From Sphagnum magellanicum (Eukaryota > Streptophyta > Sphagnopsida > Sphagnales > Sphagnaceae), in the NCBI GenBank assembly GCA_021904315.1, contig CM038923.1, positions 13,398,038 to 13,462,037 of the forward strand: a stretch of 64,000 bases of DNA, in the 5' to 3' direction. A model generated the notes under the pieces. That model saw nothing but the letters and a program-made list of their open reading frames with translations, did not search any database and was not told the origin of the DNA. Of the stretch, positions 1-64,000 are shown in pieces; position 1 is the stretch's first letter, and every line of letters starts with the position of its first letter. Made by a program: the position numbers and the translations under genes.

Positions 1-2612
1 CTTGACCATAGCCATGGCACTTGCAAATCTTCTATTCTTACTCGGTACTCCCTTGTATCGCCACCACCTGCCTAGTGGCAGTCCCTTGACTCGTCTTCTA
101 CAAGTGCTGGTTGCATCCACTCGTAAATGCAGAGTGCAGGTGCCCGATGATGAGAGTTTGCTCTATGAAGTTCATGATAAAGAGTCTGCTATTGTGGGAA
201 GCCGTAGACTACATCATGTACATGACCTACGGTATGGCGTTCTTCATACCTTCATACCCGTGCATTTTCTTTTTTCAACCTTTGTTTTGTATTATACATA
301 CTTGGATTCAACCTGGTAATAAAAGTGGTTATTTGGAAAAAGAAATTCAAAAAAATTCAAAACATTGGAGAGCTTTGGTTGGGTATACCAGAAACTGGGT
401 TCTTTTGAATTTTTTCTGAGAACCAGGGTTCTGAATGGCATTGAGAACCGACCTGATAACCACCCATGCGTGTGTTGCTGTTTTTGACAACTGCCCCCAC
501 ATTGGTTGAAACTGAAACAAGGGAAAAGAGTATTATTATTTTTTAGTAAAAAATTATTTAATTTGAACATGACATGTTATCAACATATGAACGTGTGTTG
601 TCTGATTAGGTTTGATGTGCTATGTTGATATTATTCAAAAAATTGTTAACAACGAACAAATGTCAATACAAAATAATGATGATGAAAACGAGTGAATCTT
701 TAAACCCTAAACCTAGTAATTTTCCTAAGATACTTGGTGATGCAGTTTTTTTGACAAAGCAGCAGTGCAAATTGAAGAAGAACAAAAGTCTACTTCAGTG
801 CAAGCTCCAAATCCATGGAAACTCTGCACAGTAACCCAGGTTGGCAACAAGCTCTCTACAGCATCCATTATGCAACAATATTTCTGAACATGATTTATTT
901 GTCTTGCAAAAGCAGCTTAGCTTAGCTTAGCTTAAGATTAAAGCTCTAGACTTTTTGTCCTCTATGGTATCAAGTGTTAGAGTTAAAAACAGAGAATTGT
1001 CAAAAAAAAGTCTTGCAAAAGATCAACAAATTTTGGTTCTGGACATGAACTAACTAGTTGAGCTACAATCCCCAAAGGAAGTCACTTTCATTTTATTTTT
1101 CTTTCCAAATGACATGCAAAAAAGAAAAAAAGGTGCAACTAATTTTTCATGAAATTAATTTATAATTTACTTAGATGTAATAAAAAGGCATTAAAATTTT
1201 CATAATGTAAAATATGTTTAAAAATATATTAAAATATTCTCAATTTCAATAACATATTGAAACAATATGCCCTTTGATCTCCTCAAGTGTTTTAGAAAAT
1301 ATATAAAGAGTAACTTCCCCAGGGTTCACAGAAACTTTTGAACAAAGCAAAGATTGAAAATTTTCTCCACATAAGCTCTTGAGCTTGCTACCCTAATACG
1401 GTTATTAAATGATCATGATCGGAATGTCCAACATATGCTCTCAAGCTTGCTACCCTGCATATGGTTATTAACCAGTCATGATCGGAATGTTCAACATATG
1501 CTCTTGAGCTGGCTAACCTTGCATGCGGTTATTAAACGATTATGATTGGGATGTCGCGTATTCAATGGGCAGGTGGAGGAGCTGAAGGCCATAGTGCGGC
1601 TGATACCCACATGGGCGTGTACGATTATTGTCAGCACATTGGCTTTTCAATTCATAGTTGTTTCGGCCGGACAAACATTGACGATGGACAGACGGATTGG
1701 GAGTTTCGTAGTTCCGCCGCAATCCTTTGGCGTCGGGTTTGGTCTGCTCGTCATATGTGTTGTAGTCACCTACGATCTAGTCATGGTTCCACTCATGAGG
1801 CACTACACACATAATCCACGTGGTATATCAATCCTCCAAAGAATCGGCATCGGGATTTTTCTCTCCATTGTAGCGGCGGTGGCTTCTGGCATTATCGAGA
1901 GACAACGCCGCAAGGTCAGAATTTCTAAAGGGGGGAAAAAAAGAAAAAAGAAAAAAAGACTAAACTTTACACTTTGTAGTAGTATCATTATGATCAGGTT
2001 TATATCCATGGAATATCGTCCCATTAATCAAGAATCTGAAATTTACATGTGAAATTTTCCTTTCTTGTAATTTTTTTTTTTTTCCCCTTCTTGCAAAAGG
2101 TTTCATGGGAGACCAACACTGCTGAAAACCCCAATGCCACGGTACCTTTCCCCGTATGGTGGCTCTTGATACCCCTTACGATAGCCGGGCTGGCCGAGAT
2201 TACAGTCACAGTCGGGCAGCTCGACTTATTCTACCAGGAAGTCCCCGATAGCATCCGCAGCTTGGGAGCCGGTTTTGTCGCCGCAGCGAGCGGCATAGGC
2301 TCATTCCTTGGTAGCCTTCTACTCAGCGTGACGAACCGGATCACGAGCAGAAATGGAAAGAACCCATGGGTCGATCATATCATCAGCATCGGCCATGCAG
2401 ATTACTATTTCTGGTTAATGGCGATTTTGGCTGCGATCGACTTCATTGCTTTTCTTTACTTTGCACACATTTACAAGTACAAAATAGAGACCGAGAGCCA
2501 TATGCGCGGCTCTCTGGTAACAAGAGCTGCAACTAGAGCTAAGAATAATAACAATGAACTACAGAACTTAGCAACCACCCACCAAAGTGAATCAACAGCC
2601 ACCAGTATCTAG
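1..2612 (+). CDS. NPF (NRT1/PTR) family transporter, 3' part, four exons; 5' end outside window
   Basis: This is a proton-coupled nitrate/peptide family membrane transporter. Four exons fit in phase: <1-231, 746-839, 1573-1914 and 2100-2612 (stop included). All introns are GT-AG. Exon <1-231 carries the family segment PSGSPLTR and YEVHDKESAIVGSRR. The 94-bp exon restores FFDKAAV and NPWKLCTVTQ. Exon 1573-1914 starts VEELKAIVRLIPTW and contains DRRIGSFVVPP and NPRGISILQRIGIG. The last exon contains GQLDLFYQEVPDSIRSLGAG and the final transmembrane segments, then a polar tail. The junctions at 231/746 (phase 2), 839/1573 (phase 0) and 1914/2100 (phase 0) all keep the frame, and no stop falls inside the exons, so the visible part looks intact. 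The N-terminal helices, including the usual ExxE(K/R) region, lie upstream of the window. The substrate (nitrate, peptide, hormone) and NPF subfamily cannot be decided from this part. Confidence 0.9.
232..745 (+). other. NPF intron (first visible)
   Basis: The donor is CTACG|gtatgg and the acceptor is gatgcag followed by a run of seven T. The intron is phase 2. It contains the first copy of a dispersed repeat (about 527-630) whose second copy lies downstream of the gene. Confidence 0.8.
527..630 (+). repeat. Dispersed repeat, copy 1 (in NPF intron)
   Basis: The stretch around tttgaacatgacatgttat and gtgtgttgt is repeated in the same orientation at about 3316-3420. The pair shares roughly 100 bp with scattered mismatches. 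The element type is unknown; it could be the remnant of a short mobile element or a duplication that flanks the last three exons. Confidence 0.6.
840..1572 (+). other. NPF intron (second visible), carrying a 62-bp tandem repeat
   Basis: The donor follows ACCCAG (gttggc) and the acceptor is gggcag|GTGGAG. The intron holds a short AGCTT run near 907-933 and, at its 3' end, a three-copy 62/63-bp tandem repeat. Confidence 0.8.
1369..1555 (+). repeat. 62/63-bp tandem repeat, three copies, next to a splice acceptor
   Basis: Copies start at 1369, 1431 and 1494. Each has the pattern acat-a/t-gctct, a gctt/gctggcta segment, ggttattaa and atgatcggaatgt. The third copy ends about 17 bp before the acceptor at 1572, so the array supplies the 3' intron sequence, including several ttattaa-type candidate branch sites. 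Confidence 0.85.
1915..2099 (+). other. NPF intron (third visible)
   Basis: This is a 185-bp phase-0 intron. The donor is CAAG|gtcaga. The acceptor follows a strong poly-T tract and reads ttgcaaaag|GTTTCATGG. Confidence 0.85.
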
Positions 2613-5600
2613 GAAAGAGTACCTGCCTAAGTGAGACCTCTGAAGTGATGATCTATTGCACTATTTGCTTTTGTTGTGGGGTGAGTATGTTGAAGAGGGT
2701 CCTAGTGGTATGTCTCGCTTTGCCAACCTCCCAAGTTTACTAATTTTGGGATTTTGTTGCCTGTTGCTGTGGGGAAGTTTTTAAAGGAAGCATTCCAAAT
2801 AGTATCAATTGCGTTAGTTTTGTCTATGTTACTTGCACCAGAGTTGCACCCGATATTTTCTGTTGTCCTTGTTTGCCAAAGACGGGGTTGGGGTTGCCTC
2901 ACTAGGGTCTGCCATTAAAGTACCAGTGGAACTCAAGATAATGAAATCAGAATGATCTGATCCCTGAAGGTCTATAGGTCAATCACAAGTAGAGAAATTT
3001 TAGGAAACTACCTGATGCAAGACGTTTCAGTACTCTGTAGCATATGGTTGCTTTGTTTCATGATTTATTAAGTTGAGGTTCTGTGTGTTTGTGTACCCAC
3101 TTTTTCGGTACACCTTGATCCATTGGAAGCTTGTTAAATCCCTTGGGTTGTTTAATGTAGATAGTTCAACTAATTTTGTATGGTTATGTACTATATACAT
3201 CTTTTGTAAAATGTTTTGAGTACATGTAATTTTTATTTTTTTTGTGATCTCGAAGTATTTGTTTTTTTCTTGTTTTGGTGCAAATAATGAGGAATTATTA
3301 CATGTTACACATTGTATCATACTATTATTATTTTTCAGTATAAACTTATCTATTTGAACATGACATGTTATTGACATGTGAATGTGTGTTGTTTAATTAG
3401 ATCTCATGTTGATATGGTTCATGCACACATTTTCTTCCTTCGATTATGGTTTGCATTCACTTAAAGTGCTACATAACAAATGATGTTAATCTCATTATGT
3501 GTGTTTTTATGTGAAAAGACATGATTGAAAGATTTAATGAACCAAAAATAGAAAGATGTAATATTCTTTTCAATGTTTTTCCTATGTATTTCTCTTTTTG
3601 GTTGAAAACGTATTTTGATATGTGTTTTGATAATTTGACTAAGATTTATGCATCACATCATTACTATGTAACACAACCCATATGATAACAAACCATTTAT
3701 ACATTTACAAGCATGTTTTAAATGAGAAATGTATTTATCTTTCAAAAGAGAAAAAAACACATAAACACTTAAAACCTACATATTTGACAAATTATTTAAA
3801 GAAGATGAAACAAATTGAAGATGCAATTTAATATAAAAGAAAAGTGATCAAATAATGACTAAAAATATATACATGTTATTTTTAAAAAATAAAATCACAT
3901 TTAACATTTTATTCTCCTATAAAATCAATCTTCAACAAAATTGAATGAAGATTTATGAATGTTTACAAAATGTTACACATGCAAAATGTCATTTGATCAC
4001 TATTACAAGATTGCATACATATTATGAATAAATATACTAAAATAACTTTATGCATATCTTTTGACAAATCAATGGTTATTAATAATCTATTGGGATAATG
4101 GCATGTTGTACAATCCAATTTTTCTTATCATAAATATATAGAACTTAAACCTTTGCAAGAATTTTTTATTGAATAAAAATGATATTGTATGTATTCATGA
4201 TGAATTAAAATTGTGATATTTTCATTAGTGTTTTTTGGATATTCATTAACTAAAGATGTAATTTGAAACATTATTAATGATACGGGCAAATGACCAATGT
4301 TGTCTTCATTACAAATGTCATTTGCTTGATGATAAATCCTAATAAATTAACAATATAAAAAATATTGATTCCTTATTATATGAATTTAATACCCTTGCCA
4401 CCTATGGAAACCCTTAGTTATGTTATTGACATTGCAAAAGAAGATAGAAGATGAAAATGTTGCCATAAATCAAACACGGTTTGATGAGATTAAATTGTTT
4501 GTATGTATTTTTAAATTCATTTGGTGATCCTTATCCTTTATGCAAATATGAATATTAAAAAATCATTTTATTTACTGCATAATTTATTGTACACTAACAT
4601 CATTTTTAAATTTAAATTTCATTTATTAACATAGTACCTAGAAAAGTTTTATTAATTATATTATTTATAAAAACAATGTAATTTTCACATTTATTTTTAA
4701 AGGAAAATACATAGTTTTTGAAAGTATTCAAGAATATTTTACTCTTGACATGAAATATTAAAAATTCATTAACATGTGTTGAAACTTCCTTTATAATACA
4801 TTAATCAATTTCATTTAAGCAATTTTTTAAGTATTATGAATTTATTAAGTCACGTGTGCTTTTGATATTTCATGAATATGTTGTAATGGTTGCAACTTTC
4901 TTTTAATGTGTGTTGTTATTTGAATTAAAGGCATGGGAGGATGAATGACTTGTTGCCGTAAAAGTTTTACAAGAAAGAAAAAGGAAGGAAAAGAAAGTAC
5001 AAAAAAAGGGAAGAAAAAAAAAATGATCTAGTTTGTGAACATTACACCAATGCTTGCAAATTAGGTGCAAGTTGAAATAGGCAAGACTTCAAAAACCATG
5101 TAAATTAATCACACATTTTTTTAATTATAATTTGTTTTTCATTTCTCAGGTAATTGAAACATGTTCAAAGTTTGACTTTTGATTTCAAATTTTACATTAC
5201 TTAAAGATTTGATATTTTGGTTAAATCAATTGCATGTTAACCGTAAATCACATGACTTTCGATCGATGATCACTATGTATCACATTAAGGTTTTGGAAGC
5301 TTTGAAATTCCTTTCTACATGTTGTTGTTTAAAAATGCATGATTCACATTCAAATGCATTTGTGTTTTACCTTTTCATTCAATAACTACATTTTTAGATT
5401 TGATGGTGTAACAAATAATACATTAAAGTTATAATGTCCTACATGTTTTAAATGTCAACATTTTGTTTCATATGAAAGGAACATGTTTTGGTTAATTAGT
5501 TTTTGTTTGAATTTTATGTTGTAGTTTCACCAACAAGCACCTCAAGAACAATTAAATAATAGATGAGAACTTCTTCCTAAAACCTATTTTAAAAAACCCC

Positions 5601-6074
5601 TTTAATAGTCTACCTATATTAGCTAGGAATAGAAATCTAACTACATTAACCGAAAACAACTATTTTTTTCCCAAATGTTTTCAAAGAACAAGGAACCTTG
5701 TGATAAAATACTACTATTAAAAAAATACATTTACAATAATGTGAAATTTCACACCCAAAAAAAAGGTCTTGGTGTATTTTAAATCATTAAATCACAGTTT
5801 ATATCCATACATTCCTCAATGGATTTGATGTGATTCATTTTTATAATGTTAATATGATTATTTTTGAAATCCACATTTGACATTTTGTTTGTCATATAAA
5901 AAACATTGTTGCATGAATCTTCTATTAAAAAAAATGATCATTTTATATATTATTCATGGATTATCAATGTATGGCAACTAATTATCTTTCAAATATTTTA
6001 TTTAAGTAAATTTTAAATATAAAAATATTTTGACCTGATATCAATTGATCATCATTAGCAGTGCAAGCAACATG
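2613..6074. other. AT-rich intergenic DNA, no gene recognised
   Basis: The first few hundred bases are probably the 3' untranslated region of the NPF gene. The rest is strongly AT-rich with only short chance ORFs. The only structure noted is the second copy of the dispersed repeat near 3316-3420. Confidence 0.6.
3316..3420 (+). repeat. Dispersed repeat, copy 2
   Basis: It matches about 527-630 in the same orientation (tattattatttttcagta, then tttgaacatgacatgttat, then gtgtgttgt). See copy 1. Confidence 0.6.
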
Positions 6075-7745
6075 AAACCCAAGTTAATTAACCAAATGAA
6101 ATGATTTTTGATGAAAAAACATGACCCCGAGCAATCCATGACCTTGGATGAAATAAATTTTGATGGATAAATTTATCCACATTGAATAGATGAATTCAAT
6201 GTATGAATTACATCCAAAAGCAATCACATGTATTTTTATGGATGTGAAATGATTCAATTGGACAAATTTTACCCAAGAAGATTAATAAATGATAGAATGA
6301 AATTTCATGTTATTTCAAAATGGAAAACATTGCATGCATGGAATATTACCTATAGTTTATTGCATCCATGAAATAATTCATTCAAAGTTTGTTTACGTAA
6401 TATAGTTCATCTAAATTCCATGATGGAACATCCATGGAATATCCTCCATGTATTTGAATGGATTAATCTTCATTCATATTTTTGTGGATGAAATTTCATT
6501 ACGTTTAGGATAAAATGAAGTTCACGTATGAAATATCATTTGCATTATTATTTCATCCACAAAATATACTTCATTCATAGTTTTTTTACATTCAATAAAA
6601 TTCAGCCATATTTGTTGGATGAATATCAATGAAATATCATTTGTGAATTTTCAATGGATGAACTTGGTTGAATGGATCATATTTCATGAACTTTCAAGAT
6701 GAATTAAAAATCATGCATATTTTTTTCCAATCTTTCATCATAAAAGTTCATCCAAATTGCATTCAAAAAATTTCATCCATGATACATTATAATCTAGCAT
6801 GGGATTTAGGTAGCATTTGAATTCAATTGTGTTGAAAATTTTGTGCCAACAAAATCTACTCCATGCATTCCATGTTCCATTGTCATTAATTAGTAACTAA
6901 TTGGATCCCCATCCTCCCATATATGTCAATGTTAAACAAACATGATGATGAGATGCATCAACTTTTAGATTAATGTAACTAACAAGAACTAACTATTGTA
7001 AAGAACCACTAGTCATAAAGTTGCATATATGGAATTTCATGAATGAAATAAAATTGTGGACAATATTCTATATTGGATAAAAAAATTCATGATCTTGAAT
7101 TTCATGAAATTTTTTCCATGAAAATTCAGCCATTCATCCATTGAAAATTCACAAATGATATTTTATGCACATTCATCCATAAAAAAATGGATGATCAATT
7201 TTTATGGTTGAAATAAAATTGAACTAAACTATATTTCATGGATGGAATAACCAATGTAGATGAAATTTCCTAACTTTTTTCATCTTAAAATGTCATCAAA
7301 TGTCACTTAAGAAAATCCATCCATTTTGCCATGAACTTTCATCCACAAAAGTTATGAATGAAGGATTATCTATTTTTCAATATCAATGAATTTTCATTCA
7401 TGGAATCTAGATGAATTGTGATAGACATAAAATGAATTTTGGATGAATTATTTTAGAGTTGAAATGAATTTCTAGATGATATTCCATGCATGAAAATTGT
7501 TTAATTTTGAAACAACCTAAAATTCCATCGAAATGTTTATTCATTCATTAGAAGAAATTTCATTTAATGGGGTCATTTCCCGTTCATAAAAAAATCCTTT
7601 TGATTTCATTGGACATAATTCGTACATGGAATTCATTTAATCAAAGGGGATAGATTCATCCATCAATGTTTATTTCATCCATAGACATAAATTGCTTTGA
7701 ATCATGGTTTCTCCATGAAAAACCATATGTGGTTAGTTAATTTCA
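6075..7745. repeat. Long imperfect palindrome (foldback element)
   Basis: The first half, read forward, matches the second half read in reverse complement. Three pairs show this: gttaattaacca near 6078 with ggttagttaatt near 7731; ggatgaaataaa and attgatggat near 6138-6160 with their complements near 7645-7690; and the ~45 bp around aatatcatttgtgaattttc near 6640 with its complement near 7140-7185. The centre is near 6900. Both halves are full of GGATGAA/TTCATCC words. No transposase is seen, so this could be a non-autonomous foldback or long-TIR element. A partial second copy lies at the end of the right arm, about 62690-64000. Confidence 0.7.
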
Positions 7746-7978
7746 CCAATCATCCATTCAGATCATGATTTATCATGTTATTCACATATCATTCAATGCA
7801 CTTAAATTCCACATTGTTTATAAATTTTGGAAGGCAAATGCCTAAGAGGTTATGGAATGCACTTAAGTATGGATGGAAAACCTCCCACAAATGGAGTGAC
7901 AAAAAAAATTAAAATTTGAATTTGAATCCTTTCACATTGCTCTCGAAATACAGTTAAAAATAATCTCATGACGTTAAC

Positions 7979-8266
7979 TTGAAAGGGTTACCTCACAAGG
8001 TTAAAAGGCCATCAAATCCACCCCCCCAAAAAAAAATTGAAGCGGTAAAGAAGAAGAAGACAAAGAAGGAAAAACAAAAAAAATACATAGGTTTGAACCC
8101 TGAATGGGCAACCTATGAAAATTGGGTAGTCTTTTGGGAGGAAGTTTCAAATAGAAAAGTGATAAATTTTAGGCATTGTGCAACTTCTAAATTTTTTAAT
8201 TTGGGCAATACACAAGATGAAATGCCTCCTAAACTTTTCATATGGCAACATGGAGTTGTCAATTAA
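7979..8266 (+). other. Unidentified 95-aa ORF, lysine-rich N-terminus
   Basis: The reading frame starts in a basic stretch rich in KKK and KEK, followed by PEWATYENWVVFWEEVSNRK and a C-terminal FIWQHGVVN. The corresponding DNA lies inverted at about 62200-62490. I do not recognise a family. It may be a fragment of a mobile-element protein. It lies inside the repeat arm, has no visible promoter and could be a chance ORF. Confidence 0.3.
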
Positions 8267-8388
8267 TGTTAAATCTTCCTTGCTAATGATGTTACATTAG
8301 AAAATTTGAAAAAACAAAACAAAAAAATCCTTGGTCTTCACTCTCCATAGAGGGGGGTTGTTGTTATGCTCATTGCACCCTAATCAAA

Positions 8389-8661
8389 TTGTTTGATTCA
8401 TTCGTGATTAAGGTAAACATGTCTATGAATGGCATGTATTATATGCATTTTGTTTTGTTTTGTCACACTAAGATCTCCCAAACCAAGGTGCTTCATGCCA
8501 TGCTTTTGTTCACCATCACTACTGTTACAACCACCAAGTGTGACAAATTGGAAAATGATTTTTTGGACCCATTTTCAAGTTTGTTCATGAAATGCAAAGT
8601 ACTAAACTCTATTCTAGTAATGTTACATTTTACTTTGGTTACAAAGAGCTTCCCAATTTAG
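8389..8661 (+). other. Unidentified small ORF present in both arms
   Basis: This frame encodes 90 aa with SQTKVLHAMLLFTIT and KCDKLENDFLDPFSSLF. The same frame stays open for 75 aa in the inverted arm (60846-61073). The right-arm copy is split from its upstream part by the 956-bp insertion at 61079. Family unknown; probably non-functional. Confidence 0.25.
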
Positions 8662-9189
8662 TTTTTCCTACTCTTCCAATGGTTGTTTATACATGAGCTT
8701 CAAGAACAACTAATTTGTGGAATTGAGTTTCAACACCATCAGATTGTGGAGCTTCAACCTTAGCAACTTTTAAGGAGCATTGCTATGAAAGGGTGTTGGT
8801 GGTAGGAGTGTGAGAAGCAATGGAGATGGGCATTTGAAGAGGAGCATGGAGGTGGGGGCAATATTAGCAAAATGTGAAAGCTTGTAGTTGTTGAAGGTTT
8901 TTTTTTTGTTCGAGTTGCCCTTTTGTTTCAGGTTTTTTTTTGGGGTCATGGTTGCCCTTTTTGAGTCAAGTTGTCCTTTTGTTATGAGTTGCCTTTTATT
9001 TTTATTTTTTCAAGGATGGCATCCATTTCCTCTCCCCATCATTCTTGAAATTTTTTATCTTTTAAGGGGGTTTTGCCCCCTTTTAGTTTTGAGTCTTTTA
9101 TTCTCATTATTTTCATGTTTTCGCCTTCGATTTTAAGGCTTCCTCCCTCTTCCAATCTTGGTGTGGTTCTTCATATTCATTGCACGGTT

Positions 9190-11000
9190 GGTCCCTTATG
9201 TTCCTCATAGGTCAAAATGGGGCCCACCACAACATCTCTTGTTCCGAATGTGGGTCATTATTTTCACATGGCATGGGGTGTCACCAAATGCACTATTAAA
9301 TATTTTCATGTTCTTCTAGTAGGTGATGCCCATGGTGCTTCAATTACCCCCTTGGTTTGTTCTCCACCTCTGGCTCCATGGGCCTGGGTTTTAATTTTGG
9401 AACCCCTTGGTGCCTTTCATTGAAGTCTTCATCACCCCCATTTGTACTTGCACATACCTTTTGCTTTGTGGCAAGAGGTGTAATTAGGTTTTTGACTCCC
9501 TTTCGATTGTGTTGTTCAAAATCTATTTGATGTGGCCACTTAACATTTATTCCTTTTGTTTCCACAATGGTGTCTCACCTTTCCCCTTAAAGGTGGATCA
9601 GTTGGGCATCGAAAGACCAAGGCGTGCCTTTGATGATTCCTTTCAAATGATTGGGAAAAATATGAAGCAAAACATCTTCTCAAAGCATGGGCATTTGTGG
9701 TGGTGTTGCTTGTGAGTCAAGTTCCTTTGGTGACCATGTTTTCTTTAGATCTTGTGCATGTCCTTCCCCCTGTTTGTTACTTTGAACAAGGTTTAGCCCT
9801 TAGGCATGCAAGGGAATTCACATGCATTGCTAGGGCTCTACCCCCCCTCCCCTCTTTGCCCCAACTCTAACCTCTTTTAAGATTATCAACATGTTGTGAG
9901 CTTTGTATCTTTCAAGCTCAACTTTTTGTTGATTGGATTCATAGATGGATTTTCAATCAAATGAAGACCTTGAATTTTCTTTTAATTCTTTTATGTTGGC
10001 ATTCATGCATTTGTCCCATTTGTCAACATGGGTCTTTTAGCCATGGACTTCAAACATTTCGAAGATTCTTTTGACCTAAAGCATATAATGAGTGTTTTCA
10101 TCTAGCTCACTAGCTAGGTTACCATGTGGCCATAGGCTGTATCCTAGGGTCTATTGTTTAGATTTTTAGTGCCGTTAGGATTTTGACTTTGGCCAAACCT
10201 TTAGGTGGTGTTCAACCAATAATAATGAACAAGGTGTTTTATTGGCTTGTAAGGCATTGTGTATTTAATTCAATGATGCGTTCTTTTCACATATGTTACC
10301 ACATCAGTTTGGTGTGGATATTAGGGGCGGGTGTGAGGTTATGGTTCATGTTATCCAAATTTGTTTAAAAGTCCAATTTGATTGGGCATTGCTTCAAGTG
10401 GACATTGTAAACGCTTTCAAATCCATTTTGTGTAAGGCTATATTTTAGGAGCTTTGGGTAGTAGGAGGCAAATTATAATAGCTTTTCCCTTTTGTTTATG
10501 TTTATTATGCTTACGAATCTCTTTCATCTTTTAGTCGTCACTTCCCTTCAAGAGATTTGTCCATCCTTTTTTCATCTATTGGTGTGTGCCAAGGCAATCT
10601 ATTTGTCAAACCCCTCTTTGTTCTTGCCCATTTTCATGATTTGCATTGTTTGTCAAACATTTTTCTCTTTTGTCTTTTTCCCTCTTTAGTTGATGACTCC
10701 CACGTCCTTGACCCCGTTTCTATCATGACCTTTGCTTTTGATCATTTCATCTTTCAACTAGTGTTCATGGCACAAGTTGTTTAGCCGCGCAAATGCTTAG
10801 CTCGGACCCTTTAAGGCCTCCCCCCTATTGACTTGTTTTTTTTCTTGCCATTGAGGTTTTTGGGTGTTTGCATCAACAAGCCAACAATTTTTTCAATCGT
10901 TTTGCTAGCATGACTCAATTAACAAAAGTCATCGAAAGTCTTCTTCTTTTGGTTTTGCATGCATTTTATAACTAGAGGGTGTTAGTGGTGTTGCAACAAA
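9190..11000 (+). pseudogene. Decayed LINE (non-LTR) reverse transcriptase ORF, left arm
   Basis: Several frames together read like a plant non-LTR reverse transcriptase. An N-terminal stretch, VGHYFHMAWGVTKCTIK and VLLVGDAHGA, lies near 9250-9340. RRAFDDSFQMIGKNMKQ is near 9630. The RT start LAKPLGGVQPIIMNKVFYWL is near 10190. Motif A region QVDIVNAF is near 10400, and the catalytic box region LVDDSHVLDPVSI is near 10690. The frame is interrupted by many stops and shifts, so no protein can be made. Neither an endonuclease domain nor a poly-A tail was identified. The inverted copy is at 58690-60330, so this insertion predates the arm duplication. Confidence 0.7.
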
Positions 11001-12138
11001 TACAAGCTACATCTATTTCGAGGTGAGTCATTATTGTTGGTGAAGGTTTTTCTATGCTAGGTTTTTTTCTAGCATAACTCTCCTTTCCTTTTCTAACATG
11101 TTTCTTGTGACAAGGGGGTTGGGTATGTGACTTTTTCCCATTCTTCTTACTTGTCCACTTGGTAAAGGTTTTTGTTTTATGGCCTAGATGTGGGTCCTTT
11201 CCTTTTGTTTTTCATTCTCCCCCTTCATTGGGTGCTTTATCTTAATAAATTTTTAGCAAGGTTTCATCATCTTGATATCTTCAAAAAACACTCAACGAAT
11301 AGGGGTGCACCAATTTGGATTGAGACTATTTGGAGCTACTATGTGGAAGCTATTCATTATTGAATCATTTTCTCAATGAAAATTAAATAAAATTGAAATT
11401 GAAAATCGTATTGGAATTTGGGGGCATTCTTGGTGTTGTTGAAAAGCCTTGAACAAGTCAAATTTAATAAGATTATTTCACAATTTTTAGAGCCAAGGTG
11501 TGAAAGATATTGATTTTTTAATGAATTTTGTTACCAAAAATTCAAACAAACTACAAAAATTTGGTTTGAAAGGAAAAATCAGTTGAGCTCTCAATGTGTT
11601 CACACTTGGGGCAACAACATAGGCTACATTAGTGTTATATTAGTATTGGAATTTTGACGTCAATCTCACAAATTAATGGCAAAATTTTAACTTGCAATAT
11701 TACAATTTTTCAAATGAGTTTATGTCATTAATGTCAAATAGTAATGAATATATAATTCACCTATTTAAAAAACCACATATTTTAAATTGTAATAAATGAA
11801 ATCACAAATTTTACCTCACATAGGTCAAAAACCAAAACCTTGGTATTGTAAGGAAAAACCATATGATATTGTTGAGTTTAGGGTTTGCTGTTGGGCACCA
11901 ACTAGAATTGTTGTGATCTTTGCCAACAAACATCATCATTGAAAATTTTTGTTTTTTGGTTATAGACTCATTGGTTATCTTATTGTGATTTTTTTAGATA
12001 CCTAACTAATTAGAATGTACCTTAACCCATTAAATTTTTTCCTCTAACATTTGTGGGTTGTTTCAAGAAATAAAATGCCTCCTCCATCTAGCATTTCAAA
12101 TTTGGAAATGACTCTCATCTTTTTTCTTCAAAAAAAAT

Positions 12139-12381
12139 TTGGATAATTTCTTTATGTTTGGTAAAATCCTTAGTGCACTCCCAAGACAAACTTTATGGGA
12201 TAAGGTATCCATTTCACTTAACTATCAACCCAAAAAAATAGACCTTCAAGTGAATAATATGTATGGGATAAAAAGTGGTGTTATTGATAACAAGGTAAAC
12301 AACACATTGGAATTGTGTAAACAACATAGGAAAACATTTGGCAAAGTATATGAAATTAAGGATCAAATCATTGACACCTAA
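12139..12381 (+). other. Unidentified 80-aa ORF kept open in both arms
   Basis: It contains ALPRQTLWDKVSISLNYQPK and QHRKTFGKVYEIKDQ. The inverted copy (57112-57375) is also open and differs at about 7 of 77 shared residues. That is close to what neutral drift in the arms would give, so openness is weak evidence of function. No family was recognised. Confidence 0.3.
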
Positions 12382-12566
12382 AAGGAACTTTGTTAGGAAC
12401 ATGATTGGGAACATGTAGGGGAACAAAACTTTTCATCCCCAAAAATTCAAGTTCCCCTTTCCCTTAAAGGTAAAAATAGTGATCAACATGTTTAATTCAT
12501 ATTAGCTCACCTCATCAAACACCTAAAAATTATTTTTGGAACAATTTTCAACATTCATTTCATATA

Positions 12567-12923
12567 ATGTGTGGCACATCCATAGAGCTGATTCAAGGTT
12601 TAAATATTTTTCAAGGATTGCATTTGACATGTGATATTCATGTCTTAATTTATTATATTAAAATTTTCATTTTTCATACACATGTTAAATATTTCTTGAA
12701 TATATCTTGGTTTTATATTATATATATTATGCATCCATGTTTTTTAACATATAAAAATGAATCATTTTTGTTCAATACACATTCAATTTATTGTGCTCCC
12801 CTTGTGATTTTTCAAAGATATGAAATTATAATTTTAAACATTGTTCACACACATGTGATTATTTTTATTGTGTTTATAGACCTTAGTAGAAAAATAAAAA
12901 CACAAATTGTAGTACACAGGTAA
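12567..12923 (+). other. Unidentified 118-aa hydrophobic ORF kept open in both arms
   Basis: This is a hydrophobic, Ile/Phe/Tyr-rich frame typical of AT-rich DNA. Examples are SWFYIIYIMHP and IVFIDLSRKIKTQI. The inverted copy (56656-56961) is open for 101 aa. It is probably a chance ORF; it is recorded because it survived in both copies. Confidence 0.2.
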
Positions 12924-13959
12924 ATTTCAAATGTTTGAATTTGTCCATATTTACAACCAAAAACATTGATTACAAAATTCTTTTGATCCCACCATGTGGT
13001 TCAATGTCATAATTCTCAAATTCATTTATAGACTAGTGATTTTTTCTATTTAAAGGAACATAATAAAACAATGCACATACTTAAATAAACTATAGAAATT
13101 TCTCCCATGGTTTGTTGTAGCTCCTTACAACTTAGCAATTGAGATGATCAAGCCACAAGCAGTGAAACAAACTTGGCATGCACATTCATACCTAATTTTT
13201 TTACTAAAACCTTAATTAATTTTAGGGTGTAAACAAGGTGAAGTAGACAAAAAAGTAGTCTTTTTAAAATCTAATTAAAAAATGAAACAATTTTTGATAT
13301 GGACATAAGAAAGTAGATTCAAAATATTTTGAAGTAGAAATATAAAACCATAGGTCTCTGTATTTAGTTTATAGGAAGTTGAATACAATGTTTGAATAAC
13401 TTTGGTATCATAAGAATAGGTTGAAAGTACGTTTGAAACTAACTAGACCAAAATGGTGTTCAAATTTACCTCATATTAATAATTTGATATATTATGATTA
13501 TAAAATCCATAATTTGATAATACATAAGTATCTTTTAGAGATCCACTAAACTTAAATTTTAAGAAAATTAATATTTCATTTACATGTAACCCATTTTGTA
13601 AGATGAAACATTTTGTGTAGGTAGAAACATTTAAAAAAATTCTACTTCATTCTACTTTCAAAATGGGGTTTTCCAAATTTTCAAATATGAAATGAAAGAT
13701 TATCATCATGTTAATTATTATACCAAAAAAAAAATCTACTTTCGATACATTAAAACTTTTTCATGGTTACATGTAATTTTTTTAACAAGGAGCCATGAGC
13801 TGTCTACTTTACCTTGCTTGCACCCTTTAGTTGAGGTAAGGGGTCAAGACATTTACAAAAAATGTAAACGCATTTATGTATATGAAAGAATTGAAAAACC
13901 TATTGTTGATTACAACTTGACTTTCTCGTAAAATGTGAGCTTGATAGGGATTATCAATT

Positions 13960-14900
13960 TCTCAACCCTAGCCTAGGGCTCACTACCAAGGCAAGGGCTT
14001 GCAAGAGAGTGGGACAAGATGGAGGCCCAGGAGACACATCTTACTCCTGGGAGTGTAGGAGAGTGTGAGAGAATGAACTCTCACACTCCCAAGGCAACTT
14101 CCATTTGGGGAGTTGGAGTCCTGTGGACTACCAAATCTTTGAGGAACAATTATAGGGATCAAAACCCATTAGATTGAAGAGTTTTTTATATCATTGAAAA
14201 GCTATTGAAACGTAGATGTCTAAAATGGGCTCACATCACCCATTTGGATATCTGAAACATAAAATTATGACCAAAAGAAAAGCCGGGAGTCAAATTGACA
14301 GTTTGACTCTCGACCACTAAAAGTCAAAAATCGACCCGATTTCCTTATGTTCAAGTGGCATGTGACATATCGTTGAAAGCTCTCGACGAGGGCTATAATT
14401 TTGCTTTAAACCTCATTTCAATCGAAGGTTTGCACACAAAGTTATAAGGCCCCAAAGTCGTGGGAGTCCCAACTTTAACAATTTTGGGACTCACATTTGG
14501 GAATCTCGCAACAAAAACTCATTTACATGTGGGCCTCGTGGAGAGGCACAAAGTATACTATAAGGGGAAAGGTAGTGGCTTCCCCCAAGTTCGGGCCGTG
14601 GTGAGTTTTATGAATCCGAGTTGCCCGTGGCTCATCCTAACACCAAAAGTGCTCCAACTATGCACTAACCATTTTGTGTTGGTTTTGTGCAGGTCCATGT
14701 GAATAGTTGATGTTTGTCACTCTTCCTAATCCCATCCTGAACCTCCAACATGCCCTTTTACCCCTTTTAAAGTGTTGTGTGTTAGGGAGTGTGCCTTGAC
14801 TCCTTGCTCTTTCGATGTTTTCAATTTGGACTCACATTTGAGTTCATTAAGGAGCTTGGGGGTGGGTCAATCAATCCTTGCCAATTAGGCTTTCACATGA
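13960..14900. repeat. GC-richer block inside left arm, element type unknown
   Basis: Base composition rises clearly compared with the AT-rich flanks. The block holds repeated short phrases such as tgggagtgt/gagagtg and cacactccc. It resembles untranslated internal sequence of plant LTR elements, but no coding domain, LTR or primer-binding site was found. The inverted counterpart is at about 54740-55620. Confidence 0.4.
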
Positions 14901-15072
14901 TAGAATCAGCTTGGTGTAATTAAATCTATAACCTTACATGATGTACATATATTTGTTATGTTATGCATGCAACCTCAAAATGACACACATGTATAAACAA
15001 AAAAGGTTTTAAGTAAACACTAGTGGACTTTAACAAACTCTCCATCTTCTCAATGGTTATAAAAAAGTTTGA

Positions 15073-15285
15073 TTAATCACATAGATGTGCAAAAAATTGA
15101 AAGACACACAAAATTTTTAAATAATGATGCCACGTGACATTTTGCAATAAGGAGACACACCAAGTTTTCAAATTTTCTTCACCAAACAAAAAAGACATGT
15201 AAAACACAAGGTTCATGAATAAGTGCAAATGTAACAAACCTTGCAAGAGCTTTGACCAATAATAGAATGTAGTCGATGCCTTCAC
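15073..15285 (-). other. Small unidentified ORF
   Basis: This is a 70-aa frame with no recognisable motif, inside the repeat arm. The counterpart in the right arm (about 54360-54560) has similar DNA. It is probably not a gene. Confidence 0.12.
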
Positions 15286-16317
15286 TTGTGGATCTCTTCT
15301 TCAAGTTTTCTATACATCATGTATATATTGAACATTATTACGTTCAATCATGCTTGCAATGGACAGGTTGATGGATGAAGAATAAGAAATTTTGATGTAA
15401 ATAACATGCAAGTAGCCCATGATGGGTTCCACTCTTTCAAGATTCAAATCAACCTTCACCAAACAATGAAATTCAAAATTCAAAGTTTGAAAATCAAGGG
15501 ATTTTGGAATTTTCCAATCGCCAAAAGCTAGAAAAAAAAAGTAGGAAAAATCACTAGATTTCTATACTTGGTTTTTAATGTGTAGCCAAAATGTAGAAAC
15601 ATGATTAAGGATTTGTATTTCATATTTGGTTTATAGCTAGATTTGGTTAAACCTTACCAAACATGATCACAACTAAGTTGGCTATAAACAAAAAATCTTA
15701 TTGGGGGGGGTAGGGTTTTAAGTGCATTTTTAAGACTCATATTGCTACAATTACCATGTAACATGTAAACCTAATTAACTATAATTTCATCAAATGTAGC
15801 AAATTGTATTGGAAAAGATGGTTGAAATTTTGTTTAGATGAATGAAAAAAGATTTCCTATTCATTATGTTGGTTATGTTGGCGACCATTTTGGTTCTTCC
15901 ATGTTTTTGTGGTCCCAATAGTGTTTAGGACCGAATAACATGGAAGAGCCAAGAGGGCTACCATTATGCTATACATTACAACACCAAATCACAAAACCCA
16001 ATAGTGGCAAAACCATTACACACTAATTTAAACCCTAAACCCTAAACCTTAAAAACCTGAACTAGCTTATTCCCATTGTCAAAACTTGTCTGAGCATGCA
16101 TGTCTTGTGACAATATACCATGCTACCTTGGCTACTACGACACATGTTTGACAATTAATTAATACAATATGAGGATTCTTTTCCCACAAATGATATATAT
16201 TCCTAGATATTCAAATAGATACTTTATTTTCCTCCCCAAAAAATATTTTTTGCAAAAGAAACTTAAAATTTGAAAATTTCAACATTTTTTGAAAATAATA
16301 TAATTAATGTTGAATTG

Positions 16318-17159
16318 GCACATTTATTATGGTACTTATCAAATGAGAGCTAGGGACTTAATTTGCAATTGGCAACCCCACCTGCACATTTGCAAACTTA
16401 AAAAACCTTGCGTTAATAAAAAGAAAAACCTATGACATTGATTCAAAACTAACAACATGATTCACAAAACCATAGATTTATGGAATTTTTAAAATGTTCC
16501 CAATGTGTTCCCACCAAGTTCCCATCATGAAGTTTTCAACGTGTTCACATCAAGATCCCAATGTGTTCCCACACACTAGAATAGTGGGGAAATTCATTAG
16601 AACAAGTGGGGCAATGTTTCAACAATTCACATAAAAACACCAACTATTTGAGTGGGACGAAGGTAACACAAATAATGGGTATAACTCATGGATATGTACC
16701 ATAAGTTTATAGAATTTATAATTATTCAAAGAAGTTTAATTTATTCATTTGCGTCGTTGGGTAGTGGGTGCTTAATAGTGAACCAATAAACTACAAAGGT
16801 TTTGTCCTATTTCCAATTATAGGAACATTTCAAATGTAAAGAAGTCATAAAATGGGGATTGTTGAAAATCCAAATGGCCCAAATATGGATGAATGAATAT
16901 TTTATGTAATGGGTGTAAAAGAAACATTATGACATTGATTCAAAATTAACATGATTAAAAAACCATAGATTTTCTGAATTTTGATGTTCACAATGTGTTC
17001 CCACCATGTTCCCATTTCATTCCCCAAGTTACCAATGTGTTTTCATCATCAATTGATACTAATGTTGTTTTTAAACAAGAACTTACTTTGTCTTTTAGAA
17101 GTGTGACTTAAAAAAAATCCAAGTCCATGTACATGCTTGTTTGAAAAACTTTGATTTTT
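16318..17159 (+). repeat. Block B, left copy (same orientation in both arms)
   Basis: It matches 40691-41533 in the direct orientation, while both neighbours (blocks A and C) match the other arm in reverse complement. It begins gcacatttattatgg and ends tttgattttt. The 6-bp word CACATT sits at its start and AATGTG just past its end, forming a very short inverted pair. It has no coding capacity. Repeated gtgttccca phrases occur inside. Confidence 0.9.
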
Positions 17160-18326
17160 GAATGTGTTAAAAGTTATAAGGACATGTTTGCCAAACATTA
17201 GGCATTTAATCCAAATATAGCAATTGGTACATAACTATGTAGGATTTATTAGATTTTCTACCACATTTAGAAAATCAAGGCAGAAATGATGTAACCTCAT
17301 ACTATTGAGGTCCTTGCATGTATTGCATATTCCTAACAAACCATACAAACATGTGTGATTAGTCAAATGTAAATAAATACAACATTGAAAATTTTCAAAA
17401 ACACCCAATAACAAGAATGTAAAATTTACATCTAATCATGAATGACACCATGATGCAAATTGCCTTAAGTTCACACTAATGTAGAACTTCCATCTAATCA
17501 AGCATGATAACATCATCCAAATTACCCTAAATCATGCCCCTTTTATTTAACTATTAAAATTAAACAACCTCAAAATTTTACAAAGTTGCACAAATAAAAC
17601 ATAATCCACCTGTGTGTCTCGTAGGATATCTTATAATATTCTATTGATTTAGTAATATTATATTTTTCATTGATAAATGATAAGAAATAATTTGATCTTT
17701 TGAACATGTGATTTAATTTTGATTTTGTTTGTGGATGTGTTTAAAGATTAAATTTTTCATTAATCATTTTGGCCTTTGGGACACATGACCAAAAAAATTA
17801 AAAACAACCCAAGTTTAAAACCATACTTGGTGGAATTGCAAAAGGTTTATTGACATGTAATGGATAAGATGAAAAAATTGAATGGGAAATTTCTTTCTCA
17901 TTTTATCTTTCATTTTTCTTATAAAAATCAGCTTGACTTTAGGTAATTTAGGAGGACCCTTTTATCATCATAACAATAACTATAAAAAAATCTGAAGTGT
18001 TGAAAGTATCAAGGTGACATGTGGAATATTTTATCACCATATCCAAGTGGTTTAGTAGTCAAATTATTGGAGAATAATTTTTTAAAAATAAAGTAGGGTA
18101 GAGAGGTTAATGTCCAAACACTTAGTGGGATGCAAACCTTTTATTTTTAATTGAGTGATTGGTTGGCAATGCTTTTCAAAGACCAAATGTAAGTTGGCTA
18201 TGGGCGCTCCTATGATGCTTTGAATTGCCTAAAATGGTGAAGAAAACATGTAAGTTATGGCCATTCAAAGTGAAAGGGGTAAAACATTTCATAAAAATTG
18301 GCTATGTACACCTCTTTCTTGTTATC
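17160..18326 (+). repeat. Large inverted repeat, left arm, block C (inner end)
   Basis: It matches 39524-40690 in reverse complement over 1167 bp. It begins gaatgtgttaaaag and ends at tgttatc, where the two arms part and the unique loop begins. No genes. Confidence 0.92.
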
Positions 18327-21300
18327 ATTAGACTTGTCACCCACCCACCACAAGTTATTTTTTAAACCTAAGAATAATTAATTTATATTGGTTAAATATT
18401 GATTTAGTTAGCAAAACATTTCTAGCTATTGAAAAATATGCATATTGGTCAGACACCCATGCCATATAGTCTTCTTGCAACATCCAAAATTATTTTTATA
18501 GTTCACTAGAAGCCCATAACACTCATACTATTTTTTTTTTTTCCTATGGATTTGCCCTATGTGCCTTGATACCCTCCATATCATGTGGTCGTATGTAGTG
18601 TTCAAAACTTTGCATACACAATGATGCACATGCATGAAAACATAGAAATGATGAAAGAAACTATTTCCTCACATTCTACACATTAAATCCCATAATCTTT
18701 TAATCAAAGTTAACATCCTCACTTGCTTGACACATCTTTCAAGTATACTGTCAAATTTTCTACCATTTTTGAATTCCTAGAGAAGAGAGTCATGGCTAAT
18801 TTTTCTTGTCAAAATATCCATATACAATTGTTTAATGTTGTTGATACTTTCATGGAGCTTTAGAAGAAGAAATTGACAATGTGTTAAGTAGTCATGAACA
18901 TATTAAAAATAAAAGAGAAGGTTGGAAATGTGTTTGGAATGTTTGGAAACATTTGTAACAAAAGTTTGTTCACGATTGGATCATTAGAGTTGATGAAATC
19001 ATCATTTGTCAAAAAAATTCACATTCATGCAAATGCTTAAATAATTTGATGCATAACAAGGTTGATTTTAAGCTTCCCATGCACAAAGTAGACCTATACT
19101 ATTAGGAAGGAAATGCAACAACCTTGTTATAAACTCTCAAGAAGGGCTTGTTGACAAGAGCACCAAGAACTTGTAACACTAAAATCTACAACATAAAATT
19201 TAATTGTGGGATTATTGCAACCTAGTCCATTCCCCTTCAACCCTAAAACATTCCATTCAACAATTGAAATGAAAATTGGAGGCCAAGTACTAGAATTTGA
19301 CCTTAAGAAAAAGAACACATATCATTTAAGGAAGCACACCTTGAAGAAATACACATAAGTAGCAAGAGATGTACTTACCAAACCATATGGCCAATAAAGG
19401 TCAATGCTTTTGTTGCCTTGCACGGTTCCTAAGAATCACAAAAAATCTTGTTAGAAAACAACCTTACTCATAATTATTTGAGATTAAAAATTTTAAAAAT
19501 CATAAACCTTCAACCTCCTTCAACTTTCAATGCCAACAAAGGTTCAACTTAATCTACTTGAAAAAAATTATTTTTTAAAAATATTCATTTCATGCATATT
19601 TTAAGTCTAAAGAACTTTCATTGATGTTATTACAAAAAAATTACTAAAAATATTCATGTCTTTTACCTAAAATATTCTATCTTCTTTGAAATTGTAAAAG
19701 TTCTACATTTGTTGTCACAACAACCACACATGGTCCCCTAAGAAATTCTCTATAAATATCTATGTGATAGTGACTTCCTTAAAAGCTTGTAGCTTTTATG
19801 GGCAATCCACTAAATCAACCTAGTAAATAATCTTTCCACTTGGAATTTAAATATAAAAGCAAAGGTCTCACACATAATAATAGGGAAAATATTTGTTTCT
19901 TTGTATTATATTTGTTCGTATATTTCATTCCTCTCCATGTAATAATTTCCTATGCCTTCCAATTGAATCTTTAATGCACAAAGTTGCATAAAAGTTGTTA
20001 TGCATAGATAATGAATAGTGGAAACAAGGAGCAACCTCAAGTTACTTTAACAAATAGGTTGCATTGGCACAAATGTCTCCATATTGTAAATACCTGCCAA
20101 ATTGGTAAACATGGTCAATTCTTTAAATGAAATTAAGTTTTCAAAAGAACTCATCATTCAAAATCATATGTTGTTCATGCAACTTTGTTTAGAGAACCCA
20201 CCCAAAATTGAAGCAACATAACAAGGATGAGTTTGGTCATAACCTTGAAAATGTCATTCACAAAACATCATACCATTACCATCATCATTAATGGTATTCA
20301 AGTAGTTTCTATAGCTCCCCATTGAGGTCATCAACTCTTAATTTGGGTTGAGATTAACATATGATTATTAGTTCAAAACTTAGGGTAAACAATTATACAA
20401 AGTTTGCTTCTTGACTTTTTGTCCCATTTTTAAAAGCAATGGAAAATGTAGTTATAATGTTGGTTAACATTCATTATGCATCAATTAAACTTCATAAAAA
20501 CAAATCAAGAGAACATGTCAATACACATGACATCTTGTAATTTGAGCAAGAAAGGTTTGGAATGGATTTGACATTGAAGTTTTATTTTGTATAATTTTTT
20601 TACACTTCAAATTAAGGAGTAGGAGCATAACCATCCCATTATTGGTGCTAATTTAATTTACCAAGGTTTATAGTTTGGCTTTGATGAGAACTTGATGCTT
20701 CCACTGGATCAACAAAATTTAGTTTGAAACAAACCTTGTGCTTTTCTGTTTTACTCCTTTTCACTATTTAACATTAGTAGATGCTTGAAAAAAAAGATCA
20801 TAAGTGAGATAAAAATGACTTAAAAAACCCGAAAACAAGTGTTAACTTTAGTGTTTGGTAGAGTGGTTAAATTGATATTAGTTCCAATCTTTGTTCCTTA
20901 TACTTCAATTGCATAATAAATGGACAAGTTTTGTTTAAGTTTGTAAGGAATAACTTTACAAGATCTAGGATGCCATGGCATTTATAACATCATGTCTAGC
21001 ATGAGATTCCCAAAAACATTTCACTAAAATGTAAAGAAAGCATTAACATATTGCAATGAAGCATTGAATGTGTGACAATGTAGGTTATACCTTTTGAAGC
21101 ATGGTAGAAATGTTCACCCCAACTTATTTGTTGGAGAGCCAAGCAAGGAGCAAACAATAGTATGGAAAATTAAACATTGGCTTAGTGCACTAGAAGAAGC
21201 TCTTTCACTTGACGACTTGGCTTATTGTTCTTTTGTTCCTCTTTGATCAAAACATATGGTTGAAGAAAGATAGACAAATTATTCCTCATAAAACACTATA

Positions 21301-22264
21301 ACTTATATTGCACCAACATTTTGTTGTAAACCAATTACAAGTTAAGGTTTTGAAACTCTAAAACATTCTCCTTCTAATATCTTTAAAACATCATCCTCAA
21401 TTTTTGAAACATGAACATGTTTGCTTCTCATTGCAAATTTTGACATAAAATTACATAGGAGATCAATTTTTGCATTCATCTCTAAAGAATTGAATTTCTC
21501 ATTTGAGATAATTTTCCATCTAGTCATATTAGCGATTGGGTTTCTCATTCTACATTTGAAAAATTTCCAACACGAAGAATATCAATGAGAGAAGGAAAAA
21601 CAACTTTGCATTGAAGGGCAAACCCACCTCCCCCCTCTCCCCAACAAAACCCTAAAACCTACAACCTACCTTCCTCTATGACCTACCAACTCTCACTTTT
21701 TTGACCCATGTAATGCAAGTCAAGTTAGGATGTGCTTACCACTCTTGGGGCACTCACTATATGGCCACCATCTAATGTCCCAAACTAGACATATGATGCT
21801 ACATGTGAACATTCCTCGATAAGTTGATTTAGCCAAATTTGGCTACATATTAGACATGAAAGTAAAAATGAGACCAAGTTGTTTCTATATTCTCGGCTAT
21901 TGATTGAAACTTATCATAAAAATATGGCAACTTGGATTTTATTTTCTTTCGGAACCTGGTGAATTTGGGCCCATTTTTTTCTATGAAAAATTCCTTTGTA
22001 TAGTAGGTAGGTGGAAATCAGATTTTTCAGGTCAAAAATTTGGCGAAGTTTCGCCAAAAAAAGAAAAAAGAAAAAAGAAAAAAACACTGGCGCGGCGACC
22101 ACCCTTCAACTCTACAACTGAATTAGGGTTTGGGAAGCCTTACGTGCTTGCTCTTCTTTCTTTCTTTCTGTGTGTGTGTGTGGGCGAGTGTGTTTTGATT
22201 TGTGTTTTTCTGTGCAGTTTGGTTGTATGTGTGCGTGTGATGATCACGACTGCGAAGAAGAACC
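18327..22264. other. Loop DNA upstream of the dehydrogenase gene, no gene recognised
   Basis: AT-rich with short ORFs only. The minus-strand frame at 21342-21548 (68 aa, KIDLLCNFMSKFAMRSKH) has no recognised family and no second exon that I could place. A poly-T run lies near 18531. The last 350 bases, with CTTT and GT microsatellites at about 22156-22190, are probably promoter or 5' leader of the gene at 22517. Confidence 0.5.
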
Positions 22265-22381
22265 ATGGCAGAAGGAAGCACTTGTTGCCGGAAAAAAAAA
22301 TATTTCCACGATAAGAACGAAGGAGAGAATTCTGTAGGCCGAAGCCAACATCATCGCAATGGAGGGAGTGTGTTTTTTTGA
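22265..22381 (+). promoter_or_regulatory. Possible upstream ORF (38 codons) before the NDB start
   Basis: The ATG lies in a strong plant context (aaccATGGca) about 250 bp before the main start. It opens a frame MAEGSTCCRKKKYF... of 38 codons ending at TGA 22379-22381. If the 5' leader reaches this far without an intron, the uORF would be read first and could lower translation of the main ORF. Transcript evidence would be needed. Confidence 0.35.
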
Positions 22382-22451
22382 AGGTGATGATGCATGCACT
22401 GTGGCAGAAAGAGGTGGAGAGGATGCTGGAGAGGAGCAAGCACAATTTTTC

Positions 22452-22480
22452 TGAAGAACTAACTAACTAACTAACTACCC
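22452..22480 (+). repeat. CTAA/AACT tetranucleotide microsatellite in 5' leader
   Basis: About four copies of aact lie 40 bp before the start codon. This is followed closely by the (ATG)7 tract that forms the start of the coding sequence. Confidence 0.7.
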
Positions 22481-22516
22481 GCGAGAACTACTCCTGCTTC
22501 TCCTTCGTGTTTTGCA

Positions 22517-22537
22517 ATGATGATGATGATGATGATG
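22517..22537 (+). repeat. (ATG)7 run at the start codon
   Basis: Seven consecutive in-frame ATG triplets begin the NDB-like coding sequence and give seven methionines before the basic targeting peptide. Slippage would change the number of start codons but not the frame. Confidence 0.85.
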
Positions 22538-25500
22538 CGTAAGAAGTTGTCGTGGGATAGAGTAACTTCATTGTTGAGATGGCCTGGATGTTCGTCATGT
22601 ATTCATGGCCAGTTCGCCTCTTTGTTGAGGTCACGGCCTGCAGGCTATTGTGTTGTTCCTCATGGCGGCTTCGCTTCTTTACGTCATGGCCAACGCTTGG
22701 CTTCTTCGAGGGAAGATATCCGCGGCCGTGGGTTTCGCACCTGGGAAAATGTTGCATTGCTTGGGAAACAGAAGATAGAAGGAATTGGTTACCTCCCTCA
22801 TCATCATGTGATGGTGCTAGGGTTCGCTGCTACTGGATTTCTGGGAGCAGGCTTGTTTGTTGTGCTTGCTGATGCGTCGCCGGGTACTGGAGAGTCTAAG
22901 GCACCATTGCAGGTTGTTGCAACAAATGCTGGCGGCACAACTAAGTCTTCCAAGAAACGAGTCGTCATACTTGGAGTTGGATGGGGAGGTATGAGTTTTC
23001 TCAAGAATTTGGACTCCACTTTGTATGATGTGTGTGTTGTAGCGCCTCGGAATTACTTTGTTTTCACACCTTTGCTACCTAGTGTTACATCAGGAAGTGT
23101 GGAAGGTCGTAGCATCACTGAACCAATACGAAGAATAATCCGTAGTAAGGGGAAGCACGCCCACTTTCACGAGGCTGAGTGCATCAAAATTGATGCCAAG
23201 AACAAGAGGGTTATTTGCAAGGATGTTTCTGAAGCTAAGGTTAAAGGAAAAGAAGAGTTTGCTCTTGAATATGACTACTTAGTCGTGGCTGTGGGAGCCA
23301 CTTCCAATACCTTTGGCACCAAAGGCGTGAAAGAATATTGTCATTTCCTCAAGGAGGTTTCTGATGCTGTAAAGATAAGAGAAAGTATTGCCAATTGCTT
23401 TGAGAGTGCCAGCCTCCCTCACTTGTCTACTGAAGATAGGTCAACTTCCTCCTCACTTGAGATGAAGAAGAAAACACACCAAACAAGAAATTGCTTCTGA
23501 ACTAACACAATTTACACCACCATGCAATATAACTACTTCATCAAGATATATCTATCTTGAATTACTTTGTGATGATTACTTGTTAATTTTCCAAATGGTT
23601 TTGTGAATAATAATGATAATGAGCAGATGATTGCCATTGATAGGAAGAAATGACTGTCTTCCTCTTGATTGACTTTCTCTAGTGTCTTTTGTCACAGGCG
23701 GAAGTTACTGAGCTTTGTGATTGTGGGAGGAGGCCCTACTGGAGTTGAGTTTGCTGCAGAGCTTCATGACCTAATCCATGATGATTTGTTGAATTTGTAC
23801 CCTCATCTCCACAATGATGTGAAGATAACGGTTGTGCAATCAGGCGACCACATCCTGAATACATATGATGAGCGGATCAGCAAATATGCAGAGCAGAAGT
23901 TCACACGAGAAGGAATCGATGTGAAAATGGGGTGTCGTGTGCTTGGAGTGCAAGAAGGTGATATAGCCTTTAAAGTCAAGTCGACAAGCCAACTTGTCAA
24001 TTTACCATATGGCATGATTGTATGGTCTACAGGTACTAATTTCTTTCTCAGTAAGGAGGCTTTTTCCAAGTACCTCAACCTGTCTCATACAGAAAGGACA
24101 CAACACCATCCAACCTGTTCCCCCTTATTTTCTCTCTCTCCCTCTAGTCCAAGTTTCAGGATTTAACCTCAAACCCTTTTGGTTGTGTTACAATTAGTGG
24201 GGAAATTCTTCTCAGTGTCAGTCAATTAGGGCTTGACATGTTTTGTATATGAATTTTGCACATGCTTGCTTGCACAAACCATTTGTATGAAGGTAAGTCC
24301 TACCACTAAATGAACTGATCTTTTGTGTCACACACTTCACTTCCTTAAGTGTTGAATTTTGAAATCCTCTAGCTTTGTCCAAATTGGTGTGGAATTTTTT
24401 AAAGGATTGTCTTGTAAGCATTTAATCCCTGGAGAGCTTTGAGCCCTCAGTCATTTTCTAAAGCAGTGGTGTCAATATCAAATTGTGTTGCTGTCACATT
24501 AATATCTAAGGTGTCATCCATGTTGTGGTTAATTTAGGTCTTATGATCTTCACCCTTAGTTCCAGGGTCTAACCACATGGGTACTTGTGTTGCTTTTGGA
24601 AAAATGTGGCAAGAATGAAGATTGTCTTTGGGTGATCTGATGGCCTCATATTTTGGTCACATTGGTTATTGAACAGTTTGTCAGGATTTTTGCCTGGCAT
24701 ATTTGTGGTAAATTTGTTTTTTCACTTGCTTTGACTGATAACTGCCACTGTAGAGTAGTTTGTGCTCACCCAAGATTGAACCTTTTCTTTTCAGCTTCCT
24801 TCGGCTTCCTATCTGCATTTTGTCCCTTTGCAAATGTTACGTGTCACCTCATCCCTTCTCTGTCCTAACACTCTCTGCCCAGGAATGTATCATTTTTGTC
24901 TTTGAATATTTGTGCATTCTAGATGACAAGAAAGATCTTTGAGTGCACATGTTTGACAAATTCATGCCAAGTACTTTAAATGCACACATGCTTGCTTACT
25001 TTTTCTGTCTATTAAACTCTTTTGCTATTGCATTGTGGTTGTGTGTGTAAGATTTTGATAAATGGAAGAAACTGGACCTGTGTCCTCTTGGAAGCATCTT
25101 CCTTATCTTTGATTGTCTTAGTAGGATGTGCACAAGTGAATTTTGCTTTGGACCTAATTTTTTCTTGCCCTCTTGTTGCCATCAGTGTTATGAAGGATTT
25201 GTCAGATGAGAGATATTTGCAACCATAGATTTTTTCCTTGTGTTCTTCTGAAAAATTGTGGTTTGATCCTATCCTTTGTGGATGCCAATGCCATCATGTT
25301 CTAGGAGTCTCTAATTCTATTTTCTTTTTATTGTGGGGTACTTTCTAGCTGGAAAACATGTCTTGGCTCAAATGCCTACATGTGATGTCAGTCATATAAT
25401 ATCAATTCTTATCTCTCTGGCATTAGACAGAGACAACTTGTATTTTCCTTCCAGTGTGCATTATCAGTTGGCAAGTGAACTTTACCTTGCAATAAACTCT

Positions 25501-26586
25501 TAGCCAATCGCCTTAATTCTTTTAATGTTGAACATCCACAGGGATTGGTACACGCCCTGTTGTGGCTGACTTTATGGAACAAATTGGACAGGCTGATCGA
25601 AGAGTGCTGGCAACTGATGAGTGGTTACGTGTGAAGAATTGTGAAGGGGCTTATGGCATTGGAGATTGTGCCTCAATTGAGGGACGGAGAATTGTAGAAG
25701 ATGTTGGTTACCTATTCAAGCTAGCAGACAAGAACAATTCAGGCACATTAACTACAGAAGAGTTTGTTGAGACCATTGAAAAAGTCAGGCAACGCTATCC
25801 CCAAATTGACATCTACATGGAACGCCAACACATGAAAGGGGTACTCGGACTCCTTTCTGATGCGACAAAAGATGGAGGACACTCAGCTGTTCAACTTGAC
25901 ATTCAGAATTTCAAGCAGGCAATTGCCAAGGTATGGTATATGCTTTGAGACTCATGAAGTTACTTGATATATTAATTTCTTTCATATATATTATTTTTCT
26001 CTATTTTTGCAGCCTTTGAGCTTGGTCACTATTTTTTGCCTTGTTTCATTTGTTTTTCCTTTGTCTCTACTTCATGATCTGAGATGTGAATGGAGTTGTG
26101 GGTAGGGTTTCTTATGTTTTAAGGCTATGGCAGACATTATGCAAGCACTCTATCTTATCTTTCAATTGCCAACTTTCAATGCTAACTTGTTGAATGCTCA
26201 TGTGGAAGGTTGATAGCCAAATGAAATCCATGCCAGCCACTGCCCAGGTGGCAGCTCAACAAGGGGAGTATTTGGCAAATTGCTTCAATAATATGGCTTC
26301 TGAGGTACATGACAATGTCGCACCTGAGGGTCCCATCCGCATTCGAGGAAAAGGCCGACACAGATTTCAACGTTTTCAGTACCGCCATTTTGGCCAATTT
26401 GCTCCTTTGGGAGGGGAGAAGGCAGCGTATGAGCTTCCAGGTGATTGGGTTTCAATTGGTCGAAGCACCCAATGGTTGTGGTACTCAGTTTATGCAAGCA
26501 AGCAGGTGAGCTGGCGCACACGAACATTAGTGATGTTTGACTGGACCAAAAAGTTTTTGTTTGGGCGGGATTCATCAAAGATGTAA
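22517..26586 (+). CDS. External-type mitochondrial NAD(P)H dehydrogenase with EF-hand (NDB1-like), four exons, 674 aa
   Basis: This is a rotenone-insensitive type II NAD(P)H:quinone oxidoreductase. Such enzymes feed electrons from NAD(P)H to ubiquinone at the inner mitochondrial membrane without pumping protons. Exons are 22517-23439, 23698-24032, 25542-25930 and 26209-26586. All junctions are GT-AG and in phase. The Arg-rich N-terminus looks like a mitochondrial presequence, and a hydrophobic segment spans residues ~98-119. The first dinucleotide-binding motif is VILGVGWGGMSF (~150-161). The second is IVGGGPTGVEF (~316-326). At the end of that fold, ITVVQSGDHIL has Gln at ~355, as in NADPH-using NDB1 rather than Glu as in NADH-using NDBs. 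YGIGDCA is the FAD contact (~457-463). An intact EF-hand loop DKNNSGTLTTEE spans 482-493. The C-terminal part has FAPLGGE, WLWYSVYASKQVSWRTR, and ends SKM. The N-terminus before the first fold is ~150 aa, longer than in angiosperm NDBs. I chose the first ATG of a seven-ATG run. Confidence 0.95.
23440..23697 (+). other. NDB-like gene intron 1
   Basis: 258 bp, phase 2. The donor is GATAG|gtcaac and the acceptor gtcacag|GCGGAAG. Joining gives the family sequence LSTEDRRKLLSFVIVGGGP. Confidence 0.9.
24033..25541 (+). other. NDB-like gene intron 2
   Basis: 1509 bp, phase 1. The donor is TCTACAG|gtacta and the acceptor atccacag|GGATTGG. Joining gives WSTGIGTRPVV. It is unremarkable AT-rich intron DNA; short ORFs inside are chance. 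Confidence 0.9.
25931..26208 (+). other. NDB-like gene intron 3
   Basis: 278 bp, phase 0. The donor is GCCAAG|gtatgg and the acceptor gtggaag|GTTGAT. Joining gives IAKVDSQMKSMPATAQ. It lies just after the EF-hand-bearing insert region. Confidence 0.9.
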
Positions 26587-27022
26587 CATATATATTCAAT
26601 ATACAATTGAACTAATGTCGAAAGATTGCAGATTGATTCTACTTTGCTGGTAGGAGCTTAACGAGTGACTATTTGTTCAACAAGAGACATGAATTGTGTG
26701 TAGAATGACATAAATGAATGCTTAGTAACTCATTATCTCTTGTTGAAATGTCACAAGGTCAAAACCATTAGATACAATATTACCAACTTGGAGGTTTTGA
26801 TATGGTTGGTGATCCAACCTGCTCATTGCTTTCATGAAAAGTGTATGTGAACTTGTTGGGACTAAATTCAATGAATGAGGAGAATTGCAAGTCACTTAAT
26901 GTTTTTCTGGCTTGTTTGTATTTTTGTCCACTTGACACGAGAGCCTCTAAACAATGGGATTTATGGCATTTTACCAAACTGGGTATAATTTCTGTCTTTG
27001 ATGTAAGTATGGCCTAATAGTT

Positions 27023-27074
27023 TTATGGACTTTTAAGCATAACTTGTGAACTTGTTATGCTTAAAAGTCCATAA
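27023..27074. other. Perfect 21-bp inverted repeat (hairpin), 10-bp loop
   Basis: The 21 bases at 27023-27043 are exactly complementary to 27054-27074. The spacer is ttgtgaactt. It lies about 440 bp after the dehydrogenase stop codon. It could form a stable stem in RNA or be the core of a small foldback element. Confidence 0.9.
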
Positions 27075-27102
27075 GAACTTGTGAGCAATAATCACAAGTT
27101 CT
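27074..27102. other. Second hairpin directly abutting the first
   Basis: The left half agaacttgtga (27074-27084) pairs with tcacaagttct (27092-27102) across a 7-base loop. The word aacttgtga also occurs in the loop region of the first hairpin. Confidence 0.85.
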
Positions 27103-28212
27103 CTTGAGATTATTGTTGTTACATTGTGGAGTGGTTGTGTCAACTAGACCAAACCTCTATGGCAATTGCTTAGAGTGGTGGCCAATCAAACGTCATCTTG
27201 TTGCTCAATGGTTTGTTTTCACTTGAACTGCTTTAAAGCATATCTGATGCATCTGTGATCAACATCAAGGTAGGGCAAGATTCTTAAGAAAAAAAACTTC
27301 AATATAGTCTTGACAAAACTATATTTAAAGGTTTTTCATGGTTTGCATGTTTTCAAGGTTTCATTCATGTATCAGGGAAGTTCATAGTTTAGGATATATT
27401 TGTGCTCTATTTTTGAATCAGAAGTCATAACATGAATGATGTATGTATGATGGTATGTGCGAAAATAATGCAAAGAGGTCAACATTGTTGACCAAAGTTT
27501 GTCATGAATAGTCCTGTGAAAGTCTTGAAAGCATTATTGTGAAAAGCATGTCGAAAGTATGTTATGAAAAGTCTTTGAAAGCATGTCTAGTGTGATTTGA
27601 AAGTATGTCATGGACATACTTATGAATGTTCTGAAACAGATTTTTAACAAATGATTTGGAAGAAGGTGAATTTTGGGTTTTGGAATTTCAGTACTATGTA
27701 TCTACAATGTTGAAAGCAAAGAGGTATTGAGGAGGACAAGGGAAGCTTGATGCAACATGGCACCAAATTGGTGAATGTTATGGTTGATAATGAGTTCATC
27801 CACTACAAAACAATATTACCTATAACTTAACATTTGTCAAGTTGAAATTTTTAATGTAATATATGTCATGATAAACATCACATGTTTGTACATTCTAATG
27901 GATTACACCACAAAGTTTTCCTCACAGCACATGTTTGTTTTAATGAGTTGCGAGCTTTTTTGGTGAGAAAAATCACATTCTCTTGTAGGTTAGGTGCATC
28001 TTGGGTGCACCGCTATTTGTAGCTCTCCTCGAATGTTCCTCACCTTCTTTGACATATATTAGAGCTATCCTATCCTTAAAGTTGCTGTGTCTTTGGGCCC
28101 TAGTTTGACCCTGTAATAGTTTCATCCCCAATTTGAGTGTAGCCATAATGTGAGCGAAACTGGTATAATGAAACTGGGTACCAGTTCATAAGATTTGCAG
28201 GATATATTCGAA

Positions 28213-28945
28213 GGCAAGGGATATTGTGTTGAGAATCATTATAGAGTATAGTAGCTTCAAGGGGATTTTGCCCCCTATCAACTCGGTGAGATGATTCATC
28301 CTAATTTGGTTGTAAAAAATTCACATTCATCTTTTGACATTTTGTTTCTTGTCAAATGTGCACTCAGCCCAACTGACTTTGTCACCATTCCATAACCACA
28401 AAATTAAATATGAAAATATTTTTTTCAAAAATGATTATGGCACCCATCATACATGAAAATTTATGTAACTTTCAAATGTGACAATGTTATTGAAAACATT
28501 CAAATACACATGCCATGACAAGTATTTTATTTTAATTTTAATTTTTTTTAAATAATTTTTTTAAGGGGTTTGAAATTTGGTACAAGTGTGAAAAATCAAT
28601 ATGAAAACAGAATATTTGATTTGCAATAAAATTAAAAATCATGTTGTGACATTTCCGTATTGGTTTTGGTTTGGTTAGATGTTTAAATAGGTTCATAGAA
28701 CATGTCATCATTTAATGTGAAATCCCTTTTGGGTTCCTCATACCTAATGTAATGTACAAAAATGAAATTTAAAAAAAAAAAAATCATGAATTTTTTTCTT
28801 GTACAACAACATGATGTACAATAAAATAGATTTTTAAAATTTTTTTCTCTTAGCTATGACAAATTTATAATACATATCAATTGTTGATATTAAATTAATG
28901 GGAGGGCCATTGTGTAACACACACCTTGTTCTGACAAGTCTTGGT
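28213..28945 (+). repeat. Degenerate repeat related to 51967-52275
   Basis: The phrases gatattgtgtt...ttatagagtatagtagctt near 28213-28275 and ggcca..gtgt.acacac.ccttgtt near 28905-28940 both recur, in the same order, at 51967-52033 and 52243-52270. The two loci look like copies of one element with different internal lengths. Element type unknown. Confidence 0.45.
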
Positions 28946-30576
28946 TGAATGAAAAGAATAGGAGCAGCAATGAAGGCTCAGGGGTCAGGCAAATCCAAAA
29001 TTGTTTTTTGATGCTGTGTATACTGTTATCATCCAGACTTTTTATTTCATCCCCATTTTGGACAAAACTGGGTCCCAGGATCCCCAGTTTGGGGTACTTC
29101 ATCAATAATTCATCTAATGGGTTATAATAAATCTTAGCAAGGAAAAGGGTTTCAAGGAGCAACCTTCTTTCATGAACTGACAACAACAATACCCCCCACC
29201 AAAGAAGAACTCAACACAGACAAAAAGAAAAATGCTCTACTTCATTCAACATAATGAGCATTTCCAGTTTGGGCCAGTAGTAAGTAAGTAAAGTACATGA
29301 GTTTTCTTCATGTGTAAAAGACTAAAAAGACCTCCTTGGATGTTCCTAGTGTACTAGGAAGGCAAGGTATTGTTACCAGGTGTAAATTTTTGCCTACACA
29401 AAGGGCAGGTGTTTCGAAAAGCAGAACGCTCGTAGAAGTGGGCATTATGTGTTCCAAAATGCTTGCTTTTTTTTTTTTTTTTTTTTAATGTTTTTTCATG
29501 TGATACCTGCCAGTTATCACTTTAAAAAAAATTAAAAATCGAATGGGTCTTTATGCATGTTAAAAGCCCTTGGCCTTGGGGCTTTTCCTAACACCAAAAT
29601 TCAATCCCACCCGGGTTAAAAATTAGGGCCCTAATCCAATGCATACCTGGGAACTTTCTGCTGCTCTTGACACCTAAAGAAGCTATATCCAAAGTTGGAA
29701 TGATAAGTTGGACCATCTGTTAACCAACATAGTACTATGGTAAACTTTTTTTGGTTGTTGACCTTTGGTTTACTTTATTTTTCTTGGCTTTTTTTTTCAA
29801 CCCTAATTTTCATACTACCCTCCCACCTAGCTACCCTACAAACCTAGCTATCTTATTAACCTAACTATTCTATTCACCTATATTTTGACCCTACTTACCA
29901 AGTCCAACCAACCCATATCTATTAATTTTTTATTATTTCTTGGTTAAATCTTTATCTCTTGGTAAAACTTTTATTTTTTCTTGAGTTAAACTTTTATTGC
30001 TTGACTATAAAATTTTATTACCTATTAAAGTTGATCATCAATTATTTCAGATTTTTAATGTCAGGGGCATTTTTTATGCTAGTTTTTTTAATGAATGCCC
30101 CACTCTTGGGGTAAGTGGGTATCTATCTACCATGTAATAATACTGTAGGCCATGAAATGAGCTGAAAAGATTGACGACTTGATCTCAAATCTTCTGAAGT
30201 TTGGCCCAAGTTCATGTAACCATATTTCACAGCCCAATAGCAATTCCACTGGCAAGTACCTAATAATTTGGATGAAGTTCATGCCTTGAAAGGATGTAAA
30301 ATTGAGTTTGGTCCTATAAGCATGCACAAAGGGATTTAAGGCCTTCCAAAAGGGCCAATAAAGAAATATCATTGGCTTTCTTCATATGGGTGTGGTGTGG
30401 GTGGACCTGGTCTTACCCATTGTTGTACAGCACATTGTACATTGCTAACAATGGAAATGCAAACTATATTTTTCTTTTCTTTTGATTTCTGCAATATTTA
30501 AGCCCCAATTGTTTGTATTTGTTGTTTGGTCTAAAATAACTCCAATTTTTATTTATTTATTGATCTTTCAACCTTA

Positions 30577-30690
30577 AATCAAATTTGAAAAATGGTGTCT
30601 CCAATACAAGTTTATCAACTTAGAGAGAAATCAAATTTGGAAAATGGTGTCTCCAATACAAGTTTATCAACTTAGAGAGAAATCAAATTT
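30577..30690 (+). repeat. 52-bp tandem duplication (about 2.2 copies)
   Basis: The unit runs from aatcaaattt through ggtgtctccaatacaagt to cttagagaga, repeated nearly without change with a 52-bp period. Confidence 0.9.
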
Positions 30691-31099
30691 TAACCTTAAT
30701 GAACAACAAGGGGATGAATTCTAATGGATTAGTACATCAATTGGGCATATTCCGACTTTTTCTTTTTGTATCTTTTTCTTTTAGACTACTAGTTCTACTC
30801 TATGAGATAATATTACCCCGACCTTTGAATCTCAACAAAAGATTTAGTGTTGTCGGTGGTGTGAAGGTGATGGAGTTGAAGATGCGAGACATGAAGAACA
30901 AAGCGATGGCAGGACTAATTAATCCTGTCAGTCAAAGATAATTTGGTGGACATATATAGTAACAGAATTCATTGATGCTGCTTTGGCATGCCAAGCGCTA
31001 ATTAAGGCTTCATTTTCAATGGGGAGATGCATCACAAATCAACTTGTTGTCAACAACTACACAATATTAACATGAAGGATTCTAGACAATATATATGAA

Positions 31100-33700
31100 A
31101 AGTAAATAAAATCATGAGTATCGGATTCGTAGATCTTGTAAATGGTCTGTACAGACTAGGTAGTAAAAAAATCAAAGCACATGCGAATTTAGGTTGCTGC
31201 AGCTGAAGCAGAATCTCACTTGTGGCATAAGAGATATGGGCACCTCCATTATTTATGCCTGAACCATTTGTCAAAACACGATAGAATCATTGGCATGCCA
31301 AAGATAGAATCTTTAAAAGTTTGTTGTGAAGGATGTTTAGCAAGGAGACATCATCGCGAAAGATTTCCAGCTGAAAGCAAAAATCGTGCAAAGAATGTGC
31401 TACAGCTGATCCATGCATGCTGATCTAGTTGGTCCAATGCCAAAAGAGTCGTGGCATAAATCTTGGTGTTCACAGATGACTACTCTCGAAAAAGCTGGAT
31501 TTATTTTTTGCGCGCCAAAAGTGAAACCTTCGCGAAATTCAAGATCTTCAAAGAGTTGGACTGGGAAGAAGATAGGAGCACTGAGAACCAATTGTGGAGG
31601 AGAGTTCACATCTACAGCATTCAATGACTTTTGTCAAATTCACGGGATCAAAAGACAACTAACCCAAGCCTTGACTCCACAACACAATGGGGTGGCAGAA
31701 CGGAGAAATCGCACCATAATCGAAAAGGCGAGGAGCATGTGTTTTCAAGTGGAGTCCCATCATTTCTTTGGTCTGAAGCGGTTAACATTTCAAATTACCT
31801 TGTCAATAGAGGACCTACGCGCGCAAACAAAGGCATCAGTCCAGAAGAAAAGTATAGCAAGAAGAAGCCACATGTCAATCATTTACGTGTCTTTGGTTGT
31901 CTAGCCTACGTACATATACCAAAACAAAATTGTGACAAAATAAGTAGTAAAACAAAGAAGTGTTTGTTTATGGGATATGATGATAAGTCTAAAGTATATA
32001 GATTGTATGATCCTACAGAGAAACAAATTGTTTTGAGTAGAGATGTGACATTCGATGAGAGTAAGATTGGATACAAACACCTAGATGAGGAAGCACCAGT
32101 GTTAGAAGAAAATTTGTTTCCAGTAGGACAAAACGCTTGGGAGGTTCCTGCGCATGAAATGCCGACCTATCATGAATGATGTCGTTCGACAAGATGGATC
32201 AATTGACTTATCAGACACTACAGCTGATCATGAATCGCATCATGTTGTTGATCAGCAAGCACATCAAGACATGGGAACAGAGACCCTTGTCGATTGTTAA
32301 CTCGTGAACGAAGACCTTCAAGCAGGCTTCGTGACTTTCATGTGTTTTCCGTTGAAGACACAAAGATTCTGACGGATGAAGAGCCCGAGACTTATGTTGA
32401 ACCAATATAACATGAGGGATGGAAGTTAGTTGTTCAACAAGAAGTGCAGTCCATTCAGAAGTGTAGGACATGGAGATATCAAAAATCGCCTGAAGGTAAG
32501 ACTCCTATCATTGCCAAATGGATCTTTTAGGCAAAATAGGGAGCTTCAACAGAGGTGTTCAAGTACAAAGCAAGATTGGTGGCTCGTGGATTCCAACAAG
32601 TAGCTGGGGTTGATTTCCATGACACTACGTTGGAATACAATCCGATCCATAGTTGCTTTGGCTGCACAACGAAGTTGGGACATTCGACAACTCGATGTCA
32701 AAACTGCCTCTTGAACGGGAATCTAGAGGAAGATGTGTACATGACAGTATCTGAATGGTTTGAGAATGTAGAATCAGCTGGGAAGGTTTGCAAACTTGTT
32801 AAGGCTTTGTATGGTCTCAAACAAGCACCGAGAGCCTGGTATTCTCGAATTGATGACCATTTGCAAAAAGAAGGTATGTTGAGGAGCTCAGTTAACTACA
32901 ACCTTTACTATTCAATTGTTGATGGCAAAATATACTATTTTGCTCGTTGACGACTTGTTGTTAACCGGTGATACTCTTGAGGAGATTGATTGCATTGAAG
33001 ATCAACTTAAAGCACAATTTGAAACGACAGAGCTGGGGAGATCAAAACTGTTCTTAGGAGCTGAGTTTGTGTTTGATGAATCTGGAACTTGGATGCATAT
33101 GCACCACTACATTGGGAAGTTGTTCCAAAAATTTGGCATGAGTGAGTGTTCAGCCCTTCGCATTCCAATGAATCCAGGTCAAGTACTAAAGAAAGACATG
33201 CATGCCCCTCTTACTGATCAAAAGTTGAATAGGTCGATTGTAAGTAGTCTTTTGTTTGCCACAAATTTACGACCATATATCCGATTTGTTGTTAATGTTG
33301 TTAGTCGATATCTAAAGAACCCTCAAGAACCTCACATGATTGCAGCTAAGAATATATTAAGGTATTTACAAGGGACTAAGCATTTCAACTTGCATTTTCC
33401 TTCAAAAGGGGAAGATCTACTTGTTCCCTTTGCTGATGCGGATTATGTGCGTGACCTTGATACACGCCGCTCAACCTTTGGTATCGTGCACAAGTTTGGA
33501 GAGACGTCCACAATCGATTGGAGTTGACGAAGGCAACCAACTGTTGCTTTGTCGACAATAGAGACGAAGTATCGAGTACTCTATGAGGCTGCAAAAGATG
33601 TTGGGCATTTGAGAAAAATGTTTGCTAAATTGGAGATCGGAAGCTCGGATCCAACTCCACTTCTTAGTGACAATCAAAGTTGTATAAAACTACTAGTGAC
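31100..33700 (+). mobile_element. Broken Ty1/copia retrotransposon fossil (pol region only)
   Basis: Parts in copia order are recognisable. The GAG-pre-integrase/zinc-binding region is at about 31200-31380 (LWHKRYGHL, CCEGCLARRHHRERF). The integrase core and its C-terminal part span about 31400-32060 (TPQHNGVAERRNRTI, LRVFGCLAYVHIPK). The reverse transcriptase spans about 32550-33200 (ARLVARGFQQVAGVDFHDT, ALYGLKQAPRAWY, LLVDDLL). RNase H spans about 33320-33690 (ILRYLQGTKHFNLHF, SDNQSCIKL). No gag, primer-binding site or LTR pair was found on either side, so both ends are lost. It is broken, with several interruptions, and is not expected to make protein. It is an old copy. It lies in the unique loop, so it is not part of the duplicated arms. 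Confidence 0.92.
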
Positions 33701-34925
33701 CTTTGTAAATATAGTTTAGTTGTCTCTTTAACTGCCAATGACCCTTTGTTATATTAGTAGCTTACAAGAGGTTAGTGATGACTGTTGTTCCCTATTTATT
33801 CACTGCCTTTCCTCCTGATCTTTTTCGATCTGAGCATTTGCTCTTTCTTTGTACAATCTTGATTTTTGCTACATTAAGCTTTTATGGCAAAGAGTTTTCA
33901 GAAAACTGTCAAGATTTTGCACCAGTTTTGCTATTGAAAGAAATAAAAAAAACCACTAGAACTTCTTGGACAAGGGTTTGTGACCTAAAGTGAATGAGAT
34001 TTGGACTTATGAATTAGGGTTAGGTCACATTTAAGCTACTCAATCACTCTTGTTTGGAATTTAGTGATGGAGTGGCCATTCACATGTGAGATTAAACATA
34101 TGCGCACTAGGGTAGAGAGGCCCCTGATTATGCACATGCCAATGTCTCTATGGCCGGTGGGTGCACAATGTGCATTTTTTGACAGACATTTGAAGACCCA
34201 TGATCAACATTTGCCAAGAAATATTTGGGTTTGGAACCTTTTTTTTTAGCAATGTAGTAAGATAAGAAAAGTTTGCCAAGTGCCTTTTTTTGAATGGTTC
34301 TAGGGGTGGGAGTCATGTGCAAAATAAAAAGAATTGAATGGTGGGGGATTTTAAGGGTTATATTTTAGGGTTTCATTAGGGCTAGAATTACAAGACACTT
34401 AACGTGGCCAACAACAAGAAGCATTTGCTTATGGGTGTTTCAAAGTTCAATTGAACACAAAGGCATGTTTGGTTTATCATTTGGGGTGCATATTTAAAAC
34501 AATAACATAAAAAAGATTGATAACCCTAAAACAATCAAGCAATAAGCAAAGGCTTAGGTTTTAAAGAAACCTGGCATCATTTATTAGCCCCCAATTGACT
34601 AGCTAAGAAAAAATTCCCCCCAAGTTGTCCATTTTGTATTTCCCGCCCATAAATCAACAAGGCATAAATTACATGAGCAATAGCACACATTCTCTCCCAT
34701 TTGAGGTTTAGATTGTAGTTCTAATTATGTCCTTTCTACCAACTTTAATGGAAGGTTTACAAGCATTCCTAGAGTTGATTATTCTTAGTGCGACATCTTT
34801 AAGATCTAATCATTACAACAAAAGGTGTCCCCATATGCCAAGTGATTTTACTAGATTTTGAGTGAATTCACTGGTCGTAATGAACGATGATTAGTGGGAA
34901 AGCAATGAATTCATTGGTTTAGTGA
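33701..34925. other. No gene recognised
   Basis: AT-rich DNA between the copia fossil and the repeat-containing ORF. Short ORFs at 33775 and 34064 show no recognisable motif. Confidence 0.5.
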
Positions 34926-35411
34926 ATGGGGACTAGTGAATTGCACTCACATTTTGTAGTAGTGAATTCAATTTGTACTCATTTAGATGCGAAGGAAAGG
35001 CCTAAAGTATTAATAAGAGTAAATTCTAATCTAGAAGCAAGACAAGTTGTAGTCATACAACCTTTAGTTTCAAATGTTAAGATAAAGTTGTTAGATGAAA
35101 AAGGAATTGAAGTAAGGGGCTGTAGGATAACAAAGGCTGGGGGTTTTTTAATAGGGTTTAGGGGTTCAGATATCAAAGTAGAAGTAGTAGAAAATATCCA
35201 ACTTTCAAATTCAAATGTTAAGGTAAAATTAATAAATGAACAAGGATTTGAAATAAAGGGCTACAATATAGTAAAGTTTGGGAGTTCTAAATTAGGGTTT
35301 CAAGGTTTTGATGTCAGAATTGAAGCCATAATAGAGATAAGGTCTGGTCTAGGTCTAAAATTAGCAATAAAGATAGAATCGGCAAATCCAAAGTTTGTTT
35401 CTTTGCACTAA
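34926..35411 (+). other. Unidentified 161-aa ORF with a 47-residue internal repeat
   Basis: The protein is rich in Val, Ile, Lys and Glu and looks beta-rich. A unit beginning SNVKIKLLDEKGIEVRGC and continuing through IGFRGSDIKVEVVE recurs as SNVKVKLINEQGFEIKGY with LGFQGFDVRIEAIIE. A partial third unit (GLGLKLAIKIES) follows. At the DNA level the period is 141 bp (35071 to 35212). No family was recognised. It lies about 500 bp before the pogo-like transposase and could belong to that element or to another mobile element. The start codon is uncertain. Confidence 0.45.
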
Positions 35412-35914
35412 GAACTTACACCAATACCAACACTAGGACCTAATGTAGGAACAAATATAATAGATCAGATCTACACTAAGAGGTACAAAAAATTATTTGT
35501 ATTACCACTGGTGGGCACATAATGTTCTAGGACATTCACAAGTTGAAGGAAGTGTAGGGATAGTAAAAAGAAGAAGATTCCCCCAAACGGTTGTTCAATG
35601 TAGGTTGACCTACATACCCACCACCTACACAGAAACCCAAAGCATCACATTTCAGTGGAAGGACTTCAAGGAGTTCTATGCCTTCATATCACACAATGGA
35701 CCATGGTTTGAATATGCTTAGCAAACAATCCCTACCCAAGTTGATTTTTTATATTCATGGTTTGAATTCATGAAGGTTAAAGGTGTACCTTTAGTTGGGC
35801 CGACATAGGAGTGCCCAAGCCCTTTGAGGCTCAGACCTAGAGGAGTGCGAAAGTCATGCAATTGATCAAAAGAATGTACCTCCTACACTTGAAATTGTAT
35901 GAATATGAAAAAAA

Positions 35915-37700
35915 TGAATCGAGTACTAGTTATAAGACCAAGGGGCACATGGATAACTAAAGCATTGCAAGAAGTTATAGAGGTGATTGAAACAAGGAAG
36001 TGTTTCATGCGAAGAGCTTCTATGTCATGGAACATACCCTTGAACTTTTTTTGTGACCATCTGAATGGGTAAACACACAATAGGAAAATAGGGCTAGGGG
36101 GTGTACTCATAGACGGGGAAGATGTTGTTGTGGCTTGGATCTTAGCCATGCAAGAAATAAGCATGTCTGTAATTATGCACCAACTAAAAATGAAGGTGGC
36201 AGAGTTGACACAAACAAAGGCAACCCCATTTTGGAATGGCACACCAAGCACAACTTGGTACCATTGGTTCAAGAATTGACACCCGGAAGTTGTCATATGA
36301 ATCATAGAAAGACTTGATGTCAACAAAGCATAGGGCTTAACTACTAGTGCATGTAATTCATTTTATAGCAACCTGCAGACATTGTATGACCAACACAAAT
36401 ACAGCCTAGACCATATATGGAATTTAGATAAAACAAGTGTTCAAGCAAGTTGACAATCGAGAGCTAGGGGTTTTGGCTAAAAGAGGGATGAACATAGTTT
36501 ACAACATCATTCTTAAGTCTCGAAAATGGCTAACCATAAATTGTGTAATGAATGCAGCAAAGGATATATTACTAGGGTTTTACATTTTCAAAGGTGAGCA
36601 GTTATGAAATGATTACATTCAACTCTACAAGCCCAGAACTTGCATGGCAATGCAAAAAAAACATGGATGACCTTATTTCTTTCCAAAGAGTTTTTGTCTC
36701 TTTTCAAGAGGTCTGTCCTGGGAGGAATTTCACTTACCAATATGCATTTGTTAATTCTAGATGGGCATGGTAGTTATGTTATTTTGGAGGCCATAAAACA
36801 AGCACATGAATTTGAATTGGACATGGTCATTCTCCTCGCTCACACCTTTCAAGCCCTACAACCTTCAATGTTTCTTATTTTTAGCCTTTTAAAACAACTT
36901 TTAAAAAGGAAAAAGATGCTACAATGTCTAAGAGCAATTACATGGAGCTTGATAATATACCTTTAGCTAGGTGGGTTGATTAAGCCTTGGACAAATCAAT
37001 CATAGAACAAAACATTAGGTCTAGATTTAACGTTATAGGCATATACCATCTAAACCCTAAAGCAATGGACAACAAGATTGGACCTTTTAACATTTACATA
37101 GTGGTCACAAATGAACATGAAAGGGAAGAAGAAGAATCAGATGAACAACTTGAGGGAGATGAACCAGGGATTAGAAAATTTATTGCCATAGACCTTCATA
37201 TACACACAACAAGAGTACAAATTAAGGTTGAAGAATGTAACGTTATTAACAAACTTGAAGTGGAACAATGCTACTACGTGGATGTCACACAACCTTGTAA
37301 AAGTTGATGATAGGATAGAAGAGATAAACATGAAAACATATCAAATATTAAAGGGGAAGACATGGCAATTGACTAGGAGGCAGTTGCGCTTCATAAGCTT
37401 GGACATAAAAAGGAACAAGAACCACTTAGTTTAATCAACACAAGAGTTAATGGGGATTCACAATCTACTATTGTTGCCACATTTACCTATAAAACATACC
37501 AAAGGTAAAAGAACCATTAGTAGACTATTGTCAATCACGTGGTGTCACTTTTAAAGTGTATTTTACTATCTTGAAGAAAAAAACCATGGACAAGGCAGCT
37601 ATTGATGAAGCCAAAGAAGCAAAAAGGAAGCAAAAAGAGGATGATAGGTTGAGGAAGGTAGCTAACACCCCAACCCTAGCAGAACAGGCAACCCTATGAG
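35915..37700 (+). pseudogene. Decayed pogo/CENP-B-like (DDE_1) transposase
   Basis: This is a Tc1/mariner-superfamily DNA transposon transposase of the jerky/CENP-B type. The N-terminal psq-like helix-turn-helix, RPRGTWITKALQEVIEVIE, begins near 35930. The CENP-B-like DNA-binding part follows at 36085-36275 (GGVLIDGEDVVVAWILAMQE, LKMKVAELTQTKATPF). The DDE core follows: WNLDKTSVQAS near 36420 keeps the first Asp; LLILDGHGSYVILEAIKQA near 36755 keeps the second; HTFQALQPSMF near 36845 has Ser-Met-Phe where the family has a Leu-Asp-Val, so the third acidic residue is lost. LNPKAMDNKIGPF (~37053) and a charged tail KKKTMDKAAIDEAKEAKRK (~37580) follow. Several in-frame stops, for example at about 36067-36069 and 36274-36276, and frame changes break it. 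Terminal inverted repeats were not found. Confidence 0.85.
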
Positions 37701-38164
37701 AGGCTAAGAGGTAGGCCAAAGCCACCTTTGATGCACAATGGTCCCTTTCAGCTAGTACCATAATCCCAACAAAATGAGCAGCCTTGCAAGAGGTTAAAAG
37801 GCAAGACAAAACCACCTTGATGCCTAATGGTCCCTTGCAACAATAAAAGCAGCTAGAGGACAATTGCATTAAAACATCCAAGTAGCTGTCACCGCAAGCT
37901 TACACATAAGTGAAACAACATGTAATTTGGGGATCACAAGTACTAGTCAACAATAAGAGTAATAATAAAATAAATAAATGTAGCAAAATGATTCAGTGTT
38001 GAGTGGAGCAATGAATGTTGCAATAACCAATGTAGCACTAACTACATCATCAACCATTACAATAACCAATGCAACACCATATCAACCAAGAAATGTAGCA
38101 ACAACCCATGCATTTATGAATGCTACATGGCCAAGTGCTACAATTGCCTAAATATATTAAAAGC
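37701..38164. other. Probable 3' remnant of the pogo-like element
   Basis: Charged frames continue the transposase tail (for example repeated EVKRQ/EAKR-type phrases) until about 37870. After that come Thr/Ala-rich phrases such as caataaccaatg and no clear gene. Confidence 0.35.
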
Positions 38165-39125
38165 TCTAAGGAATAAAAACTTAAAAGAGCTACAAAACTA
38201 AGAGTTAAAAGAGCCAATGACTAGGAGTAAAAGGAGCTATGACTAAAAGCAAGAAAAGCTATAGACTAGAAACAAGAAGAGCTAACACAACCATGAGCAA
38301 AAGGAGTTGTGAACCAAGAACACGAAGAGCTGGACTAAGAATAAGAAAAGTTGTAGACCAAGAGTAAGAGGAACTACGAACCGAAAGCAAGAAGAGCTTT
38401 GACTAGGAGCAAAAAAAGTTGCAAACCAAGAGTAAGAGTAGTTAGACCAAGACTAAAAGTAGCTAAAGACTAGGAGCAAGAGGAGTTGCCAACTAGGAAC
38501 AAGAGGAACTTTGACTAAGACCAAGAGGAGCCATAGACTAGGAGCAAGAAGAGTTACAAACTAGGAGTAAGAGGAGTTATGACTAGGAACAAGAGAAGGT
38601 GCCAACTAGGAGTAAGAAGAGTTGCCAACCAAGAGCAAAAGGAGCTTTAACTAGGAATAAGAAAAGTTACAAACCAAGAATAAGAGGAGTTTGACCATGA
38701 CCAAGAAGAATTGAAGACTGGGAGCAAGAAGAGCTATAGCCCAAGAGCAAGAGGATTTGCTAACCATGAGTATAAGGAGCTATGAACTAGGAGCAAAAGG
38801 ATTTCCAACCAAGATCAAGAAAAGTTGTAGACCAAAAGCAAGAGGAATTAGACTAGGATAAAAAAGAGCTAAAGACCAAGAACAAAAGGAACTCTGACTA
38901 GGATTAAGAGCAGCTATAAACCAGCAACACAAGGAGTTGTGAACTAGGAGCAAGAGGAGTTTTCACCTGGAGCAATAAGAGCTGCAACCTAAGGGTACAA
39001 GGAGCTACGAACTAGGAACAATAAGAACTCAAACCAGGATCAAGAGGAGCCAATGACCAGGAGCAAGGGAAGCTTCCCAACTAGGAGCAAGATCGAGAAG
39101 CTAACAACCAAGACCTTCAAGGAGC
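38165..39125 (+). repeat. Minisatellite with ~21-24 bp units (about 40 copies)
   Basis: Degenerate units of the form gagct-acaaactaggagcaaga are repeated head to tail for about 960 bp. Translated on the + strand they give E/K/R/S-rich phrases with many stops. The array sits between the pogo-like remnant and the inner end of the right repeat arm. Confidence 0.85.
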
Positions 39126-39523
39126 TTTGAAGAGCATGAGGAGGAAGTAGATTCAAGATTTTGCACCCTAATCACTACCTCCCAAAGAGGATCTACAAGC
39201 CCAAATTTTTGAGAAAAATAATTAGAATGTTAGTTCAACAAGGAGAACAAGGAAAGCGGGAACGAAATTTGGTGCCCACAATTCTACTAGACAATAATAT
39301 TCAACAAATTAGGGTTTAGCAAACTTAGGTTTAGGGTTGAATGTTCTTGGGATTTTTGGTGACCAATTGATTGGACATGATGCATCTAGACCATTATGGC
39401 GATTTTATGAATGTTAAAGGGAGATGAATGTTTGATTTGGGTAAAAAATCATCCCAAGGATGGAGGTAGGTAATGTACTATTATGCAACAACAAGGGTAT
39501 GCTCATAGCAATGAAATTGTATG
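39126..39523. other. Short unique DNA before right arm
   Basis: No gene seen. Two phrases of the telomere-like kind (ttagggttt, ggtttaggg) occur near 39310-39340 but do not form an array. Confidence 0.4.
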
Positions 39524-40690
39524 GATAACAAGAAAGAGGTGAACATAGCCAATTTTTATGAAATGTTTTACCCCTTTCACTTTGAATGGCCATAACTTAC
39601 ATGTTTCTTCACCATTTTAGGTAGTTCAAAGCATCATAAGAATGCCCATAGCCAATTTACATTTGGTCTTTGAAAAGCATTGCCAACCAATCACTCAATG
39701 AAAAATAAAAGGTTTGCATGCCACTAAGTGTTTGGACATTAACCTCTCTACCCTACTTTATTTTTTAAAAATTATTCTCCAATAATTTGACTACTAAACC
39801 ACTTGGATATGGTGATAAAATATTCCACATGTCACCTTGATACTTTCAACACTTTAGATTTTTTTATAGTTATTCTAATGTTGATAAAAGGGTCCTCCTA
39901 CATTAACTAAAGTCAAGCTGATTTTTATAAGAAAAATGAAAGATAAAATGAAAAAGAAATTTCACATTCAATTTTTTCATCTTATCCATTACATGTCAAT
40001 AAACCTTTTGCAATTCCACCAAGTATAGTTTTAAACTTGGGTTGTTTTTAATTTTTTTGGTCATGTGTCCCAAAGGCCAAAATGACCGATGAAAAATTTA
40101 AACTTTGAACACATCCACAAACAAAATCAAAATTAAATCACATGTTCAAAAGATCAAATTATTTCTTATCATTTATCAATGAAAAATATTAATATTACTA
40201 GATCAATAGAATATTGTAAGATGTCCTATGAGACACACAGGTGGACTATGTTTTATTTGTGCAACTTTGCAAAATTTTGAGGTTGTTTAATTTTAGTAGT
40301 TAAATAAAAGGGGCATGATTTAGGGTAATTTGGATGATGTTATCATGTTTGATTAGATGGAAGTTCTACATTAGCGTGAACTTAAGGCAATTTGCATCAT
40401 GGTGTCATTCATGATTAGATGTAAATTTTACATTCTTGTTATTGGGTGTTTTTGAAATTTTTCAATGTTGTATTTATTTACATTTGACTAATCACACATG
40501 TTTGTATGGTTTGTTAGGAATATGTAATACATGCAAGGACCTCAATAGTATGAAGTTACATCATTTATGCCTTGATTTTCTAAATGTGGTAGAAAATCTA
40601 ATAAATCCTACATAGTTATGTACCAATTGTTATATTTGGATAAAATGCCTAATGTTTGGCAAACATGTCTCTATAACTTTTAACACATTC
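39524..40690 (-). repeat. Large inverted repeat, right arm, block C
   Basis: Reverse complement of 17160-18326, equal in length (1167 bp), a few percent diverged. It ends in acacattc, where block B begins. Confidence 0.92.
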
Positions 40691-41533
40691 GCACATTTAT
40701 TATGGTACTTATCAAATGAGAGCTAGGGACTTAATTTGTAATTGGCAACCCCATCTACACATTTGCAAACTTCAAAAACCTCGCCTTAATAAAAAGAAAA
40801 ACCTATGACATTGATTCAAAACTAACAACATGATTCACAAAACCATAGATGTATGGAATTTTTTTAATGTTCCCAATGTGTTCCCACCAAGTTCCCATCA
40901 TGAAGTTTTCAACATGTTCACATCAAGATCCCAATGTGTTCCCACACACTAGAATTGTGGGGAAATTCACTAGAACAAGTGGGGCAGTGTCTCAACAATT
41001 CACATAAAAACACCAACTATTTGAGTGGGACGAAGGTAACACAAATAATGGGTATAACTCATGGATATGTACCATAAGTTTATAGAATGTATAATCATTC
41101 AAAGAAGTTTAAGTTATTCATTTGCGTCTTTGGGTACTGGGTGCTTAATAGTGAACAAATAAACTACAAAGGTTTTGCCTTATTTCCAATTATAAGAACA
41201 TTTCAAATGTAGAGACACCATAAAATGGGGATTGTTTGAAAATCCAAATGGCCCAAATATGGATGAATGAATATTTTATGTAATGGGTGTAAAAGAAACA
41301 TTATGACATTGATTCAAAATTAACATGATTAAAAAACCATAAATTTTCTGAATTTTGAAGTTCACAATGTGTTCCCACCATGTTCCCATTTCATTCCCCA
41401 AGTTACCAATGTGTTTTCATCATCAATTGATACTAATGTTGTTTTTAAACAAGAACTTACTTTGTCTTTTAGAAGTGTGCTTTAAAAAAAATCCAAGTCC
41501 ATGTACATGCTTGTTTGAAAAAGTTTGATTTTT
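40691..41533 (+). repeat. Block B, right copy (not inverted)
   Basis: It matches 16318-17159 in the same orientation, although the flanking blocks are inverted. In the left arm it is followed by gaatgtgtt (block C); here it is preceded by block C and followed by right-arm-specific DNA. Confidence 0.9.
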
Positions 41534-42052
41534 AACAAGGTTGCAAATCGGAATATCTTCCTCCCCAATTCCAAATGGGTGTTCTTATTGATCTTTTATA
41601 GAATAGTGGTAGGTGCTTTGGTAGAAAACAAAGCTTGGTTTTGCTTATGCTTGCAAGACTTATTGTTGTACCATTCACTTTTCTTGACGTTGAACTTTGG
41701 TAGATCCTTTTCTACTTTGTTCTTGCTATCATGTTTCATCAAAGTATCCCACTTAGGAGCAAGCAAACAAGGTTTCTTCTCAAATTGTAGTGTAAACCTT
41801 CCATATCACAATATGGAATTCCCCATCAATAGCCAAAACACTTTCAACCCAAGGGAGTTCTGCAACCCACTTAGGTTGGAATTTCCTTATGTAATCATGA
41901 CCTCAACTTCTGAGGTGGATGCATGGACAACAAATCAAGGTCTAATTTTGTATCAAGTAAATCACTCAAGGGGTAACACTAAGGGTGAACCACTTTTCAC
42001 CAAAAAAGGTGGTATAACAAATATTATAGTACGCAATAAGTTAAAATCTTGA
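41525..42052 (+). other. Unidentified 175-aa ORF across the block B boundary
   Basis: The frame opens in the last bases of block B and runs 175 codons. It has a hydrophobic N-terminal half (WVFLLIFYRIVVGALV) and a polar C-terminal half (STSEVDAWTTNQGLILYQVN). It is the longest open frame in the 11.3-kb region. No family was recognised. It may be a chance ORF. Confidence 0.3.
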
Positions 42053-44099
42053 TAGTATTTTTTGGCTATCATAAACACAAGCAAAAAATGTTAAAATTTG
42101 CATAACATTTTGGTACTCAAAGTTCACTTTGAGTCAAAATTAATATTGATCCAACAATTAGATGAAAAGAATTGAATGAAATTAATGTACATAGAATATA
42201 TAACTTATAGTTTTTCAATGGCCATAGGGCTTCATATTTGTGGTTCATGAAACATTACTAAACAAAAGAAAATAGAAAAAATAATGCAACGCCCATCTAT
42301 AAAATCTCCTCACCTTTGATATGGTAGTTTTTTTAAGAACAAAAAAATTATGCATTTATTATTCAAAAATGCAAAAACACACATTTTTTGAATGAAATTT
42401 CATCCAAAAAGTTTAAATCTTTAAATGGTCTTAGATTTAATTCATGTATATCAATATCATACACCATAAAAAAATTCACCCAAGAATTCCACTCACAACT
42501 TTAGTTTTGAACTATATATGCAATTTTTTCAAACTCTATGACATGTATTATTTTGTCACAAATATACTCCATACATTCAAGTTTTTCAATGTTTGTTGGA
42601 TTATTAAAAATAATTGATTAGATTAAGTTTCAAATTAATCAAATATACTTAAAACAAATAAAAATAATCCAAGATGTGATGTTCATATATTACCAAGAAA
42701 AATAATTATAGAAAGATTATACTTGTGACCACAATATTTGGGGGGCTTAATGTGTTTATGCCCAAAGATGACCACATTTTTAGAGGAGGTAGTTGGAAAG
42801 TCAACATGGATGCTACCATTCAAGTTAGGTTGCACAGATGATGAAAATAAAGGGATTACTACATCAAAGGGTGCAACAACTTGAAGATTTAAAACTGGAG
42901 AAACCAAAACGCGAAAAGGCCCACCAAGTTTTAGAATAGTAGGAGATGGCAAATGTGAGATAACATTAATTGCAATTAGAGAAGGAGATGCATCATTCGA
43001 TAATATAGGAAATCATAGCCCATTAAGACTTGAATGTGAAGGTTTTAATGAACCATTACCATTAGAATGTTTGCATTGAATCACATACTAGCTAGAATGG
43101 TTTTGTATTCCCAACATTTCTACTATTTGCAAAATATCACAACAATTTAGGTTTGGACTTTGCTTCTATCCTTGGTATAAATTCTAAATACTTGCATTTT
43201 AGGGTGCATTCATAGTAAAAGGAGCTAGTGGCACCGAGGATTCAATGCTTTGTAGTCACTAGGTTTAATCATATTCTACACCATTCATTTTGAAATATAT
43301 AAAAAAATTCACCCAACTTTTGGCGATGTTATCTACTTATATACATTAATGAATTTCAAGTACAAAAAATCAAATGTGTAGAGAAAAATGATTATCCTTT
43401 GAATATAAGAAATGATTACTCTCCAAGATAAAGTACACATCCCACAATAGTATATTAAATTGAACTTTACATTATTTGGAAAAAGTTTATCACATAAAAT
43501 CATTTTTTAAACATAGAAAAGTTGAAAATTGAACATAATGTATGCATTTTCAAGACAACATGATAGAAATCAATGAAATAAACTAATTAATTAATATTTT
43601 TTCCTCCATAAAATTTATCTATGCCCTTCACCATATAAAAATGAACAACTTTTGTTGAAAACACATCATCAAATTTTGTAATTTAAAGGGCCAAAAGCAC
43701 ATTTGAACCAAGTGTGTAGATATGTGTAACAAATTTGTTTTTTTTATTAATCTCAATTCCTTTTGCACTTTAAATCATCAATATGAATTTCTTTTCAAAT
43801 TTTGGGAATGAATGGTGCACATTTGATTTACAAAAAAGATGTTCAAATCTAAAAGCATTATTTGATGACTTGCATTTTAAGTGCTTTATGTGCATGAAAG
43901 GACTTTCAAAACTTAATGAAATGACTTTAAATTTGTGGAAGATCAAGATCATTAACAAATAAATATAATTGCAAAAAAAAGAAGTAATTTGAATAAATAT
44001 AATACACAAACTTGTCTTTCAAAGTAGACATGGTACAATATCACACTACATTTGACAATTGCTTTAGCTCCTTTTATTATGAATGCACCCTTTGAGGTT
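42053..44099. other. AT-rich DNA, no convincing gene
   Basis: The minus-strand frame 42683-42952 (89 aa, including PSPTILKLGGPFRVLVSP and PTTSSKNVVIFGHK) has no recognised domain. Nothing else stands out. Confidence 0.4.
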
Positions 44100-44475
44100 T
44101 GTCCAATGCATGCACATAGTGCACACACAACATGCACAATAACAAACATGTGAAGAGTCAAGGTCTATAACTATTAGGACATAAAAAGTGAGTGCCAAAC
44201 CCTAAATCGAATCTCCTAATGAAGTGCACAATGCACACACAACACACACAATAATAAACATGTTGAAAGAGTTCATATGTAACTATTAGGACAAATAAAA
44301 AATGAGTGCCAACCTTAAATCAAATATCTTTTGGTGGGTAGTGCACACACAACATGCACAATAATAAGGAACTTGGAAGTTTAAAAAGTTTGTTTGAAAC
44401 TACTAGGATAGACAGAAAGTGAACACTAAACCCTAAATCGAATCTCCTCAAATGTATAGTGTACATAGCAAGAAA
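44100..44475 (+). repeat. ~111-bp tandem repeat, about 3.5 copies
   Basis: The word tgcacacacaaca recurs at 44120, 44232 and 44342. Each is followed by ataa-aaacatg, an actattaggaca phrase, a gtgagtgccaa phrase and cctaaatc.aat.tc. Confidence 0.8.
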
Positions 44476-44863
44476 ACACACAAAAAATTGTTGGAATTGA
44501 AGTGGAAATGAAAGATTTCTTACTTCTCTCAAATGAAAAGTAGTCTTTCCAACTCGAACATAGAATCACAATCTTGTTTGGGGACTCCAACTCTTCATTT
44601 TGCGTTGACATTCACTCACAATGTAAACAATTTTGAATGCATTCAATGGCATTACAACGTGAAAAATGAAAACCTTGGTTGGCTACTCGTATATGCTCAC
44701 CTTAAAATTTTGGCCGACCCAAAATTTGCCAACTTTGGGGTATAATCAATGTTTGAAAGGATATTTTGTGGTTCAAAATATCAAAATGAAGAATGATTGG
44801 ATTGCATTGATGCAAATATACCAATCCTTTAGCAATTATAATAATGATGCACATTTATTGACG

Positions 44864-45170
44864 TTAATTTTGAAAATACTTTAATTTGTCATCAAAGAGC
44901 CATTTATTGAGAGATGAATTTGACATGTATTCATACACTAGCATGTGTCTTGTACCTTGAATATAATAACCAAGGAGCTTAACCAAATTGATATGTTGAA
45001 TTAACCCCAATGAAATTTTTTTTAATGTTTTCATTAAAGGAACCAAAAGCTTTTAAAATTTTAATCACAATCCTTTTGCTCTCCCAATCACCTTCATACA
45101 CTATTTCAAATGCTCTTGTCCCCAAAAGATTTTCAAAAATTGCTTTTGGCCATGAGTTCATCAAATGTAA
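44864..45170 (-). pseudogene. Receptor-like protein kinase fragment (N-lobe only)
   Basis: On the minus strand two overlapping frames give pieces of a plant receptor-like kinase. The first is a degraded glycine loop LLGTRAFEIVYEGDWESK followed by RIVIKILKAFGS, where the ATP-binding Lys is kept. The second is HINLVKLLGYYIQGTRHML and VYEYMSNSSLNKWLF, the hinge region. A frameshift lies between them at about 44980-45046. The catalytic HRD and DFG segments are absent. It is a dead fragment of a host gene, with two Gly of the loop lost. Confidence 0.8.
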
Positions 45171-45189
45171 AAGATTTTACACTTGAATT

Positions 45190-45430
45190 GAATTGTAATC
45201 ATTCTTTTATAGGTTGATATTCATCCAACATCCATTTGAACCATTTTTGGTTGTCCCATAAAACAATATATTCATTTGGATGTTGCTAAACATCAATTTT
45301 ATCCAAGTTTCAAATTGGAATGATTATATTATAGGTTGATATTCATCCAACATCCATCTCAACCATTTTCAGTTGTCCCATAAAACAATATATCCCATGT
45401 TGAAAAACATCAACATTATCCAAGTTTTCC
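45190..45430 (+). repeat. 122-bp tandem duplication, two copies
   Basis: The phrases ataggttgatattcatcc and ggttgtcccataaaacaat (cagttgtcccataaaacaat in copy 2) recur with a 122-bp spacing (45209 to 45331). Confidence 0.85.
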
Positions 45431-45469
45431 AATGTTAATTGGTAAATGTTAAAATGCCATTAAGTGTAA

Positions 45470-47340
45470 CTCTGAACTATCAAAATGCATGCATTGTTTG
45501 GTTCAAAAACATTAGCCTTATCAAGGTCATGCAAGGTTCTTTGATAATCCTTCAACTTTCTTTTGACCTTTCCATGTGTCCTCAAAATGGATGCATTGTT
45601 TGGTTTTAAAACATGAGTTTTATCAAGGTCCTACAAAGTTACTATACTATTGTTCAACATCATTTTTGTATTTCCACATCTTGTTAAATTGGTTAATCCT
45701 TTGGTTTAAGAATGTCAACCTTGTCAAAATTCTCCAAGGTTTTTTTATGATCATCCAACATTGTTTTGATTTTTTTGCATGTTTTCAAAGTGAATGCATT
45801 GTTTCATTCAAAAACATAAGCCTTGTTGAAGTCCGACAAAACTCCTTGATAATCATGTAATGTCTTTTTGACATTTCCATGTGTTCCCAAAGTGGTTGCA
45901 TTGTTTGGTTTGAAAATGTTAGCCTTGTCAATGTCTTACAAAGATTTTTGATAATTTGTCATCAACAACCTTTTGACATCTCCATGTATTTTCAAAATGA
46001 GTGCATTGTTTGGTTCAAAAATATCATCCTTGTTAAAGTCTTGCAAGGTTCCTTAATAACCATTCAACATCTTTTTGACCTCTCCATGTACATTCTCAAA
46101 GTGAATGCAATTTTGGCTCAAAAACATTAACCTTGTTAAGGTCTTGCAAGACTCCTTGATAATCCTTCAAGTGTTATTTGACATTTTCATTCATTTTCAA
46201 AGTGAATGCATTATTTGGTTCAAAAACATTTGCTTTATCAAGTTCTTGCAAGGCTCCTTGATCATTGTCCAACATCATTTTCACCTTTCCATGTGTTCCA
46301 CAAGTGAATACATTGTTTGGTTGAAAAAAATCAGCATGTCAAGCTCTTACAAGGCTTCTTGAAAATTCTTGAACATCATGTTGACATTTTCACATATTTT
46401 CAAAGTGAACGTGTTGTTTGGTTCAAGAACATTCACTTTGTTATAATCTTGCAAGCTTTTCAATAATCCTTCAACATCATTTTGACATTTCTATGTGTTC
46501 TCAAAGTGAATGCAATGTTTGGTTCGAGGACATTGGCCTTATCGAGGTTCTGCAAGGCTCCTTGATAATTATTCAACATCCTTTTGACATCTCCATGTGT
46601 TTTCAAAGTGAACATGCATTGTTTGGTTTAAGAACATCAACCTTGTCAAAGTCTTGCAAAATTCCTTGATAATTTGTTGACATTCTTTTGACATTTCTAC
46701 GTGTTCTTAAAATGAATGCATGGTTTTATTCAAAAACATTTGCTTTATCAAGGTCTTACAAAGATCCATGATAATCACATCATATTTTTTTTGACATTTC
46801 CACATGTTTTCAAAATGAATGCACTGTTTAATTTGAGAACATTAGTTTTGTTGAAATCTTGCAAACCTCCTAGATAATCTTTTGATAGGTTTTGACATCT
46901 CCACATGTTTTTAAGGTGAATGCATTGTTTGGGTTGAGAACATTAAAATTGTCAAAGTCTTGCAAGGTTCTTTGATATAAATCCTTCAACATATTTTTGA
47001 TGTTTTCATCTAATCTCAATTTGCATGTTTTATTTGGTTCAAACATTTTGGAAATGAATACATTGTTTTATTTTGTGATCATTAGCTTCCTTATTAAGAC
47101 CTTCAAAATTCCTTGATAATATTTTCTTGAATACTTGACATTTTGATGTGTTTTCAAAGTGAATACATGAAATTCAATTGAAAACATCAATTTTGATCTT
47201 GAATATTCAATCTTTGACAATTTCACCAATTTTGAAAATAAATACATTGTTTGATTCAAAATCATTAGCTTTATTCAAGTTTATAAAGTTCATTGATAGA
47301 CATTTAACATTATTTTGATATTTTCGTACCTTGTTATTTT
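45470..47340 (+). repeat. ~103-bp tandem array, about 17 degenerate units
   Basis: The landmark gcattgtttggtt recurs at 45491, 45593, 45796, 45898, 46003 and onward, with 101-105 bp spacing. Each unit also has ccttgt.aaggtcttgcaagg, ttgataat, ttgacatttccatgtgtt and caaagtgaat. Unit lengths of 102 and 105 leave some frames open across two or three units (for example 45576-45860 and 45879-46130), giving ~34-residue repeats such as CIVWFKNISLVKVLQGSLI. Units become more degenerate toward 47300. Confidence 0.9.
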
Positions 47341-49554
47341 GTTTCAAAAACTAAAAAAATTCCAAATTTTTGGAAAACAAAAAAAACCTTGACATTTGTA
47401 AACATCCTTTAAAAAATTCCACTCTTAACATGAATGTGTTATCTTGTTATTTGGTCCATTTAATAAGTTCTGGAAAAAAATTAAAGCAAATGGCCAATAT
47501 CACAAATTATGTGTTTGGTTATTCAAAAACCATTCATGGATAAAGGATGGTCAAGTTCAATGACATGAATAAGTTGATTCTAGTTCTTTAGATCCAAATT
47601 AAAATTTCTAAAAAAAGCAAAAAAATCAACAATCCCTTTCAAAATTTATGGTTACTAATTGTTTATCTATAAGATTAAATTGTGATACAAATGCCTCCAA
47701 ATTGACAAATCTAAGGAATGAAATTAGGTGAAAATAACATCACAAGACAAATCAATCCACATAAAATTTACAATAAAATGGTTTAAGCATATGATGCAAA
47801 CTTGATGAACACCAAATCAATGGTCATTCCAAGTTGAATAAACAAAATTCATATGTAGATTTTTAAAATAATTCCCATCTTTAACCCTTTTGAACTAAAA
47901 AAATTAGTGATTTGAAAATGAAAAAGTCAAATGAAAGAAAGAGAAAAGGAAGGACATTGGGTCAAGCTAACATGATTGAAGCATATATCTGAAAAACAAG
48001 GCTTTCCCAAAACCTTAAAAATTCAACAATTTTCAAGGTTCAAAGCAAACTAAGAATGTTTGAAGTAATGACTTCAAGAATAATACGATGTTACATGATT
48101 GAATAATTGTAAATCTCAGCATATGAAATTGAAAAGGAAGTGAACAAAAAATTTACAAGAAAAGAATGATTTATGACCATACAACTTACAAACATTAATT
48201 TGGCATGCAAGAACCTTCAACACCTTAATCATTTTATTTTTTTATCCCCAAGGTGACAAGACTCTATCGGATGAAAGACTCAACATATGAAAAATACAAA
48301 CCCAATATTTAAAAATGTATCCATTAAACCATTTGTCACTAGCATCATCTGAAATAAATAAATAATCTTGAAATTTGGAAAGCAATAGATTGGGCATGGG
48401 ATGTCACATGTATGACAAAGATAATAAACTACCCAAAAAAACAAACACCAAAAAGACTACATAACATGGGATGCCACATACATGGTAGAGACAACAATTT
48501 TTAAAAGGCAAACATAAAAGGACTAAAATGTGATGTGACCAAGAAACTCCAAGCTTCCATGCTACTAGGGAGAAGACAATAAAACCTTTGAAAAGTATTG
48601 GACGATATTTCATGGCATCTCCCTCACCCAACCCCACCCTCCCGAAAAGAGATAACCCCATGCCTCTTGGATGTATGTTGCATTGCTTCACTAGTTGAAC
48701 ATAATTTTTATTCCTTCCTTGTTTGTCACCATTTTTGACCAAGGATAATGGCAAGGATATACAATGGGGGGCTTATTTGTGATCAATATTAATTAGTTGG
48801 CCTTCCAATTTCGTAAAACACTTCGTATTTTGCGATAGTGCAAATGGAGGGTGTCCTTTATGTGGTAATGTTTCATAAAGAGTGAGAGAACATTTTGAAA
48901 AGTGAAATGCCCACAATGCATTTTGTGGTAGTGCAAATGGATGGCACCTTCTATATGTAGTGATGTTTTGTTGGGAGTGATCAAAAGAAAAATGCTGGTA
49001 GAGAGGTGGGTGTTTTGCTTTACATTGTGCACAACACCCTCAAGCCCACTTTCAAAATAATAGGCCCTCATGGCCCTTGATTTCACATGTCAAGGCGAAA
49101 CCAAACAAACCCCTTCCCTTGAGCCATCTAGAAATCACCCAATGACAAAGAGCCACATGCAGGCTTATGGCTTTCAATCAGTCCAAAAGTTGGGTCTCCT
49201 TGCACATGTGAAGACGAGAGTCTCTTTGCAGCCTTGGAACTTGTTGGGGGTAATTTTAATGGTGGACCTAGCCACCCCCTTTTCAGAGAGAAACAACATT
49301 TTGGGTGGTTTTCTTTTGGTGTGTAATTCTTCATCTTGTGCTCATAAATGGCAAAACAATTGAGTTTTGATCATCATGGAAGTTGTTCATTATCTATTGT
49401 AACCTTAAGGTTGAGAGAAAGACAATAATAAATAATGTTTGATTTTTATTACAATCTAGGTGCTCTAATTTGTCTCCATATTGGTGGCTTGAAAAAAATA
49501 AGGGATTAAGGTTTTAGCCATTTTAATGTAAAAAAATATTTTTTCTTGCCAAGG
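47341..49554. other. AT-rich DNA, no gene recognised
   Basis: Short frames at 48404-48754 (-), 48793-49086 (-) and 49070-49363 (+) show no known domain. The stretch 48840-48960 contains a loose duplication of gtagtgcaaatgga phrases. Confidence 0.4.
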
Positions 49555-49621
49555 GTTAGTTTTATTTGATTGTTTGGGGTTAGTTTTATTTGATTGTTTG
49601 GGGTTAATTTTATTCGATTGT
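49555..49621 (+). repeat. 24-bp tandem repeat, three copies
   Basis: The unit ttagttttatttgattgttt plus gggg repeats three times, the last copy with two changes. On the minus strand it would read as NKTNPKQS repeats. Confidence 0.9.
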
Positions 49622-50764
49622 CGCATGTTAAAAAGAAGGCTGCCTTGAAAGCTTGGAGTTTGGACTCCCATGATTCTACATGTTGGAGTCGGAACCCAAG
49701 AACCCCTATTAAGGACCCTTGACGAATATTTCATCCAACAAACCCCAGGGTATAGCCCAGGCTTTGCTACATGTGTGAGGGCCTTCATGGTCCCATTCTT
49801 TTGAAAACACCCAAGTGCTCGGGCTTACCCTACACAATTTCATTTTATTTTCAATGTGCGTATTTGATTTGGCCCATCATACAAATGTTTTGAAACTTTC
49901 TAGACTCCCCAAAATAGAAAGTATTCAATCCAAACTTGAAAAATATAAGTTCCAATATGTGTTGACCTATATAGATTCCAAGAGGACCACATTTGGGGGA
50001 GGGGGGGGTGGCAAAGTGCCATTTTATTGAGAACATGTTGGGAACTTGATGGAAACACATTGTGAACCTGGTGGCAAAACATTCAAGATCTCCTTAGACT
50101 TTGAGGTTTAAATTTCAAGTCAAGAACCAAATCAACATACCCATTAGAACTGATGCAGCTAACAAGAGACCACGAGAACTTTGTCCAACTGCCAAAGACC
50201 TGATCGACATCATTGCCCAGATTTTAATATTTTGAGCAACCGATTTTTGAAGCTCTCTTGCCCCAACAACAAATACACATAATTGCATGTAATAATTTTT
50301 CAGAACTCAAACATAGCAAAATCATACAAAACAAAAGGCAATCAAAAAAAAAACATGAAAAAGAGTGAGAGAATAATAGCGTACAGAAGCACAATGTTCC
50401 ATCACAAGACTCTCTCAACCCACCTCAAATATGCCAATTTGCGACAAATAAGAGTAGCAAGCAATTGTGATGACTAGAGTGATGAATCTGCATACAATCT
50501 TGCAAGTGATATTAGAGTTATCTGTAAAGTCACCCTCTGTTTCACGTCCTAAAGGTGCTTCTCCCCTCTTTCGGGGGTATCGGCAAAGTGATGAAATCTA
50601 GGTATGAAATGTTGAAACTCAGCATTTAATGCACAAGGTTCGAGAGTAATTATAGTAATTGTACACGTGGGAGCACTGAAAGTATATATGTAGTAGCAGT
50701 GGAGGCGCTTGGGAAAAAGGAAAGATAGGATGAAACTCAGTTTAATTGTTTGTTCAATTAATTT
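49622..50764. other. No gene recognised
   Basis: AT-rich DNA with a G-run at 49994-50009. Nothing else supported. Confidence 0.35.
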
Positions 50765-51195
50765 CGGTCATTTGGTGTCAAAAAGTAGAATATTGCTGAA
50801 TATTTCATAAGATTCTCTATCTTCCTCCACAAAAGCTTTATTCTTTGAGAAAAAAAAGTTTCTTTTTTTCCTTCCCAAAGTTTCAACATTTCTACAAACA
50901 ATATAATTAGTGTCTTTTGTGTAGAAGCTGCCAAGGCAGTACTCCAAGGCAGCTTGCTGCTTTAGTACATGTTTGTTGAAAATTTGATTAATTTTTGGAC
51001 ATTCAATGTCAAAAAGTAGAATATTGCTGAATATTTCATAAGATTCCTTCACAAAAACTTTGTACTTTGAGAAAAAAAAATGTTTTTTTTTTTTTTTTTT
51101 TTTTCTCCTCCCCCCCCCCCCCCCCCCCAAAGTTTCAACATTTCTACAAATAGTATAGTAAGTGTCTATTGTGTAGAAGCTGCCAAGGCAGTACT
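50765..51195. mobile_element. Two tandem MITE-like copies sharing one terminal sequence
   Basis: A 231-bp period links gtcaaaaagtagaatattgc at 50777 and 51008. Both units end aagctgccaaggcagtact (50925-50943 and 51177-51195). The second copy begins at 50938 with agtactccaaggcagctt, which pairs imperfectly with its own end, so it looks like a ~258-bp TIR element joined to the tail of the first. Internal words (ctttgagaaaaa, tttcaacatttctacaaa) resemble the MITE at 52315. Confidence 0.6.
51082..51128 (+). repeat. Poly-T run followed by poly-C run
   Basis: More than 20 T, then ctcct, then about 18 C lie inside the second MITE-like copy. This is a likely site of length variation or sequencing error. 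Confidence 0.8.
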
Positions 51196-51200
51196 AAACC

Positions 51201-51311
51201 TTCTCACAAAACACTAAAAGAAAGTTCCTGCGAACCAAACCTTAAGAGAGTTCCTGCGAACCAAACCTTCTCACAAAGCACTAGAAGAAAGTTCATGCTT
51301 ATCAAACCTTG
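51201..51311 (+). repeat. Short tandem repeats (26-bp and 43-bp units)
   Basis: gttcctgcgaaccaaacctt occurs twice 26 bp apart. A wider unit, ttctcacaaa.cacta.aagaa, occurs twice around it. Confidence 0.75.
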
Positions 51312-51478
51312 CTTGTAAAGCAATCTGAATTTGTTTTTTACTACCAAACTGACCTTTTCAGTAAGCACTCCGAGAAACTTCTTACCACTCCATGAAATTT
51401 CCGAATGTATTTCGAAGGTCGCCATATATATATTCATGAATATCCATCATAGAAAAGAGGATGGATCTTACTCCTAAA

Positions 51479-51506
51479 GAGTGGAGTGGAGTGGAGTGGA
51501 GTGGAG
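51479..51506 (+). repeat. (GGAGT)5 microsatellite
   Basis: Five near-perfect gtgga/ggagt pentamers. A simple repeat with no other context. Confidence 0.9.
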
Positions 51507-51966
51507 GGATCTTCCACATAAGAAGCCTCCACTTCAACATAACGATACCTAATGTTTTACTCATGCTTTGTGACGAGTTAAGCCCACGAGTTAGGAACTT
51601 CCCAACATGTGCCTTGTCCTATGCCATTTACCTATCTATCAAGCTCCTCAAGTTCCCAAGTTATTCCCCAAAGATGTTCCCAATAGCACCTCAATTTTAT
51701 CCCATTTGGTTTGCCCAAAGTTCAACTCTCATGTATATAAACTGAAAAGGTACTCTAAACTCGGGCACATTTGTTTCTATTTTGCACCTGGGGTCCAGAG
51801 AGCTGCTTCTATTGAAAAGTGCCCAATGTTTCAAAAAATTTGGTCGTGGGCCAATCAATGTGGCTCCTTCACCAAAAAAATAAAAATAAAAGAAAATGTG
51901 TGAGAGATCCATGAACTCATTAATATGAATCACAGTTTTTGTTCGGTTTTGTTGGCCTTGCCTACC

Positions 51967-52275
51967 AAGGCAACGATATTGTGTTTAGATTCAGTATAGA
52001 GTATAGTAGCTTGAGGGATATTTTGGCCCATAAGGGTTTTTAGGTTTATTTTTATATGAGGATTTTTGAAAGATGATATTTTTGGCTTGTGTTGAAACTT
52101 GAGATTAATTATAGAGTTCTAATACCCTGAAGGATTTTGGTTTCTTTTAGAGGATTTTTTGAAGATTATATTTTTTCATGGTGAAATATTTGAGATTCCA
52201 TAATTCTTCTTTTTCCTTAAGATACTTTTTTACTGTATTGCAAGGCCACAGTGTGACACACCCCTTGTTAGCTTG
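51967..52275 (+). repeat. Degenerate repeat related to 28213-28945
   Basis: It shares gatattgtgtt...gtatagagtatagtagctt and the gtgtgacacaccccttgtt phrase with the loop copy. A further weaker copy of the first phrase lies near 52095-52140. Confidence 0.45.
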
Positions 52276-52314
52276 TGGACATGATGTTCCTGTGCTAATG
52301 TTTTCTACTCCATA

Positions 52315-52523
52315 CCCTAGTTGAATAGCAGGTTTGTGGGGGTCTCTGCTGAATTTTTAAAAAATTTCGAAGATTTCATTTTGACAAATAATGTATTCCC
52401 CAATACTCCAAAATATGCTTCATTTGCCTTCACCAAAAAAAATTCTTTGAGAAAAATATTTTCAAAAATTTCAGCATGTCTAAAAATAATATAATTTTTG
52501 TTGAACCTGCTATTCAACTAAGG
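52315..52523. mobile_element. 209-bp MITE with 20-bp TIRs and TA target duplication
   Basis: The left end ccctagttgaatagcaggtt and the right end aacctgctattcaactaagg are inverted copies with one mismatch. TA lies directly outside both ends (52313-52314 and 52524-52525). The TA target fits a Tc1/mariner-superfamily source. No coding capacity. Confidence 0.85.
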
Positions 52524-53822
52524 TAGTGCACACCCATCCATTCTGTTTTGCATAATGTCCTCCTAACCAAGTCACGGGAATTCCGCCTGTCAAATGCTCC
52601 TTGCAGAATTCAGCTTGTATCCCTTGTAAGATGGGATTCCCAATAACCCTAACAAAATCTATTCGTGTAAATTGATGCAAACTAGTTCAAGGCAGTGATT
52701 TTTTGGGGTGAGTTTTTGCTTTTTTATAGATTTTTTGTGAAAAAACTTTGATGCAAAAACATAGCTATCACCAAAGCTTTTGCACATAATCACTCCTTAT
52801 TTGCTTTAGAAATTGATATTTCAACATTAATTATATTATTTTCAAAAAATGTTGAAATTTTCAAATTTTAAGTTTGTTTTGCAAAAAATATTTTTATGGG
52901 AGGAAAATAAAGTATCTATTTGAATATCTAGGAATATATATCATTTGTGGGAAAAGAATCCTCATATTGTATTAATTAATTGTCAAACATGTGTCGTAAT
53001 AGCCAAGGTAGCATGGTATATTGACACAAGACATACATGCTCAGACAAGTTTTGACAGTGGGAATAAGCTAGTTCAGGTTTTTAAGGTTTAAGGTTTAAA
53101 TTAGTGTGTAATGGTTTTGCCACTATTGGGTTTTGTGATTTGGTGTTGTAATGTATAGCATAATGGTAGCCCTTTTGGCTCTTCCATGTTATTCGGCCCT
53201 AAACTCTATTGGGACCAAAAAAACATGGAAGAGCCAAAATGGTCGCCAACATAACCAACATAATGAATAGGAAATCTTTTTTCATTCATCTAAACAAAAT
53301 TTCAACCATCTTTTTTAATACAATTTGCTACATTTGATGAAATTATAGTTAATTAGGTTTACATGTTACATGGTAATTGTAGCAATATGAGTATTAAAAA
53401 TGCACTTAAAACCCTACCCTACCCAACCCCCCCCCCCCGCCCCCTCGCCCCCAATAAGATTTTTTTGTTTATAGCCAACTTAGTTGTGATCATGTTTGGT
53501 AAGGTTTAACCAAATCTGGTTATAAACCAAATATGAAATACAAATCTTTAATCATGTTTCTACATTTTGGCTACACATTAAAAACCAAGTATAAAAATCT
53601 AATGATTTTTCCTGCTTTTTACTTTTAGCTTTTGGTGATTGGAAAATTCCAAAATCACCTAATTTTCAAACCTTGAATTTCGAATTTCATTGTTTGGTGA
53701 AGGTTGATTTGAATCTTGAAAGAGTGGAACCCATCATGGGCTACTTGCATGTTGTTTACATCAAAATTTCTTATTCTTCATCCATCAACCCGTCCATTTA
53801 CAAGCATGATTGAACGTAATAA

Positions 53823-54288
53823 TGTCGTGATGTGTAGTGTCGTGACGTACGGTGTCGTAAGGATGAAAATACGTAATAAATCCTTCTTAACAAAAAGACT
53901 AAAGTCAGTTAAAGGTATTAACTAATCAACTAAAAAGATATGCATGCACACATATATATACAATGCACAAGGGAGGCTGAGATGAAATTTTCATGTATAT
54001 TGAATTGCAAAGAAAGAAGGAAATGAAATGTATGTAGACGGTGGTCGTGCAATGGCCGTCGTGAACATCTAGAAATCCTAGCTTATTATAGAAGAAACTC
54101 CTGACAAAGGAATTCTAAAAAAAATAAAAGGAGAAAAAAAGGGTCAGGCCTTTTATACCACCTCCAACAAACTGAAACCCTAAATACCAAATAGCGTACT
54201 ATCACCTAAGACCATACGTTAACCCTAAAAGCGCACATAGGCATGCCCGTAACTAGCCATGATGTATGAGGCCATGTACGGGCATGAC
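53823..54288. mobile_element. Possible solo LTR or similar insertion in right arm
   Basis: A 466-bp insertion relative to the left arm (empty site near 15333-15345). AATAA flanks it on both sides (53818-53822 and 54289-54293), which is the 5-bp duplication typical of LTR elements. It begins TGTCGTGA, with this word recurring about every 15 bp at the start, and ends near GGGCATGAC(A). No coding region is present. It is younger than the arm duplication. Confidence 0.6.
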
Positions 54289-54739
54289 AATAATACTCAA
54301 TATATACATGATGTATAGAGAACTTGAAGAAGAGATCCACAAGTGAAAGCATTGACTACATTCTATTATTGGGTCAAAGCTCTTGCAAGGTTTGTTACAT
54401 TTGCACTTATTCATAAACCTTGTGTTTTACATGTTTTTTTTGTTTAGTGAAGATAATTTGAAAACTTGGTGTGTCTCCTTATTGCAAAATGTCATTTGTG
54501 GCATCATTGTTTAAAATTTTTGTGTGTATTTCAATTTTTGCACATCTATGTGGTTAATCAAACCTTTTTATAACCATTGAGAAGATGGAGAGTTCGTTAA
54601 GGTCCACTAGTGTTTACTTAAAACCTTTTTTGTTTATACATGTGTGTCATTTTGAGGTTACATAACATAACAATTAAATGTACATCATGTAAGGTCATAA
54701 ATTTAATTACACCAAGTTGATTTTATCATGTGAAAGCCT

Positions 54740-55620
54740 AATTGGCAAGGCTTGATTAACGCACCCCCGAGCTCCTTAATGAACTCAAATGTGAGTCTAA
54801 ACTGAAAATAGCGGTAGTCGAAACATGCTCCCTAACTCACAACACTTTGAGAGGGGTAAAAGGGCATGTTGGAGCTCTAAGATGGGACTAGAAGAGTAAC
54901 AAACATCAGCTATTCACATGGACTTGCACAAAACCAACACAAAGTGGTTAGTGCATAATTGGAGCACTTTTGGTGTTAGGACGAGCCATGGGTAACTCGG
55001 GCTCATAAAACTCACCACGGCCCAGACTTGGGGGAAGCCACCACCTTTCCCCTTATAGTATACTTTGTGCCTCTCCACGAGGCCCACATGCAAATGGCTT
55101 TTTGTTACGAGACTCCCACGATTTTGGGGCCTTATAATTTTGTGTGCAAACCTCCAATTGAAATGAGGTCTAAAGCAAAATTATAGCCCTCATCGAGAGC
55201 TTTCAACGATATGTCGCACGCCACTTGAACATAAGGAAATCGAGTCAATTTCCGACTTTTAGTGGTCGAGAATCAAACTACCAATTTGACTCTTGGCCTT
55301 TCTTTTGGTCATAACTTATGTTTCAATATCCAAATGGGTGATTCAAGCCCATTTTAGACATCTACGTTTCAATAGCTTTTCAATGATATAAAAAACTCCT
55401 CAATCTATTGGGTTTTGATCCCTACAATTTCTCCTCAAAGATTTGAAAGTCCACCAGGACTCTAACTCCCCAAATGGGAGTTGCCTTGGGAGTGTGAAGG
55501 TTCATTTTCTCACACTCTCCTACACTCCCAGGAATAAGATGTGTCTCCCGGGCTTCCATCTTGTCCCACTCTCTTGCAAGCCCTTACTTTGATCGCGAGC
55601 CCAAGGTTATGGTTGAGACA
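54740..55620 (-). repeat. GC-richer block, right-arm copy
   Basis: Inverted counterpart of 13960-14900. See that entry. Confidence 0.4.
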
Positions 55621-56655
55621 TTGATAGTCCCTATCAAGCTCACATTTGAGGGGAAAGTCAAGTTGCAATCAACAATAGGTTTTTCAATTCTTTCATATAC
55701 GTAAATGCATTTACATTTTTTGTAAATGTTTTGAGTCTTTAGCTCAACTAAAGGGTGCAAGCAAAGTAAAGTAGACAATTCATGGCTCCTTGTTAAAAAA
55801 ATTACATGTAGCCATGAAAAAGTTTTAATGTATCGAAAGTAGATTTTTTTTTTTGGTATAATAATTAACATGATGAATCTTTCATTTCATATTTGAAAAT
55901 TTGGAAAACCCCATTTTGAAAGTAAAATGAAATAGAATTTTTTAAAATGTTTTTACCTACATAAAATGTTTCATTTTACAAAATGGGTTACCTATAAATG
56001 AAATATTAATTTATTTAAAATTTAAGTTTAGTGGATCTCTAAAAGATACTTATGTATTATCAAATTATGGATTTTATAATCATAATATGTCAAATTATTA
56101 ATATGAAGTAAATTTGAACACCATTTTGATCTAATTAGTTTCAAACGTACTTTCAACCTATTCTTATGAAACCAGAGTTATTCAAACATTTTATTCAACT
56201 TCCTATAAACTAAATACAAAGACCTATGGTTTTATATTTCTAATTCAAAATATTTTGAATCTACTTTTTTATGTCTATATCAAAAATTGTTTCATTTTCT
56301 AATTGGATTTTTAAAAGACTACTTTTCTTGTCTACTTTACCTTGTTTACACCCTAAAATGAATTGAGGTTTTAGTAAAAAAATTAGGTATGAATGTTCAT
56401 GCCAAGTTTGTTTCACTGCTTGTGGTTTGATCATTTCAATTACTAAGTTGTAAGGAGCTACAACAAACCATGGGAGAAATTTCTACAGTGTTATTTAGTT
56501 ATGTTCACTGTTTTATTGTGTTCCTTTAAATAGAAAAAATCACTAGTCTACAAATGAATTTGAGAATTATGACATTGAACCACATGGTGGGATCAAAAGT
56601 ATTTTGCAATTAATGTTTTTGGTTGTAAATATGGACAAATTCAAACATTTGAAAT

Positions 56656-56961
56656 TTACCTGTGTATTACAATTTGTGTTTTTATTTTTCTACTAAGGTC
56701 TGTAAACACAATAAAAACAATCACATGTGTGCGAACAATGTTTAAAATTATAATTTCATATCTTTGAAAAATCACAAGGGGAGCACAATAAATTGAATGT
56801 GTAATAAACAAAAATGATTCATTTTTATATGTTAAAAAAAATGGATGCATAATATATATAATATAAAACCAGGATATATTCAAGAAATATTTAACATATG
56901 TATGAAAAATGAAAATTTTAATATAATAAATTAAGATATGAATATCACATGTCAAATGCAA
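56656..56961 (-). other. Unidentified ORF, right-arm counterpart of 12567-12923
   Basis: 101 aa open frame, hydrophobic, same family of sequence as the left-arm ORF with a few substitutions. Probably not a gene. Confidence 0.2.
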
Positions 56962-57111
56962 TCCTTGAAAAATATTTAAACCTTAAATCAGCTCTATGGA
57001 TGTGCCACACATTATATGAAATGAATGTTGAAAATTGCTCCAAAAATAATTTTTAGGTGTTTGATGAGGTAAGCTAATATGAATTAAACATGTTGATCAC
57101 TATTTTTACCT

Positions 57112-57375
57112 TTAAGGGAAAGGGGAACCTGATTTGATATACTTGATTTGATCCTTAATTTCATATACTTTGCCAAATGATTTCCTATGTTGTTCACACA
57201 ATTTCAATGTGTTGTTTACCTTGTTATCAATAACACCACTTTGTATCCCATACATACTATTCACCCGAAGGTCTATTTTTTTGGGTTGATAGTTAAGTGA
57301 AATGGATACCTTATCCCATAAAGTTTGTCTTGGGAGTGCACTAAAGATTTTACCAAACATAAAAAAATTATCCAA
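57112..57375 (-). other. Unidentified ORF, right-arm counterpart of 12139-12381
   Basis: 87 aa open frame sharing ALPRQTLWDKVSISLNYQPK with the left copy. The C-terminus differs. No family recognised. Confidence 0.28.
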
Positions 57376-58689
57376 ATTTTTTTTGAAGAAAAAAGATGAG
57401 AGTCATTTCCAAATTTGAAATGCTAGATGGAGGAGGCATTCTATTTTTTGAAACAACCCACAAATGTTAGAGGAAAAAATCTAATGGGTTAAAGTACCTT
57501 CCAATTAGTTAGGTATCTAAAAAAATCATAATAAGATAATCAATGAATCTATAACCAAAAAACAAAAGTTTTCAATGATGATTTTTGTTGGCAAAGATCA
57601 CAACAATTCCAGTTGGTGCCCAACATCAACCCTGAACTCAACAATATCATATGGTTTTTCCTTACAATAGCAAGGTTTTGACTTTTGACCTATGTGAGGT
57701 AAAATTTGTGATTTCATTTATTACAATGTAAAATATGTGGTTTTTAAAATAGGTGAATTATATGTTCATTACTATTTGACATCAATGACATAAACTCATT
57801 TGAAAAATTGTAATATTGCAAGTTCAAATTTTGCCATTAGTTTGTGAGATTGATGTCAAAATTCCAATACTAATATAACATTAATGTAGCCTATGTTGTT
57901 GCCCCAAGTGTGAACACATTGAGAACTCAACTGATTTTTCCTTTCAAACCAAATTTTTGTAGTTTGTTTGAATTTCTAGCAATAAAATTCATTAAAAAAT
58001 CAATATCTTTCACACCTTAGCTCTAAAAATTGTGAAATAATTTTATTAAAATTGACTTGTTCAAGGCTTTTCAACAACACCAAGAATGCCCCCAAATTCC
58101 AATACAATTTTCAATTTCAATTTTATTTAATTTTCATTGAAAAAATGATTTAATAATGAATAGTTTCCACGTAGTAGTTCCAAATAGTCTCAATCCAAAT
58201 TGGTGCACCCCTATTCGTTGAAAGCTGAAGATATCAAGATGATGAAACCTTGCTAAAATTTATTAAAATAAAACACCCAATGAAGGGGAGAATGAAAAAC
58301 AAAAGGAAAGGACCCACATCTAGGCCATGAAACACAAACCTTTACCAAGAGGACAAGTAAGAAGAATGGGAAAAAATCACATACCCAACCCCCTTGTCAC
58401 AAGAAACATGTTAGAAAAGGAAAGGAGAGTTATGCTAGAAAAAACCTAACATAGAAAAACCTTCACCAACAATAATGACTCACCTCGAAATAGATGTAGC
58501 TGACATTTGTTGCAACACCACTAACACCCTCTAGTTATAAAATGCATGCAAAACCAAAAGAAGAAGACTTTTGATGACTTTTGTTACCTGAGTCATGTTA
58601 ACAAAACAATGGAAAAAATTGTCGGCTTGTTGATGCAAACACCCAAAAACCTCAATGGCAAGAAAAAAAACAAGTCAATAGGGGGGAGG

Positions 58690-60330
58690 CCTTAAAGGGT
58701 TCGACCTAAGCATTTGCGAGGCTAAACAACTTGTGCCATGAACACTAGCTGAAAGATGAAATGACCAAAAGCAAAGGTCATGATAGAAACAAGGCCAAGG
58801 ATGTGGGAGTCATCAACTAAAAAGGGAAAAAGACAAAAGAGAAAAGTGCTCGATGAACAATGCAAATCATGAAAATGGGCAAGAATAAAGAGGGGTTTGA
58901 CAAATAGATTGCCTTGGCACACACCAATAGATGAAAAAAGGATGGACAAATTTCCCGAAAGGAAATGATGACTAAAAAATGAAAGAGATTCGTAAGCATA
59001 ATAAACATAAACAAAAGGGAAAAGTTATTATAATTCGCCTCTTACTACCCAAAGCTCCTAGAATATGGCCTTACACAAAATGGATTTGAAAGCGTTTATA
59101 ATGTCCACTTGAAGTAATGCCCAATCAAAATGGACTTTTAGACTAATTTGGATAACATGAACCATAACTTCACACCCACCCCTAATATCCACACCACTGA
59201 TGTGGTAACATGTGTGAAAAGAATGCATCATTGAATTAAATACGCAATGCCTTACAAGCCAATAAAACACCTCGTTCATTACTATTGGTTGAACACCACC
59301 TAAAGGTTTGGCCAAAGTCAAAATCTTAGCAACATTAAAAATCTAAGCAATAGACCCTAGGATACGACCTATGGCCACATGGTAACCCAGCTAGTGAGCT
59401 GGATGAAAACATTCATTGTATGCTTTAGGTCAAAAGAATCTTCGAAATGTTTGAAGTCCATGGCTAAAAGACCCATGCTGACAAATGGGACAAATGCATG
59501 AATGCCAACATAAAAGAATTAAAAGAAAATTCAAGGTCTTCATTTGATTGAAAATTCATCTATGAATATAATCAACAAAAAGCTAAGCTTGAAAGATACA
59601 AAGCTCGCAACATGTTGATAATCTTAGAAGAGGTTAGAGTTGGGGCAAAGAGGGGAGGGGGGGTAGAGCCCTAGAAGTGCATGTGAATTCCCTTGCATGC
59701 CTAAGGGCTAAACCTTGTTCAAAGTAACAAACAGGGGGAAGGACAAGCACAAGATCTAAAAAAGGCATGGTCGCCAAAGGAACTTGACCCACAAGCAACA
59801 TCACCACAAATGCTTGTGCTTTGAGAAGATGTTTTGCTTCATATTTTTCCCAATCATTTGAAAGGAATCATCAAAGGCACGCTTTGGTCTTTTGATGCCC
59901 AACCGATCCACCTTTAAGGGGAAAGGTGAGACACCATTGTGGAAACAAAAGGAATAAATGTTAAGTGGCCACATCAAATAGATTTTGAGCAAGACAATTG
60001 AAAGGGAGTCGAAAACCTAATTGCACTTCTTGCCACAAAGCAAAAGGTATGTGCAAGTACAAATGGGGGTGATGAAGACTTCAATGAAAGGCACCAAGGG
60101 GTTCCAAAGTTAAAACCTAGGCCCATGTAGCTAGAAGTGGAGAACAAACCAAGGGGGTAATTGAAGCACCATGGGCATCGCCTACTAGAAGAACATGAAA
60201 ATATTTAATAGTGCATTTGGTGACACCCCATGCCATGTTGTGAAAATAATGACCCACATTCGGAATAAGAGATGTTGTGGTGGGCCCCTTTTGACCTATG
60301 AGGAACATAAAGGACCAATCGTGCAATGAA
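58690..60330 (-). pseudogene. Decayed LINE reverse transcriptase ORF, right arm
   Basis: Inverted copy of 9190-11000. Here the frame from LAKPLGGVQPIVMNEVFYWL through GVDIRGGCEVMVHVIQ to LQVDIINAFKSI (motif A, with its Asp) is open over 59058-59321, longer than in the left copy. The motif C region FLVDDSHILGLVSIM lies near 58800. Stops and shifts elsewhere make it non-functional. Confidence 0.7.
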
Positions 60331-60845
60331 TATGAAGAACCACACCAAGATTGGAAGAGGGAGGAAGCCTTAAAATCAAAGGTGAAAACATGAGAATAAT
60401 GAGAATAAAAGACTCAAAACTAAAAGGGGGCAAAACCCCCTTAAAAGATGAAAAATTTGAAAAATAATGGGGAGAGGAAATGGATGCCATCCTTGAAAAA
60501 AATAAAAATAAAAGGCAACTCATAACAAAATGACAACTTGACTCAAAAAGGGCAACCATGACCCAAAAAAACAACTTGAAACAAAAGGGCAACTCGAACA
60601 AAAAAAAAACCTTCAACAACTACAAGCTTTCACATTTTGCTCATGTTGCCCCCACCTTCATGCTCCTCTTCAAATGCCCATCTCCATTGCTTCTCACACT
60701 CCTACCACCAACGCCCCCTCATAGCAATGCTCCTTAAAAGTTGCTAAGGTTGAAGTTCCACAATCTGATGGTGTTGAAACTCAATTCCACAAGTTAGTTG
60801 TTCTTGAAGCTCATGTATAAACAACCATTGGAAGAGTAGGAAAAA

Positions 60846-61073
60846 TTAAATTGGGAAGCTCTTTGTAGCCAAAGTAAAATGTAACAATACTAGAATAAAG
60901 TTTAGTACTTTGCATCTCATGAACAAACTTGAAAATGGGTCCAAAAAATCATTTTCCAATTTGTCACACTTGGTGGTTGTAACAATAGTGATGGTGAACA
61001 AAAGCATGGCATGAAGCACCTTGGTTTGGGAGATCTTAGTGTGACAAAACAAAACAAAATGCATATAATACAT
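60846..61073 (-). other. Unidentified ORF, right-arm counterpart of 8389-8661
   Basis: 75 aa, matching SQTKVLHAMLLFTIT and KCDKLENDFLDPFSSLF. The 956-bp insertion lies just upstream of it. Confidence 0.22.
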
Positions 61074-61078
61074 GCCAT

Positions 61079-62034
61079 AGTAAACATCACATATTTTACA
61101 TTGTAATGGATGTAATCACAAAATTGCCTTGACACATGAGCCATGGCATGTCGTTATAGGAAAGACCATATTCCATGTTAATGATTGTGTGAAAAAAAAA
61201 AATTCTTTTGAAAGTGCAACAATAGACCCAATTGAATCATTAGCACCCCCCCAAGTCAAGCTTAATGGCACAAGGTCTACATGACTTTCACTTGCACACC
61301 ATTGGGTTTGAACTAGTTTTGTGCAAGTATATCTTTTACCTTAATATATTCACCATATCTAAATAAAATACATTATTTGTCCTACATTGTTTTTAAAAAT
61401 CAACAAGCCCTAATGAAGTGCATACCTAAAAGTATCTAAATTTCAAATTTTATATTTTATTCATGACATTACATATATGTAAAACATACTCTTACCCAAA
61501 GCTAGATATGTTTTGGAATTCAAGTAGAAACAATTAGTGTATGTATGATTTAACCCATAAGTTTTGTTAATTATGTTAATTTGATGGGTACCTATCTAAT
61601 CTTTTTTCTTTTTTTCTTCATTTTTTGTAGTGAGGCAATTTGATTGGCACATCACAAAAAAAATTTGAAACTTTGGAAGCTCCCCGAAAATACAATGTTT
61701 TATATGATGATGTAATGTTTCCATTTTGGCCCAACTATAAAGGTGGGCATGGGGGAACTCTAAGCAAACCATATATAATAAAATTGAAGATTACGAAGAT
61801 GTGGTAAAAAGTGCACATGTTAGGAATGATAAGTGTGTGGTAAGGATATATTTCAAATGGAAGGTCCTTTTATTTTGAAAGGTCATAATTTTTATATCAC
61901 TTGATGAAATTGGATGATTCAAAAGGCTATTGAAATGCCCAAAGATGTGTTACAAATTACTTTCAAACTTTGTCACCAACTAAGCTTCAACTATGACATC
62001 ATTGCTTTTTAATACACTAATCATTCATAGACAT
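61079..62034. other. 956-bp segment present only in right arm
   Basis: The left arm reads straight through at about 8423-8430 (ctatgaatggcatgtatt). In the right arm the same site is split, with CAT on both sides of the extra DNA. Part of the extra DNA (about 61087-61180) resembles another place in the arm, about 11772-11870, so it may be a dispersed element. No ORF of note. Confidence 0.7.
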
Positions 62035-62689
62035 GTTTACCTTAATCACGAATGAATCAAACAATTTGATTGGGGTGCAATGAGCATAACAATAACCCCC
62101 CTCTATGGAAAGTGAAGACCAAGGATTTTTTTTGTTTTTTTTTTTCCAAATTTTTTAATGTAACATCATAAGCAAGGAAGATTTAACATTAATTGACAAC
62201 TCCATGTTGCCATATGAAAAGTTTAGGAGGCATTTCATCTTGTGTATTGCCCAAATTAAAGAATTGAAAAGCTGCACGATGCCTAAAATTTATCGCTTTT
62301 CTATTTGAAACTTCCTCCCAAAAGACTACCCAATTTTCATAGGTTGCCCATTCAGGGTTCAAACCTATGTATTTTTTTTTGTTTTTCCTTCTTTGTCTTC
62401 TTCTTTACCGCTCCAATTTTTGTTTTTGGGGGCGAGGGGTGGATTTGATGGCCTTTTAACCTTATGAAGTAACCCTTTCAAGTTAACCTCGTGAGATTAT
62501 TTTAAATTGAATTTTGAGAGCAATGTGAAAGGATTCAAATTCAAATTTTAATTTTTTTTGTCATTCCATTTCTGGGAGGTTTTCCATCCATACTTAAGTG
62601 CAGTCCACAACCTCTTAGGCATTTGCCCTCCAAAATTTATAAACAATGTGGAATTTAAATGCATTGAATGATATGTGAATAACATGATA

Positions 62690-64000
62690 AATCATGATCT
62701 AAATGGATGATTGGTGAAATTAACTAACCACATATGATTTTTCATGGAAAAACCATGATTCAAAGCAATTCATGTCTATGGATGAAATAAACATTGATGG
62801 ATGAATCTATCCCTTTTGATTAAATGAATTCCATGTATGAATTATGTCCAATGAAATCAAAAGGATTTTTTTATGAATGGGAAATGACCCCACTAATTTC
62901 TTCTAATGAATGAATAAACATTTCGATGGAATTTTAGGTTGTTTCAAAATTCAAAAAAAATCATGCGTGGAATATCATCTAGAGATTCATTTCAACTCTA
63001 AAATAATTCATCCAAAATTCATTTTATGTCTATCACAATTCATGTAGAGTCCATGAATGAAAATTCATTGATATTGAGGAATAGATAATCTTTCATTCAT
63101 AACTTGTGGATGAAAATTCATGGCAAAATGGATGGATTTTCCTAAGTGACATTTGATGACATTTTAAGATGAAAAAAGTTAGGAAATTTCATCTACATTG
63201 GTTATTCCATCCATGAAATATAGTTCAGTTCAATTTTATTTCAACCATAAAAATTGATCGTCCATTTTTTTATGGATGAATGTGCATAAAATATCATTTG
63301 TGAATTTTCAATGGATGAATGGCTGAATTTTCATGGAAAAAATTTCATGAAATTCAAGATGAATTTTTTTTATCCAATATAGAATATTATCCACAATTTT
63401 ATTTCATTCATGAAATTCCATCTATGCAACTTTATGACTAATGGTTCTTTACAGTAGTTAGTTCTTGTTAGTTACATTAATCTAAAAGTTGATGCATCTT
63501 GTCATCATGTTTGTTTAGCATTGACATATATGGGAGGATGGGGATCCAATTAGTTACTAATTAATGACAATGGAACATGGAATGCATGGAGTAGATTTTG
63601 TTGGCACAAACTTTTCAACACAATTGAATTCAAATGGTACTTAAATCCCATGCTGGATTATAATGTATCATGGATGAAATTTTTTGAATGCAATTTGGAT
63701 GAACTTTTGTGAATGAAAGATTGGAAAAAAATATGCATTATTTTTAATTCATCTTGATAGTTCATGAAATATGATCCATTCAACCAAATTAGTCCATTGA
63801 AAATTCACAAATGATATTTCATTGATATTCATCCAACAAATGTGCTGAATTTTATTGAATGTAAAAGAACTATGAATGAAGTATATTTTGTGGATGAAAT
63901 AATAATGCAAATGATATTTCGTACATGAACTCCATTTTATCCTAAATGTAGTGAAATTTCATCCACAAAAATATGAATGAAGATTAATCCATTCAAATAC
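62690..64000. repeat. Foldback element, right-arm copy (partial, cut by window end)
   Basis: Reverse complement of about 6451-7745. It is again rich in GGATGAA/TTCATCC words, with internal inverted halves. Confidence 0.65.

Follow-up and report, generated by a model that had tools for sequence, protein, structure and literature searches.

Inverted arms, loop and gene content

The window, a 64,000-nucleotide stretch of contig 17 (C17), holds the inner parts of two inverted arms separated by a loop (Table 1). Coordinates follow the numbering of the window; negative values and values above 64000 refer to flanks fetched in addition. Self-comparison bore out the preliminary description in that 6450-18326 and 39524-64000 are inverted copies, aligning in six blocks with identities of 91.6-96.3% (each E = 0), one of which (left 16314-17159) is direct owing to a local 847-bp inversion. 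The arm sizes of about 12 and 24 kb given there were wrong: with the flanks, the arms measure about 47.3 kb and 58.5 kb, and the mirror of window positions 1-6450 sits beyond base 64000. The larger unit suspected outside the window was thus found, with both arms running past its edges and the left arm reaching its outer limit at about 13369030 of the contig (G000:C17). Over their full length the arms align along about 40.5 kb in 11 blocks with 89.4-97.5% identity, after exclusion of a twelfth, spurious block of 305 bp; 1566 substitutions were counted in 40,224 positions, a total that includes the spurious block. The divergence is uneven, ranging from 0.3 to about 11% along the arms. A tRNA scan and an Rfam scan gave no matches.

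Table 1. Features of the locus, in window coordinates.
Feature	Position	Strand	Description and basis
Left arm	about -29007..18326 (in window 1..18326)	+	Derived copy, as read from the sequence; self-comparison; inner end is the broken junction
PTR2-type transporter gene, later exons	1546..2612	+	In left arm; Pfam PTR2, codon comparison
S'	18329..21219	+	Duplicate of S (-31752..-29066), which sits just outside the outer end of the left arm
Loop ("normal" segment)	21220..36274	+	NDB-type gene and broken Ty1/copia relic
Alternative NAD(P)H dehydrogenase gene (EF-hand)	22475..26583	+	NDB-type; Pfam, open frames, paralogues
Dispersed repeat	36275..39600	.	Right end of loop, crosses right-arm junction 39520/39524 and runs into the arm, where the query began
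Right arm	39524..about 98000 (in window 39524..64000)	-	Source copy, as read from the sequence; self-comparison; inner junction intact in dispersed repeat
847-bp block	40687..41533	+	Direct rather than inverted relative to left 16314-17159; self-comparison
Right-arm-only 11.3 kb	41534..52819	.	Mosaic; self-comparison, genome search
Extra 943 bp	61079..62021	.	In right arm and contig-9 copy; missing from left arm at 8429-8431, where there is a 3-bp repeat

The dehydrogenase gene of the loop, which we take to be of the NDB type, as in the preliminary description, has at least four predicted exon frames (22475-23497, 23669-24163, 25532-25945 and 26194-26583), which are open. A Pfam scan of the first three of these frames detected an EF-hand and Pyr_redox_2, the latter as three matches that together cover profile positions 2-278 of 291 and of which the third scores under the curated cut-off. 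The best paralogues reach about 66-75% in DNA, and a search with loop positions 22475-24166 and 24200-36274 found no close copy. This gene is not the cargo of a mobile unit, given its position in the loop and the lack of a close copy of the part searched; it is an ordinary NDB-type dehydrogenase gene.

The transporter gene of the arms, presumably an NPF member, has PTR2 frames that are stop-free in the left arm, the right arm and a copy on contig 9; the dN/dS count covered 446 codons picked by eye within three PTR2 frames and is blind to insertions relative to the left arm. No transposase or integrase was detected by Pfam in nine arm frames, a small part of all frames. Four of the seven further arm frames had no Pfam family, as had one of the two frames of the first set.

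Extra sequence in the right arm, described previously as three later insertions, is present, while its origin by later insertion was only partly borne out. A 2.1-kb CACTA-like insertion in the right arm (66252-68361, outside the window) has no counterpart in the left arm. Since the contig-9 copy shares the extra 943 bp, the difference probably reflects a loss in the left arm and not a gain in the right one. The right-arm-only 11.3 kb, for which gain and loss cannot be polarised, matches long stretches of contig 10 (about 4.8 kb, 89-95%) and of contig 18 and includes a tandem array with a 102-bp unit at 45480-47043. The counterpart of left-arm positions -11106..-5165 is missing from the right arm and was probably lost there, because contigs 9 and 5 keep most of it.

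The flanking duplicate and the direction of copying

A 2.9-kb segment flanks the left arm on both sides, with S lying 58 bp and S' 2 bp from the respective arm end. S and S' agree in orientation in their outer parts (18329-18956 and 21154-21219 of S'); the left copy carries the 2.2 kb between these parts (18953-21154) in inverted orientation. A paralogue on contig 15, which stops short of 21154, shows the same order as S' at the 18953 border. Three blocks of S and S' differ by 5.4-6.2% substitutions and a fourth, of 66 bp, by 10.6%, values that fall inside the range seen between the arms. What is left of S as a direct repeat accordingly comprises about 0.63 kb on one side and 66 bp (89%) on the opposite side; the inversion within the left S adds two breaks to the two junctions. 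At junction J2, microhomology is 0-2 bp with 2 extra bases, and at J1 the 58 bases lie between S and the arm.

The left arm ends inside a dispersed repeat that runs intact across the right inner junction, and pieces related to this repeat extend back to 34108. Among the matches listed, the loop side of the right junction adjoins the inner arm tip (0-10 bp) at 14 of 20 other places, and none of the 20 continues into S, unlike the left junction. For the arm tip, 40 of 161 candidates were scored, and for the loop side 39 of 3645, the remaining six places not being among these. At the outer end, a degenerate AT-rich minisatellite continues beyond 98000 in the right arm, and the left arm begins within it. 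Because the dispersed repeat crosses the right junction elsewhere too and the left arm breaks off within it, the sequence identifies the right arm as the source and the left arm as the copy.

Related copies and possible sequence exchange between the arms

Partial copies of the arm were found on contigs 5, 8 and 9. Their ends differ (-13979/12249 on contig 9; -28361/4758 on contig 8, inside another repeat; -9640/3421 on contig 5), for which reason they look like segmental duplications rather than a mobile element. The two arms on contig 17 share both ends with each other, and no other copy found does. Of the preliminary description, the inverted repeat is real and bigger than claimed, and its reading as an old inverted duplication is supported, whereas the mobile unit with cargo is not, there being no fixed termini common to the copies on the three contigs. 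Pairs retained from whole-genome duplication were considered for these copies and rejected: long and largely non-coding stretches are mostly 86-98% identical, more than Ks 0.4-0.6 would allow, and the ancestral groups are mixed (A, A, D and E for contigs 5, 8, 9 and 17, if these are numbered as in PMC9946827).

Divergence between the arms was compared with that between the left arm and contig 8 in ten segments, contig 8 being set against the left arm only, via alignment scores. The two values are similar in seven segments. In the other three, of which two are neighbours, divergence between the arms is 2.5-3.7 times lower than between the left arm and the contig-8 copy: 2.0 vs 4.9% in -16859..-16532, 1.1 vs 3.9% in -16488..-13640, and 1.2 vs 3.7% in 1..1490. 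When left-right differences were set against changes unique to contig 9, their variation among 22 windows exceeded that in all 5000 permutations, an unevenness to which windows with too many differences also contribute. The two lowest windows (P 0.0026 and 0.010) fail correction for 22 windows, and a longest-run test for gene conversion was not significant (441 of 5000 permutations). A four-way count with a short contig-8 piece gave two sites uniting left and right and one uniting left and contig 8, too few to order the three copies. The low divergence at 1-218 may reflect coding constraint. Taken together, the comparisons suggest gene conversion between the arms in some tracts and, from these conversion-like tracts, that the arms have recombined. 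A more far-reaching and quite doubtful idea is that the arm represents a plant "core duplicon" around the NPF transporter gene, duplicated repeatedly and at different times (left arm, contigs 8, 9 and 5), with all five copies sharing pieces of 1-3421 and the inverted pair on contig 17 of this haploid-dominant plant still undergoing gene conversion.

Proposed origin and comparison with known systems

The layout is probably explained by a rearrangement of the DUP-NML-INV/DUP type. This pattern is documented in PMC9851044, which links complex rearrangements with MMBIR and similar replicative repair. The ancestral chromosome would have read P - S - Q - A - F, with A, the right arm, already in its present place. 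One complex event would then have placed a reversed copy of A between two copies of S, so that the chromosome came to read P - S - A(inverted copy) - S' - Q - A - F. Two new junctions would suffice for this arrangement. One links the end of S (about 21219) with the outer limit of A, at about 98000 in the AT-rich minisatellite; the other returns from the inner limit of A (39524, in the dispersed repeat) to where S begins (18329). The simplest route would be break-induced replication with template switches. The order and orientation of S, Q and A agree with such a rearrangement, S being direct only in its outer parts. Confidence in this explanation is limited by the left S: with 2.2 of its 2.9 kb inverted, it calls for a further step, which could belong to the same event or be later. 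Replicative repair is likewise not proved, since J2 lacks clear microhomology and J1 has 58 bases between S and the arm. The duplication looks like a single event rather than two independent insertions, because the arms share both ends with each other alone and the S duplicate abuts both ends of the left arm. Afterwards, each arm would have undergone insertions, losses or inversions of its own, and gene conversion between the arms probably re-homogenised some tracts. Rough dating would place the event about 8-15 million years ago.

The same final sequence could also arise from two junctions if a staggered double-strand break in S had captured a copied or excised 50-kb fragment in inverted orientation and overhang fill-in had duplicated S. 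The absence of convincing microhomology and the two extra bases at J2 would suit this route, but it requires that a 50-kb fragment was free and that the overhangs measured 2.9 kb, and the source of the fragment, with A staying in place, must be assumed; we consider it unlikely. Haplotigs placed in inverted orientation are a known type of assembly error, and our analysis rests on assembled sequence. That a second haplotype or a repeat was placed in reverse is nevertheless very improbable: the arms differ by insertions and losses, some of them common to contig 9, and by the wide span of divergence given above, the S duplicate matches both ends of the left arm, and no N occurs in the 144 kb checked. 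Moreover, the haploid S. divinum assembly (PMC9946827), if it is the source, as we infer, would lack a second haplotype.

Still smaller is the chance that a large mobile element (about 47 kb) inserted several times, once per orientation on contig 17. The partial copies on contigs 5, 8 and 9 would be expected from it, but they share no termini, and the nine arm frames scanned, a small part of the total, had yielded neither transposase nor integrase. Equally remote is alternative transposition by the ends of two CACTA-type elements. Sphagnum is rich in CACTA elements (PMC9946827), such transposition yields duplications in maize according to an excerpt of PMC3744419, and the right arm contains one CACTA-like insertion. 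A CACTA terminus was, however, sought by eye at both junctions and none was seen, and the inner junction cuts a dispersed repeat while the outer one sits in a minisatellite.

Under the favoured DUP-NML-INV/DUP rearrangement, the locus records a complex duplication with unusual clarity: one can tell source from copy and recognise both junctions as well as outgroup copies. Provided that both this reading and the species assignment hold, a haploid-dominant plant can retain, over millions of years, rearrangements of the type described in human genomic disorders, and the locus would allow arm-to-arm gene conversion to be measured without allelic copies. It is a real, well-preserved scar of duplication, and other genomes are known to contain scars of this kind.

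Large palindromes with arm-to-arm gene conversion are carried by mammalian Y chromosomes. These share with the present locus inverted arms of tens of kb and locally raised identity, whereas our arms are more diverged (about 4%), enclose a 21-kb spacer and lie on an autosome-sized contig. Segmental duplications, defined in PMC9851044 as paralogous sequences longer than 1 kb with identity above 90%, are matched by ten of the 11 arm blocks (91.6-97.5%), the remaining one reaching 89.4%. Like other segmental duplications and low-copy repeats with inverted pairs, the locus is mosaic, dispersed as well as intrachromosomal, and unevenly diverged; it differs in belonging to a bryophyte-like genome, and no report of such a case was found among the titles and abstract openings listed. 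The DUP-NML-INV/DUP of human genomic disorders likewise combines a duplicate, a normal segment and an inverted duplicate on one chromosome, whereas the present case stands in a plant reference genome, is millions of years old by rough dating, and is overlaid by later insertions and gene-conversion-like tracts.

Extent and age of the inverted arms

The window (G000:C17:13398038-13462037) was compared with itself and with the genome of 438,994,042 bases in 31 contigs. Self-comparison recovered 6450-18326 and 39524-64000 as inverted copies in six blocks, in agreement with the preliminary description, which had paired 6451-18326 with 39524-64000. When the flanks were added, both arms extended further, bearing out its suspicion of a larger unit outside the window. 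The inverted pairing thus stands, but the proposed left start at 6451 does not; the arm had seemed to begin there because its mirror image lies beyond the window's right edge. About 40.5 kb are aligned between the arms in eleven blocks; a twelfth, of 305 bp at -10129, was rejected as spurious. Left-right substitutions amount to ~3.9% (1566/40,224 aligned bases, spurious block counted in), and divergence per 1-kb window ranges from 0.3% to ~11% (spurious block left out).

PMC9946827 describes Sphagnum divinum as a haploid genotype of 439 Mb, with a contig N50 of 17.5 Mb and 19 chromosomes besides a small sex chromosome; if the assembly is of this genotype, no second haplotype would have been available for misplacement. 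A duplication with a Ks of 0.406 is dated there to 102-122 million years, which gives a rate of ~1.8e-9 per site per year. From 3-5.5% divergence, the age of the inverted duplication would be, roughly, 8-15 million years, close to the 7-20 million years stated there for diversification of the genus Sphagnum. No prior report of this duplication was found among the open-licence papers listed in literature searches, and the word "segmental" is absent from the main text of PMC9946827.

Features of the inverted duplication and related sequences (window coordinates; negative values and values above 64000 lie in the flanks; C, contig of the same genome)
Feature	Window	Counterpart	Similarity or remark
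Left arm	~-29007 to 18326
Right arm	39524 to ~98000
Segment S, directly outside left arm	-31752 to -29066	S'	2.9 kb, 89-94%
Segment S', directly inside left arm	18329 to 21219	S
Contig-8 copy, first piece	-28361 to -10196	C8 9185695-9207219	88-98%
Contig-8 copy, second piece	1 to 4758	C8 9231560-9236237	88-98%
Contig-9 copy, gapped	-13979 to 12249	C9 1949136-1986676	main blocks 86-94%, a single 230-bp piece 79%
Contig-5 copy, reversed, in pieces	-9640 to 3421	C5 15400174-15414619	83-98%
~910-bp repeat	13957 to 14870	at least 16 contigs	81-85%; left-right divergence among higher values (6-9%)
Ty1/copia-type relic, broken, in loop	31410 to 33527		RVT_2 above cut-off, integrase traces below
Dispersed repeat	34108 to 39600	many listed copies, C18 ~13.6-14.1 Mb	69-85%
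Degenerate 23/45/68-bp tandem array in this repeat	38.2 to 39.0 kb
Mosaic, right arm only (11.3 kb)	41534 to 52819	C10:7783083-7788080 (~4.8 kb); C18:11897530-11900370 (pieces)	89-95%; 80-94%
Tandem array, 102-bp unit	45480 to 47043		~15 copies, 69% matches
CACTA-like insertion, right arm (2.1 kb)	66252 to 68361	L012:2252-4361 (right flank piece)	3-bp (TGA) target duplication
NDB paralogue, ~270 kb from contig-8 copy		L031 (C8:9505876-9509355)	70-75%; old divergence, perhaps coincidence

Source arm and related copies

The inner tip of the arms (18250-18330, the reverse of 39524-39600) was also found at at least 20 other places (best 40 of 161 candidates). At 14 of the 20 listed, the tip is flanked, 0-10 bp away, by sequence matching the right arm's loop side (as far as ~39520); the other six are absent among the loop-side matches listed (best 39 of 3645); none of the 20 continues into the sequence following the left arm. 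Because tip copies elsewhere adjoin the loop side of the right junction and none the left-junction sequence, the right junction preserves the original, intact arrangement, and the left arm is a copy truncated within a dispersed repeat. Three frames scanned in that repeat (34926-35408, 35886-36362 and 36984-37304) matched no Pfam family. At the outer end, a degenerate AT-rich minisatellite continues beyond 98000 in the right arm, and the left arm begins inside it.

Related copies lie on contigs 5, 8 and 9, and the inner part (12250-18326) has a long match in the two arms only, among the matches listed (best 40 of 11,172). The contig-8 copy looks derived too, since it terminates within another dispersed repeat; the ~24 kb between its pieces holds no arm match among those listed (best 36 of 15,040). 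The three copies end at different points, which speaks against a unit with fixed termini, and the earlier suggestion of a mobile unit was abandoned.

Probable exchange between the arms, later changes and genes

Left-right divergence was similar to left-contig 8 divergence in seven of ten segments and 2.5-3.7 times lower in three (-16859 to -16532, -16488 to -13640 and 1 to 1490). Relative to changes unique to contig 9, left-right differences were more uneven than in all 5000 permutations, with high windows contributing as well as low ones. No single low-divergence window was significant after correction for 22 windows, nor was the longest-run test (441/5000 permutations). Gene conversion between the arms is likely.

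Private changes number 320 in the right arm versus 209 in the left. Neither the left arm nor the contig-9 copy has the insertion with CACTA-like ends, and 943 bp common to the right arm and contig 9 are absent from the left arm. The mosaic has long counterparts on contig 10 and contig 18, and may be a sign of widespread low-copy dispersed duplication in this genome.

Frames of a transporter gene of NPF/PTR2 type are present in both arms; across 446 codons, the left, right and contig-9 copies are free of stops. For these codons dN/dS is 0.98 between the two arms and 0.64-0.79 in comparison with contig 9, which points to weak constraint or mixed selection. In the NDB-type gene of the loop, three exon frames together cover positions 2 to 278 of 291 of the Pyr_redox_2 profile, with the third of the three pieces scoring under the curated cut-off. 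The gene also has an EF-hand, and its C-terminal frame is open. The closest sequences to it in the rest of the genome are ~66-75% identical (all ten candidates scored), a 122-bp repeat at 24045-24166 excepted. It has the appearance of a normal host gene lying between the arms by chance.

Segment S and the mode of joining

The outer parts of S and S' (~0.63 kb and 66 bp) are in direct orientation; left S carries the middle 2.2 kb in reverse. At the one inversion border that a contig-15 paralogue spans, S' has the order of the paralogue; left S is thus the rearranged copy. Substitutions between S and S' (5.4-6.2% in three longer blocks, 10.6% in the 66-bp block) fall inside the range of the arms, which would fit a single event.

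With A the right arm, P the sequence before S, Q the part of the loop between S' and A, and F the sequence after A, a path through P, S, A in reverse, S', Q, A and F would require two new junctions. Template switching is no more than the favoured joining mechanism, because junction microhomology is weak or absent. Taken together, the whole structure is a genuine, old inverted segmental duplication of complex form whose origin can be read, and its kind is already known: the path matches the DUP-NML-INV/DUP arrangement of duplicated, normal and inverted-duplicated segments on one chromosome, as described in PMC9851044.
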